Assembly: GCA_031213475.1 (NCBI GenBank)
Contig: JARUPZ010000021.1
Location: 7,385,420-7,449,419, forward strand
DNA from: Nereocystis luetkeana
Taxonomy: Eukaryota > Sar > Phaeophyceae > Laminariales > Laminariaceae
DNA length: 64,000 bases
Direction: 5' to 3'
The position numbers and the translations under genes are program-made. The notes under the pieces were generated by a model. That model was not told where the DNA came from and made no database searches. It worked only from the letters and a program-made list of their open reading frames with translations. Positions 1 through 64,000 of this stretch are shown here, piece by piece. The number at the start of each line of letters is the position of its first letter. Within the stretch, counting starts at the first letter, position 1.

Positions 1-1840
1 GAAATCAATTTCCTACACACCACGTCAAAAATGTATTCCGGAGAACAAAAACTGCTAGTCGTGCATTGTTAGCGTTCATACCCACTTACCAATGCGGAAA
101 AATACGTGGGTTGTGCGAGTACACGGGTTTACCCGACCACTCGCTGCATCCTTTTGAGTTTGTCTGAAACACCGGGTCACCCGCGACGGGTTCAGGTTTC
201 ACTTTCAGAAGTATTCCAGTACCCGTTTGCGACGGGTACTCACCGGGGTACATCTTGCTGAATATCGATGCCTACTTCTTGCCTCAGTTAGTTGTTTTTC
301 CAGGAAGGTAGTCTCAAATGGACCTCTCTCTCCCACCTAAGTGAATTTGCGCCGCTACTCGTGCAACGCTTGAATCGACATGAGGCAACCACAAGCCTTC
401 CACTAAAGCGAGTCGATTACAATCCTCTCTGATTGCCCTCCGTCGTTGTTTGTTCATATTTGACCTCTTCTGAAGAAAGTACTCAAGGCAGTGCTGATGT
501 TCCCTATCGTATATCGCCCGGGCTTTGTTCGAACCCGTCGCAGCCGCGACATCGCGTCGACCACCACCAAGTAGTCTTGGCTGTGCCCCTCTCACGATAC
601 GTACCACTCACCAGAAATGCCGGGTTTCAGTTGCATTTTAGTAATTAATGCCCACATACAATAAAATCACGTTGATACCTGTTTTGCTCGCGAACTACGA
701 GTACAACCAGGGCACGAGTATCCTGCGGTGTTACCGTCGGGGCCGGCTGAGTTATGTATTTGACGTGGAAAATAGTAACGAAAAGCTCTCGAATATTTTA
801 TCACAATTATAAATAAATGCTTTGTAAACGAACGAGGACCACTGGCTCTGGCCGAGCCCAGTGGATAAATTCCCGCCGCACAGAATCGATCACGCCGCTT
901 GCGCTGTTAACGACTGAAACCGAGGGAAATCAACAGTGCTGCTGTTGTCCTCTCCTCATCCTGGCGGGCCTTTACTCAAACCCTCGACGCCCGTACTTTT
1001 GATGAGCATGTTAGACGCTGCGAGTGCGACTGCTACGAATGCCATTTATACGGTAGTCTAATGGCGTCTCTCTCGATCTCACAGCGGTGAATGGTATGTG
1101 CTCGTATCGTAACTTTGGGGAGAAGTCCCAGCGATTCACGTCAAAATCAAATAGTTATCCACAGAGTATTCATATGGCTAGACCCAGTACATACTTTCCT
1201 GGTAGGTGGCGTTTGTCAGATAAAGCGGCAGACGAAAGGTGTTACTGTTTAATGCCACTACGGTGCGCTGTGCCCAGAGAGGCACACGTGCGCTTCTCGT
1301 AACAATTAGCAAGTGTAGCATCGATCATTAGAGTGCTGTTTACTACAACTACCCATCGACATCGAGCATACCCAAAGACCCAGTGCGTGCAGATTAACTC
1401 CTCATAAAATCAATCTTCTTTGTTTCGAACAAATTCCCAAGCGGTGGAAGTAAGTGTGCGTTACGGCTGTTTACAGCAAAAAAGGTATCGAATAATAATA
1501 TTGATTTATGGCTAGCTCAGATAACCCTTAATTAAGGTGGCAGGGTACCAGACCGATTATAATGGCAGCAAAAAACCTGTCTATCCGGAATGCGGCGCCT
1601 GCCTGTACATTGTGTTCTTGTGCCTCGGTTTGCCTGGCCTTTCCTCTTCTTACCGCCGTAGTACGATTTTGTTCTCTCTTGATCTGGTATCTCTCATATT
1701 GTTTTGTTTGTGTTGTCTTATCACGTCTCCGAGGGGGCACAACACTTAGTTGTTTTCTAGTTTCCTCCATTAGGTCATTCTTTGTATTTTTTCTCTGAAT
1801 ACTCGGACCTTTTTCATCTTCAACACATCTGGCTTGCTCG
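1..1840. other. No gene or repeat recognised
   Basis: Short frames on both strands overlap each other and none resembles a protein family I know. The stretch from about 1570 to 1840 is pyrimidine-rich on the plus strand and resembles the pyrimidine-rich tail of the FMR middle segment seen at 13.5-13.7 and 16.8-17.0 kb, so it may be the worn start of the FMR copy that follows. Confidence 0.4.
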
Positions 1841-1850
1841 CATGTATGTG

Positions 1851-1975
1851 CGTGTGTGCGTTCTTCACATTAACTGTAAACCGTTATTTCTACCTGTCGA
1901 CGTCCAGCACAACCAGTGTCCGTGCCGATTCGTCAATCCTAGAAAGCTACAACTCATTTGGTCACAAAAATATCG
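1851..1975 (+). repeat. FMR family, arm F (partial)
   Basis: This is the first copy of a dispersed repeat whose arm reads TTCTTCACATTAA, then a GTCGAC-containing word, then CAGCACAACCAGTGTCCGTGC and a stretch ending in GGTCACAAA. The same arm occurs at about 2.3, 6.2, 6.9, 7.9, 11.3 and 14.1 kb. Its reverse complement (arm R) occurs at 13.7-13.9, 17.1-17.8, 38.6-39.1 and 39.7 kb. This copy holds only arm F. Confidence 0.75.
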
Positions 1976-2229
1976 TGCCTGTTGAATCTGGTACAACAAA
2001 GGACGTATCATTACGTCACATTTGTTTACGGAGTATCTCCGTGTCGTCTTGTGTTTGGTACGGCGATGGCGTATACGTTAGCCTGGCATTGCTGATCTGC
2101 ATACTGCATCACAATATAGTATATCCATGTCACTTGTTTAACCACAGAGCCGTTTTGGCTGCGGTTTGGGGTCAACAGGGTTAGGGTTACAGTTACAGTC
2201 AGGGGTCATGGGTTGGGTCTTCGCCCGTA

Positions 2230-2311
2230 CCTTGATCCCAACAGGAACCAAAATACCTGAACAGCCTACCAACCTCAAACTCCGTTCTCCCAGGTTGGAA
2301 TGGGACCTCTT
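2230..2311 (+). repeat. Dispersed repeat shared with 63.4 kb
   Basis: About 82 bases, starting CCTTGATCCCAACAGGA and ending near TGGGACCT, match 63359-63441 on the same strand at roughly four bases in five. A short telomere-like stretch (GGGTTAGGGTTACAG) lies just upstream at about 2178-2195. Nothing suggests a gene. The open frames that cover both copies give matching short peptides only because the DNA matches. Confidence 0.7.
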
Positions 2312-2317
2312 TTTTCC

Positions 2318-2520
2318 ACCCGGCGACATCATACACAACCAGTGTCGGTGCCGATTCTTTAATTCAAAAGATATACCAGGTACTACAGGTAATGTGGTCA
2401 GAAAACCACGCCAAAGAGATACTCCGTTGCCACGTATGCAGGAAGCAGGAAGCCCAGTGGACTGTGCAATGCTATGGTTATCATATTCGGTACCACGGCC
2501 ACGACATACACATTCTATTG
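2318..2520 (+). repeat. FMR family, arm F with a footprint insertion
   Basis: This is a longer arm F, running from the GACATCATACACAACC word to ACGACATACACATTC. Against sibling copies it carries extra bases at 2374-2385 that contain TACCAGGTA, inserted inside the word GATACAGG. A purine-rich tail follows to about 2600, the complement of the pyrimidine-rich FMR middle. Confidence 0.7.
2374..2382. other. TACCAGGTA footprint-like word
   Basis: Sibling FMR copies read GATACAGG here. This copy has about 12 extra bases between two TA dinucleotides, with TACCAGGTA inside them. The extra bases fit two nested TA insertions. Confidence 0.6.
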
Positions 2521-2529
2521 AATGAAAAC

Positions 2530-5500
2530 ACAAAAGAGAGAACAAGGAAAAAGAAAAAGAAAGACGAAAATTCAAAGTGAAGGAGAACAAGATAACAGAA
2601 AATAGAGGACGAAACAAAATATGAACGGTGTGGAATTGGAACAGACACAAGAAGAGTGAGCTGAAGATCGACGCAGGACGGGTAATAATGCATAAATAAC
2701 GGTTGAACGCGTGAGGAACACGTACGCAGAAGAAGTGTAGAGCAACTGACGCAGTTGCTTTGTTTTCCTATTTTTTGTGGTCTCTGCGGTATATTTTTTT
2801 ACGGGTAACCGACTATCCACATCTATACTGCAGCAGTGCTGCGTAGCAGTGGTATTATTCTTGTTTCCAGTCTCAACTCGCAGGAGCTCTTTTTTCCCTC
2901 AGCGATCTTCTGTGTATGCCGTGGTCACACATGCCGTCCTCAAACGCGGATGGGTGTATGTCGAATTATTGCTCGTTCGGCGTTTCGAAGTCATCATCTA
3001 GACTACCGACAAACGTGCTTGTCCCTGTTATAGCGTTTGTGCTACTACTACTGTAGGCTTGCCAACATCGATTACTTTCATTCGATAACAGGATACAGCT
3101 GACCGCCTTGGCTATGAGGCGACGTTATTTCATCGTAGACTCTCCGAGAGCGCAGCAAGCCTTTTGCACCAAGAGAACAAAACAGAAAGAGATCTATCTG
3201 CTGTAAGTACCTCAAAATGACGAATATGTGCTCCTCGCGATCGACTTCGTATATAGATAGGTCGAATAATATATATGTGCTCCTCGGGATCGACACGCTT
3301 CGTGTGGAGTAGTGAACCTTTGGTTAAGTAGTGTTGCCTAAATTCTCGAGTCAATAATTAGTCGTCTTGTAGAAACTTCAGGGGCACAGGATTTACCATA
3401 CACCCATAATTTATTTGTCAAGCAATAACTACAGATACCTGGTATACGTTATCGAGACTGGATGTGGGCTCCCCTCGCTCGCCCGCTTCAATCTTCATTT
3501 CACCGTCAATTCTTGGAAAAACGCGAGAGATATTGTGGGGACCAAAATTTTGCCACGTTGTCACGTATGAAACACTAATAATACGGGATAAAAAGATTAA
3601 ACAGACAGGGCCGGAAATAGGCAGAAACATGTTGGGCTGGGGCACATACTATAATTATTTGGTGTTCGGGCTCGTCCCTCTTAGGAATGCATTCGTGTGT
3701 AGGACACAGTACCTACACGATAAAAAACGCGTTTGTTTGTCCCCGAACCGTGATTGGAATACTGAACGGATTAGGGCACAACAACAAAGTCGGACCGGGT
3801 CGTGCGACAGCACGCGGTCCTGAAGGACGCCTTTTGTTCGTTTGTTCGTGTCGAACAAAACGTCGAGGTATGTTCGCCGGACGAGAAACATGATAACGCT
3901 GGAACACACCTACAAGAAGAACAAATAAAGCGGGCGTTCCACATTGTGATAATATGGACTCATAGATGCGACAAAACCCAGACACCCGGTCGTGTTTACC
4001 GACTCGAAGAAGCATACTATTAGGCAGGAGACAGGAAAACAATTACTGATAAAACAAACCGAACAACTCGAACCAAAACTTGATCAAACTGAACCAAAAA
4101 TGAAAAACGTGTTCGGCAGCGGCCAGCGTTGTCTCCGCATGCCACACGCGTTGCTCATATATATTCGGTACGGTATTTTTCATTTCCTTACGTCGAAGGA
4201 GAGGAGGTAAAACCGCAAAAGGGCCACAAAATCAATGACGAAAAAGGGCAAGAACACAAAGCGGAAACATCAGTGCCTGCACGTAAGAGGCAAGAGGTGG
4301 GGGGAGAATCCCAGGAAAGTAGACGCAGTAGTATGGGTGAGGAGGTCGGATCTGTCTATAGAGGGAACAAACAGCCCGGCCCCATGTACTACGTCCACAG
4401 CGGTGTGGCAATATCACTTTGGGCTCACACCCCGTAAAGGGTCGGACGGACGACCCCACAACCGCCACCTCGTTGTGTTCATAAACTGTCGGACTCTGCT
4501 TGTCGAGACCTTGTAGTCCGTGATACATTCTTGAGTTTTTGTTCTTGAAAATGTTGGGTATGACGTCAGGCTGTATACTCCTACACTCCGACGCTGCAAC
4601 CGGAGACGACACCGCTGCCGCGTACGTAGTACGCGCGATCTGGAAATCTCACGAAGGTTCCAAGAAGGCCTCGAGGGGAATATTGGGTCTTCCAACTGAA
4701 ACAGTGTAATTCGAATTTGAAGGACGAAAATCTCGGCAGAGCGCCATAATAAGCGACAAACACCACGACCACAAGCTGGCTCGCAATCGAGGCTCCAAAA
4801 TCAAGCAAGCACAGAGTTCTTGGGACACAGAAAAGCGTTTCCAGAGCGATTTTTCTCCTCGCACCGTCGGCACTAGCCACAGCCTGGAGATATTTCAGCC
4901 CCTCACATGGAATACTACAGTAGTACCCTTGAGACAGGGGAAGGTACACACTCATCCAGCTTCTACATCCGCATGGTGATTATTGTACAATTCTACCAGT
5001 CAGTACGATGGGGCGAGCGGGCCAGGACTCCGTCTTCAACTTTTTTTTTGCCTACGGGGCCTGAAGATGCTCTGAAAATACAAAACCGCTGGGATCGAAG
5101 AATTGCTAACTGAGTCCCGGAGACTGGCGCACTGCTGTGTGAAGACAAACCAGGAATCTGATATTTAAGCTGCTCGTACCCTATGGAGTAAATCTAGCAA
5201 CCCGACCGGCACCACTGCTAGTGCCCCGAAGACTGGCACTCGTGCTGTGGCTGGTGCCGACACGGCATTGGTGCATGAATGAATAACAACATGCTTCAAT
5301 AGTTTTTTTACTTTGATTTACTAGTATTATTGTAGGTCTATGGACCACATGAACAACTGATGAATAATTCTCTCATCTCAGCCCTCCTCCCGCCGAGGAT
5401 AGTGAACACACCACCACAATCCTCGCCACTCACAAAGGGTTCGAGATCCAACCTTCTCTGGACCTATTAATGCGCCCTCACCTCTTGGCTGGTTGAGCCT

Positions 5501-5825
5501 TTGTCGATGTGTCTGACCGTGTGCTTCTGTCTCCGTTCGCTTGATACTTCAACGTCGTTAGTACTGTAGTCGTGCCCGTTTCCTTGTGCCTGGAAATGCT
5601 TGAAATACCACACTACTGCTGCTCTGCTGGGCTGCCTTGAAGAGTGTGGGGCTGTGCGTTTTCACTGGTGCCGTGCTCAGTCAACCAAAAACCTAGCACA
5701 CGATGGGCAGAGTCAGAGGTTGAGAAATAAATGCTGCCTGTTCACCTAGAATCCTCGTCGTCAGTCGTCGTCTGTTGACGTCGTTGCTAGTTTTGCACAG
5801 ACTCGTTGTCATCTAACCGAGTACT
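2530..5825. other. No gene recognised; one small tandem duplication
   Basis: I see no family-level similarity in any frame. At about 3224-3300 a roughly 50-base unit containing ATATGTGCTCCTCG and GGATCGAC is duplicated in tandem with divergence. Around 4050-4100 there is an A-rich run of ACCGAA/ACCAAA words. One TACCTGGTA word lies at 3436-3444. Confidence 0.4.
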
Positions 5826-6074
5826 AGGGTCATTCTTATCGGAGAGTTTGTTTTTCCAAATTTTCGACATTTCTTTCGCGCAATCTTTCAATCTTCCATA
5901 TTTCCTCTTTTATGTTCCAAATAAATATTGGAATGTTTACGAACTTGATATTTTTGGTTCTGGAGAATTTCACGAATAATGCAAGAACGGCTCCGTATAT
6001 TGATACATATCTCCGATTATTTCCAAATTATTCGAGAAATTATGGAAAAAACGCTCTCCGTTAAGAATTACCCC
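5826..6074. mobile_element. MITE-B copy 1 (249 bp, TIR about 21 bp)
   Basis: The left end reads AGGGTCATTCTTATCGGAGA and the right end CTCTCCGTTAAGAATTACCC, which are inverted repeats of each other. The interior is AT-rich and itself partly self-complementary around ATTTCCAAAT. Copies with the same ends and interior lie at 37219-37484 and 42570-42831. No coding capacity is seen, so this is a non-autonomous DNA element. The target duplication is not clear. Confidence 0.75.
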
Positions 6075-6232
6075 GGGCATGATTAAAAATATGCCGCTGT
6101 TTGCGGGATACACCAAACTGCTTTTTCTCGACAAACAACTATTTTTGAAGGTACTCGTAGTCAACACCAAATGAGTTATCAGTTTTCGTCCAACGAAATT
6201 TCGTGTGAGGGGGGGGCAAGGCTCCAACGCTT

Positions 6233-6325
6233 GTGTGTTCTTCACATTAAACCGTCCTTTCTACCCGTCGACATCCAGCACAACCGGTGCCCGTGCCGAT
6301 TCTTCAACCCTGGAAGAGATACTTG
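6233..6325 (+). repeat. FMR family, arm F (short copy)
   Basis: The copy starts at GTGTGTTCTTCACATTAA and ends near GAAGAGATAC. It has no middle segment after it. It shows that arm F can stand alone, about 160 bases downstream of MITE-B. Confidence 0.7.
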
Positions 6326-6680
6326 ACGGTATCCATGATACTCGAAGTATTAGCAGAGCACTGCTGTCGCGATCGACTGTCGGGGGGAGCGTTTTTACCT
6401 AGCGAGGAACGTGCAACGCTTCGCAAGTAATGTATCAATTATTATAGTTTAATGTTTAGTCCTTATATTAATAGTACAGACGCCAAGACTGCAACAACTT
6501 GTGGCGGCTGTTACCGGAGACGGAAAGAGTGCGTAGATTCTGCCTGTACCTTCTCCTTGAACAACTGAAAACTTTGATTAATGAATGAATTTCATCACCC
6601 ACACAAGAATACACTAAATTGACTTTGTTGCTGCCTCATCGTTTCAAAAATAATTTGTACAAAATATCCCAATCACACGA

Positions 6681-6804
6681 TTACGGGGGGCCATAGTAAA
6701 TAGAACCTGTACTTCGTACGTACGTACGGCACACACAAAAAACTACATGTTCACCTTTTTTGAAAAAAACTATATTTGATCCTATTTTCTATGGTCCCCC
6801 GGAA
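6681..6804. mobile_element. MITE-A copy 1 (124 bp)
   Basis: Inverted ends read TTACGGGGGGCCATAG on the left and CTATGGTCCCCCGGAA on the right. Two siblings lie at 31419-31526 and 32612-32753. The interior has little in common among the three apart from AATAG/CCTATT words next to the ends. TA is a plausible target duplication, but the tips differ slightly between copies. Confidence 0.75.
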
Positions 6805-6917
6805 TAAATCAATCGTTTCGCTGCAAACTGTTGTTGTTATCGAAGACCGATGTTGTGTGCACTTGTTTTGTACTTTCAAGTATTTCGGGGGGTAATCTTG
6901 CCTGATATCACCAGTCA

Positions 6918-7250
6918 GGGTTGTTTACATTAACCCTTCTTTTCTACCAACATCGAGCACAACTCGTGTCCGTGCTGGTACTTACTTGCATCCTCGAGGG
7001 CCTCAAGCTCTGTGGTCACAAAAAATGGGGCAGGGAGATAGTACAGTGCTGTTATGGAGTGAGCAGAGCAGACATTGCAATGCCACGAAACACATTTCAT
7101 TTCACGAACGTAGGACGGCGACGCAGACAAGTTCGCAAGGTACCATACTGACAACAGTTAACACAGTGCGCATAACCTGGCTATGGTATTCGTACCGCAA
7201 ACTGCTGCGGCTGTCTGGAGAGCGTCTTGCTTATTTATTTGTTAATATGC
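6918..7250 (+). repeat. FMR family, arm F plus middle M
   Basis: Arm F runs into M, recognised by the words GACGGCGACGCAGACAAGTT, CGCAAGGTACCA, and ACCGCAAACTGCTGCGGCT. At about 7179 the copy reads CTGGC-TA-TGG-TA-TTCG, where siblings have a single TA or other TA-flanked fillers. Confidence 0.75.
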
Positions 7251-7362
7251 GTCGCTCTGTCTAATATTTCCTTTCGATCTCAGTCTTCCTTTGTATATAT
7301 TATATACTCGAAGTATATTTGTACCAGCGTTTAATTGTTTAGCTCGTTCTTTTGAACTGAAC

Positions 7363-7751
7363 AGACAAAACGGAAAAATGGGAACGAAACAAAAAATGGG
7401 AACAGGCGGTTTTTTTTAGAAAGCAAACCAATTGTGTACAACTCCAAGAAAAAAAGTTGACAGTCCTGTGGGGCTGTACAGCAGCCTTCGAATGAGCTGT
7501 CGCTCAGGCTGGAAGTCCTCGGCATCGCCGCGGTAGCCAGCATCTAGAGAAATCACAATAGAGCCAGCGTATATCGCTTTTTGCGCCCACCCGAAGGCGC
7601 GAGATGGAGCATGACCGTTCTGACGAGCTCCTCTCACAGGGCTGGCCAAGGGGTTTCGCAGGATCATTTTGGTTCTCTGGTACACCTCATGGTTCTGGAG
7701 ATACGGCTTGGTTCTCATTTTAGGCTTCGTTCCCATTTTTCCGATTTGTCT
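7363..7751. mobile_element. 389-bp TIR element, copy 1
   Basis: The left end AGACAAAACGGAAAAATGGG and the right end, reversed, AGACAAATCGGAAAAATGGG form inverted repeats of about 40 bases with few mismatches. A second copy of exactly the same length lies at 43780-44168. The interior (7416-7736, minus strand) carries a 106-codon open frame that is also intact in the other copy. A transposase is not recognisable, so the element is probably non-autonomous. The target duplication is not clear. Confidence 0.75.
7416..7736 (-). CDS. Small conserved frame inside the 389-bp TIR element, function unknown
   Basis: The frame has 106 codons from ATG at 7736 to a stop at 7416. It begins MGTKPKMRTK and ends VVHNWFAF. 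The copy in the second element has the same length. Of eight base differences between the two frames, five are silent and three change the residue (Glu/Val, Phe/Ser and Thr/Ser). That is more silent change than a random frame would usually show, but the sample is tiny. I do not recognise the protein, and it has no clear membrane segment or signal peptide. The opposite strand is also partly open. It may be a passenger gene fragment or simply a frame that has not yet decayed. Confidence 0.35.
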   Translation of the reverse strand: MGTKPKMRTKPYLQNHEVYQRTKMILRNPLASPVRGARQNGHAPSRAFGWAQKAIYAGSIVISLDAGYRGDAEDFQPERQLIRRLLYSPTGLSTFFLGVVHNWFAF

Positions 7752-7865
7752 ACTGTCTGCCAGGGGGGCACGCCAGTTTTCCTTATCCTATTCCCTCTTT
7801 GGTTTATATCTTAGAGATATTCTTTTTTTAGGATACTTTTGCAGTCCTTGTTCCATAGAATATGT

Positions 7866-8310
7866 ATAAATATGTCGTGCCCGTCGAATCGAGTACGATG
7901 AAAAATGTGTTTTGTATTTTCTACCAATCAACATCCTGCACGACCAGTGTCCGTGCTGGTGCTCGTACTCCAATCCTTGCGAATAGCAAGCTCGGTGGTC
8001 ACAAAAACTATGGCACGGAGATACTACATTGTTACAGTTTGTGAGCAGAGGAAAAAAATTACAATGCCATGGAGTACAGTTGATGACGAACGCAGGACGG
8101 AGATGCAAACAGGTTTGCAAGGTACCAGAAGACTGACTGTCACGTAGAACCTGGTACTCACACCGCAACCTGCTGCGGCTACCAGCAGGGCGCTTTGTTT
8201 TTTTTGTGGTTGTGCTTCTGTTCGTCTGTTGTTTCCGTTGGTTCCTAGTCTCACTTTGTTAATGTGCAGTGTCGTTGATTCTGCGGCTCGCTCTTTCTTG
8301 TTGTCTGGCA
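7866..8310 (+). repeat. FMR family, F plus M
   Basis: Arm F starts in the TATGTCGTGCCCGTCGAATC word and M extends past CGGAGATGCAAACAGGTTTG to CTGCTGCGGCTACCAG and the pyrimidine-rich tail. This copy has the shortest form of several TA sites (AACCTGGTACTC at about 8149), so it is a useful reference for the insertions in its siblings. Confidence 0.75.
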
Positions 8311-9287
8311 CATTCGGGCGGGGGGGGGCTACAGTTTTGTGTATTTGTTCATTGATTTCATGGTTATTACCCTCGATGAAATGAATTGGAGAAACTAGTC
8401 CTCAGTTTGCTTGTCTTTTTTAAGTGAAGTCGTCGCAGCTGGAGTTGGTGAGCGTGACGAGATAAATCAGTCGGCACCGGCACAGACGGCGCCCCAACAG
8501 GCGGGGGGGGTTTCTTATGCTGAGCGTCTGTGCGCTGGCTATCGGTACCACTCAATGAGTGTAGTTGTGTACTGGGCGGGGATATAGGATATTCGTCGTG
8601 GTTCTGTGGTTTTTTATTTATCGCGTGAAATGAACACAATGAATTGCACATACATACCAATAAATAATGATACGAGTCGACGAGGGAAGATCGTGTCAGT
8701 TGCGAGCCTTGAGTGTCACAGGTCAGAATATAGCAGAAGCGACGTAAATTATCGTACTTCAGTGGACATGGACGGTACAGTATGTACGAACGTACCAAAA
8801 TCGTTCACGCCTCCGACTACAAAACAACGTGCAGAGTACATGCTTCAATAATTCGAAGTGACACGCAATCAATGCAACAAACAGGCAATCCCGTGCGTTA
8901 CGTACTACCAGGGTATGACAGTTGTTGGCGTTTTCAACATTAAGCATGTGCCACTTTCTTCTGAGTATGTATGCTTTCTCACGTTGCCGTACATTTATCA
9001 TTTTAATTATTTGTTTCTTACGTGCACAAGCTACGCATGGTGGCATCGCTGATGCCAGAAGCATATATATCATCTTATTATGTGGAAAGTTTCGCAGAAA
9101 TTGGTTCAAGACCGCGCGCGCACTCGTATAAGCGTCGTGTTGAAGTTGGGCTATGTTGGCGGAGATTACGCCACACCTCTCTGGGCTTGTTGGTATTTTT
9201 CACTGCTAGCTGTGTTTCCAACGGTTAATTTGTAGTATATTCTCAGTTTAAAAACTGAATGCCTCAGTTTCGATAATTACAAACTTG
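8311..9287. other. No gene or known repeat recognised
   Basis: A run of G lies at about 8319. Frames of 60-140 codons occur on both strands and overlap. None has recognisable motifs. Confidence 0.4.
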
Positions 9288-9395
9288 TCTGTCTATCTAT
9301 CTGTCTGTCTGTCTGTCAGTCTGTCCGCATGGCATATATTTTCGAACATTTTTAAATGGTCGACATATATATATATACATATATATATATAATGT
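9288..9395. repeat. Microsatellites (TCTG/TCTA)n and (AT)n
   Basis: A tetranucleotide run of TCTG and TCTA units spans about 9288-9326. It is followed at 9365-9393 by an AT-rich dinucleotide run. Confidence 0.85.
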
Positions 9396-9699
9396 TGTTA
9401 CATACGATATTTGTACGACGTATTCGACCCTTCCTTACCGACCTTACATACTGAAGCATTCCATGCCACCGGGAAAATTTAACCATATACCAGGAATATA
9501 CTAGTAATACATCCGCGACACCATACCACCCAAAAAACATCCCCCATCCCCCATGTTTTCCCCTTATTTATACCATAACAACAATGTTTTACCAAACCAC
9601 CAACAACACACCATATCACATCCCGTGCCCCACATCACATCTATCTCGTGTTTTTTCCATATCTTCCCATATATCACATACATGCCGTATATCATACCG

Positions 9700-10290
9700 T
9701 AGCAATAATAATAATAATAGGTGATGAGGTGATATAATATATATGAGGAGGTCTGCAACAGCAGCAGCAGGACCAAGTGGGTCCGGTATGCGCTCGCAAC
9801 GATCGCCTCGACGAACAACAGCAACATTGTTACAGCTGCTGCAGTAGGACCAAACCGTCGTAATATTTCAAGGTGGTGAGGTGACATTTATATGAGGTAT
9901 GAGGTAATACGTCGAGCAGAGTATGCAAGAGTACGTCGACCTCTAATAATAGCTTATTATAGTACCGGTAGTTAGTTAGATGTCGGATACGTAATATATA
10001 TGGCGTTTTTGCGACAATCGCCCCGAAGGACAACAGCACAGCAGCAGAACCAAACCGTGGTATTATGACAAGGTGGTAAAGTGATATAATAATATGAGGA
10101 GGTCTGCAACAACAGCAGGACCAGCAGGACCAAGTGGGTCCGCTAATCACTTCCGAAGATCGCCCCGAAGAACAACAGCAACAGCAGGCGCAAACCGTAC
10201 TGCAAGGTGGTGAGGTGATATATATATGACGTATGAGGTAATACGTAGAGTGGAGTACTGGTATGCAACAGTGCATCAAATAAAGTGATC
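9700..10290. repeat. Higher-order tandem array with two alternating units
   Basis: The word AGGTGGTGAGGTGATAT (with variants) recurs near 9721, 9870, 10071 and 10206. It is followed alternately by ATATGAGGAGGTCTGCAACA (first and third units) and by GAGGTATGAGGTAATACGT (second and fourth). The pairs repeat as a unit of roughly 340-350 bases. CAGCAG/CAACAG triplets and the phrase AGGACCAAGTGGGTCC accompany the first type. Confidence 0.75.
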
Positions 10291-10299
10291 CCCGCTATA

Positions 10300-10720
10300 A
10301 TATCCCATTTATTTTGACCTGTACGTACCGACTGTTTAATGGGAAGAACACACTCACCAGCGTACCAGGTATCGCATAATATTTTTGTATAATAGTAAGT
10401 TGTTTTTCGTAGTATACAATAATACTCGTAGTGCGGGAATAGAAGGGTAGCAAGTTGGTTGGTTGAGCAGATACGTACGGAGGTACACTGTTTGTGTTGG
10501 ATGTCGACATGTCGACGTCTGCGTTTGTATCCCATGCATCTCTCTTCACGCGAATAAAGTACAGGAAGCAGGATGGTTCACAAGATAGATATGGAAGGAG
10601 TTGCCGGGTAGAAAGAACAAACAAGCAAAGTGAGGCCCGCTGTATCCCATCTTAACCTGTACGTCCGGACGGTTTAATGTGAAGAACACGCTCACCAGGG
10701 TACCATACCCCACGTGCAAC
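10300..10720 (-). repeat. Degenerate FMR arm R copies in tandem
   Basis: Two stretches, 10300-10390 and 10645-10715, share TATCCCAT, CTGTACGT, and GTTTAATG-GAAGAACAC with CACTCACCAG. These are the arm R end (GTTTAATGTGAAGAACACAC). A third worn fragment with GTGTTGGATGTCGAC lies at 10495-10515. Confidence 0.55.
10363..10371. other. TACCAGGTA footprint-like word; sibling has TACCATA
   Basis: The sequence is CACCAGCG-TACCAGGTA-TCG. The sibling at about 10695-10705 is CACCAGGG-TACCATA-CCC. The same site therefore carries a five-base filler between TAs in one copy and a three-base filler in the other. Confidence 0.6.
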
Positions 10721-11227
10721 ACTGAGATTCTACGATTAACTATTGGGCAGGAAGCGACCCTGCCACAAACCACCGCGCTGAGCGAGCCATGCTTGTATGA
10801 GGTGATCACATTTTTGTTACGATCGATGCGATGTAGCCAATTTGCGGAATAGATAGCTGCTCGTACCGACTCTGGCACAAACGGTTGTCCACGAGTGGTT
10901 CTTCCCCCGATGAGGCTGTGTCGTGTAGCTCAAGGCGCAGGGTTTGGTTGAGCCCGAACGTTGGTCAGGGCTGCTTGTGTATATGTGTCCGCTATCGATT
11001 CGCGCGGTATAAACGTCAACGTCGGGAGCGGTTTGGGACCAGATTTTGCGAAGATAGGAGTTTCCTTGTGACTGCCGACAGACAGCCTAACAGACAGACA
11101 GTCAGGCGAGTTTGCAAGTACCGCAGATGAGACTCAGCTTTACAACGTGATAGTTCGTTTTTGGTCTTCTTTTGTTGTCTCGTTTACTTCGTATCCCCTG
11201 TTACATATAATGTGTCTGTCATGGCTG

Positions 11228-11660
11228 TCGTATTCAGTACGATAAATCTAGTGTATCTTCTTTCCTCCTATCGACATCCAGCCCAACCGGTGTCCGTGCC
11301 GATTACAGTGCTAGAGAAATACCATTCATAGGTACAAGGCGTGGTCCCAAAACTGCGCCACAGATATACTACATTGCTATACAGTGAGCAGAGCAGACAC
11401 TGCAATGCCATGGGGCACAGTTGACGAGCGCAGGACGGAGACGCAGACTGGTTTGCAAGGTACCGGACTGCCTATTACATAGAATCTGGGTATGCTGCCT
11501 TGTACCACAAACTGCTGCGGCTACCTGGAGGTTGATTACTATATTTTATTGTTGTGCTTCGATTGCTTGTTATTACGTTGGTTCTTACTATACAATTATT
11601 AATAGTCTTACTTTGTTCATCTGTAGTGGAGTTGATTATATAGCTCGCTCTGTATCGTTA
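11228..11660 (+). repeat. FMR family, F plus M
   Basis: Words shared with the 7.9-kb copy include TCGACATCCAGCCCAACC, GAGCAGAGCAGACACTGCAA, GTTGACGAGCGCAGGACGGA and CACAAACTGCTGCGGCTACC. At about 11586-11606 there is an inserted TA-flanked filler (CTATACAATTATTAA between TAs). The 7.9-kb copy reads GGTTCCTAGTCTC at the same point. Confidence 0.75.
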
Positions 11661-11733
11661 TCTGCCACTAAGGTAGATGGGGTAACAAGGCACCAGGCAG
11701 ACACACGTGGACATTACGCTCCGCCCTAAAACC

Positions 11734-12670
11734 CCTCCAGAGTGTATCGTGTTATCCTCTCGTGTGTACCGGTTATACGGCTCTAGAAGAGGGAAACCAC
11801 CCTTCTAGAGGGTTACTTAAATACCCGCTAGAGTGGGTAAAAACCTCTAGAGGACATCGTGTTATCCTCTGGTCGTGTGTGCCGGTTATACAGCTCTTCT
11901 AGAGGGAAAATGCCTCTCTAGAAGGTTACCTAAATACCCGCTAGAGTGGGCGAAAACCTCTAGAGGATATCGTATTATCCTCTCGTGTGTGCCGGTTATA
12001 CGACTCTAGAGGGAAATCACCAGTCTAGAGGAAAATACCTGCCAGAGTGGGTGAAAACGTCTGGAGGATATCGTGCTATCCTCTCGTGTGTGCCGGTTAT
12101 ACCCCTCTAGAAAAAAAACACCCCTCTAGAGGGATAACATAATACCAAAACCTCTAAAGGATACCAGTGCTTTTGTTCTGGAGACATGGTGTACAATACC
12201 CTCTGTAGTGTTTCGAGTAAAGTCAACACAAACTAGAGGCTTCAATTAATTCACTCTGGAGCGGAACTCATAGATAGGCAAAAACAAATATCCTCTGGAG
12301 GGTTTCAGGTAATTAACCCTGCAGGGGTATGCGGCGATACCCTCTAGTAGAGCGTAACCGAGAGGAATCGAGCAATACGCTCTGGAGTGCATGATGTCCT
12401 ATGGAGGGGCAGGTTGCACTCTAGAGGTATGAGGCAATACCCTTTAGAGCGCCAATTAGGGGAATATCCTCTGGAGGGATATGGGAGAGTATTACTCTGG
12501 AGGTATCTAAATCAACCCAGAGGGGTAAATGAATACCCGCTTGAGCATCACTTACTCTCGGAGGGATTGAGTCATTTGCTCCATGGGGAGTGTCGGAGTC
12601 CCTCTATCAAGCATTATTCACGATAGAGGGTGAAGGTGATACCCGCGAAAGTGAGGTATACCAACCATTA
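11734..12670. repeat. Palindromic CTCTAGAG satellite
   Basis: The first part is a tandem array with units starting near 11734, 11844, 11957 and 12058 (periods about 110, 113 and 101, then 93). Each unit begins with CCTCTAGAGG or a variant, followed by ATATCGTGTTATCCTCTCGT, GTGTGCCGGTTATAC and CCCGCTAGAGTGGG. From 12151 on the unit decays, but the self-complementary octamer CTCTAGAG or CTCTGGAG keeps recurring every 25-40 bases to about 12670. A related fragment with the same octamer twice lies at 56945-57015. No frame is credible. Confidence 0.85.
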
Positions 12671-13229
12671 CACCATAGTGTTCCCCGCTATAGTGACCAC
12701 ACGAAAGATGAGGGTGAGAGACCCTCAAGGGGGGTCAAGATAAAGTAACGTTTCCAGGATTAAACCTAGATATGCATATATATATACGTCCATTGATGCC
12801 GCGTGCCAAACCTTTCCTGGTCTATATTTACATACGTGTCCACCCAGCATATGTTACACCAACCCGGCCCTGCACAAACCATATGCGCTATAGCTACTGG
12901 TCCTACACGAAGATTAGAACGCGCGAAGCCCTATTCTCACGTAAACGGTGAAGCACCTGCACTAAAAAAACATTGCACGCTTCGCCGTGTTCGATCATGT
13001 CCCTTCTGCTGCCCTGCCACACCTCCTTCCTGTTGTCTATTACTACATCCGTGTCCACCCAGACTAGGAAGTTGAACATGACCATGCTTCTAGTGCCACC
13101 CACTGGTGCAGCCGGTTCGAACGTGGTCTCTCCTTGGCTTCCCTTATTTTTTTTCGCTTTTTTTTCTCACGCTGGTTCTCCGTTGTTTTTATTATATTTC
13201 TTTCTCTAACTTTTCTTATTATTGATAGG
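12671..13229. other. No gene recognised
   Basis: A CATACGTGTCCACCCAGC / CATCCGTGTCCACCCAGA word pair near 12833 and 13050 may be a worn FMR arm. Nothing else could be assigned. Confidence 0.35.
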
Positions 13230-13935
13230 CAGTATTGAAGGAGTCGTGTGACGTGGTTGGATGACGAACCTGCTCTGCTCGTTTCATATTGTTTGACGCC
13301 AAGGGGCTGGGCACAGTTCACGAACGCAGGGCGGAAACGGCAGTGTGGGTATCAAGGTACCAGGCGGATTAGCAGGGAGAACCCGGCTAAATACTACTCG
13401 TACCACAAACAGCTGCCGCCACCAGGAGGGCGCTTTGGGCTTTGGTCTGCCTGCTATTTATCCCTTTGTTATTATTTCATTTTTTGCTCTTTATCTTACT
13501 CTCTCCTTACACGCAGTGGTGGTTATGTTATGTTTTCTTTTATTTTCAGCTCGTACGTTTTCAAGTAGTTTTGGCCGCCTCTCCTGCGCGGGGGGGGGGG
13601 GTGGGGACGACATATTGTTTCCTCTAGTTTTTCTTTCATTTTTTTTCTTCTTCTCTTTCGATTTGTCGTCTTTGTTTTTCTTTTCTCTTTAATTGTTCCC
13701 TTTCGTTTCTCTATTTCATATAATGTGTATGTCGTGCCTGTCGTACCTACTATGATGGCGTGGCTTTGTATTTTCCACTGCTGCTGTGCTTGCTGGATAC
13801 GTGGCAGTGTGGTATCTCTGTGGCGTAGCTTTGTGGCCAGAGAACTTTTACTCGTACCTCTCCTAGGATTGAAGAATTAGCAGGGACACTGGTTGTGTTG
13901 GGTGTCGACGGATAATAGAACGGTAACATGTGAAG
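13230..13935 (+). repeat. FMR family, M plus arm R
   Basis: This copy starts with a second type of left flank (GTGGTTGGATGACGAACCTG, CTCGTTTCATATTG, GCCAAGGGGCTGGG), shared with 16.6 kb. M follows, then a pyrimidine-rich stretch, then arm R from TGTATGTCGTGCCTGTCGTA to GGTGTCGACGG and GTGAAGATCACACAC. In the M segment the TA site reads GGC-TA-AATAC-TA-CTCGTACC. Long G and T runs lie at 13590-13602 and 13640-13660. Confidence 0.75.
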
Positions 13936-14091
13936 ATCACACACATACCGGCGGGTATGAGCACGACAGTTGTTTCTTCGTGTTCTTCTTCACTTTTGTT
14001 TTTTGTTTTTCGTTTGTGTTTTGTTTTTTTGGAGCCCCTTGTTACGTAGAACGCGTATGCCATGTCCGTGGTATTCAGTGCGATGAAATAC

Positions 14092-14170
14092 TGTGTTTTC
14101 TTCTTTCTTCCCGTCGACATCCAACACAACCCGCGTTCGTGGGGATTCTTCTGTCCTATTCATAGAAACA
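14092..14170 (+). repeat. FMR family, arm F fragment
   Basis: The fragment contains TTCTTTCTTCCCGTCGACAT, CCAACACAACCCGCGTTCGT and TCCTATTCATAGAAA. It faces the arm R that ends at 13.93 kb, so the two arms here are in inverted orientation about 150 bases apart. Confidence 0.6.
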
Positions 14171-14198
14171 TACGAGTTATTATGTGATTGCAAAACTG

Positions 14199-14272
14199 GA
14201 CTCGGCTAGACTTGAACCCACAAAATCGATCTTAGTAAGCACACGAACTGCCTACTAAGCCACAAGGGACGC
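14199..14272 (-). other. tRNA-like sequence with Pol III A and B boxes
   Basis: Read on the minus strand, there is an A-box-like TGGCTTAGTAGG and a B-box GGGTTCAAGTCT about 35 bases apart. It starts GTCCC and ends AGCCGAGTC. The acceptor ends do not pair well, and the anticodon arm cannot be folded convincingly. A related sequence lies at 27660-27730. It is more likely a tRNA-derived repeat or pseudogene than an active tRNA. Confidence 0.35.
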
Positions 14273-14279
14273 ATACGAG

Positions 14280-15618
14280 TACCTGGTGCTGGATGCGACA
14301 GTCACGATGTAAACATTATATTAATGAGGGGAAAATATAGGAACAAATCGAAAGTTAAACTAAAAGGTATCCTGCTGCCTGGTTCCCCACAAGCAGGGTT
14401 GTGAACCGACATTGAGAAGTAACTCGGTCGTATTTTCGGAACGGGTCGACCGGTTTTGGTCGGTTTTCAAAAATCGAACTAAACCAAACCGGAACTGAAT
14501 TTTCCTAAGTTGGATTCCCGGCCGGATTGTCGCCAAAACCGGCCAAATGGTGAGTATTTCGAAGGGTTCGATGTGGATATACTGGCTTAATGTGACATGA
14601 TCGTATGGTGTCAAGTGCCCTTCTTGGAGTACCTGTGTTCTGCTGCATCACACGATATAGGCCGACATACGCCGTACCATGCTAGCCTACATCATATGTG
14701 CTTATAATCTGCAGCAAACAATACCCACCAATACCGCAGTTAGTTGCTACAATACAATAAATAAAATGCACCAGGTAGTACGCTAGTTCGAGGGTACTTG
14801 TCTGAGTTGTCATGTCGTAAAGGACAAAATGTGTCGCTACGTTGTAAGGGATTCATGCGATTATATGAATACACAACTCAAAGAGTAAGTCTAACGCCAT
14901 GATCAAATCTACGCTGTTCAAGGGGGGAGCTGTGAGCACGAACAAGCAGTGAAGTCAGAGGGCGACAGTTAGTGCGACAGTCGAGCGGGAGAAGAAGAGC
15001 ATGAAAACGGACGGCCACAACACCACGCAACACGCAACACATGACACGTAGCACTACAAGTCTTACACAATAAAAACCGCAAGGAATATTGCCCGTGAGC
15101 TCCGTTTTCATCATGAACAAAGAAACAACGGACACTAACAACTTGAAAGTGGACCAAACCATGCAGCATCAGTGGCGTATAAACCTTTATGTATGTGGTA
15201 CCATGGTAGTATATTGACGATAGATAGACTTCTTGAGTCTACGTATCCACGTAAACAACAATAGCACCCGTACACCCGCATTCCGTATATCAGCCTTGCA
15301 ATTCAATCTGAAGCGCGATACCCCAACCAATGCCTTCTGTACCGTGCTGCTATGCAGTTGCTGTCTGCTGGTTGCGGGCTGGTTGCTCGCTGTGTGCTGA
15401 CTGCGCCGCCTGTGGCGTGTATCCATACATAACAGGGTGTCCATACACCCGTGAAGATGTTCGAAAGGTAGGGAGCAGGGGGAAGAAATCCGATCGAAAC
15501 CACCGAGTAGGTTTTCTGGTTGAGGTTTTATGCAGCCGAACACGTCTAAACAATGTCGGGTTTTGATTGAAAAAACAAAAAAAAACGATCGCAAAAAAAC
15601 GACTTTCGGATTTCGGTA
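14280..15618. other. No gene recognised
   Basis: Around 14445-14540 there are repeated AACCGG/CCGGTT words. The strongly Cys-rich frames come from ACA/TGT-rich DNA and resemble no known protein. Confidence 0.35.
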
Positions 15619-15960
15619 TTTTTTTTTTTTTTTTTTATCGTCTCATTCATCGTCTTCGCACATCTTCTTCTCTCTCTCCTTCAAACTCGTAACTCAGATC
15701 CGGGGTCACATAGCAGGCTCTTCTCCCCCCTTCCCGCTACGGTACGTGCCTTCATTTTTATCGCGAGAAGATTTCAGCCTTTTCTTCCCTTGTCGACTCG
15801 CATCGAATTGTGCCTACCCACGCTTGCAAAAGGCTCTCAACGATTCAATCCTTTTTTATTATTGCAAATAAAGTCTAAGTCCGACCTACCTGGGGCTCGA
15901 ACCCAGTACTCAAACAAGTAGAATTCGAGGTTCACCACTTTAACCACCGGGGCGACCGGC
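15619..15960 (-). mobile_element. tRNA-derived SINE, copy 1
   Basis: On the minus strand the element begins GCCGGTCGCCCCGGTGGTTA and has a B-box (GGGTTCGAGCCC). The body contains GGCACAATTCGATGCGAGTC, GAAAATCTTCTCGCG-like words and GTGACCCCGGATCTGAGTTA, and the element ends in a run of about 18 A. Full siblings lie at 34916-35260, 39319-39668 and 41907-42273. Confidence 0.85.
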
Positions 15961-16589
15961 TCATTACAACCCCGCCGGTCGGGGATGTAACAAAGTAAAG
16001 ATGCGACCCGCTTAGAAAGTAGTAACCGCGTACGTATATAGTGGGTACACACGCCACGGTTTTACACGCTTTGGCAGTCGCGTCATGACCGAATATCCGC
16101 GGGTATTAGGCAAAGGATACCGGTTCGATATTACCTGGGGGGGGTTGCTCAATAACCTCAGGAGAGTATCCCTCCCAAACATTTCTACGACAGCTTCTGA
16201 ACAAGGGTGAGGACTGATTGCGGTTTGGGGATCCGACGGACGGCATGATTGAGGGAGAATGCCGCCACCGACGGTTGCCATGTTACGGTAACTTCTTGGC
16301 CGTTAGTGTGGAACACGTTGGTCCATCCTACGCCGTGAAGGCTGCTCATTTGTTCATAATAGCACCCGACCAGTCACTACGAAATATATTCGGTTTCCCC
16401 TTTTCTTCATTTCTTTATTTCATTGAATATATATGTCGGGCCTGGTTGTTGTTGTTGTCGTTGCTGTTGTTCTCACATTACGATTAGCTCATCGCCACAA
16501 TTTGTTTTGTTTTTTTCTTTCTTGCGCAGACTCTCCGTGATTTTCATTTTATGTTTTTCTCTTCTTTTTCTGATTGATAATCCGTACTT
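15961..16589. other. No gene recognised
   Basis: A GTTGTTGTTGTCGTTGCTGT-type microsatellite followed by CTCACATTA at about 16446-16482 matches the end of the F-prime repeat (20.3 kb, reverse orientation). The remaining part is unassigned. Confidence 0.35.
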
Positions 16590-17290
16590 AAGGAGCCGTG
16601 TGGCGTGGTTGGATGACGAACCTGCTCTGCTCGTTTCATATTGTCTGACGCCAAGGGGCTGGGTATAGTTGACGAACGCAGGGCGGAGACGGCAGTCTGG
16701 GTAGCAAGGTACCAGGCGGATTAGCAGGGGGAACCTGGCTATACTACTCGCACCACAAACTGCTCCCGCCACCTGGAAGGTGCTTTGGGCTATGGTCTGC
16801 CTATTATTTCCTCTTCGTTATTTTCCCTTCTTAGTTATTTGTTTTTTTTCCTTGGTTCTTTGTCTTACTCCGTTTACAAGCAATGGCAGTTTCGTTCATT
16901 TTTTTTTTCCAGCTTGTTCTTTTTCAAGTGTTGGCCACCTCGCCTGCGGGGGGGAGGCACGACAGATTGTTTCGCTTAGATTTTGCTTTCATTTTTTTCT
17001 TTTTCTCTTTCGATTTGTCTACTTTGTTTTTGTTTTCTCTTTGATAGTTTTTTTTCGTTTCTCTATTTCATAGATTGTGTATGTCGTGCCTGTCGTATCT
17101 AGTATGATGACATGGCTTTGCATTGTCCACTGCAGTGCTTACTGCACACGTGGCAACGTAGTATCTCTGTGGCATACCTTTGTGACCACAGAACCTGTAT
17201 CTCTTCTAGGATTGGAGAATCGGCACAGACACTGGTTGTGCTGGATGTCGACGGGTAGAAAGAACGGTTCAATGTGAAGAACACACACAC
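16590..17290 (+). repeat. FMR family, M plus arm R (best complete copy)
   Basis: The left flank is GTGGTTGGATGACGAACCTG. M contains CAAGGTACCAGGCGGATTAG and CCACAAACTGCTCCCGCCAC. After the pyrimidine-rich stretch, arm R runs from TGTATGTCGTGCCTGTCGTA through GGCAACGTAGTATCTCTGTG and CACTGGTTGTGCTGGATGTC to GTGAAGAACACACAC. It serves as the reference for the insertions at 17454 and 38985. Confidence 0.8.
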
Positions 17291-17780
17291 AATTCAATGC
17301 AGTCTGTGGTCGCAGGACAGTCTCTCCAATAACTCTGGAGTGGAAGAAATACCTCGGTAGTAAAACAGAGGCAAAAATGATGACATGGCATTTCATTGTC
17401 CACTGTATTCACTGTACAGTGGGCTGCAGATGTTACAACCTACTTATTAATAGTACCAGGTATCTCTGTGGGGTAATTTGGGGACCACATGACTTGTGTC
17501 TCTCTAGGATTGAGGAATCGGCACGACCACCGTGCTTACTGCATACGTTGGAACGTAGTCCAACTGTACCTCCGTGGCGTAGCTTCGTGACCACATAACC
17601 TGTATATTTTCTAGGATTGAAGAATCGGCACGGACACTGGTTGGGTTGGATGTCGACGGGTAGAAATAACGGCTCATTGTGAAGAACACACACGGATACA
17701 TGGACACACGGACACACGGACACAGGTTGTGCTGGATGTCGACGGGGGGAAATAACGGTTTAAAATGAAAACACACACAC
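17291..17780 (-). repeat. F-prime end and extra arm R copies
   Basis: The first 80 bases (AATGCAGTCTGTGGTCGCAG, CCAATAACTCTGGAGTGGAA) are the reverse complement of the F-prime repeat at 20.2 and 30.4 kb. One nearly full arm R (17377-17690) and one stub (17700-17780, with GTTGTGCTGGATGTCGAC) follow. A GGACACAC microsatellite separates them. Confidence 0.7.
17454..17462. other. TACCAGGTA: exact 7-bp insertion at a TA
   Basis: The reference arm at about 17158-17168 reads AACGTAG-TA-TCTCTGTGG. This copy reads AG-TACCAGGTA-TCTCTGTGG, which is the same sequence plus CCAGGTA. A second TA-flanked filler (CTTATTAA between TAs) sits just before it. Confidence 0.7.
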
Positions 17781-18170
17781 ATATTTTGCTTACAGCAAAG
17801 TCGTTTTGTGGTCCAGTCGTCAGCGAACGGCCCACTTTCTATGCATAACCGTTTTTTTCCGCTGTTGTTAATACCACCGTACTTGATATGATGAGCCAAA
17901 TTCCGACCGAGGGTATTCCACAAACATAAACCAATCTAGATTCTCGGCAAGGTACTGCATCACGCAACCATTTGTTTTGGCGATCGAAAAATGGCGGTGG
18001 GGGCCAACAAAATAAAATATGACTTCGAGGTATTTGGTTTTCCGGCTCTCCGGCCGACAGAAAAATGAGGTCAGGTACTATTAATAGTTATTTTTGTAGC
18101 ACTACTTGCGATATGATATAAATATAGTGTCGGGCTATATAAGTACTCAATATCATGTTTTAATAAAAGC

Positions 18171-18440
18171 CCGCAGTATCGAAGACCTGAATGCCCCAAG
18201 AGTATTCTCGGGGCTCTGAAGTTTCCTTTGCAGTACAATGGCTAGGATAGCCGATAGAAGAAAAGTAGACTAAGAGCCCGAGGCAATTTTCTCGGACAAG
18301 TGCATTTACCCCTGTGGCGGGTTAATAAAAGGAGAGCAGAATGTGTTTGATGCCTCCAATCAGGCCTGTATCGCATCACTCTCTCCATAGCTCCCTCCTC
18401 TCCTATTGAGGAATATTAAGCTAACACAAGAGGTCTCCTG
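18171..18440 (+). repeat. Dispersed repeat R1, copy 1
   Basis: The words GCAGTATCGAAG, CGGGGCTCTGA, GTACAATGGCTAGGATAGCC, CCGAGGCAATTTTCTCGGAC, GGGAGAGCAGA and GGCCTGTATC match the reverse complement of 26050-26308. There is no recognisable coding. Confidence 0.75.
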
Positions 18441-18964
18441 AACAAGAGAAGCTTCTGACCGTACCTGCACTCCGTTCCCTTCGGCCGACGTTCATTACTT
18501 CCAAAACTGAAAACAATTATTGCCTCTTTGTGGTATTGAAACCCACTCAGCCGATGGGAGAAACATTTCGGTACGACGTAAGAGGGAAAAGATGCGCTTT
18601 AAACGCACAACACCTACCACCGCCGGTGATTCCTCGCCTCGCAGGGCACGAGAGGACGTCAAACCTTCGAGGCCGCATGCTCCACTGCTGTGAGAATGCT
18701 CGCTGCCACATTATAGGTTCGTTGGTGCTGTGTGGCCGGCGTTCTCGCTCGAGACCTGCGCGCCTAACCTATTTCTGCACGTTTTGGTTTGCTACAGAAC
18801 TTACAAGAAAAGCCAGTTCCGACAGTGTCTGCATTCCATTCCTTTAGAAAACCTCTCATGGTACCCTAAACCGAAAACCAAAAAAATAATCTCACATTTA
18901 TGCCGTCGAAACCCACGCAGGCGATGGGAGATGGTATTTGTTGGGCCGCAGCAGGAAAATTGCG

Positions 18965-19300
18965 CATTCTGGTTTAAATCGGCAGCGTACAAGTCATGAG
19001 ATCTAGGGTCAGGACGAGGCAGGCAGCTCGGGCGTGCGCCTATTTGAAGCATCGCCGTTTACTGTCCGCATCAGATAGAACAGGAATAGAACACATGCCT
19101 TCGATATGCAATAATTATTAACGAACAAAAACAGCGGCCTGAAGCATATCTGGCCACGATCCAACCGCGTCTTGACGTTTGCTCGCACGTGTCCCGGAGA
19201 GGTGAAGCGTGCTTCATACGCCGGGGAGAAGGTCGACACCGATGACCAAGGTAACACGTACTACCACCGGACAGGAGGAGTTGCAATCCATACAAAAACG
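18965..19300 (+). repeat. Dispersed repeat R2, copy 1
   Basis: This stretch shares GTCATGAG-TC-AGGGTCAGGA, CAGCTCGGGC, CTGTCCGCATC-GATAGA, CTGGCCACGA and the well-kept GCTCGCACGTGTCCCGGAGA-GGTGAAGCGTGCTTC with 25135-25505 on the same strand. The second copy is longer by about 50 bases after AAGGTC. Confidence 0.75.
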
Positions 19301-19534
19301 CTAGTCGTCGTAACGCCTGAAGAGGTCCAAAACCGCAACACCCCTTCTAGCATAATGGGAATATCTGAACAACATGCTACTAATTGAGCAATTTTTGTCT
19401 ATAAGCAAAGGCAAGAAACCGCAAAGCTTTATACACAAAGAATATTGAATTCGGCGATAGGCACAATAAGCAAAGCGATAGAGCATGATGAGCAATCAGC
19501 GGGATATCCCAGACAAAAACGGAAAACGCACATT

Positions 19535-19890
19535 ATTGTCCTTTTCGCCACATGCCGTGGCATTGCCTAGCACCACCTGCGATCAAACCTTCCACGGACC
19601 TCGACGGCATACCATGAAACCCTGATCCTAACCAACCCCTGACCCTGGCCCTAATCCTAAACCTAGATGCCGTGGGCGTTGGGGTACCGTGTGGCTTGCC
19701 ATGACATGCCGTGGAGTGCTGTGGTGGTTGTCGCGGCGGTTGCATGATTGTACCCATGGCATGTGACGGCGTGCCGTGAAATATTATGCCACGCCATGGA
19801 ATGGCGTGGGGATGCCATTGTAAGCCATAGGTGGTACCCTGGCCAGGCAACGACATGCCGTGAGCAAGTGTAAGAGTGTAGAACCCTGCA
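19535..19890. repeat. GCCGTGG-rich element 1
   Basis: It starts with CCTTTTCGCCACATGCCGTG and ends near GAGTGTAGAACCCTG. The interior is full of ATGCCGTGG and its complement CCACGGCAT. The centre (about 19618-19672) is a run of CCCTAA-like words (CCTGATCCTAACC, CCCTAATCCTAAACC). Siblings lie at 21645-22040 and 47765-48160. No terminal inverted repeat was found. Confidence 0.75.
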
Positions 19891-20019
19891 TTATTTAATA
19901 GTATACAGTCATCTCACCACACCTTTTCAAAAATGAATATACGCAGTTGTTCACTAACGTCCAGGCTTACACCGCTTTTTTTGCGTTCTCCGAACGGGCC
20001 AAGAGTCAATACACTGCTA

Positions 20020-20300
20020 GTATGGTCCGTTTTTGCCTTTTTTTCGTTTTACTATCTGCTTCTGTTTTTGTTTGTTTTTTTTTTGCTTCGCTTTATCTTC
20101 TTTTATAGGTTTTTGCCTGCTACTAATAGTCTCCTTTTTGCTTCCCTGGTGTCCGCAGTGGTGGAGTGCGTACGCTTATTTTTTGTTCTTTGCTTCTGTT
20201 TAACTACCGAGGTATTTCTTCCACTCCAGAGTTATTGGATTCTGTCCTGCGACCACGGACTGCATTGTATTATGCGTTAATGTGAGAACAACAACAACAA
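20020..20300 (+). repeat. F-prime repeat, copy 1
   Basis: The repeat starts near CTAGTATGGTCCGTTTTTGC and has a T-rich body. It ends with ATTTCTTCCACTCCAGAGTT, CCTGCGACCACGGACTGCAT and TTAATGTGAGAACAACAACA. Siblings lie at 30185-30480 and, reversed, at 33520-33660, 62228-62300 and 17291-17370. Confidence 0.75.
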
Positions 20301-20379
20301 CACGTGGGATTTGAGTCCCTCAAATCGAATGAAAATATGAGGGGAGGTCGAATCGTCAAAACAAGTTTGCCCAATACCA

Positions 20380-20790
20380 GGCACAGAAGGGTACATCCCC
20401 ATACAAAACTCCCAACTGATCCACGCCAGATCGACTGCCTGTTACAAACAGGAACATCTCAATCTCTCTCAAAATCACACATCTTCAAACAACGAATCCA
20501 GAGACATTGGCGTCCTCGGTGAAAACTCAGTATCACCTCAGGTCTGGAACTGCTCTTCACGTAGGTTTGAAATTGGGTTCACTACCACGAGCAGAAGAGT
20601 ACGTCTCCAAGCAACCCAAACACACGAACATGCACGCCGTCACAACACACATTTAATACCCCGCACGTCTATAAGACTGTCCCACGCCAAACGGACCCAT
20701 ACCTTATCATACAAAAACACCAAATACCGAAGGACAGGAGCAGACGGTCTTCGCCCCTCGGCGAACGCTCAGTATCTCGGTAGGTTTGTC
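20380..20790. repeat. Two-unit diverged tandem duplication
   Basis: AGAAGGGTACATCCCCATAC at 20386 and AGAAGAGTACGTCTCCAAGC at about 20602 begin two related units. Each ends with a CTCGG(T/C)GAA-AC(T/G)CTCAGTATC word and CACAGCTCC or AACTGCTC. Confidence 0.5.
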
Positions 20791-21239
20791 ACAGCTCCAT
20801 ATATCAGTTTTATTTTTTATCCTCCGGCGTATTGGTATAAACAGAAACACTTTCACTTTTCAACTTTGTGTCATCTTTTTGTCAACTAAACCTTTACCTC
20901 CTGTTGCAACATCAGCTCAGGCTGCTGCCACTACTGGCGCCTGGGCACGTTGACCCGACCTGCCTACCGAGAGGTGCAGCTGCGGTGGAGATAGCCACCC
21001 GGGAGAGCCATCTTTCCCGGGTAGTATGAAACTTGTGCGAGCTTACCCACTAACATAAACCCAGGCTATGAGGCCTTCTCGCCGGACGTGGTCCAGTTAC
21101 GGTCTACCATACCCGTTGGGGCGTTGGCCCTATGACGGCGCGTCATATCCTTCCAGTTCTGGTCGTTAGGCAACACCCGGTACGATCAAGATACCGGAGC
21201 CCAACAGCGACGCACCGGCCCAAGCGAGTGGCCGACGGA

Positions 21240-21470
21240 CAAGACACAGGAGCGAGGGAACGCATAGCGTTGAAGTGAGGGAGTGGTGCACGGTCAAGGC
21301 TTCAGTAGGAAGCGGTGAACGGGTAAGACAACGGAGCGACAAAACACACCGCGTTTGGCAATCAAAGCAAATAGGGAATGGCGCATGGGATAGCGAGGGA
21401 ACGGCGTACCGGCAAGCGAGGCAGAGAGGAAACGGCGCACGTAAAAGGGAGGAAGCGGTGCACTGAGCTT
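21240..21470. repeat. Degenerate short tandem repeat
   Basis: Words such as GAGCGAGGGAACGGCGCA and AAGCGAGGCAGAGAGGAAAC recur at about 25-35 base spacing. The repeat is worn. Upstream at 20995-21025 there is a strong GC hairpin, CCCGGGAGAG-CC-ATCTTTCCCGGG. Confidence 0.5.
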
Positions 21471-21644
21471 GATGCTCGTTATCGGTTCAGCTCTTGGACT
21501 GCTCCATCTCGCGGCGGGTGAGCTCCTCCTGGTTCTGGCCGCTGTAGCATGCTTGCTAATAGCGGTATATGTAGTCGTACACCTGATTCTTCCGTTTGAG
21601 ATCACCAGCAAGGGTTAGGAACGAAACCTATCGGGGATGTACGT

Positions 21645-22040
21645 TATTCCCCTTTTTCGCTACATACCGTGTCATGCCGTGGCTCACCCGCGGCCAAACC
21701 TTCCACGGCATCTCCCACGGCATACCACGGAACCTTCCACGCCATACCATGGACCGCTAACACTAACGCTGACCCTAACATAGGTAACCCTAACCTATTA
21801 ATAGGTGCCGTGGGCATTGGGGTGCCTTGGGGGTTGCCATGGCATGCCGTTGGATCGCCATGGAGTGCCGTGGCAGTTGCCAGGGGGGTTGCCATGGTAC
21901 TACCTGTGGCATGCGGGCAACACCCCACGGCGTGCCGTGAAATTCAATGCGACGCCATGGGATGCCGTGGGGATGCCATGGTATACCAAGGGTATACCAT
22001 GGCACTGCCACGGCAAACGTCAGGTAGTGTGGAACCCTGG
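21645..22040. repeat. GCCGTGG-rich element 2, telomere-like core with a TTAA insertion
   Basis: The layout is the same as in element 1. The core at about 21757-21795 reads CTAACACTAACGCTGACCCTAACATA and more CCCTAA. Right after it comes AACC-TA-TTAA-TA-GGTGCC, where the siblings have AACC-TA-GATGCC (19.66 kb) and AACC-TA-GGTGGC (47.92 kb). Six bases have therefore been added exactly at a TA. Confidence 0.75.
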
Positions 22041-22459
22041 AAGGGGAGGAATAAAAGGAACAAGAGAGACTAGCAATTAGGCCCAGGCACTAGGTCACAT
22101 GTCGGGGGAATATTATCCTTGGTGTGCCCTTCACCCGCCCGAAAATGAAACGAAAACAGCATAGCGATATTATCAAGCTAGCCATGATGGACACGCGCGC
22201 ACAGAGGCTATGGGACGGCAGTAAGCCACCGGACACAAGCGGTGAAGCACGGGCGCCAGCAAAAGTCACAACCAGCGCCGTGGGATGCACGGGCATGCGG
22301 GTTTACAATAGACAATTTTGCTAGCAAAGAAACGACCAAACAAACAATATGTGCAAACGGAACAAACAACAAGAACATAATACATGAACACAAACAAACG
22401 GACGAACGACATACAAATAACGATAGTCAGGTAACACGCCCCGTGGCAAGGCTCAGACC

Positions 22460-22735
22460 TAGAGGAGCCTGGTTGCCGTCTCCCTCGAGCATGGACAACG
22501 GCCCCAATAGTACAGACCCGACCATTGTGGGCATCCACCCCGTCTTAATAAGGAAACAAACGAGCACACAAACAAAAGAAAACGGAAAAAAACGAAACAC
22601 AAGACAGGAAAACCCCCCGTTGCCCTCCAGGTCTGGTCGCCGTCTTCCTTTGGTATGGGAGGCAGGAATAACGGTCCCAATAGGGGAAGACCCAACCACT
22701 CTGGGTATCCAACCCCTTTTTCCGAGAACTACACG
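22460..22735. repeat. Diverged tandem duplication (about 170-bp period)
   Basis: GGTTGCCGTCTCCCTCGAGC with CCCAATAGTACAGACCCGAC at 22470 is repeated as GGTCGCCGTCTTCCTTTGGT with CCCAATAGGGGAAGACCCAA at about 22636. An A-rich stretch lies between. The 175- and 192-codon frames across it are in repeat DNA and are not supported as genes. Confidence 0.5.
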
Positions 22736-25134
22736 AATAACAAACGCAGAAAAACGAAAAAAAAATATATATATCAAGCCCAAAACATGTAAGAGCCGCT
22801 TTAGCAGCGACGCAGAGTAACGCGTCGCGATAACGTCGATTGGAGTACGGCGGCAGCAGCGGATGTGCAAGCCGGCAAATGGCAAGCGAACGTCAATATC
22901 AGTTTCGATTAAACAGTACTTCGAAGTATCTCTGGAAAAGCAAAGGACTAACAAAGCGGAACACGGGGCGTCTAAAGAAAATCAGCTGGTAAGCACATAA
23001 ATGTACGCGGTGTACGAGTGTGTTCATATTTCGCTGCCAGCACAGCACTTTGAAAGCGGCGGCACTTGTCAACCGAACAGTTCAGTAGTTCAGAGATATC
23101 TGGTTGCTCTCTCTGTGCCGGATGGAGACTGCAACAACAGTTCTCAAATATGAACAAAATGAGCACCGATAAAAGCAGGAAAACCAGTTCAGCCGGCAGA
23201 GCAGCATAAATAATGAAAGAAGCTCACCTTACACTAAAAACGAATACACGGATCGACAAGTAGTTATATGCCAGGTGGCAAGTGCATAAAACTACTGGAT
23301 AGTTGCAGCAGCTACGCACCCACAAAATAGGCAAAGCAAACCCGTAGAGAACAGCCAACAGAGGACAATCGGAGACCTCGTGGAAGTTGGTTCCTGTCTC
23401 CCACGACGACGAAACACAACAACACCAGTAGTTCGACGAAGCACAGATCTGTCTCTCGTATACAACAATAAACAGGTACAGGCACAAACCCTGTAGAGGC
23501 TCGGTTGAAGACCATAACTATACCCCACACCCATCTCCAATAAAACAAAACTCCTATTAGAAAAGGTAGAATAGGCGCAGACCTCGAGAAAGCTCGTGCT
23601 TGTCTCCCACGACTGGAAATGCAACCCTACCACTCCCACGAGGTACCGACTTTCCCATCTAATCCGTCATAATAATGCAAGTACAGGTAGGACTGGCACA
23701 GACCCCGTGTAAAGCTCAGTTGACGAAATTATTCGCTCTCCACGAGGCACCGGCCTTTCTCTCCTTTTATAATTCATGAGGGCATAGAAGCATAGCTCAA
23801 CAAAAGGTAGAAAGCGAAAACCAAACGGAACCAACAACAACAAACAACAACATAGCAGATACCAGCAAAAACAATAATAGTGTAAACATAATTTCCGTGG
23901 AACACATCATCTCGATGCAATTTCTTGGCGCTCCTTTTAAACTGAGCTTCATGCTTTTATTCCATCAGGTTGTTTCTTATTGATTGGTATAAACTGTGCA
24001 CTTGAGGACTAACTAACAAGTGCTTGGTGCGTTGACGAACAAAACAAACTCGGTCACACTAGTAGTTCAGCTGTACAGCAGTACCTGAAAAATGTTATAT
24101 GTTTTTGATGATATTGAAACACCAGGTACACAGTAGGCTCTTATGAATGCAACAACATCTGGCTCTACCATGACTCACGCCCAGCAGTAGTAGGTCGGTT
24201 CTACGATTGGAACACAAGATATCCGTTGAATCGTTTGGTGTTTACGCCGTCGTCAGTTTTCTGTCATACACGTATGTCACAACTCGACCCAAAAAGGTAC
24301 ATTGTATCTGTTGGATCTTTCACATTAGATTCAAGTCGATCGCTATCGATAAAATTCGAGATCTGATATCGGCCTAGCTCGTATAAACATTTTCATACCC
24401 TGGTACAGAGGAACTCGGTAAAACCCAAGGTACTCTAGACCAAACGGCATCTCCCCGTGAATCCTATTGCAGGAACTTGTGGGTCATGCCCACAGCAGAA
24501 CACGTGGAGTCAAGTGCCGCGTTCAAAGCGACGAGTTGCATACGGTGACAGTAGTAATAATAGTGAACGGGCAGAGAGACAGATGGCAAGTGGATACCCG
24601 GCCCGGGAATCCTAAAGCGAGCACACTCGGGCGCGCTGCACGAACCGCAGGTCACATCACGTTCGGGTTTTTTTTTTCATTCGTGTTTTCCTCTGGCGAT
24701 AGAAATAAAGGGCCGGGGGGCTAATCTGTGTGCTGTAACGTTTTGACTCTCACTTGTGCCATCCCAACAAAGCCTCAAGGTACAAAGGGACAACCAGAAA
24801 TGGATAGGGTAGCCATCAAGGTCAAGAGATAAGACACACGCCTGGGAACTATATGCTTTTGAGTGTGTCCGTTGCCTCCCCGGTAAAACAAAGAGAAAAC
24901 GCTTGAAGCAAAACGAAAGGAAAACAGCGGGGGAAAGCTACTGTGCGAGTACTACGAACCGTACATAGTTGTATTAGTATGCGCATAGTAAGTACCCCTG
25001 TGCACAATCAATTCAATAAAAACGAGAGATATCGGGGTCTCGCACAATCTGGAAAACAAGTCAAGAAAACTACATTGGTATGGGATGCGTAAAACGATCC
25101 CCAGCGCGTGCAAGCGCACCTCTTTGATTGGACA
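22736..25134. other. No gene recognised
   Basis: Around 23370-23770 the words GTCTCCCACGAC, CACAGACC and GTACAGG recur, suggesting a strongly worn tandem repeat. No frame has recognisable motifs. Confidence 0.35.
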
Positions 25135-25505
25135 CCATGTTATAGATCGGGAGCTTACAGGTCATGAGGTCGAGGGTCAGGATGAGGCAAGTAGCTCGGG
25201 CATGAGCCTGTTCGATGGATCACCGTCTATAGTCCGCATCGGATAGATCAGGATTACAACACAAGCCTTCAATATGAAAATATTAAAGAGCACCAAGACC
25301 AACCTCAAGTCTGGCCACGACCCAGCCGAGCCGAGACAAGCGCTCGCACGTGTCCCGGAGAGGTGAAGCGTGCTTCTGACGCTAGGGAAAAGGTCTCCCA
25401 GGTATGTAGATGATAAACTGATTGCGTTGTGTCACGCGTTGAGAGCGATGACCAAGGCAACACGTAGGACCGCCGAAAAAGAGGAGCGACAACCCATACC
25501 ATGCG
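25135..25505 (+). repeat. Dispersed repeat R2, copy 2, with an intron-like extra segment
   Basis: This matches 18965-19300. After GAAAAGGTC it has about 50 extra bases and then rejoins at GCGATGACCAAGGCAACACG. The extra part contains GTATGT near its start and TTGAG near its end, giving a possible GT-AG boundary. It is too short and the context too worn to call an intron. Confidence 0.65.
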
Positions 25506-26049
25506 GAGGGGCCGTCAATGACGTGGCCGCTGCTGATACACAACGCAAGCCGACACGGCCTGAAACTGTAAAACTTTCAATGGGGTTAGCTTTGCGCTTT
25601 TGTATTGTTCGGGGCGATTAAAGAGTTTTTAGGCCGTTCATAGTCAGGAAAACAATCGTCATCGATAAACCAATCCAAACCTAGCGGAAAGTAACACACA
25701 CGTCACATAGGTAGGCTGAATAGTCTCAACTTTGTCTGCTGCTGCTACTGTTGCTGCTGCTGCTGCGACAGCACACAGAATACCTAATGCCAGCAGGGCA
25801 CGAGATGTACTATTTGTGTACATCGGAAGCACCACAGCAGCAAGTATCGGAGTAGAACCATACCGCTGTCTTCGTCAGCGCCGGCGCGCTGTACACATGA
25901 CCGCGACATGTCGATCGTGGAGCCTGCGGACGAAATTCCATCAGAACCGAACCCTCAACAGCCGGCATCGGATGGTTGTGCGCGGCGTTTGTCCCGCTTC
26001 TTCAAATGGATGGGAAGGCTGCCTCTCTTGTTCATAATACTTCTTCTCG

Positions 26050-26308
26050 AGTTCTTGTATCGTTCCTCATCATGAGAGAGGGGAGCTGTTGAAAGATTGG
26101 TTAGATACAGGTTTGATGCCCGGCATCAAGACGACTCTGCTCTCCCTATATTAATCCGCAAGACAGGTAAAGGCACTTGCCCGAGGAACTTGCCTCGGAC
26201 GCTTGTCTGCTCTTCTCCTAAAGGCTATCCTAACCATTGTACTCCAGGGTAAAAATCAGAGCCCCGGGAATACTATTTGGGTATCCACGGCTTCGATACC
26301 ACAGACTA
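26050..26308 (-). repeat. Dispersed repeat R1, copy 2 (inverted)
   Basis: This is the reverse complement of 18171-18440. The conserved words are GGTATCGAAG, CGGGGCTCTGA, GTACAATGGTTAGGATAGCC and GGGAGAGCAGA. R2 copy 2 lies about 550 bases to its left, so R1 and R2 neighbour each other twice but in different relative orientation. Confidence 0.75.
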
Positions 26309-26588
26309 GATCATAACCACTTCTTTAGCTTCACACTGTATCATATCACATTAGCCCACCCTGACTCGTCGAATATGTAGACCACACGACGGTCAAGAGA
26401 TAATACCGGTGTCATCGAAAAATAACGGATAAAGGGGTCGAAGATGCGGCGATTCGAAACGACGTCCTAAGGCAATAGATTTCCCCACACCTCGTATGGA
26501 GGCCTAGGCGTCACGGACTATAATATTGTCAGGAACGCCTGATAACAGAGGGCGCAAACAACCGAAACAGAAAAGGTCAGGGGTTCTT

Positions 26589-27299
26589 CTACATACATAC
26601 CGCTGTAGTCTCATATTCATAGGGTATCATGTACAAGAGGGGCTCGCCGCGGCGTGCTGACGCCCGCTGGTGACTTCGCGCATGCCCGTCTTGGGTAAAC
26701 ACGTACCGATATGCAACTCGAGACTGTAGTGCGACAGTACTGCCGAGGGGTGCATTATTAACAACAACTTTGAGTGAAATGAATTGAAGCGTTGGAGCTT
26801 CAAGAAAAACGACAATTACCATCCACCATCCGGCACAACAACACATAACTCGTTCATACAGCAGCAAGCAGCACATTTTTTTTTTAAGTGGCACATACGA
26901 GACGCTTGGTGTCCGAACTGTATACGTAATATGCATATGGCCACGAAACAGTTTGGTTGAGCAGCAGGCGATCAAGCTAATCGACACTGCGAAGCGCCGG
27001 CGATTACGTTGGTGCAGCAAACTCAGCAGCATCAAGCAAAAACGGCAGCAGCGGCAGCATGGCGTGCAAGTACGTATCGTAGGAAATCTATTCTGGCACG
27101 ACACTTCCGTCGATACGTCAAACACCTTGTCAACTACGAGACGGTACTCGTACAGCTTCCGAACCAGATGGGCCCGTCTTTCAACTTGATGACGCGAAAA
27201 AACATTCCCAAGAGGGGGTGGCCTGCACATTAACACTGTCACGGGGCTTACCAGCCAAACCATATCGCAGGCATAGCAACGACAGCAGCAGGACAGCAC
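26589..27299 (-). other. Longest open frame in the window (236 codons), not supported as a gene
   Basis: The frame is rich in Cys, Val and Arg because the DNA is rich in CAG/CTG and ACA/TGT triplets. Two plus-strand frames overlap it. I see no domain, signal peptide or splice context. It is recorded because of its length only. Confidence 0.2.
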
Positions 27300-27489
27300 A
27301 TTAGTAGCACGTGCATAGCAGCAGAATCAGAGCAGGGAGCACAACAACAGCAAGAGCGCTAGCACATCATCCACGCTCGAGGCTTCCCCTGGCACAAACG
27401 CCGGCGAAGGGTAGCCCGGTGGAGCACGAGGAGGAAAGCCATGATACTATGTCCGAGGCCCACCTACTCCGTCAGGCGGATTGCACGAG

Positions 27490-27565
27490 GAGGAGATGCA
27501 GCAGCAGTAGGAGCAGCAGCAGCAGCAACAACAACAGGGCAGCGGCAGTAACAGCAGCAGTATAG
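27490..27565. repeat. CAG/CAA/CGGCAG triplet-rich stretch
   Basis: GCAGCAGTAGGAGCAGCAGC is followed by further CAGCAACAACAACAGGGCAG. Triplet-rich DNA continues at lower density from 27010 to 27740. Confidence 0.7.
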
Positions 27566-27659
27566 CACAACATCACGCACGCCCCATGCCGCTCTCGGCA
27601 CAGCAGTCGAGGCAGGAAAGCACCGTGGGGCACGACGAGGGAAGGTCAACCGGCGTCCC

Positions 27660-27730
27660 CGATGAAGGTAGTTTGGTGCTGGGTGAATCTCGTCTACTAA
27701 AGTCAAGTTGTGGGTTCGAGTCTCACCGAG
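27660..27730 (+). other. tRNA-like sequence related to 14.2 kb
   Basis: GGTAGTTTGGTGCTGG (A-box-like) is followed by TCTACTAAA and the B-box GTGGGTTCGAGTCTCACC. It aligns with the minus-strand sequence at 14199-14272 through TACTAA, TTGTGGGTTC and CCGAG. It lacks a good acceptor stem. Confidence 0.35.
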
Positions 27731-27734
27731 CACA

Positions 27735-28536
27735 CACTCCATTCGTCTCGACAGCAGCAAGCACGACGAGGAAAAGCACAATCATACCCATGAGGGTGAG
27801 CAACGAAACATGTTGCAGGGTGAGCGTAACGCGCACAGACATGCATACATGTACACGTCGTACTAGTACGACCTGGTCTCCTTCATAAGTTCTTCTTATT
27901 TTCTTGACTGTGGCATATTATTACAAAACGCCTTAACCACACAACCAAAACTCCAAGACGTATGTGACACCGTCTGTAAGTACGGTGTGCACAACAATTG
28001 TTTTCGTTGACACCATATGTTCCTCCACCACACACAGTGCCGCTCCTACCGCGGCGTAGGCTCATCCGATTGGGGCTACACCAAAGACCCCGTCTTCTGT
28101 GTTACGGAATATGGTCGCCCGGCACGCACGGCAGCGCAAGATGCCCGCGACAGTCGTTTCGCGACCACATGCTATATTTTACGAATCTCTACAGTTATGC
28201 GCAAAACTCGTGCTTTCACACGCAAAATAGCCCGAGTCGTCATATCGACACTCGTTTCTGGAACGCCCAACCCCCAACGCTCAAACAACGGGGGAGCATG
28301 AGACCGGCTACCCCAGCTCTAAGTCTCCACACTCTCGCCGTCATGTGCCGTCAAAAACCTTGGAGGATGCGGCCTCTCCAGGTTTGGCCTTTCTTTGGAG
28401 AAGAGATCCAATATGGGTGCTGGCCTCGAAAACAGAATATTTTCACCGTCACGACCGAGCATAGATTCCGGTTGACGGCACATTTGCCCCTTGACGGACA
28501 GGCGTCAAGGGCATTCTAATTATCAAACCTATTATA
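27735..28536. other. No gene recognised
   Basis: A self-complementary GTCGTACTAGTACGAC lies at about 27856-27871. A 173-codon frame (27998-28519) overlaps another frame and shows no known motif. Confidence 0.35.
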
Positions 28537-28880
28537 ATTTCGAAGAAGGCTCGACAAGCCAAACGTAGGCCTCACGGGGCACAGGTTGGCCGTCAATCAA
28601 CCTCTTTCGCCACGGGACAGTGATTAGTCAAGTATGACCCACACAACTATTAATAGTAGTCCAACTCACAGCTGGCCCTAAACGTTTCTGTAAGGAACGA
28701 ACACATCACAGCCGGATCCCAATGGTGAGAACTATCTTATTTGAGAAGAGATTTTGAAGGGCCAACCGTAGGCCTGACGGGGCAAAGGTAGGCCGTACAC
28801 CAATAATTGCTTCGGCCACGAGAAACTCACAAGTCAAGTATCGACCAATTATCTGGTTCAAATCACAGCTGACGCACTCA
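28537..28880. repeat. Diverged tandem duplication (about 200-bp period)
   Basis: The first unit has CCAAACGTAGGCCTCACGGG, GGCCGTCAATC, GTCAAGTAT and CTCACAGCTG. The second (from 28737) has CCAACCGTAGGCCTGACGGG, GGCCGTACACC, GTCAAGTAT and ATCACAGCTG. The first unit carries AAC-TA-TTAA-TA-G-TA-GTCC where the second has AAT-TA-TCTGG, another TA-flanked insertion. Confidence 0.65.
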
Positions 28881-29169
28881 CACCCGGCCAACCGGTAGCC
28901 AGGGCACGGCGCAAGCACGCCTGAGGCCGCCTCCGAAACAGCCGGGGTCGGGGATCACGATGAGGCAGTTTCTTCCCGTGATATTAACCTCATTTCGCGC
29001 TAGCACGAACAACCCAAAGAAAATAGGTCTAATATGAGCGCTGAGAGCACAGGGCCGACAATATAGTACGTGTATCCATATGTATACGCTATTAACAAAA
29101 ATATTATGTGTACTGTATGTATATATCGCACCCAGGATATTTCCTATCTCAATAATAGTCTATTGAGTC

Positions 29170-29430
29170 TACAATTGATTCAAGACGCAGTGTGTTCATG
29201 AAATTTGTCTTGACAATTGGTTTAGGCGACTGTAAATTTTTTCGAATTGTCCACACAATCGATTTCGGCGATGGATTGCCGACCAATGGTAATTGTTCAG
29301 ACAATAATTGATGTCGGCGTTCGCCCACTAATTGAACGTGGCTACAAAATGATTTTCAACGATTGATTGTGAATTAATTGCCTAGTACCTGGTATGATTT
29401 TTCCTGAATTGGAATTGTCCAAAAAATATA
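29170..29430. repeat. Worn AATTGATT-type repeat
   Basis: Variants of CAATTGATTTNGGCGA recur at 29175, 29215, 29255, 29300 and 29370. TACCTGGTA sits inside it at 29386-29394. Confidence 0.45.
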
Positions 29431-29501
29431 TGTCGAGGACTTTTATGTGAGCAACAGGTTTCTATAGGGGTCTTTGCCAAAATCGGACCAACGCCCAGAC
29501 G

Positions 29502-29577
29502 GGTAGGGTGACTCGTGTACTGAGCCAAGCTGGGGAGACTATGAGGGGTTTTAGTGGGTTCAAATCCCACACTACCT
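29502..29577 (+). other. tRNA-like 3-prime half
   Basis: GTGGGTTCAAATCCCAC makes a perfect T-arm (five pairs, seven-base loop). The first and last five bases of the 76-base span (GGTAG and CTACC) pair. The D arm is poor and no anticodon arm can be formed, so this is a relic at best. Confidence 0.25.
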
Positions 29578-29784
29578 GATCAGCGAGTCGGGAGAGATAA
29601 TATCTAGACTCAGGTGTAGGTGCCTACATCCTAGGAATAAACCACACTTTAATGACGGCCACAGACAGGCCCGACCAAGGTGGAAGAAACGAACCGGGTT
29701 CGAATCGGTACACGAAAACGCTAGAAATATGTGTGAACAGGGGTTTCCTCTCGCTCTACGGGGCAGAAAAAACAAATTAATCAT

Positions 29785-31035
29785 GTATGTATACCTGGCC
29801 ACTTTTAGGCTAATAATATCAGTTAGTTAACTCTGAAATCAAATACAAAACACACCCCAGGAGTCCTGCTATTGTTCAGGCTGACCTAGTAATTGATTTT
29901 AGCTCGAAAAGGCCAAGGTATATCTGTTCTTTTCTATCCTGTCTAGCTTTCAACTGATTTAGGCCAACTTTGAACCAATCAGAGAGGCCAAACGTACATT
30001 GTTTTTTCTCTCCGTATGCGCCTGCCCTCTCTCCGTTGACATTCTTCTGTGCTAGCGTTTAAACCCTGTACTCGTATATATATACGTCGTACACAAAATT
30101 GCGTCTCTGTACATGCATGCATACATATATATTTCATTTTTCTTTCATCATTCCCGTTTGTACATCTTTGTGTCTTTGTTAGTATGGTCCGTTTTGCCTT
30201 TTTCTTTCCTTTTTTTTGCGTTTTGCTATCTGCGTCTGTTTCTGTTTTGTTTTGTGTTTTTTGCTTAGCTTCATCTTCTTTTTTAGGTTTTTATCTGCTA
30301 TTAATAGTCTCCTTTTTGCTTCCCTGGTGTCCGCGGTGGTGGAGTGCGTATGCTTGTTTTTTGTTTTTGCCTCTCAGAGTCTGTATTTGCTTCAGGTATT
30401 TCTTCCACTCCAGAGTTATTGGAGCCTGTCCTGCGACCACGGACTGCATTGAATTGTGAATTAATGTGAGAACAACAAAAACAACAACAACATACATGCG
30501 TACGTGGGTTTCACTTTTTCGTTTTGGGGGTGATCGACCTGCTTCATCAGTTCGTAGTTATGTCATCGTAATTGTTGCGATTTGTGATATGTACTCTGCT
30601 GTTGTTTCCTATGGTCACAGCAGCAGTCGATACAGCACCATGGTATTTGTCTGCCCCACCTTGCATCGAGGTAGGTGTGGTCTCAAGTTTGGTACGGCAA
30701 GATAGTTTCGTGCCGATCAGGCGGTTCCGGGAGGACGGTTTATTAAAACGATTTAAAGTTGTCAGGGGGGGGGGGGCGCCAGAGAAAAAATCAATAAAGC
30801 CTACTATAATAATAGTGACAATCTGCAGGTCTTAGTGGAGCCCGTGGTATCTACACCCTCAAGAAAACCAAACAATTAAGATTTTGGAGGCCATGTGGCT
30901 TTGGGCGCATTCTTGTTGACCGGACTTTCATGGACTCGTGGCGCGCGTTTTTTACTTGGTTTTAGTATGTTCTTGATTTTAGCTCTCAAAACGGATCAGG
31001 TATAATACCTAATTTTGGCATGTATGTGCCCTATC
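29785..31035. repeat. Left arm of a large inverted duplication
   Basis: Two parts match downstream DNA in reverse. 29785-30130 matches 34740-35465 (the latter split by a SINE). 30185-31035 matches 32940-33660. Landmarks are GGCCACTTTTAG, CAATCAGAGAGGCC, TGTACTCGTATATATATACG, the F-prime repeat, CACAGCAGCAGT, a run of 12 G at 30767, and TACTTGGTT to TTGGCATGTAT at the inner end. Where the right arm has TGTACTCG-TA-CGTCG, this arm has a TATATATATA expansion. Confidence 0.75.
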
Positions 31036-31418
31036 TTAGATCATGCGATATTGCAAGATACGGTGTATCGAGATGTCGTATCCATATTATCCCGAATTCT
31101 GGGGGATAATATCTATCGTATCCCGTCGAAAACACTCTCGATACTGCGAACCATAATATTATTTCTCTCCACATCGTATATATTTGAGCGCGCTCAGTTA
31201 TCCCAGCTCTGTATCACAGCGTCAGATTTAGTAATGGCAGATAGGATATGTGCCGAGGTAAGCGATCAAATAACTACTACTAATTTTTAATACTGCTGTC
31301 CATGAGCTGTGACAGGCCCTGTACTACTCAGTGTATGCATCGAAGATTCAATTCACCTTTCGAAATTTTGGAATCGATTGCTTTTCGGGCTTCGACACAA
31401 AAGTTTTACAATATTATA

Positions 31419-31526
31419 TTACGGGGGACCATAGTTAATAGGACCTATGGTATTATACATAAAAACCTATATATTTGACCATTTTTATCAACAATATTTG
31501 GTCCTATTAAGTATGGTCCCCCGTAA
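31419..31526. mobile_element. MITE-A copy 2 (108 bp)
   Basis: TTACGGGGGACCATAGTTAA faces TTAAGTATGGTCCCCCGTAA, an inverted end of about 27 bases that includes AATAGGACC/GGTCCTATT. It lies between the arms of the inverted duplication. Confidence 0.8.
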
Positions 31527-31707
31527 TAGTAATTTTTTTCCCGATCTATATTCTGGCCGTGCTATGACATAGTTTCGTTAGTTTTGACGGTGGTTCCATC
31601 CCTTCTATCCAGCCACCGTAGAACCGCCTGCGCAGGCGAAGTTTCGGAAGAACCTGCCATTAAAAGAAAGCACGTTAGTTTCAGTAAAAGCCCACTCAAT
31701 CAAATTG

Positions 31708-32187
31708 CATATTTGCCTGATTGAGAGCGAAGTATCTGATTGAGAGCGAGAGCCCAATAAATTGAAATTTCGGGTCCAGACGCCTCTTCTTGCCATTTCT
31801 TGGTAAGTAGGGGACGGGCTATTCCAAGAAGCGGCGCAGATTGAAGGTCTCGTCAGCAGCGTCGCGAGCATATATATGCGTGTCATCGTTATCGGATGCC
31901 GCAGCTAGGAGCTAGACAAGTTGCTAGATTTCCCCAGATTGGCTATTATTCCTGCCTCAAACTGTTTCGCCTCGGGCGGTGGGCTCTACTGTAGCTTCTG
32001 CTCCCGGCTGTAGCTCCGCAACGAGAGACTCCCACACGATGACCAGGGTAGCGGCTTGAAGCTACGGGCTAGCCCTTCAATTCAAGCTACACATCAAGCT
32101 CCACCTCTCAGCGGTAGTCCGGCTACAGCGTATCGCGCAATCTCGCTCTCAATCAGATACTACGCTCTCAATCAGGCGAATATGTTG
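31708..32187. repeat. Inner inverted repeat, about 48-bp arms
   Basis: The left arm (31708-31755) contains TGCCTGATTGAGAGCG, AGTATC and TGATTGAGAGCGAGA. The right arm (32139-32187) is its reverse complement. Each arm is itself a direct repeat of TGATTGAGAGCG. The loop (31756-32138) has many AGCTCC/GGAGCT/AGCTAC words, but no gene was recognised. Confidence 0.7.
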
Positions 32188-32199
32188 TTTCAATGTTGT

Positions 32200-32470
32200 A
32201 AGATTCGCCACGAAGAGCACGCAGCGGCCAGCGAACGAACACACACGCACGCACGCATACACCGGCACGCACACACTAGCTCAGCAGCAGCAGCAGGAGA
32301 AGCTAGCACCAGCTCGCAAAGTGGGCGGCCTGAGAGGGCGGTTTTACGGCGGGTGCGGCTGGTGCTATCAAATAGCGCTATTATGATACCCTGGTCGATT
32401 ATTCTACACAGATAGACGTACTCTCGCACCGACCAGCATCAGCGGCAGCAGCAGCACGAACAAGCGGGGG
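32200..32470. repeat. CACG and CAG microsatellite-rich DNA
   Basis: (CACG)n-like ACACACACGCACGCACGCAT lies at 32240 and CAGCAGCAGCAGCAGGAG at 32280, with CAGCAGCAGC again at 32440. Confidence 0.7.
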
Positions 32471-32611
32471 ATAGAGGAGCAGCACGAGCTCTCTCGCTTT
32501 TGTAGCTGCTACGGCACAGCTATTATAGGTATTATTTTCGTTCCTCTCGCGAGAAACACCACAAGACCTATATATACCCTCGTAGTTACACAGCAAACAA
32601 ACGTGACACAA

Positions 32612-32753
32612 TTACGGGGGGCCATCATACCTGGTCGTAAATAGGACTATTAATAAATACTACTGGTATTGGCAAAAACAGGTAAATAAATATATTATAT
32701 GGGTTTTCGTATGTGGATGTACCGTAGGCCCTATTTAATATGATCCCCCGTAA
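32612..32753. mobile_element. MITE-A copy 3 (142 bp)
   Basis: The ends are TTACGGGGGGCCAT and ATGATCCCCCGTAA. The left end carries an extra CATACCTGGTC between CCAT and GTAAATAGG compared with copies 1 and 2. Confidence 0.75.
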
Positions 32754-32939
32754 ACCTATACTCGTAACGTACAACCGTTTCGGCATTGTACTACCTTGAA
32801 AACACAATCAGGCTATTAGTTCATACCAGATATATATGTTCTTTTGGGGGGGGGTCCTGCGACACACATGCCTGCCGCTATACCAGGTAGACGCGAATTA
32901 TTATCAAGCCGTTTGGACTCTACTAAGTACTAATATTAT

Positions 32940-33660
32940 TATAATTCAGGGCAAATAAATGCCAAAGTCAGGCATACCTGATCCGTTTGAGCCAAAACCA
33001 GGAATACACTTCAACCAAGTAAAAAACGCGCGCCTCGAGCGGTGTTTTCTTCGTGAAAGTCCGGTAAAAAAGAATGAGCCTAAAGCCACACGGCCTCCAA
33101 AACAATCTGAAATGTTTTGTTTCTCAAGGGGGTAGACACCACGGGCTCCACTTCGACCTGCAGAGAGTCAGTATTATAGTTGGCTTTGTTTGTTTCGCCA
33201 CGGCGAGAGCGCCAAGAGTATTTACTCTCCCCCCCCCCCCCCCCGTTGACAGCTTAAAATCATCTAGGCCGTCCTCGCGGAACCGCGCCTACTCGGCACG
33301 AAACTATCTTGCCATACAGCCTGAGATCACTTCGATGCGGGGTGGTGGAGACGAATACTCGTACCATGGTGATGTATCTACTGCTGTGACCATAGGAAAC
33401 AACAGCTGAGCACACATCACAAATCACAACACAACTTTAAAAATAACTGATGAAGCACGTCGCACACCCCAAAAACGAAAAAGTGAAACCAGCGTACGCA
33501 TGTATGTTGTTTTGTTGTTGTTGTTCTCACATTAACTCTCTGACGAAGGAGTCCGTGGTCACACAAAAGGTGCTGGAGCCCTAGGAAGATCCGAAAAACG
33601 AAAAAAAAAATCGGCTGCCTCAAAATACACAAACGAGACGAAGAAAGCGCACACGAGATA
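32940..33660. repeat. Right arm (inner part) of the large inverted duplication
   Basis: This is the reverse complement of 30185-31035 with many small differences. The C run at 33230-33245 faces the G run at 30767. The outer end is an F-prime repeat end (GTTGTTGTTCTCACATTAA), here less well kept. Confidence 0.75.
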
Positions 33661-34739
33661 AAACCAATGTGCAAACTGAACTAACATGGCCACGGGTATA
33701 TCCTCTCAACTATAACATAGAGTACCCCCGTTCCCACCACTAACCAACTCGTGGCTGCTGACTACAGCGGATGCTGTCTAAAGTGCTGCCTGCACCGTAC
33801 GAAACGCACGGTAGTCGTGAAAACGAAAGAAGAACACACCTGCCTGCTATCTGGAGTGCTGTCAGAGTGAAGACTCGCGGATATATATGCAGTGAAAAAA
33901 GGAGCAATCGAACCGTACTACCACACGAATATCAACGATCGCTATCTCTTCCTGGATTGTCTAACGTGCAGCACAGTTATGGTACCACGCCCATGATAAT
34001 TGCGTAGGTTATTCCCCATGATGAAGGGTATACAACTCGTTAATCTACAAAGACCAGCAGTGACGACGTTAATAACAAGTACCGGTAGATACTATTCTGC
34101 CTCGTGAAAAACAATACCAGGAAAAAAAAACTATGACCGCTTCTCTCGTGATGATGGTGTGCGCGCAGATCATGGGTCTCCGTGCACCGTCTTCCTGCCG
34201 CTCTTCATGGCCGCCTCATCGCCTTGGCCCAATCCACCCGCTCCTTTGCGCGTGCACTCGTTGCCATTCCCTTCCAGTCCATTTCAATTCTCCGTCATCC
34301 TGAAAAACAAACTGCTCCTCGCACTTACTTGCGGTTCTGATCTGAAAAATAAAAATTCTCGCGCAGGGGGAGGTCAATCCGTCTCTTCCCCGCACGTCGA
34401 CGCTCAGTCTCCCTCCTCCCTCGTCGTCGAATCCAGCCTCCTACCGGCGCAATAGACTGCGCCGTAGTGTGGCCTGTGGTGGCGCCTGCCTCCGCGTACG
34501 GACACCCCGATTGAGCATTGCTACTCTGCCGCAGCTGCCTAAAAAAGACGCGCGAATCGTAGGTCTCCGTGCCTGACGCACCACGTACGATCCAACTCTA
34601 CTGCCGCTTGAGCCTCGCGGCCACAGGCAGCAGCAAGAAGGTATCACTCCTTGAGGGTGAGTCCGGCCTTACACCCGCCAGAAAGACCTACCCCACTCGC
34701 TATAAGCCTGATAGGGCATGCCTCGCAGCATTCCTTGCC
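33661..34739. other. About 1.1 kb present only in the right arm
   Basis: The left arm passes from its outer to its inner part within about 60 bases, while this arm has about 1.1 kb more. It includes plus-strand frames at 34159-34455 (98 codons) and 34569-34778. No protein family is recognisable. It may be an insertion into the right arm or a deletion from the left. Confidence 0.45.
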
Positions 34740-35465
34740 GAGGCAGCGAGGGGAACGGACGTATGCATGTACAAATGAATGCGTAATTTTACGTACGACG
34801 TACGAGTACAGAATGAATACGTTAGTACACATAAAATACAATAACGAGGGAGGGCAGGCGCACACGGAGAGAAAAACAACAATAATGTACGTATGACCTC
34901 TCTGATTGATTCCATGCCGGTCGCCCCGGTGGTTCATGTGGTCAACCTCGAATTCTACTTGTTTGAGCCCTGGGTTCGAGCCCCAGGAGGGTCGGGCTTT
35001 GACTTTATTTGCAAAAATAAAAAAAGGGATTCAATTGTTGAGAGCGCCTTGCAGCGTGGGTAGGCACAATTCGATGCGAGTCGACGAGGGAAGAAAGGGC
35101 TGAAATCTTCTCGCGATAAATAATGAAGGCACGTACCGTAGCGAGAAGGGGGGATAAGAACCTGCTATGTGACCCCGGATCTGAGTTACGAGTTGAAAGG
35201 AGAGAGAGAAGAAGAGGTGCGAAGATAATGAATGGGATGAAAAAAAAAAAAAAAAAAAAACAAGTTGGCCAAAATCAGTTGAACGCTATATAGGATAGAA
35301 AAAAAACAGGTATCCTATGGCCTTTTTAAACGACAAAATTAGTTACGATGCACGTGTTACGATGTCAGCCTGGCCAAAAGCAGGGCTCAGGGGGGGTGTT
35401 TTGTATTTGATTTTAAAGTGTGACTGATTTTGGGCTAAAAGTGGCCAAGTATACCTGAGTTTGGC
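34740..35465. repeat. Right arm (outer part), interrupted by a SINE
   Basis: Outside the SINE, this is the reverse complement of 29785-30130. The matching words are TACGACGTACGAGTACA, GGCGCACACGGAGAGAAAAA, CCTCTCTGATTG on one side of the SINE and GTTGGCCAAAATCAGTTGAA, CAAATACAAAACACCCCCCC (reversed) on the other. Confidence 0.75.
34916..35260 (+). mobile_element. tRNA-derived SINE, copy 2
   Basis: This is a full-length copy starting GCCGGTCGCCCCGGTGGTTC with a B-box GGGTTCGAGCCCC and ending in about 21 A. The unoccupied version of the same flanking DNA is at about 29965-29985 in the opposite orientation, so the insertion happened after the inverted duplication formed. A clear target duplication is not visible at this site. 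Confidence 0.85.
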
Positions 35466-35469
35466 AAAA

Positions 35470-36270
35470 CCCATATTAATATGTCGAAAGTAAACGTTCC
35501 AGGTAACCGTTAATCCTTATTTCGGCCAGGGTGAGGCCACTGTACCTGGATGAACACCCACACACGAACTTGCTGTCGATGATTGAGCATATACCTGGCA
35601 CAGCAGTGTTCGTTGGTACAGCTGTAAACGTATATACTTCGAAGTATACTGTTGTACGTACACTGCAGCATGGGCCACGTTCGTTCGATGATGTACCAGT
35701 ATCACGCTGGCCGGAAATATAACTCAGCTTATTCCTGATGATAGTAGAGACCAAACCTTTTATTTTTTTATCGTCCAGAGTGGCATGTGTTTGAGCGATG
35801 CTCGCCCTGAGCTGCGGGTATCTATTCAGCGAAGGCCCTAAAGCTCATAACTAACACCTCGTAGAGTACGGATTCGTTTTGTGTGTTAGTTGGTAGCCCA
35901 TTTAATGCCACGGAGGGTATGACATCGTATTTGCCACCTCAACTATGAACCGTTCTTGAATCGCTGAATCACTGGCGGTGTTTTTTGTTTTTTGTTGATC
36001 TTCCTTGGAGATCTGGGTAAAAAAAGCTTACGCCCAACACACTTTCTTATTTGTGTACCGGTTCTAGTCCATCTGATCTGTAGGACACATACTTCACCAT
36101 GACACTCCGCCAGTGCGGTGGATATTATCGTATTTATTCTCCTGTCCTAGAAGAGGGTCCATTCTGTTTTCTATGTTACTTTTTGGTGCTATTTTACTGG
36201 TGTTGTGCTAATAATGCGTGCCCCACGAATATTCACGTATTTTTTACCGTCACGAGAAAATGTAACACCA
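35470..36270. other. No gene recognised
   Basis: ACTTCGAAGT palindromes (about 35637) and one 119-codon frame are seen. Nothing can be assigned. Confidence 0.35.
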
Positions 36271-37150
36271 GTAAGGCTGGGTCTTATGCAATTTTTTTTG
36301 AGTGATTGAAAAAGGCAGGAAGTCGGATTTTCCACCGGCAAAAAGCCACACCAGATCGGTGCGCCATGTATGTATGTGCCGTCTTATCGTGGTTTTGGTT
36401 TTATTTCATGGATGGGAGAACTAAAAAATCAGAACACAACCGACATTTTGAACTCCACGTGGACCACGACACGGACGAGAGTCGCTCACGCCGGGTTGGG
36501 CGATCAACCTTCACCACCAGCTCCTCGAAGGAAGCAGTGGATAGTGGAACCCCCTGGGGAGCTGCGTAAGGGGTTTGCTAGTCGCTGGACCAACAAGGAA
36601 CTCTCGCCTTCGCGGAGCATGAGCTGCTTGCGGCGGTCGTAGTCAGAAAAATACCGTTTGATTGTTTTGATACTGCTGCTGTAGTCTCGTCCTATTCGTT
36701 TCCAAAGTTTTGCCTCGAGCAGCTGCAGTTGGGCAGCCGCAAGAGACACGATGGTGGCCAAGGTACTGATGCCCTCCTTCTCCGTGGTGTCCGATGCACA
36801 AGTGTTGGAGCCCAGCTGTCTGTGTACAAGCGTAACCAAGCATGTAGCGTCGTGACCCGTCATGAACCCAGTCTATAACCTATTAAATAGACAAAATTGT
36901 ATAATGCCACCGAGGTCTAGTGCAAAGCCAAATTTTATCACTTTCAGAGTTGATCAGAAAAGGCTGCCAAAAAAAATCATTTCATGGAATTTCAGGAGTG
37001 ATAAAATCTCGGAGGAACATTTTTTCCACCAAACAGGCCCCATAAGACGTGATTTTGATCAAATCTGATCAGATATGGGACCAGATACCCCGAAGCCTCC
37101 GTAAACAGTCATATAATCACCTCAAAAAAATTGCATAAGATCCGGCCTAA
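36271..37150. mobile_element. 880-bp TIR element
   Basis: The left end GTAAGGCTGGGTCTTATGCA followed by ATTTTTTTTGAGTGATT and the right end (reversed) TTAGGCCGGATCTTATGCAA followed by TTTTTTTGAGGTGATT form inverted repeats of about 38 bases. TA sits outside both ends. The interior holds a GATCAAATCTGATCAGAT palindrome near 37058 and a minus-strand 119-codon frame (36504-36863). No transposase motif was seen. No other copy is in the window. Confidence 0.65.
36504..36863 (-). CDS. 119-codon frame inside the 880-bp TIR element, unknown
   Basis: The frame starts MTGHDATCLV. Its middle part is rich in Leu, Ala and Gln (ATIVSLAAAQLQLLEAKLW), suggesting a short amphipathic or coiled-coil helix, followed by basic residues (RDYSSSIKTIKRYFSDYDRR). 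It is in the interior of the TIR element between unrelated sequence and may be a captured exon. A plus-strand frame overlaps its 3-prime part. No family was recognised. Confidence 0.25.
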   Translation of the reverse strand: MTGHDATCLVTLVHRQLGSNTCASDTTEKEGISTLATIVSLAAAQLQLLEAKLWKRIGRDYSSSIKTIKRYFSDYDRRKQLMLREGESSLLVQRLANPLRSSPGGSTIHCFLRGAGGEG

Positions 37151-37218
37151 GAGGACCTCCACACAGGAACAGCATGTATGTCGATGCCCTTTGTGCATCC
37201 CTATAGTCTGATAAACTA

Positions 37219-37484
37219 AGGGTCATTCTTATCGAAGAGCTTTTATCCCATATATTCGACATCTTTTTCGCGCAATTTTTCAATCTTCTTCCGAATCCAT
37301 ATTTTCCCGTTTTTTTCCAAATATTGGAAAGTTGACGGACTTGATATTTTTGGTTCAGAATCTATCTGGAGAATTTCACGAATGAATAGTGACAGAACGC
37401 CTCCGTATATTGATACATAACTCCAATTATTTCCAAACTTTGGAAATAATTACGGAAAAAACGCTCTCCGACAAGAATGAACCT
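37219..37484. mobile_element. MITE-B copy 2 (266 bp)
   Basis: The left end AGGGTCATTCTTATCGAAGA and the right end CTCTCCGACAAGAATGAACC flank an interior that matches copy 1 through TTCGCGCAATTTTTCAATCT, GATATTTTTGGTTC, GAGAATTTCACGAAT and CCGTATATTGATACATA. Confidence 0.8.
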
Positions 37485-37830
37485 CAGACGAATGTGGAAA
37501 ATTACCTGTTTCGCGATCAAAACCAGAGTTAAACCTGGCCGATTATTTATACTTTTTGAGTGTAAAGTTATGACAAATAGGGTATTTCTGGGCTACGGCG
37601 GGATCCTCCGGATGCACCTCCAGGGGACCCTCTGGGGACGCCTCCAGCGGGGCCCCCTCGGCCGGTGGTGGTCGATGCTTTCGATTTCTACGCTCGCCTG
37701 ACTTTAGTCGACTAATTGGCTGGTTACGGCCAGCCAACTAATTAATAACTAGGCGGGAGTTCCAGCCAACTCACAGCCCTCATAGGTAAGGAATCAACTG
37801 CAGAGTCCACCTAACGAGGGTATCATTATA

Positions 37831-38006
37831 GGCGCAGTACGACGCGAACAGACAAGGGAAGAAAGCGATAAAGATTCAAGGCACGCACAGTAGGTGAGAG
37901 GGGGAAAATAGCCTGGTGTGTGACCACGGATCTACTCCTGTAAGTTGCAGCTGTTTATACGTAGGAGGGATACAGAAAGAAGGGCGAAGATAACACAAAT
38001 TGGATG
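37831..38006 (+). mobile_element. Old, diverged SINE body
   Basis: GGCGCAGTACGACGCGAACA, GGGAAGAAAGCG and GGCACGCACAGTAGGTGAGA line up with the SINE body, as do TGTGACCACGGATCT and AGGGCGAAGATAACA near the 3-prime end. The tRNA-like head is missing and the A tail is gone. Confidence 0.6.
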
Positions 38007-38024
38007 GAAACCAACTACTTCATA

Positions 38025-38450
38025 CCATATATATATCCGCATCTCAAGGTACCAGGCGGACTAGCAGTAGTAGGGGGAACCCGGTGATGATACCCGTACC
38101 CCAAACTGGTGCGACTACCTGGAGGGTGCTTTGTGCTTTGGATTGTCTGTTTATACTTTCCCTTGGCATTGTTGGTTATCTTAGTATTATCGTGATTCCA
38201 AGTAGTGGTGCTTCTTCCTTGTATCTTTTGCTTCCATATATATATCCGCATCTCAAGGTACCAGGCGGACTAGCAGTAGGGGGAACCCGGCGATGATACC
38301 CGTACCACAAACTGGTGCGGCCACCTGGAGGGTGCTTTGTGCTCTGGATTATCTGTTAATACTTTCCCTTGGCATTGTTGGTTCTATTAGTCTTATCGTG
38401 CTTCCAAGTAGTAAGTAGTGGTGATTTTTCCTTGTATCTTTTTCTTCCGC
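38025..38450 (+). repeat. FMR middle segment, 209-bp tandem duplication
   Basis: Two units start at 38025 and 38234 with CCATATATATATCCGCATCT, CAAGGTACCAGGCGGACTAG and GGGGGAACCCGG. The units are close to identical. Differences include AGCAG-TAG-TAG-GGGG against AGCAG-TAG-GGGG, and CCAAGTAGTGG against CCAAGTAGTAAGTAGTGG, both at TA steps. Confidence 0.8.
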
Positions 38451-38740
38451 TCGTTCTTTTTTTTAGGTGTCTGCCACGTTCACTGCTGGGAGGTCACGCC
38501 AGCAGTTTTGTAGTTGTTGTTGTTGTTGCTGTTTTGTCTTCCGATTTGTTTTCTATAGCTTCTTGTTTTTCTTTTGTGTTAAACTTCGTTTCTCTCTTCA
38601 TAAAATGTGTATGCCGTGATTGTTGTATTTAATAGGGTGACAAGGTATCGCATTGTCTACTGCTCATCCGCTGCTTTGCTTACTGCATACATACCAGGTA
38701 TACATACCATGGACCATAATAAGTATGACGTGGCAACGTA

Positions 38741-38939
38741 GGGTAGGCACAATTCGATGCGAGTCGACGAGGGAAGAAAAGGCTGAAATCTTCTCGCGAT
38801 AGAAATGAAGGCACGTACCGTAGCGGGAAGGGGGGAGAAGAGCCTGCTATGTGACCCCGGATCTGAGTTTCGAGTGGGAAGGAGAGAGAGAAGAAGATGT
38901 GCGAAGACAATGAATGAGATGAGAAAAAAAAAAAAAAAA
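38741..38939 (+). mobile_element. 5-prime-truncated SINE, copy 3
   Basis: The copy starts inside the body at GGGTAGGCACAATTCGATGC and runs to an A tail of about 16. It lacks the tRNA-like head. It is inserted in an FMR arm R. Confidence 0.85.
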
Positions 38940-38984
38940 GTAACGCTGCTCTGTGTGGCATATAGTTTGTGGCTACATAACTTG

Positions 38985-38993
38985 TACCAGGTA
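38985..38993. other. TACCAGGTA: exact 7-bp insertion at a TA
   Basis: Sibling arms read ACCTG-TA-TCTCTTCTAGG (about 17190) and ACCTG-TA-TATTTTCTAGG (about 17602). This copy reads ACTTG-TACCAGGTA-TCTCCCTAGG. Confidence 0.7.
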
Positions 38994-39318
38994 TCTCCCT
39001 AGGAGGCACGGACACTGTGGTTGTTGTGCTGGATATGGACGGGTACAAAAAGAACAATCTAAGATCTAAGAACGTATAACCTGATGAGTGAAGAACACAA
39101 ACGCACACATCCCCGATACTTTATACATTCCTATAAAGTACGTGAATAGGGTTCAGTACGATGGACGATCAACACACGTACGCGTGTGCACGAAGAAAAT
39201 GTGCACGAAGAAACATTGAGTGCATGGTGGTTGGAACTCGAAGGGTTTCATGATCGGTTTGCTCTGAAGAACAGACTCAGCTGAAACTAAATGCGATATA
39301 ATCAGCCCCAATGATAAA

Positions 39319-39668
39319 GCCGGTCGCCCCGGTGGTTCAAGTGGTTAACCTCGAATTCTACTTGTTTGAGTCCTGGGTTCGAGCCCTAGGAGGGTCGGAC
39401 TTTGACTTTATTTGCAAAAATAAAAAAAAGGGATTCAATTGTTGAGAGCGCCTTGCAGCGTGGGTAGGCACAATTCGATGCGAGTCGACGAGGGAAGAAA
39501 AGGCTGAAATCTTCTCGCGATAAAAATAAAGGCACGTACCGTAGCGGGAAGGGGGGAGAAGAGCCTGCTATGTGACCCCGGATCTGAGTTACGAGTTGGA
39601 AGGAGAGAGAGAAGAAGATGTGCGAAGATAATGAATGGGATGGAAAAAAAAAAAAAAAAAAAAAAAAA
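39319..39668 (+). mobile_element. tRNA-derived SINE, copy 4 (best preserved)
   Basis: The head is GCCGGTCGCCCCGGTGGTTC with A-box-like GTTCAAGTGGTTAACC and B-box GGGTTCGAGCCC. The body matches copy 2 closely, and the tail is 26 A. AATGATA stands just before the head (39310-39316) and again at the end of the tail (39667-39673), a good target duplication. No frame is coding. Mobility would need a LINE-type partner, none of which is in the window. Confidence 0.9.
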
Positions 39669-39673
39669 TGATA

Positions 39674-39780
39674 CTTAAAGTCTTGTGTCTCTTCTAGGAT
39701 AGGAGAATCGACACGGACACTGGTTGTGCTGGATGCCGACGGGTAGAAAGAACGGTTTAATATGAAGAACACACACATAT
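39674..39780 (+). repeat. FMR arm R end
   Basis: GTCTTGTGTCTCTTCTAGGA, CACTGGTTGTGCTGGATGCC and GTTTAATATGAAGAACACAC follow directly on the SINE tail. The part of the arm before GTCTTGTG is not found upstream of the SINE. Confidence 0.7.
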
Positions 39781-40044
39781 AAAAAATGGGCGGACACATG
39801 CGAGAACGAATCTGGCCGGCAGGTCACCATCGAAACATGTTTTTTGTATATTTTTAACACTACGACTTCTGGTCCTGTGGGTGTTCAAACACATATTTTG
39901 TACGAGTATGATGATGCTCTTACAAAAATATATTTTCCCTGTGCGAAATCCATCTTGCGGCCAGAAAACAGTAAGTATAATAAGTACGGTACGAAACAGT
40001 GCCCACGACCGTACCGGAGGTAACCGGTACCACAGTGCCATAAA

Positions 40045-40107
40045 TATCTCCAGTCATTTAAACACCGTGGAAATCACGGGGAAAACGATCTCCGATACAA
40101 ATGAACC
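40045..40107. mobile_element. MITE-B right-end fragment
   Basis: ATCTCCAGTCATTTAAACAC and GGGAAAACGATCTCCGATAC followed by AAATGAACCC resemble the right 70 bases of MITE-B. No left end was found nearby. Confidence 0.4.
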
Positions 40108-40109
40108 CA

Positions 40110-41906
40110 ACACACAATGAACTCATCCATACTACTACCATGGCATGTGTACACCCGAAAACACAAAATATAGCGCGACTATGAATAAGAAGAAATAATC
40201 ACTGTTTTATATTAATAATACATAGTATATACCTGGTACTATAAATACGCGTATTGTCCAGCAGTTGATTGTGTGAACATGTAATCTTGAATTGCTTCAT
40301 CGCATATTGCGTATAGGTCAACTTATTTTGACGCTGCTTCAGTTTTCCACGCGGTTCCCAATGGCGACTGGACATCGATACGGAGCCAAACGTACCATGG
40401 ACGCCCCAACCAGAGGTTCTTCGAACTGCAAAAACAAAGCGCTCTGTTATTAACAGTGCTGCCTGCCTTTATTTGCGAACACGCGCGTAGGTGTTATTAT
40501 AAGTAGTACTAAGTGTCACACGCATCCTTTCTGTTTCTGTAGTGACTCCTGGGGATCGGTCAGGTGAGATCTACCTGGTCCGAGAGGAATGCTTGTAGAG
40601 ACACTAGAAACATGATATTCGTGGAACGAAGAATTAACTCGCCCTTCGTAGATGAATACGAGTAAGGCAATACGATACTCGCGATTTTGGAGTAAATTAT
40701 CGGCAATTCAAATGTTACATTGCAGTAGTAGTCCTACTTGATCGACGTCGGCGCGTGGGATCATCACGAACCTTTTTGTTTCAACTTTGGATTGTGTGAA
40801 CTAAAAAGTTGATAAAAAAAGGATTTTCGGGCATTCTCATGTTTGTCGGCGCCCACAATTTAGACACTCAACGCGTTGTCTCCCCGAATACTCACCCAAC
40901 AAATATACGATCGCATACCTGATATATATATTATATGAGGACTGCACGCCGACCGTGATCACTCGCGATCGGGCAGAAAACCTCTGAAATTATTTTTTTC
41001 GCCCCAAAGCCCATATAGCTTCACAAACATCGGCGTATTCTTCCTGAAACGTGTAATTCTTGGTTCCACGAGTATTATGTTCAAGTGTATGTGGCTATAA
41101 CTTTGATCGCAACAATATGACACAAAAAAAGCGACAGCCTATAAGGAAAAGCAAGTCGACACAGGACCTCGGCTACGAAAAGGGTATAACACGATACGGG
41201 CGAACACATGTGATGAATGACCAGGCTCCTTAACTCGATATCGGTGGGATGCCCTTTGTATAATAATTGGCAATATGTTATGCTGATATATACCTAGGCT
41301 TTGAGAGATTGTTCACACAGACTCGGTTAACATACATAGCAGATACTTGGCGTCAAGCGCACACGAGAGGTACATACACGAGGCAACAGGTGACTGACGT
41401 GTAACTACCCAGCTGTACGAAGAAACGAGTGTATGTGCAGGTAGCCACACCACGTACGTACGGGTAGACATTTGTGAAACCCGAGATCGAGATGGAACGA
41501 GACGAGCTTTAGTCTGTGATCTACCCCGCGTACGCGACACCTTTTTTGTCCCATCAAGTGTATGTAGTGGCCGACGGTTCAAATGTCAAATCGAGAGGTA
41601 GGTGAGATCGGAATACGGTGGAGAGTGTCCGTGCTGACGGAGTATTCGCCACCACCTTTCAACTACTACTTCCACCTGACTAAACCGGCGTGTCAGGAGT
41701 ATGACTCGAAAGAGGTTGTTGGCAAACGCCGTTTGAGGACTCAATAATTGGTTTCAGCACGAACGAATAGGACTAGTAGTAGCGGACAGCATGCTGGGAG
41801 GGCGGCGTGGACGCGACGTATTGGAATCCTGCAAACGGCTCACTCACTAGGAATCAGATATTAACACTTAGTAGTACCAGTAAGATAAAATACATGAAGC
41901 ACGGGA
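40110..41906. other. No gene or repeat recognised
   Basis: A TACCTGGTA word lies at 40230-40238. All frames are under 95 codons and none resembles a family. Confidence 0.35.
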
Positions 41907-42273
41907 TTTTTTTTTTTCTTTTATTTTGCTCATACCATTTAGTCTCTTCGCCGATCTTCTTCTCTCTCTCCTTCCACCTCGTAACTCAGATCCGGGGTCA
42001 CATAGCAGGCTCTTCTCCCCCCTTCCCGCTACGGTATACGTGCCTTCATTTTTATCGCGAGAAGATTTCAGCTTTTTCTTCCCTCGTCGACTCGCATCGA
42101 ATTGTGCCTACCCAAGCTGCAAGGCGCTCTCAACAATTGAATCCTTTCGATTTTTATTTTTGCAAATATAAAGTCAAATGCCCGACCCACCTGGGGCTCG
42201 AACCCCGGACTCAAACACACATACATAGAATTCGAGGTTAACCACTTGAACCACCGTACGAAACACAACTGGC
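41907..42273 (-). mobile_element. tRNA-derived SINE, copy 5
   Basis: On the minus strand it reads from a changed head (GCCAGTTGTGTTTCGTACGG) through GGTGGTTCAAGTGGTTAACC and B-box GGGTTCGAGCCCC to an A-rich tail. Small additions occur against siblings: TA in ACGGTATACGTGCC and nine bases (ACACATACA, plus strand) near the A-box side. Confidence 0.85.
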
Positions 42274-42569
42274 TCTAAACCACCGGAGGGGGCCAAAAAA
42301 GAAAACATTGTTGTTGATCGATCTCTAAAGGTATAGAGGCAGCTGGCACGGGAACGCGTGGTTGACTTCAGACTTCAGACAATAGCACCGAAATCCTCAT
42401 ATATCTATTAAATACCCGAGCTGTACTGTCGGACTGCCCATCACGAATCATGCAGGTCGTTGTTCAGCAAACTGCCAGCACAATACGACACCTCCCATTT
42501 ATCCCGCGAAATACCCGCCTAAATCTACCTTTCCTATATATATTCCCACATCAAAATATGCAACTCTCT

Positions 42570-42831
42570 TGGGCGCATTCTTATCGGAGAGCCAGCTATT
42601 TTCCCGAATTTTCAAAGTTTGGAAATGATTGGAGATATGTATCCCTATACGGAGGCGTTCTGTTACTGCTCGTGAGATTCTTCTGTAGCAAAAAAATCAG
42701 GTTTGTTTGGTTTGGTTTCACAGATTTGGAATAAAAACAGTTGTAAAATCTGGGAGATTAAACAATTAAATTATTGCGTGAAAAACAAATATATATATCA
42801 TGAAAAAGGTCTCCGATAATAATTACCCTAG
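42570..42831. mobile_element. MITE-B copy 3 (inverted interior)
   Basis: Ends TGGGCGCATTCTTATCGGAG and CTCCGATAATAATTACCCTA. The left half (GGAAATGATTGGAGATATGT, CCCTATACGGAGGCGTTCTG) is the reverse complement of the right half of copies 1 and 2. Confidence 0.7.
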
Positions 42832-43779
42832 ATGGAACACCTTCCTTCGTCGTGTTCCTGACCACAATCAATAACCCCACTTTTCATTACAATTTCCCCC
42901 GTTCTGTAGATGACAATGCACGACATCGCAGGTTTGATACAGCTCAACTTCATGGCTAACTCACATGAACTCATAAACACAACTTTACAACAACCTAAAA
43001 TCAACTTTCAATTTCCGAAGCAACACTCAAATCCTAAAGTTTGGGAACGATAAATATGAACCGCACACGCCGCCTGGAGTCTCATAGTCTCTCTACAGCC
43101 CTATAAAAAGTCTTCTTCCGTTTATTCAGAAATTATTGCAAAGCATGAAAAAATTGCAGTAATCTTCTATGACAATCATCAAGTGAAGAAGATAGTCAAT
43201 AAATACAACGCTAGAGATCGCAAGGAACCCCGTCTCTCTGTACAAGATTCTTCCCTTATCCCCTACAGTAGCTGGCGGGATAGATACACAAGGTAGTTCG
43301 AGATAGCATACCCCCTTTTTCACTTCAATATTTTTCGACTTTGAACTACTCGATCTATATATCGTTCTAGATGAAAACACCCAAAACTCATTAGATCCAT
43401 CACCAGGAATAAAACTGTATCATCGTCAGAATAGCCAGGGGAAAACATTGCATCATCTGATGTATACTTCGAACAGATTGTCCCCCCTAAATAAAAGTCT
43501 TCTTGCAACTCGCCGACCCTCTAAAGGGTTTCACCCCCCCCCACCCACCCACTCACACCAGTGGAGTACTACGGTAGATGACCTTCTTCCTCACTGTGCC
43601 ACCCCTTCCCAGTCTTTGTCATTCTCGTTCAACCAACTACAACTCATCATCAACTCTATAAACTTCTCGTCTACCCCCTCTGCGCACGCATGCTAACGAC
43701 TCAATACGTCCCCACAGACCCCAGATTTTGTTTGGTCAATCTTCTACATAGAACGTTCCATATCCGATTATCATGTCAA
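42832..43779. other. No gene recognised
   Basis: A C-rich run lies at about 43538-43550. No frame shows a family motif. Confidence 0.35.
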
Positions 43780-44168
43780 AGACAAAACGGAAAAATGGGA
43801 ACGAAACAAAAAACGGGAACGGACGTTTTTTTTTAGAAAGCAAACCAATTGTGTACAACTCCAAGAAAAAAAGATGACAGTCCTGTGGGGCTGTACAGCA
43901 GCCTTCGAATGAGCTGTCGCTCAGGCTGGGAGTCCTCGGCATCGCCGCGGTAGCCAGCATCTAGAGAAATCACAATAGAGCCCGCGTATATCGCTTTTTG
44001 CGCCCACCCGAAAGCACGAGATGGAGCATGACCGTTCTGACGAGCTCCTCTCACAGGGCTGGCCAAGGGGTTTCGCAGGATCATTTTGGTTCTCTGATAC
44101 ACCACATGGTTCTGGAGATACGGCTTGGTTCTCATTTTAGGTTTCGTTCCCATTTTTCTGATTTGGCT
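43780..44168. mobile_element. 389-bp TIR element, copy 2
   Basis: This has the same length and layout as 7363-7751, with ends AAGACAAAACGGAAAAATGG and CCATTTTTCTGATTTGGCT. The minus-strand frame (43833-44153) is intact. Interior identity to copy 1 is very high, while the flanks are unrelated, so the copies moved as units. Confidence 0.75.
43833..44153 (-). CDS. Small conserved frame in TIR element copy 2, unknown
   Basis: This is the same 106-codon frame as in copy 1, with three residue changes and five silent changes. Start and stop positions are the same relative to the element ends. Whether it is translated cannot be told from the sequence. Confidence 0.35.
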   Translation of the reverse strand: MGTKPKMRTKPYLQNHVVYQRTKMILRNPLASPVRGARQNGHAPSRAFGWAQKAIYAGSIVISLDAGYRGDAEDSQPERQLIRRLLYSPTGLSSFFLGVVHNWFAF

Positions 44169-44511
44169 GTTTATTATCAGAAAATCACGGTGTTACCAAA
44201 AAATGTTTCGTTGGGCGGCTCCTCCGACTCAACATGGTTTAAAAAAAACTCTCCCTTCACCTTTTTTGAACCGCAGCTCTGTTTGGGGGACACGTTACTT
44301 GGAATTTGAGTGGATTGCCCCAAAACGGGGACTGCAGTCCAAGAAGGGTAAACGATAAGCTTCCGGAAAGAAGGAAGTCGTACGTCGATGTGCTTTTAAT
44401 TCAGCGTGCACACGGGATATAACGTCAAGTGTCTTGCCCCCCCCCTGTCATACTCGAAATTTGTTGATGCACCTCTCCCCAAACCACGGAAGAAAAAACC
44501 CCATACTTAGC

Positions 44512-44760
44512 GCATGCACATCACCTTTTGGATAGTGTCTGCCAGTGCCACATATTCGGTCTCAGTCGTTGTTTGCGTAACGTATTTCTGCGCCATCAAA
44601 AACCAGCACACACGCCGCAACACACATACATGATGGCCCCACCGGAAACTGACCTCCCGCCAGTGGCTTTAATGGCATAGTCAGCATCCGCAAATGCTAC
44701 CAGTCTACCAGTTCAAGCCCGCTGCCCTTCTGAAACGTAACGCCGAAATCACTAGTAGAA
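44512..44760 (-). pseudogene. Copia RNase H fragment (frameshifted)
   Basis: Minus-strand frames joined by shifts give AFADADYAIKATGGRSVSGG, then WFLMAQKYVTQTTTETEYVA and LADTIQKV. This matches the Copia RNase H pattern: a DADYA motif, an RS-SGG segment and an ETEYVAL motif with the conserved acidic residue. At least one stop and two frame changes show decay. It lies in the opposite orientation to the integrase and reverse transcriptase segments downstream, so it comes from another copy or a rearranged one. Confidence 0.75.
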
Positions 44761-45229
44761 AAAACAAACACTTACGAAACATACTGATTCCTCCAGTGTA
44801 CCTCCCTCGGCGTACTTGTGTATCTCGCTACCGCCCTGACCCCGTTCGCAATATCCTGTCGTAGTTGGTTTGCAAGCCACATCTAGCACCCTACCAACTA
44901 GCGAATAGGCCGGTCACCCACGAGTAAATCTTCGTTGGACTCCTCGAGCTTCACACAGGTCGAATACGGGTTATTCCTCCCAGAACTAACATCAAACCTT
45001 GCCGTGGTTTTTCGGTGAACGGCGGCTGCGAAATCGGTAAAGTAAAACCATCCCAATCCCTCGAAAAAAGACAAGAAGCATACCACATCAGCTCGCCCAG
45101 ATTGTTGATCGGAACAAGGATGCTCAGAACTTCACGGAACTGATTGCACGTAGCCTTAAGTCTTCCAGAAAAAATTATCATCCACATGAACTACTGCTAC
45201 TATGAAGACAGAGCCTGACTCGACCCACC

Positions 45230-45985
45230 TCATGACACACGCATCAGCAGCGCTCTACGCAAATCCACGAGGCCTCTGGCGCATTCGTTCGTGGACCTGT
45301 CGGGACAACACCCTACATTTACCGGCTGTGCTAAGCACTTGATGATTGTCGTCGACGAATACTCGCGTCTGGGAGGGCCGTATTTCTTGAAGCCGAAGTC
45401 CGACTCCCGAAGCTCTTCGCCGGTGTTTCTGGCCGACATCAACACCAAAGGTGACCCTTACATCGTGAAGTGTCTTCGCCCCGACAACGGCACCGTATCC
45501 ACCAAGACGGATCTCGTAGAAATGCTCAGCCAGCGCGGCATTCGCCGCGATCACCCGCCCGTCGGGCCTCCGAAGCATAACGGTGTGGTCTAGCAACATA
45601 TCGCCATGACGCTGGAGCTCGTTATCGCGTCCCGCGTTGAGCCCCCTCCGCCTGTTGGGCGACGCAAGGATGTCTTCCCAGGCAGCCCCTATGGGCTGAG
45701 TCATAAGCGTACGCGAACGATGTTATCAACATGACGGCGAGGGTATGGCACGACATGGAAATGTACTCGACGTACAGTATATTCTATCGGAGAGCATCGT
45801 TTGCGCCGCTGCTCCCGTTTCTAAAACTGGGTTTCCACCATGTCAGGGGGACGCTGAAGACCAATCCTAAAGCGGAAGCCTGTAAACTACCTTAACGACG
45901 GCAATCACAACTGAATTCACAACGGCAAGATTCTGCTGGTGCCTGGTCAAAGGTCATTCTCCCGCGACGTTACTTGGGAACATCC
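45230..45985 (+). pseudogene. Copia integrase region (decayed)
   Basis: From about 45286 one frame reads FVDLSGQHPTF, then LMIVVDEYSRLGGPYFLKPK, FLADINTKG and CLRPDNGTVSTK, then GIRRDHPPVGPPKHNGVV. This is the rve integrase core, with the D of VVDEYSR and of RPDNG visible. A stop follows HNGVV where the family usually has the glutamate of ER, so that acidic residue is lost. Frame-shifted remains continue (IAMTLELVIASRVEPP). SRDVTWEHP at about 45958-45984 is the conserved stretch between integrase and reverse transcriptase. Confidence 0.8.
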
Positions 45986-46109
45986 GAGGAAAAGGTTTGT
46001 GGCATTACTGCCTTGGGGGGAGGAGATTCCCACGCCACCGATGTTGACGCCGCCACCGCTCCCGGTACGCCGGAACCTCTGAGATGCCCCCACGTATGGC
46101 CTGGGCCAC

Positions 46110-46265
46110 CGTCCCTATCCCCACTGCTGCCACCGCAATCACCGTCATCGCCGTCGCTACCGCCGCCGCCGCCGCCGTCGCCGCCGCCACCGCCGTCACC
46201 GTCGCCGTCGTAGCCGCCGCTATCAATACCGTCGCCGCCGCAGCACTTACCGCAGCGACATCGGT
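46110..46265. repeat. GCC/GTC triplet expansion inside the Copia remains
   Basis: ACCGCCGCCGCCGCCGCCGT and similar CCN triplets run for about 150 bases between the integrase and reverse transcriptase parts. All three frames stay open here (Pro/Ser-, Ala/Thr/Val- and His/Arg-type peptides). This explains the Ala-rich frames on both strands. Confidence 0.75.
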
Positions 46266-46514
46266 CGCCGCGTGCTGCCCGGGTGGTGGCGATGTCAAGG
46301 GTTATTTGACGAGGGTGGGAATTGAGCAACACCCGGAGGATGTCGATGTCCTGAGGGGGTGGACCAGAGGGAAGGCTGCACGGAACCGCGGGGCAATGGG
46401 TCATGGTCTGCTGTCGTTTATGGCAGCGCGGGAAAGTATAGGCCATATACCTTTCCACCAAGCATCAACGTGCGAGAATCCCCCCCGTCCCCGCAACCCC
46501 GGCAAGCGAGCTTC

Positions 46515-47035
46515 CGATGCCGACCTCGTATGCTGATGCGTGTGCGGACGAATATGCGGCAATCTTGAGGCAGGCGATGGACATGGAATATAAAGGACTG
46601 GCGGACGCGGGAACGTTTGTAGCGACGTAGTCACCAGACGGGCTCAACTTCATCTCGGCGAAAGGCGTGTTCGTCTCGACGTTTAAAAATCATGGTGATG
46701 TGGTTTGGGCTAAAGCGAGGCTGGTGGCACGTGGGTTTGAGCAGCCTTGAATGCCTTGATTTCTTCGAGACTTATCCCCCAACGCCTGCAGCGTCTTCGT
46801 TTCGTTTTTTGGGTTCTATTGCATGCGAAGTGGGCTAGATTTTGTGTCATTTTGATGCTGAGGAAGTGTTCGTGCAGTCGAGTTTGTACGAGGATGTTTT
46901 CATGCGACTACCACCTGGCTATGGCGAAATGTTCGATGAAGTAATCGGGTTTAGCCGTAGCCTCTGCGGCTTGAAGCAAGGGTCAAGGTCGTGGCGCAAC
47001 CACTTACTCACTGGCCTGAAGAGTCCAGGATTGTA
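46515..47035 (+). pseudogene. Copia reverse transcriptase region (decayed)
   Basis: Frames joined by shifts give AMDMEYKGLADAGTF, LNFISAKGVFVSTFKNHGD, WAKARLVARGFEQP, DFFETYPPTPAASSFRFLGS, FDAEEVFVQSSLYEDVFMRL PPGYGE and RSLCGLKQGSRSWRNHL. This is the RVT_2 order of the Copia superfamily. In-frame stops, and the loss of the usual aspartates at the DVKTAFL-like motif (here FDAEEVFVQ), show that it is dead. No LTRs were found within reach. Confidence 0.8.
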
Positions 47036-47764
47036 ACTCTGTTGATATGGTAGAGTTTACCGCCCTCCCCCCCGACTAGCGCACGGTCGTCGTCGGTGAC
47101 ATGATATCACTGAAGGTACAATCTTCTGGGCATATTCTAATGGGGATGCACAGCTCTCCGCGTGACGTTCGAGTTTGGCTGCTGGATGTAGCATAAGTAC
47201 CCGATGTTCCCTTCATGCATTAATGCTGAAATGCCCGCTGACACTTGATACTCAGGGACTTCACATGTTGGATGGGCCATTGTCCTTCATTCCTAGGGGC
47301 GCGGGTTCAGACGTAGACCCCGCGCGGATCGTGGAGACCCTGATTACTGCCGCTGGTTTGGCCTTGGAATAATGAGAACGATTGATAATATCGACCAGCC
47401 CGTTTCCCTTCCCCACTCCCACGCTGACACCCTTCGTGAGACGGCACGCCAGATTGGCATTCATGTTATTGGGGGCTTGATAACGTGTGCTGGGTGTTCT
47501 GAAGCGAAATGGAGGAGGCTGTCGGTGCCGTGGACGACCGAGTATCGATATCGGAAGGTACGAGTGCGAAGGTCGCGCGTGAGAGCGTGAAACCGGTCTC
47601 CTTACCCGGGCATGCCAACTGGTGCCAGCGACCTTTGCGTGTGCTTCGCGCATGGAGGCATGAGAGCAGCACTCGTTGTATTAACCCTTTGAAACAAACA
47701 CATTTATTTGCGGGGTCGACGCCGTCGGGTCGATACTGATCTTCCGATTGTTGGGGTGATGTGC
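47036..47764. other. Unassigned, probably worn Copia 3-prime DNA
   Basis: Codon-like texture continues, but no RNase H or protease motif could be read on the plus strand. Confidence 0.3.
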
Positions 47765-48160
47765 ATTGTTTTCCTTTTCCACGACATGCCGTGGCATGCC
47801 GTGGTACCACCTGCAGCAAAACCTTCCACAGTATCAACCACGGCATACCATCGAACCCCCCACGAATCTCCACGGCACACCATGGAACCCTACGCCTAAG
47901 CCAAACCCCAACCCCAACCTAGGTGGCGCGAACATTGGGGTGCCGTGGGGGTTGCCATATCATTTCGTGGGGCTACGATGGAGTACCTTGGCGGTTGCCG
48001 CGGGGGTTGCCATGGTACCACCCGGGGCATGCCACGACACCACCCTCCGGCGTGCCATGAAATCATATTCCACACAATGGGATGCCGTGGGGATGCCATG
48101 GTATGCAATGTGTGTTACCATGGCCATGCCATGCAAGATTCAAATAGTGTAGAACCCTGA
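47765..48160. repeat. GCCGTGG-rich element 3
   Basis: It opens CCTTTTCCACGACATGCCGT and ends TAGTGTAGAACCCTGAATTG. The CCCTAA-like core is weak here (CCAAACCCCAACCCCAACCT). ATGCCGTGG and CCATGGTA words fill the flanks of the core as in copies 1 and 2. Confidence 0.75.
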
Positions 48161-48194
48161 ATTGTTGGATATTAATCCAAATTCCTCAGCACGG

Positions 48195-48267
48195 ATTCTC
48201 GTACCACTTGGCACTCTCATTCTCGTACCACTTGGCACTCTCATTCTCGTACCACTTGGCACTCTCA
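48195..48267. repeat. Perfect 24-bp tandem repeat, three units
   Basis: ATTCTCGTACCACTTGGCAC plus TCTC is present three times without a mismatch, starting at 48195, 48219 and 48243. The lack of divergence suggests recent slippage. Confidence 0.9.
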
Positions 48268-48269
48268 TG

Positions 48270-51200
48270 TAGAAGGCGTCCCGCGGTGCCGGTCGACGTG
48301 TAGGTCAAGTTAAAAGGCTTATAACCTGAAACACAGGCGTGTCTGTAACCTGAAACACTGGCTCGTGGTTCGAGGTGACACCGGAGTATCTGAGAAGTTC
48401 ACATGTGAATAAGAAGTTTACAGATTGGTTTATATCATACGAGGTATATGAAGACGAGCATAGGAAGAGATAAGTGTACGAATGAACAGTGGACTGGAGC
48501 AGAGGCGAGTGAAAGCATGGGCGTGCTCGACACTTCCTGATCTCGGGGCAATGCTCAGGTTACGAGTAGGTGTACTTTACCTTAGCCCGTACGATTTTCT
48601 GTAATGTTCTCTACAAGCGTTCTTGTGACGTTCTGGCAACGGTCTTCGCAGCGTAAGGGTTTGTGATGCATTATATATAAATTTTACCGTACTATTAATA
48701 CAAGTAAGACATACCGGTAGTATATTTGCCCAATGCCTACCCACGAAAGTCCAAACTAAGATGCTTGTGCACTCGTATCCGGGAAGATTTGCACATCAGA
48801 AACGAAACGAATAGATCTCAACGCCCATATGTTAAGACTACTGTATTCATTCGCCCAACCGACATCGACGGGCCTGTCGAAACCATTGTGTTTCCCTCGC
48901 CTTGTTCATAGTTCGGCTGCTGTGGCAGCGAAAATATAGGCAGTACCATGTATTGCAGCTACAGTACACGTCAGTGGCGATGCGCCTCGTCAACGACGAC
49001 GGTGATCGGCGACGAGCGTTAGGTAATCCACAGGTGTTTATCCCCACCGAAGGGTTTTCCGGTTCCATCGTCTACGCGATTGGCCGATCGCCGTTCGAGG
49101 TCATTTTCTTGCAGCATGCTCAGAGGTTCCCCACTGCTTCGCATGGCTAAGTGAGAAACTTTTCAAGTTTCAATAAACTGAGCAGTCTATCAACAGTCTA
49201 ATAACAGCCTACCAACCTTTTTGACATCATAACCTTCGCCATCCCGCTGGCCGTGGCGACCCAGCTTTGTCGCGCTGACCAGGCCCCCCTCATTCAGTAT
49301 CCTACTGCCCTCAAGTGTGCGGCGGTTGTAGAGCACAGCTCGCATTGCATTTTGTTTAAGATGCATCAGATTGATATCTGCGCGCTATTCCATCCACCCC
49401 CACGAGCAATAAGACAATGCAAGCGACGTTTTCACTGGGTTTCTTCCAACAATACGCCCGGGGGGGCAGGGATACATTGCCGCGAACATACATCACCAAA
49501 CGTGGAGCGGTTTCATGAATCGAAATAGTACGAATTCATTCCAGAATAGGACGGTTGTCAAAACAAGTTTTACTGGAACGAATAGACAAGCTGGAACAAA
49601 CTATAGGTACGGTGCTATCGTTTGGACCGCGTTTTCTGACCTCAGTCGCCGCCGGCTGCCCAACTTCCCATAACATATACCAGGGTCGTCACGGACGTCC
49701 ACTTCGTTGCGGGCGACCAAACAGTTTATTACACCGAAGTGAGCTACCGCGGATCCACGGAGTTTCAGGACTCTTACACCGTCAAGTGTTGTTCGTGGTG
49801 GCATGGATAACAGGGAAATACTCGCACATATGAGATGAATAACCACCCCATAAGATAACAAATCGACATGCCCACGAGTACAACTGGTTGTGATGTTGCT
49901 TGGGCGGTTAACATTGCCCAGCGATCAGAGGACAGCCGAGGTGGCCCTGTGGTTTAGTCGGGGTGGTGCCTGGAGCGATGATATCAGTGGTTTGAGGCTT
50001 GGCACGGGCACAGTATATGTATACCTGTACTACTCGCAGTCGTTGCAATGCGGTAGTTCGGAAGCCCCAACACGAATCAAATTAAGGGAAGAGACGAGGT
50101 CTAGGAAATGACTCGACGCTGCGATGCGCAAATACACTTCGACAAAAATATTCGCGGGCTCTGCGGACGCTGCTGATGTTGAGTACTAATATCAGCCTGA
50201 AATGTAAGCTTTGCCCCCGACAACCGCGCGCCGCCCGAAAGAAGTGGCCCGAGGCTAACCCACGTGCCGACAAGGAAGACATATTGAAAGCGGGGAAGAA
50301 ATGGTGTTCACTACTTTTTGTCTGGCTCGTGCTCGTTTGTGTTCCATTGATATTTTTCGTTCACCTTGTGCTTCTGTTTATTTTGGGGGTGGGAGCTTCG
50401 TGTGTCGTCTGCCCACTAGTAGGGGTGATTTAGTATGAAGATGCAGGAGAGTGGTTTAGGGCGTGCCTGCGCAATTTCTGTACACGAGCCAATATAGTCA
50501 ACATCCTCGCCGCACGTTCAGTGGAATCCCTTGTGTTACTGCCCATACAGTATTAGAGTATCGATCCCTCGTTGTGATGGAGAACTACACCAAACCACCT
50601 TTGATTTCGCCTCCAATGGTGCATCAAGTTAGGCTCTCCCACCAATGGAGGGTTTTGCTCGACGTTGCTCTTTTCGCTAGATCAGTATACTAACTACTGC
50701 TGTTGTGACTTTAGAAGCCATAGGTCGAGAACTGTATATTTGGACTACTGTTCTTCTCTCCACCCACTTTGGCCCCCAGCAGAGTCACGCCCTTCAATAT
50801 TTTGAATACCGCTATACTCGGGTCTGCTACACCCCCCCCCCCCCGCGAACATATACCCCACTGAAAACATACACCCCACGCAAATATGTACCCTGCTGGC
50901 CACCACTGATTTACCAGACGGACCCTCATGTAGGTTCCGCTCCTTTGGCGCAGCCTGTGTTAAGTTGCGTGGTACAGTCAGCTGCCGGGAAAGATATAAG
51001 GAGAGACATGCCGTTCCAATCTGAAATGGTTCGCACAATGTTACAGTGCCCCGGGGGGGCTGTTCGGGCTGGGTTTCGATCAAAGAGCTGGGGAAAAGTA
51101 CCCAGGCTGTGCCAGCCTTCCCGGCAGTCTCCCCGGCAGACAACGAGTGACGCCGGTAAGGCGGTAACACATAACGCATCAAGAGAGGATTGAGCAGAAT

Positions 51201-54200
51201 AACATCTACACATCAATACGAGGACTTCGATAAACGTAAGAGTTCGTCAGATCTGTTCCCGAAAAGCGCAACATCGTTCGTGTTTTTGCCGTACTTACCG
51301 GCAGCAGCAGTTATCCTCAGCACGATTTCGCATGCGCATGATACACGTGATGAGAAACGTTACTCGGTGTATCATTAGGTGCGAGGGCGAAGAGCACTCC
51401 CAATGGTCTAGTGCAGTGCACACCCCACCGTGAGACGCACAGGAATCCACCCCCAATGGCGGCGCTGTGGTTATTTTGACCCGGGGAGCTTGGTGTTGTT
51501 TTCACTAACTGATGTGTTTGCAGTCATCTAAATTGGCTCTCGCACGCATGCAAACAGTGTAGAGGGACTGACAGGATGCACGTTAACACGACCACACACA
51601 ACAAAATACAGGCGGCAGCGTGTACCCCGTGTACCGAAGGGTAAGAAGCAAGCTGTTTTCGAGGGGCTCCTGGGTCATCACCGAGGGCAGCACGACAACG
51701 ATACAGTACAACCTGCGTTCACAGCCCAGGCGGGTACTTGTATACCTTGGTGGAGGCACTGGTGGTGTACTGAATTCGTGAGTATTCACACCCCTTGCTG
51801 TAGTATATGTGTGTCGCCACATCAAGAAGATAAATCATCCATTGCTGTAGTGACGCATCATTTCCGGGAAAGTGCGTGACATGCTCCCTCGTCGTGAAGA
51901 GAGAAGTGGTTCGAGCAGAAGTATTCAGTCGTTGATTCAAGAATACTCCAAGAACAAAGTCACGAGCAAAATATTTTAGTTCCCGACATACGAAGATAGA
52001 TGAGGAATATCTGTATTCATTCCAGGCCACATATACATCGGGCCCTAGTGTTGGAACCCACAAGACACAACAGTGGTACACACGAGTCCCGAATCATTGT
52101 ATCCCACCCCGTGGAAGTGCAACCCAGTCGATGCGGCTTCGCTTGGAAATACCTCCGCCACCGATATTTTTTTCGCTACTCAATACCTGGTATAAAAGAA
52201 CAGATAGCCCTCGACAAGCATCAACGACGGCGGTGCACCAACAGCCTGACTATTCGGTGCGAGATGCGACAGAGGTCTCAGACTGCGTAGAATAAAGTGG
52301 TGGGTAAAATTACATCCTAACCTACACCATCAACGTTTGTTCTCTGGTTGAACGATATGCTCGATGCGATATCGATTATATCGATTATACCGATTCCAAC
52401 AGAATCCTCCATAACCAGTGATAGAACGTACACCTGCGAAGGAAAAAGGTCGAAAAACCTGGGGACGGACGCTGGTAAAATCATCAAACAAACTCCATAG
52501 CGCCACTGTCACACATGAAACATCGTGCTGCCCCCAAACAGTATGAACTTCTCCTTTCTACTCGATATAGTAGAGAAGAACATAACTATGTAACAGTAAC
52601 ATAACAGTACACCTCCAAAAGGAAATAATTCGAATGTATGGAAGAAGGTTCAACTGGAAGCAGCTTACCAGCAGAATAGTCCCCACGGGAGTGTGGAACA
52701 GCCATCATGGGTTTGGCGTTTGAATATACAGATTATAAGGAAATTTGGCAGTACCAGGTAGTGATTGCTTCTTTCGTAGGTTGTGCGTACTTGACCGAAA
52801 CCCAACATGTACCACACGATTCATGAAGCCCATTGACATACCTTGTTGGCTTGCTCAGACCATGTTTATTTCCCTACGCTCTTCAGTCCAGGAAAGTCAC
52901 TGATCCTAAAACTCTCAAGGAAAACATGAATCGAACGAAATGGGCAACGGTCTGATAAAATAATCAGCATCTCCTCTGCCGACTGTACGTGCATAATCTG
53001 AACCCCCCCGTAAACAGCAACACTCCGAAGGCCGTGATGACTGACATCAATGTGTTCACTGCTGTGAGGAGTCGTCGAAAACATATAATATACAATTGCC
53101 CCAACTTACAGCGTTCAACCTCCTCCAGTCTTAAAGCAGGCAAGCATCATCAGATCGTTAATGTCAAACGCAACGAGAGATTCCGCGCCCCCCTATACGG
53201 CGGAAAGGTGTTGGAGGACGGCTGTTCGTAGGAGGTGCTACCACTCCCCCCAGGGATTGCCCTGCGAGTGTCGACACCACAGCTCATGAAACAATAGGGT
53301 ACTGGCGGCCAGTCAGATATCGTCTCTCCTACTTCTGCCAAGGTGTGTTGCGACAACAATATTGAAGTCGCCCCCCTCCCTCGACGACTCGTTTCCTCTA
53401 AGGTGCCTGGGTGCCTGTGTTTGTCGGCACGCCAGTCACCTACAGGATTTGATATCGCGACACACACAATCCCCCGCTTGCTATACATACATGTACATAC
53501 ATACATATACATACGTAAATGTTGATATATCGCATATAGGTTGCCGCCCGCTGCCAATGACGCTATGAGCCCCGACAAGCACTGTGTGGGCCAGACAACC
53601 AGCGTGCAGTGCTTTGTTTGTTGTATCGGTCGTCACGGCCGGCATTCGAGTCAAGTAGACCATTGGTGCAGGGTGAATATTCTTAGTCCTGCCCAAAGTG
53701 GATGGTCGTGCACATTTAGCAGCGTACACCATGTATATTTCACGGCACCCACGAGGCAGCGTGGCCTCGTTGATGGAAGCAGCCACACCAAAAAAATGCT
53801 CTTTTAATTGTACAGTTTCCTCCGTTGTTCCAAGACCATCCGCCCCACAGGCGCTTCCTGCTGTGGGAGGATGCAGCTCATCCGTAACAACTCCCGATGG
53901 TGTCATGGATCAACAACGTACACACAATTACACCCCCCTGCGAACTGTTTGTCGGTGGTATTCCGGGGGTTGGCATTCAGCGTCACATATGGGTACTGAC
54001 AACCGCCAATGGCATCAGTCCCCAGCGTCGGAGTCGAAGACCCCGGCATGAAGGGAACGGGAGTCTGTGGGGTCTCAAGTTGATCCTGGCGAATGTTAAA
54101 GAGGGTAAAAGAACACGGCGGTAGCGTAAGGGGTCAGAACATGCAAAATTCACACAGGAGCACCGTCAACAGTATTCGACTCAATCGTTTGGACTAGTGA

Positions 54201-55522
54201 CAATTTGTCTGTTCTATTCATATTAGTTCTATATCATATACCGGTACCTGGAAGTCGTCAAACAGTCTCGTTTGGGTCACTTCGTTTTCGGAAACACTGC
54301 GAAATGTATGTGCAAGCACCAGTGTCGCACTCCTCGATCGATCGCTCACCGCGTCTGTATCAAAGCCTACCACTGGTGCCTCAGTCATATTGGTGCAATG
54401 TACCAGACCCTCCCAGATACCGCCCCACTAGTTAGTGTTGAGATATACTCCAAGCCTCCGACCCTTATAATATAGGTCACGAGGTTCCTGGATTTATTGC
54501 GAACACGTAAAAAACAAAAATGAAAGGCGTACACGTAGGCATATACCCACAACCATAGATGCACTCGCGCAGCACGGCGAAGTATGAGCTCGGTGAACCG
54601 AGTTACGGCCAGTTGCAGTCACTGCGATGGTGTGTGTGGCGCCCCTCATCTACACGTGGACTTAAACGAGTCGCAACCCATTTACCCTTCCGGCAACACC
54701 CAGGAAGAGCGTACAGTCGTTCACACCAACCAACATGTGTACCCGCTGCCCACTCGCTACTACTGCTATTGCTCTTTCCTACTCTTACGGGATTGGGAAA
54801 ATCGCTAATTATCTCCTCCACCACCATGTTGTCTGCATTGTTGCGCCCCTGGTATTGTCCGTTCGTGATTGTCAGGGAGTGAGGAAAAACAAAATACGCA
54901 TCAAGCATGTATGTGGTGAATCTGAATGAAAGCAACAGCGGATTTGGTCGGTCCTGCCTAAGTTTGAGCAGTACTCAACGCATCGTTGTGAGAAGACGTT
55001 GGTCCGATGATGTGACTACAATGTTGATTGAGGTGAATGCACTTTCAGACTTAAATCGAATATTATTGGAGTGGGGCATCGATCGTAAGTGGATGAGTGC
55101 TCAGTTAGTTGTGGCCGCCCCAAGCCAATACAAGATGACCTGCTGGTGAGACAGATGGTGAGAACGGGATGAGAGCATGGGCGAGTGTAAACACTCCAAA
55201 TTCTCCGAAAATTCTGATCTCGTATATCATCAATTCTCGTACGACATGTCGGTGCATCTCCCATGACTCCGAAAGCTGCTGGACCCTCACTCCTAGGACT
55301 ATTCTGGTGCCAGGTTGCTCAAATACGCGGTGTGATGTTACTTCAGACGAAAGTACGGCCGTACTGTTGTACGCATGTATAAATTGGAGCCTAACGAAAA
55401 TACCCTTTTTTTGTTAAAATTGCCGTAAGTGCTTTTTTATCACATCACTGGGCTACAAAACATCGACAGCCTATTCACTTCTGATCGACGATGTCAAATC
55501 GTACGTACCTCTGTCGATCGTT
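48270..55522. other. Repeat-poor DNA with several exon-like segments, no gene model
   Basis: This stretch lacks the SINE, FMR and MITE families. A few plus-strand frames read like real protein but join nothing I can identify. They are 48961-49148 (ending VFIPTEGFSGSIVYAIGRSP), 49664-49809 (DVHFVAGDQTVYYTEVSYRG), 50176-50433 (with a hydrophobic segment, LLFVWLVLVCVPLIFFVHLV) and 54907-55149 (MLIEVNALSDLNRILLEWGI). A minus-strand frame at 53481-53906 is 141 codons. A C run lies at 50831-50844. TACCWGGTA words lie at 52184 and 52752. Confidence 0.3.
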
Positions 55523-58500
55523 CTAGACTGGGCCTTCCGAGGTTGGGCCCCCTGAGATGATGCATGGCGACATCGACGTGGTGCTGCAGAAAATGCCACT
55601 GTCTTCGATTACACTGGTGCAGCAGGCATTCTACGATATGGGGGAGGGGCGAGGAATGAAAATTCCATCAGACGTGACAATATCGGGGGTCGGGCAGTAC
55701 AACATTGCGGGCACTTAAATCACGCGTACTATGGTGGAGGGATAACACCTGAATTTGCTGAAGATGTCCTCGCTTGGGTGAGTTTGAAACCTCCCTCAAT
55801 GGTCAGGAAACAAACGAAAGCAAAGCAAGTTGCACAGTCCCGTTGAATAGTATTCATGAAAAGACATGGTCAAGTACAGATCGGATGAAGATATTGTGGG
55901 TAGCTCCTCGGATGAGGAGCCCCATCAGTATTCATTTATGTCGGCTTTACATATCTCCGAAGTAGCCTTTTTTCGTGTAAATTTTGTGGTGCACGTGAGG
56001 TTTGACCTGTGTTCGATGTGGAGGAACTCCAACGACATGCTTGGCCAAAAGAACCCACGCTGCAGCACGGTAGAGGTGGACCAATCGTCTCTGAGGTTCG
56101 CTTCTTGACCTTTCCTCACCCAAAGCCTCATCACCGCAAAAAGCCAAAGTACTACACGGTGAAGAACCCCTACGACAAACACCATGGGCTCTTGCGCGGT
56201 GGTACTTCCCGCTTTTTTTACCGGGGAAGGCCCATAGGCCAAAAACACAACGAACGAATTAGACTCGTTGTACCGCAGAGATTCTCAATATTTTTGGCGG
56301 GGAGGCAATTTTATTTAAAAAAGCCCGGATGAGGCCTCAAAAAGTAATGCCATGATACGAGAAGGCTCCAGCGACAGAAAGTAAATTTCGTCTTCGAAAC
56401 TCAGCGTCATGGTTTGTGAGAGTTCATACACAACTACTTGTGGTTGTGTATCATAGTAGGGTGAAAAAAGTATGCATGTTCTTATTATTATTATACTATG
56501 TAGGCGCGAGTTCACGAGTTAGTTGTCGATACTTTTGGTCATTTTGATCTTAAATTGACGGGACAGATAAAAATTCGAGCCGTTTGCGTATCGACTGATT
56601 TATGGTCTAATTACAAGCATATTCAAATACGTGTATGCATGTATGTACATAACCCATTATGAATTGGGCCTTCCGCCATGAATACAAACAACGTCCTTCT
56701 GTTGCAAACTCTAACTCACGCGACAGAATCCTCTTAGGTGAGGCGTTTCCCTTGTTCCATGCGGGCGTGCGGATATGTTTGGGTTGAAATTTTAATAGAC
56801 TCTTGAGGGTTTCACCCCACGGTGGAACTGAACGCCTTTGCCTCGAACCAGTTCGTAGTAGTAGTAATATATTAGATTATTTGTCAAAGAAATATTGGAT
56901 ATAAATTTCACGAGTAAAGTGTTCGACTTTGAACGAGTTGAACGGCTCTCTAGAGGATATTGTCACAATCTCAAATAAGCGCTAACGGGGGGAAGCTGCT
57001 CTATTACTCTAGAGCTCCAATTGTGCGAACTTCCACAGGTTGAGGTGAGTGTGGGATGGGGATCACAAAGCAGTCATCGATTTCGAACTCGCTTATGCGA
57101 CTGAGTTCCAGCTACCCGAAATCACGATAATGGCCTCGGATGGCCGTGAAACCCCTGTTGTTCCTAAACTATTCATGATTTTCGGCAATGAGGGCAATTT
57201 TGAAACGCATGGAAAATTGCTTGTGTGGGATCACGCAAACGGCAAGTACGCTTCTCTATATTATTCGGAACTCCCGTTCGTTGAAGTACCTTTCCGGCCA
57301 TGAAAACATGGTTTTCGGTCTGGATTTGGAAACATTGAAAAATGTCAACACTTTGTCTCACCCACGTGATTGATAGCTCTTACGCACTGCCAATCGACCA
57401 GGCATAGTCGATTGGCGAGGAAGGCTATTAATAATTATTTAACGTTAAGGATTGTAGGCAAAAGAAAGTGCCACGGCAATCAAACCCCTTTTTGATTTGA
57501 GTACCTTTTGAATCGACGGATTAGGGGTCGGCAGGAAGGAAAAAACCTTTCGCCTCTCGTATGGTTTAGGTATCTCCGACCCTGGACGCACCACCGCGGA
57601 TGTGGCTTCAACCGGAACCTCAAAAAATGCTTGCACAATATTAGGCAGGTTTCTGGTCGAGAGGCCGCGTTCAATCAGAAATAGTTTGAATAAGAAAGGA
57701 GCTAGTTTCATCGTAACCACCGCTTACAGCAAGTGCCGGCAATTTATATCAACGAACCTGGCCGCCGGGCTGGGTGCGGCAACCAAATCCTCCACATGTC
57801 CCGCACTGAGACTCGCAGCAGAAGCCGTCTCTTTCCACGCCGTTCACACCGTTGCTGCAAAACACTTCGAGAGGTTCCGTTGGTTTGGCGAGGGTTCAAG
57901 GATTTCGCGAGTTAGCAATTGTCAGGACAAAAATGGCATGAAATGCGTGTGCAACAAGAACCAGACGTCTTGGACAGAGTCGTGTCTGACCTAGCAACGG
58001 GACAGGCAGCGAAACCCTCATGATTGGCCGAAAAAAACGTCTAGACTTCCTGCTGAGGTTTCTTGAATGTGCATGTTTAAACGATAATCAACAATCCATA
58101 TTTTCGCAGTTGTCCATTTAAGCTAGCATTGCAACCATTGCCCTCAATACTCACACGCTGCGTTGCCTGACGATACAAATAAATGCGAATGATAGCCATT
58201 GTTTACGTAGGGTGTGAACTATTCCGCCAATATATCTCTTGCCGGTGCCGGTTTAACCCCGATCACCGCCGCCCAGCACTTCACCATGGGAAGCGCAAAT
58301 ACGAGAGTCAAAAACCGTTAAACTCAACCAACATGCCGCCTCTACAGTAGTATTGCCTGGACGTATGAGATACTGAGGTGCGCTGTCGCGTACAACGGAG
58401 AAATGTGAACACCACTGAATCAAACCAGCTCACATAAGTTAACAGACATGCAGATCAGAGACGAACCGAAAAGACGGGAAGCGCTGGTCACGCCGGAGCT

Positions 58501-60405
58501 CAGCAGGACGCGCGACAGGCACACGTATTAAAACCGACGTACGTGCGTCCGTTTGGCGTACACTTGCTACGAGAAGGCTCATCAAGTATGAAGGTACGCT
58601 ATCCCATACAGCAGAGAGTGGTGAATAAGAAATGGCCGAATCATTCAACACGAGCATCTGGCGTGACGATCGGAGACAAAGCAATGTGAAAGGAAGCGCT
58701 GGAAAATCCGGAGCTCAGGCGGACGCACCGTCGTCGTCAACTATGCACGGCGCGGCCATTGTGGCGCTGCACAGCACTCCACTGTCACGGATTCGGCTCG
58801 TACAGCATGCATCCTGTCAACATAAGAAGGGGGCGAAGCATGGCTTGGTCAGTCTGACCGATATTTATTGGTGGCTGAACAACACAACTCTGCATGCCAT
58901 GCATTCGTACTCGTAGGTTTAACGGTGCCGCCGATTTCCTGCTCGAACCCGTGGTACCGGTAGGGTGTGCAACGTTAAGCTCCTGGTTCCTCGACGAAAG
59001 AGAGCAGACGAGAATACTTATATTCATGTTTCTATGTATGACAACAGTATTCGTCACCGGCACATACCTACTGCAGCTGAGGATATTGATTTTCGGGTTT
59101 TGCATACAACACTTGCTTATTGCTTCGTACGGGCTCAGGTCTTTACCAATTTCGATCAAGGACGCCACTATACTTCGGACTGTGTCCCTGCAATGGCACA
59201 CTTCGACAACAGACACCAACTGACCGCTCCGCCGACTTGGCCGCCACAACCGCTTCCTCCGCATGTCACGCAGTCGGCACCGCAGCAGATGTCGCCATTT
59301 TGGGTCCCCAGGATGCCGTTGCTGCACATGCCTTCAATGCAAAAGGGGGTTCATTGAGATCGAGCATGATTTCGTCAAACTGCACATCATGTTTGAAGTG
59401 GAGGCCCTCTACGATAGAGGTAACACAATTGTGAGCAAACTGTTCGAGCTTCGACGGCGTCAATATCGGGTCCCTCATCGTTCAGACCCCGACGTACACG
59501 TATGAGATGCATGTGGCATCAGCCGGAATCATAGGGTTTGTCTTCGTTGAGTTCCGAATCGTACTTTGGGGGGATATAGAACATCTAGATTATATTAGTG
59601 TAGAACGCCTGCATACGGATTGTTAGCGCTTTCGGAGGGTTCAGGCTCGTCGCTACAAATCGCGGAGAGGGCTGCCTGCGAGAATAAGCAGCCGACGAAA
59701 CATACGCAATGCTCATAAATGCTGCATTCCCAACTATGAGGGTATTCAATGGTCGAACCAAAGCTCAACAAGACGCACTGTCGTTGTCGATGATGCACGG
59801 CGCAGCCTGGGTGTCGCTGCACGGCAGGCCACTCTCCCACACTCCGCTCGTGCAGCAGGCATCCTGTCGTCAGCAGAAGGGCAAAGGCATGGCTTGGTCA
59901 GACTCACCGACCGATGTTGGAAGGCTGAACAGTGGCCCTTGTCCCTACCCTATGTTCGTTGATGTACTGATGAATGTGACCTCCCACCGAGCCGTGGTAA
60001 AGGGAGGTTGGGCGTTAAGAGACAAAAACAAATGAGGTGATGGGGTTCCTCAACGGACGGCAGGCGATTCTTCTCAGAGTCGAGTATTGGGTGAGGCACA
60101 GATCGTTCAGAGATGCACAACTGTTACGCTTTACCCCTACAGTTGGCACGCGTCGATAGCTAACACCAACTAACCGGTCCGCCGGTTCGCGAGGCGCAAC
60201 CGCGTCCTCCGCACGTCCCGCAGGAAGCAGCGCAGCAGATATCGTCGTTCTGGACTCCTATAAAGCCGTTAGAGCATTCCGGTACCAGTTCTTGGCCTTC
60301 TAAACAATAGGAAAAATCATTGCAGCGAACATGGGTACAGCCGACAGTAATAGGGTTGACACGAGGGCGCTTGAAACTACGCCAAAGCTCACTCGTAGTG
60401 CTCAT
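55523..60405 (-). CDS. Six-exon gene: three-module Cys-rich protein, 240 residues
   Basis: Exons on the minus strand are 60405-60175, 59863-59779, 59331-59225, 58813-58729, 57864-57758 and 55630-55523. Introns of 311, 447, 411, 864 and 2127 bases all run GT to AG (donors GTTAGT, GTGCGT, GTCAGT, GTGCGT, GTTCGT; acceptors ACAG, GAAG, ACAG, GAAG, GTAG). The joined frame is 723 bases with one terminal TAG. After a 43-residue start there are three modules of about 64 residues, each with ten Cys in the order CSNG, CC, C, TCGG-GC, CC, CS, PCI. Disulfide-rich modules like this occur in predicted secreted proteins of brown algae and other stramenopiles, as far as I recall. I see no signal peptide at the chosen ATG, which follows an in-frame TAG nine bases upstream, so a further 5-prime exon is possible. 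The function is unknown, and an extracellular role is an inference. Confidence 0.6.
56945..57015. repeat. CTCTAGAG fragment inside intron 5
   Basis: CTCTCTAGAGGATATTGTCA and TTACTCTAGAGCTCC share the octamer and the following GATAT with the satellite at 11.7-12.7 kb. Confidence 0.5.
57049..57303 (+). CDS. Exon-like frame on the opposite strand of intron 5, unknown
   Basis: The 84-codon frame reads smoothly (AVIDFELAYATEFQLPEITI, IFGNEGNFETHGKLLVWDHA, YSELPFVEVPF). Its residue mix is like that of an ordinary globular protein. It follows AGGTTGAGGTGAGT, which could hold a splice site. No family was recognised. It could be an exon of a plus-strand gene or a captured fragment. Confidence 0.3.
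   Translation: MWDGDHKAVIDFELAYATEFQLPEITIMASDGRETPVVPKLFMIFGNEGNFETHGKLLVWDHANGKYASLYYSELPFVEVPFRP
58729..59331 (-). other. Cys-rich module 2 (exons 3 and 4)
   Basis: Exon 3 (107 nt) reads MCSNGILGTQNGDICC, then CVTCGGSGCGGQVGGA. Exon 4 (85 nt) reads DACCTSRIRDSG, then CSATMAAPCIVDDD. The branch-like CTGAC and TTGACAG acceptor before exon 4 resemble those before exon 2, and intron positions are the same as in module 1. Confidence 0.6.
59779..60299 (-). other. Cys-rich module 1 (exons 1 and 2)
   Basis: The module half in exon 1 reads ECSNGFIGVQNDDICC, then CGTCGGRGC and TGG, up to a GTTAGT donor. Exon 2 (85 nt) reads DACCTSGVWESG, then CSDTQAAPCIIDND, and ends in phase 1. Before the module come VGCTHVRCNDFSYCLEGQEL, adding three more Cys. 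A TTGTTTAG acceptor at 60300 offers an alternative start for exon 1 at 60299, which would also keep the frame. Confidence 0.6.
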
Positions 60406-60409
60406 CGTA

Positions 60410-62227
60410 GACTACTTACTACGATCGAAAAATATTGAGATAAGTGTTCGACGCATTTCATTTTTTCGAAGACGCTCCTCTTTTAAGGAGCTTTATACCT
60501 ATCCAAAACCGTGCCTTGAAGTAAAAGCTGAAATCCTGTGAGCTTTAACGGTGTACATCGAATAGCATTGTAACCAGCAAAGAGTCTTCAATTGATATTA
60601 AGCAAATTTCCCCAGATGAGAAGCCCTGCCAGTCAAAATCTTTCCTGAGGGCCAAAACGTGTTGCCTCGCGTAACCAACCCGTGGGTTGCTTGTTGTGTA
60701 AATGGAAGTTGTTGCAATCCCGCTATCCTTCAAGACCAAAACATGTTTTCAAATGTTTTTGGTGATGCCACTATATATATGCGAGAGACGGTAAAGACAT
60801 ATTTCAGCAAGACTCTTCCAGGTATAAAAAATGTATTCACAACCGAACCATAGACCAACCGTTCTCACACCAGTTACCACCTGCTTGCTGTATTATAGTG
60901 TGATCGAATATAGGGCATCAACGACAAGAATAATATGGGTAACCTCTCCACGACTCGAGGCCTGTTTATCGACACGAGATTGACTTTTTGATTGTCTCTT
61001 CTGCTTCCGGATTCTCCTCCCTCCATCGCACACGGGAAGGATATGCCTGCCGGTTTGCGTTCGGGGTCGTGCGGCCTGTGTGGACATGGCAGTATATCCA
61101 ACGAACAAACAAACGGACTGCATATATATCCTGTTGCTGTCGTTCGAGAATACGAACATAATCCAATTTGTTTCCAAGAGACGAATGGCGAGACGGATTC
61201 CGGTTATCTCGCTTCTAAAACGCGGGCAGGCGAGACGGATTCTGGTTATCTCGCCTCTGAAACGCGGGCAACGCGAAGAGTCAGCGGGAGCCAGCGATAA
61301 AAGGGGTTTTCATATCGATCAAATGGTATCCGTGTCGAAGGATATGACGGACGACTCCACCGCCGGACTGCTTGTTGTCACCCAGAATGCCGCCGTAAGC
61401 ACTGGAAGTCATACAGATTCGGCTTTCTGGTCGTTCGCAATCTCTCCGCCGTCAACCATCAGCGCAACGCCACCAGCCTTTCCAATCCTAGTGTCTTCTC
61501 GGACCCGCCATCTCGTCGCCGCTGCCGCTAAAACCCCTTCATCAGCGATTTGTGTATTAAGGAATACTTAAGAGGAGCGTCATTAAACATATTCTAGACG
61601 TATCACCGTCACTGGGACCTGACTTGTCATATATAAGGCGTACATGTAACGGTCATGCTATTTGTATTTTTTTCGCGTATACCTGTGGCAGCGACTAACC
61701 AGGAACTCCTGCCACTGCTTACCGTAAGTACCCTGTGTAGTAGTAATAGTAGGTGGTAATCTTTGACGCACTACAGTCGGAGTTGCGCACCATTTGACTC
61801 GTTCTGCAGTCTATATAGCACTGTTACTCCGAATCTCCTTGTCTAGATGCGGGAGTATAGAACAGCTAACTCTGCTCTCTTACTTGGAACACAAACACTA
61901 CATAGCATTTTCAAAGGCAGTGGTAATGTAGGCCTACTGTGTTGCCGTCTCAATACCTGGTACGTGTTACGTCAGTCACCGCAGAGATCTCTGCCGTCAG
62001 ATCATTGGCGTGTCCAACAGCACATAGCATTAGCAAATGGCACGTTCAGTTGGTGATTGGATTGAAACTGTGAAACAAATACCTCTTCAGCTGTGAGTTC
62101 AGTATGTGTCGTCTCGCGTCCTGTGGTAAACGGGCGGCCAAAACGTATCGTACACGTAATCAGTTACAAGTTTCAAGTGTACACCCCTTGGCAGCAGTAT
62201 CGCTTTTGTGAAGATAGTTAGCTGTTG
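60410..62227. other. No gene model; one in-frame tandem repeat
   Basis: A plus-strand frame at 61080-61571 (163 codons) contains the 42-bp tandem repeat described next. The minus strand of 61400-61560 reads GGVALMVDGGEIANDQKAES, then a possible GTATGA donor, so either strand could hold an exon. TACCTGGTA lies at 61954-61962. Confidence 0.3.
61187..61270 (+). repeat. 42-bp tandem repeat, two units
   Basis: GGCGAGACGGATTCCGGTTA is repeated 42 bases later as GGCGAGACGGATTCTGGTTA, followed by TCTCGC and AACGCGGGCA. The period is 14 codons. Two plus-strand frames stay open through it, giving RRIPVISLLKRGQ-type and GETDSGYLASKTRA-type repeats. Confidence 0.8.
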
Positions 62228-62300
62228 TTGTTGTTGTTCTCACATTAACTCACAATACGATGCAGTCCGTGGTCGCAGGACAGGCTCCAATAATTGTATA
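62228..62300 (-). repeat. F-prime repeat end
   Basis: TTGTTGTTGTTCTCACATTAA, then GATGCAGTCCGTGGTCGCAG and GACAGGCTCCAATAA are the reverse complement of the F-prime end at 20.2-20.3 kb. After CCAATAA the copy departs into TTGTATACTACTAGTAACTG. Confidence 0.7.
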
Positions 62301-62423
62301 CTACTAGTAACTGCTGTGATGTAGCTGCGCTTGATACATTCCAAACTTTCTCTGGTATCAGACCGTCGCGGCGGAGTCCCGATTGTAAATACACCCGCAG
62401 AAAATCACTTTCGTCACACCCAT

Positions 62424-62582
62424 AAGGGTCGATCTTAACGAGGGCTGTTTTTTAGGTTTATTTCAGTATTTTCACGAATTTCGGTATTTGTGTCGGCTTT
62501 TTCCTAAAATAGGAACATACCGAAATTGAGGTAAAACTGAAAAAAACAAAAGGGAAAACACCCCTCGTCAATATTGACCCTA
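62424..62582. mobile_element. Short TIR element, MITE-B-like (159 bp)
   Basis: The left end AAGGGTCGATCTTAACGAGG and the right end CCCTCGTCAATATTGACCCT are inverted repeats. The interior is a near-complete hairpin (ATTTCGGTA facing TACCGAAAT, and TTTTCCTAAAATAGGAA). The ends resemble MITE-B, but the interior does not, so it is a separate subfamily. Confidence 0.7.
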
Positions 62583-63358
62583 ATTCAATCCAGCGCACGG
62601 CTTGATATTTACCGAGGCTACTTTGGCGAGCGTCAAATGTTATGTTTCACCGGCGAGAGGTTCAATGTCATGGAGCATTTTACAACGACATCGGCCGCGA
62701 TTCGCCAACCCCCTCCTTCGAAGGGTTTCGCACTTAAAGCCTTCCAAACTCAACACAAATAGTGCTCACCGCTTGACGCATAAAGTGACGTAAGCGCCAC
62801 CAGACCCATGATCACGTAACCGAATCGCATGATTTCGTCCTTCAGTACCTACTGCGTTCCCGCAGCCTTTGTTGATTGAGACAGAGAACCTGCGCCGTAG
62901 GAAACGGAACGGTGGTATGCGGAAGTTTTTTCAATAGGCTTGAATTTTGGTATTTGTTGACGTGGGCGTCGGCCCCGCTTCAGAATGATGTTGGTCAGGA
63001 CAACCCGGAAATACCAGAGCATTCCATATGGAACAGACCATGGGGCACATACACCACGCGGCGCAGCACAGTAGTAGTAGTAGCGGATTGTGTGTCACTC
63101 CATGTGACACGCCGTGAAAAAGTTGTTTTTCCAATTGACAAGAAAGGCTTGCGTACGGTAATCGTGTTTTCATGTATGTATGTATGTATGAAAAATCATG
63201 TTTCCCTCTCAAGTCAAAGTCCTTCCGGAATATATATGCGGTCAAAGAGTATCTGGGAGAAGGGATCTTTGGGGGTGTTTTGACTTGAAAATTGCGTAGC
63301 GCGGTCTGAACTTCATTATCGTCGTCTCCTATTGAGGAATTTCCTGGTTTGATGCAAA
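62583..63358. other. No gene recognised
   Basis: A 135-codon plus-strand frame (62876-63283) and a minus-strand frame overlap. A GTATGTATGTATGTATG microsatellite lies at 63173-63190. Confidence 0.35.
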
Positions 63359-63441
63359 CCTTGATCCCAACAGGACCCAAAAGACCTGAGCAGCCTATCA
63401 TTCTGAAGATGTTTTTTCTCCCAGATTGTAATGGGACCTCC
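63359..63441 (+). repeat. Second copy of the 2.2-kb dispersed repeat
   Basis: CCTTGATCCCAACAGGACCC and AGACCTGAGCAGCCTATCAT, then GTAATGGGACCTCC line up with 2230-2311. Confidence 0.7.
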
Positions 63442-63764
63442 CTTCAAATTGGTTTGATGCACCTAATCATTGAAAAATAGAGTGGGGTTTCGATGGCCAC
63501 TGCCTATAGTTTTTCTCGATTTTTTTTGTTTTAATATCTACATGCTTTTTCTTTTGAACGTCAATCCAATAGATTCACGGCAGTGTCCGTACAACGCTCT
63601 GATCGAGCTGATGCAACCACACGCCTGCGATCGAATGGAACTTATCCCTATCCTGTAGTAGCAGCACTAGCTTCCGTTGTTGTTTGATGTTACTATCAAC
63701 TCCCTTGAAAGTGTATAGGGCGGACGCCCTCCATCAGTGTTGAGGGGAGCACTGGGTTCGTAAC

Positions 63765-63960
63765 AATATCAGGGTTGACGAAAAAAGGAAGGAGACGGCA
63801 GACAGGGTAGTATAAGGTACGACGCCGATCGAGCGAGGTACCCTTGTATACGCTACCCCTTTCCCAAGCTGATGCGGCTGCTTGGAGGGTGCGTTGTAGT
63901 GTTTCGGTTTGCCTATGAATTCCTTTCGTTATTGTCAGTCTCAATTTTTACCTTCGGTTG
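63765..63960 (+). repeat. FMR middle segment, diverged copy
   Basis: GTTGACGAAAAAAGGAAGGA, ACGGCAGACAGGGTAG and CTGATGCGGCTGCTTGGAGG follow the order of M in the 11.3- and 16.6-kb copies. No arms were recognised before the window ends. Confidence 0.5.
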
Positions 63961-64000
63961 TGTTGTTTGCTTCATGTAGTTTGTACTACTGTTTGTCACA

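Follow-up and report, generated by a model that had tools for sequence, protein, structure and literature searches.

The window analysed here is a 64-kb stretch of the genome of the kelp Nereocystis luetkeana, whose 10 long reading frames gave no Pfam matches above the cut-off. Protein relatives likewise identify the host as a brown alga. We focused on a nine-base word, TACCWGGTA (W = A or T), which we refer to below as a scar. All 12 exact copies listed in the preliminary description are present at the starts given there, and the over-representation that it had claimed for the window is clear-cut, since 100 dinucleotide shuffles of the same 64 kb contained 0.35 copies on average and 2 at most. 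The window also holds four copies of a proposed second class, in which TTAA stands between two TAs (Table 1).

Table 1. Scar words located in the 64-kb window (positions counted from its first base).
Feature	Position	Strand	Remarks
TACCAGGTA scar	2374..2382	+	exact word match
TACCTGGTA scar	3436..3444	+	exact word match
TACCAGGTA scar	10363..10371	+	word match; homology to the copy at 10627-10705 ends within the scar
TACCAGGTA scar	17454..17462	+	adjoins TATTAATA word at 17445; siblings without scar in loose alignments
TACCTGGTA scar	29386..29394	+	exact word match
TACCAGGTA scar	32881..32889	+	exact word match
TACCAGGTA scar	38692..38700	+	exact word match
TACCAGGTA scar	38985..38993	+	single TA in siblings: window 17164-17261, L034, L019
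TACCTGGTA scar	40230..40238	+	exact word match
TACCTGGTA scar	52184..52192	+	exact word match
TACCAGGTA scar	52752..52760	+	exact word match
TACCTGGTA scar	61954..61962	+	exact word match
CTATTAATAG, proposed second scar class (TTAA between TAs)	18078..18087	.	word match
CTATTAATAG, proposed TTAA class	21795..21804	.	word match
CTATTAATAG, proposed TTAA class	28647..28656	.	word match
CTATTAATAG, proposed TTAA class	30298..30307	.	word match

Counted over the whole 465 Mb genome, the word turned out to be far commoner than the window alone could reveal, with 182,395 copies per strand against 1,744 of the reversed word. On average this gives about 25 copies in every 64 kb, and the window, with its 12, falls below that. 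The centre base is mostly A or T, as the form with C or G at that position (TACCSGGTA) occurs 10,882 times, about 17-fold less often. When TA-N5-TA words were compared in a 324 kb sample, TA-CCAGG-TA was found at 115 sites where an order-2 model predicts 3.0, and the other words listed reached at most 16 sites each. Scars were spread along the sampled contig (75 in 20 stretches, 0-8 per 10 kb). Long ORFs contained 5 of 126 scars, not informatively different from the 6.4 expected from their share of TAs, and the centre base showed no strand bias from region to region (83 adjacent non-tandem scars with the same centre, 80 with different centres).

We compared scar sites with their sibling copies in repeats and found an exact empty-TA sibling for 11 of 124 scar sites, as against 8 of 1,193 control TA-N5-TA sites. 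Filled siblings were found for 6 of the scar sites and 170 of the controls, and both kinds at one scar site and two controls (Fisher P = 2.5e-9 for empty against filled, 1.3e-7 for empty against all). Five of the 11 empty-site cases are clear (L021:7935, L029:5518, L029:9454, L033:6993 and L034:656). A further four (L012:6074, L023:8194, L023:8260 and L034:4779) fall within repeats that are local or AT-rich, several mismatches weaken L003:1501, and the scar at L029:8965 belongs to an adjacent pair where the sibling carries one. The seven bases CCWGGTA are gained at a single TA, and the scar is thus bounded by a duplicated TA, as in a Tc1/mariner-pogo footprint. Within the window, the reported siblings lacking CCAGGTA at 17454 and 38985 do appear in gapped alignments, although neither is among the 11 strict cases. 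The preliminary description had also matched 10363 to a site near 10700, but the alignment ends inside TACCA (10367/10705), so that a common site is not demonstrated. Its sibling-site insertion at 7179 resolves into substitutions, with TATGGTA at 7182-7188 facing, for example, TATGCTA (L032) and TATACTA (window 16669-16777).

In addition, insertion prefers TAs that have a second TA seven bases off. Such a TA was present in 33% of 248 scar flanks, compared with 7.3% for any TA, and it persisted in 57 of 212 flanks (27%) after scar-like flanks were removed. The same preference marks a shorter form, TACCGGTA, which is itself enriched genome-wide (25,126 against 9,325 for its control) and has the distance-7 TA in 14 of 48 flanks (0 of 10 for TACCSGGTA). 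The half-site forms TACCWGGCA and TACCWGGTG fit transition decay of the TA.

Three-base words behave in two ways. Mos1 and mariner leave the footprints TACCATA and TATGGTA, and three-base scars of this kind had been proposed for the window. We rejected them, as TACCATA and its complement (41,549 + 41,250, or 82,799) stand at the level of their control (42,422 + 42,290, or 84,712) and none of 58 sites had an empty sibling. TACAGTA, the word of the Sleeping Beauty CAG footprint, occurs 162,074 times on both strands genome-wide, against 54,742 for its control. The evidence that TAC(A/T)GTA is likewise an insertion at TA is thin, with an empty sibling at 3 of 110 sites (all at CTAG) and a filled one at 9, compared with 5 empty and 152 filled among 1,305 sites of any TA-N3-TA. 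The genome shows the Sleeping Beauty type of excess and, thinly, the accompanying insertion.

A profile search yielded 28 matches to DDE_1 (PF03184), the pogo-type transposase domain, among 48 scored candidates (best E 3.4e-28), and through this domain the genome has a DDE/D transposase of the Tc1/mariner-pogo superfamily. PF13358 gave no matches, with a control that matched in 3 of 14 genomes; PF01359 also gave none, which is uninformative since its control was likewise unmatched. At three of the 28 DDE_1 loci no CCWGG tips were found within 4.0-4.5 kb each, distances that the element ends may exceed. More broadly, the 360,872 bases fetched (some overlapping; <0.1% of the genome) yielded no element with CCWGG tips, and we therefore infer the source from the scars. 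Several candidates were set aside. Among 125 half sites there was no recurring element end: most of the recurring ones also have their upstream flank in common, which argues that they are not ends. Pairs bounded by CCWGG at 20-99 bases were more frequent than expected (24 against about 8.6 by chance, from 192 left half sites), and we did not take them as short elements because no interior recurs among them, tandem clusters account for several, and scars tend to lie close together. A scan of the sample for terminal inverted repeats at TA (6-base exact tip, 18 of 24 matches required) returned large palindromes and a family beginning TTACGGGGGACCATAG, and no CCAGG family. Finally, the 10-base inverted pair TACAGTGGGG/CCCCACTGTA in L035 (367, 2381-2390) does not form the ends of an intact element, because a transposase frame (1830-2885) crosses the second copy.

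Together, these observations suggest that TACCWGGTA is probably a scar left on excision by a TA-inserting cut-and-paste transposon, with the Tc1/mariner-pogo superfamily as the likeliest source. The preliminary description had already proposed a TA-targeting source with CCAGG tips; its five-base scars fit the insertion tests, its three-base scars do not, and the element itself is deduced. We propose that the tips read CCAGG (or CCTGG) and that the transposase would nick the non-transferred strand five bases within the element. The donor site would then be left with two 3' overhangs of identical sequence, 5'-CCAGG-3', which could pair CC to GG about a single A:A mismatch, and end joining with mismatch repair would yield CCAGG or CCTGG. 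The minor CCGG class, with the same target preference, may represent joins minus the mismatched base. Each jump would leave one scar, mostly too small for selection to notice, and scars would pile up for that reason.

Could the enzyme instead be an unrecognised TA-specific element, or a domesticated transposase with programmed clearing, which shares this chemistry and lies outside Tc1/mariner/pogo? A five-base scar in 182,395 copies falls beyond the usual range, since footprints of 2-4 bp are given for Tc1/mariner in passages of one account (PMC7913693), the staggers of Sleeping Beauty and mariner are put at 3 bases (PMC7827188), and the pogo element Passer is reported to leave 0-4 bp (PMC9976928). 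So many scars with no CCWGG-tipped element in 361 kb would also suit such a source. However, this same genome has pogo-type domains and is also enriched in the Sleeping Beauty type word, which makes a new enzyme class unnecessary, and we consider this explanation unlikely. Slightly less likely still is a different cut, in which the tips end in CC, the stagger is two bases and one untemplated A or T is added between CC and GG. Tc1 cuts with a two-base stagger, and the enrichment of the plain join with the same target preference speaks for this cut. Yet the form with one added base outnumbers the plain join several times over, two-base additions of A or T are not prominent (CCTAGG and CCATGG at 1 site each), and the rare C/G centres are at a level explicable by mutation of W. 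Among forms between CC and GG, CCCGGG and CCAGGG do stand out.

Tandem scars bear on the idea, already rated less likely in the preliminary description, that a seven-base CCWGGTA unit multiplies on its own through slippage during replication or through gene conversion, or much as a microsatellite does. Adjacent pairs 7 bases apart number 15,917 genome-wide, and the 9,539 with the same centre (A-A 4,800, T-T 4,739) exceed the 6,378 mixed ones, leaving room for some copying. Copying alone is insufficient, as A-T pairs (4,522) are nearly as frequent as A-A or T-T, and this mixing of A and T centres disfavours the unit. Moreover, most sampled scars are single (a spacing of 7 only 10 times among 126) and the changes from TA to scar occur at isolated TAs. 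Slippage is excluded as the main source of the scars, and the self-multiplying unit is very improbable. Equally improbable is a binding site, another selected motif or an assembly artefact: CCWGG is the Dcm/EcoRII site of bacteria, but the word arises as a seven-base insertion at TA, is spread along the sampled contig, and TA-flanked insertions are an unlikely product of errors at CCWGG. Under excision by a transposon, a scar's own TAs would be good targets, hence the tandem stacking. The fourth tandem class, TACCTGGTACCAGGTA, with 1,856 pairs, is about 2.5 times below each of the other three, an imbalance not predicted by random repair.

Cut-and-paste transposons are usually counted by their surviving copies because the scars of departure span few bases and differ among themselves. 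The length and uniformity of the present scar allow genome-wide counting and rough dating, which would make measurable the number of jumps per surviving copy, the landing preference and, from the choice of A or T at the centre and the losses that give CCGG, the host's repair of breaks. The fuller picture is of a TA-targeting lineage whose self-complementary stagger of five bases would be without precedent, with some 180,000 germline jumps that each left the same scar and a small number of intact copies, alongside at least two other classes of scar (CWG and TTAA) made by different elements; we judge the case for this whole to be evenly balanced. If the five-base stagger is right, it widens the range of cuts known for the superfamily, and if the whole is true, the genome is a record from which cut-and-paste transposition can be dated, with target preference written into the scars.

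Among known systems, Mos1/mariner is similar in its TA target and in tips that start CCAGG, and differs in that CCA scars are no commoner than their control in the kelp and the stagger would be five bases, not three. We found no report of genome-wide scars of the TACCWGGTA kind, judging by titles and abstract openings, and no title on transposon scars among the minority of printed occurrences of the exact word TACCAGGTA that were checked. In Ectocarpus, another brown alga, 17 Mariner-Tc1 families are described in parts of one paper (PMC12477816), where a TA-targeting superfamily likewise has many non-autonomous copies; those parts name no CCWGG tip, and the main text has no word starting with 'excision' or 'footprint' (PMC12477816). 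Triticeae Stowaway MITEs leave short tip remnants between TAs, which passages of that study (PMC1925063) describe as heterogeneous (2-4 + 1-2 bp) in one intron, whereas the scar here is near-uniform and genome-wide. The closest parallel in form is Sleeping Beauty, whose excision footprint is given as CAG between TAs in sections of one article (PMC8151067): both target TA, both duplicate it, and the kelp scar, like that of Sleeping Beauty, would be a tip overhang that is self-complementary except at its centre. The Sleeping Beauty scar has three bases, whereas the kelp scar has five, points to an element known through its scars and is present about 10^5 times in an assembled genome. On our preferred explanation, the five-base form extends the principle of the Sleeping Beauty CAG scar.

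The preliminary description read TACCWGGTA (W = A or T), with CCWGG between two TAs, as a transposon excision footprint, or scar, and all 12 starts that it claimed in the window do carry the word, compared with a mean of 0.35 and a maximum of 2 in 100 dinucleotide-preserving shuffles. The genome-wide count that it proposed (465,085,209 bases in 1,987 contigs, with the window in contig C21) gave 182,395 copies versus 1,744 of the reversed word, an excess of about 105-fold. The resulting genome average, one per 2.5 kb, is above the density in the window itself (one per 5.3 kb). On contig C2, an acylaminoacyl-peptidase gene fragment has its best full-length named relatives, among the best 120 of 653 hits, in two brown algae, Scytosiphon promiscuus (74%) and Ectocarpus siliculosus (72%), which identifies the host as a brown alga. 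CCAGG/CCTGG tops the TA-N5-TA spectrum of 324,000 bases (the window plus 26 10-kb stretches), with 115 sites where an order-2 model predicts 3.0, and the remaining words listed reach at most 16 sites each. The scar centre is A/T at 126 sites and C/G at 5 in a 342,054-base sample, slightly inflated by taking in six 3-kb loci chosen for holding a scar. Genome-wide, TACCSGGTA occurs 10,882 times (control 1,899), which after subtraction of the control is about 5% of the W-centre count, and mutation of old scars could supply this excess. Since one-mismatch neighbours of the word (272 strand counts, a figure with no chance expectation) are about as numerous as perfect copies (252) in the same sample, and transitions among them are strong at the flanking TAs, the scars look mixed in age rather than the product of a single recent burst, although this dating is crude.

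To compare sites with their paralogues, we cut out the seven bases and joined the flanks, requiring an ungapped alignment across the junction with the TA kept. Among 124 scar sites, 11 had an empty sibling (a single TA at the site) and 6 a filled sibling, 1 of these sites having both; the same treatment of 1,193 control TA-N5-TA sites gave 8, 170 and 2, respectively. Fisher tests gave P = 2.5e-9 when empty and filled siblings were tabulated, and P = 1.3e-7 when sites with an empty sibling were set against all sites. Judged by these alignments, the CCWGGTA word is an insertion at TA. The siblings without the word described for window positions 38985 and 17454 were recovered, in looser alignments only; the claims made for 10363 (about 10700) and for 7179 failed on alignment. 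A large palindrome in stretch L029 (about 3567-5109) has matching inverted arms over about 1.5 kb; both arms share the same scar, which is therefore older than the duplication or was copied along with it.

Scar sites with an empty sibling, and window sites of other candidate classes (L, fetched genomic stretches)
Feature	Position	Remark
Clear empty site	L029:9454	
Clear empty site	L029:5518	
Clear empty site	L021:7935	14 empty siblings
Clear empty site	L033:6993	
Clear empty site	L034:656	
Weaker empty sites	L012:6074, L023:8194, L023:8260, L034:4779	within local or AT-rich repeats
Weaker empty site	L003:1501	several mismatches
Weaker empty site	L029:8965	one of two adjacent scars; sibling carries one
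TACAGTA/TACTGTA	window	13 sites
CTATTAATAG	window 18078, 21795, 28647, 30298	
TACGAGTA/TACTCGTA (TA-CGAG-TA)	window 696 to 58908	15 sites

The insertions have a target preference: a further TA at distance 7 from that of the scar occurs in 33.1% of 248 flanks versus 7.3% around any TA, the preference persists (57 of 212) without flanks at most one mismatch from a scar, and a purine adjoins the scar TA in about three quarters of flanks. TACCGGTA, enriched genome-wide (25,126 versus 9,325 in the control), has the preference too (14 of 48 flanks); it is absent from TACCSGGTA in a small sample (0 of 10 flanks). CCGG sites had an empty sibling in 1 of 24 cases and a filled one in 5 of 24, and we take CCGG to be a minor outcome of joining in the process behind CCWGG. 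Scars match the preferred target because they themselves carry a TA at distance 7, and pairs with a common TA, which fit re-insertion into existing scars, number 4,800 (A-A), 4,739 (T-T), 4,522 (A-T) and 1,856 (T-A) genome-wide; their controls number 0 or 1 each, and the density of TAs (18,880 in a sample of 342,054 bases) implies about 1,300 overlaps by chance. The small self-replicating unit that had been offered as an alternative is excluded as the main source, since A-T pairs are nearly as frequent as A-A and T-T. T-A pairs, TACCTGGTACCAGGTA, are about 2.5-fold scarcer than the three other arrangements, so that same-centre pairs exceed mixed ones; random repair explains neither the shortage nor the surplus, and part of the tandem pairs may come from copying.

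Other words fit several TA-targeting element families, each with its own scar. TACAGTA/TACTGTA, which matches a Sleeping Beauty type footprint, is 3-fold enriched genome-wide (162,074 versus 54,742) and favours CTAG targets (in 48% of sampled flanks the TA is preceded by C); 3 of 110 sites had an empty sibling and 9 a filled one. CTATTAATAG, with 22,282 copies versus 267 of its reversed control (about 83-fold), looks like a second scar class; for TATTAATA, 5 of 72 sites had an empty sibling (3 of the 5 read CTAG) and 4 a filled one. Weaker candidates are TA-CGAG-TA, with 69 sites in 324,000 bases versus 10.1 expected (about 7-fold; 2 of 70 empty, 11 filled), and TA-CCCGGG-TA (12 sites; 0 empty, 3 filled). 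The background was 41 empty and 198 filled for any TA-N4-TA (n = 1,712), and 5 and 152 for any TA-N3-TA (n = 1,305). CCWGG is the sole class well supported as an insertion.

In the search for the source element, the transposase profile PF13358 matched none of 30 scored candidates, PF01359 gave no match with its control likewise silent, and PF03184, a pogo-type DDE domain, matched 28 of 48. Passages on Ectocarpus describe DNA-transposon transposase genes as often intron-bearing and poorly conserved (PMC12477816), so exon-by-exon searches would miss some. Around the PF03184 domain, no CCWGG tips were found at three loci of the 28 matches (4.5, 4.3 and 4.0 kb), which hold one (L035), four (L036) and no (L037) complete scars. 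TACAGTGGGG at L035 367 was rejected as an element end, its inverted partner (2381-2390) falling within the transposase frame (1830-2885). When all 360,872 fetched bases, some from overlapping stretches, were scanned for ends that match each other and begin with CCNGG, two pairs emerged, neither a convincing element: one in L014 is a CCCGGGTA repeat, and one in L029 lies within the large palindrome. Because several thousand intact copies should have surfaced in these bases, which are less than 0.1% of the genome, scars probably far outnumber intact elements. Separately, a palindrome some 105 bp long, TTACGGGGGACCATAGTTAATAGGACC..., forms a family with many copies (L018:414-518, L022:6031-6135, window 31419-31526 and others) and is probably a MITE.

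For Sleeping Beauty and mariner, a first nick three nucleotides inside the element is described as leaving flanks with three-base 3' overhangs, which persist as the footprint after end joining (PMC7827188, in part); that of Sleeping Beauty is given as CAG (PMC8151067, in part). By the same logic, a cut five bases inside an element with CCAGG tips would produce a pair of identical 3' overhangs. These would anneal through CC:GG around a central A:A mismatch, whose repair would yield an A or T centre. The plus-strand centres of 203 scars are A at 97 and T at 106, an equality of little weight by itself because scars cannot be oriented; the useful evidence is the strong exclusion of C/G centres. 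A two-base stagger with one added base is possible, but would give more CCGG and more of other added bases. The three-base scars of the preliminary description find no support, as a three-base stagger predicts TACCATA, which shows no excess.

Excision footprints are already known, including insertion beside an older one (PMC1925063, in part), and the listings of the literature searched hold no report of a single uniform scar in such number in any genome. The scar is five bases long, compared with 2-4 bp in the passages on Tc1/mariner (PMC7913693) and 0-4 bp in those on Passer (PMC9976928); since it exceeds both ranges, we regard it, pending the element itself, as novel relative to these reported footprint sizes.
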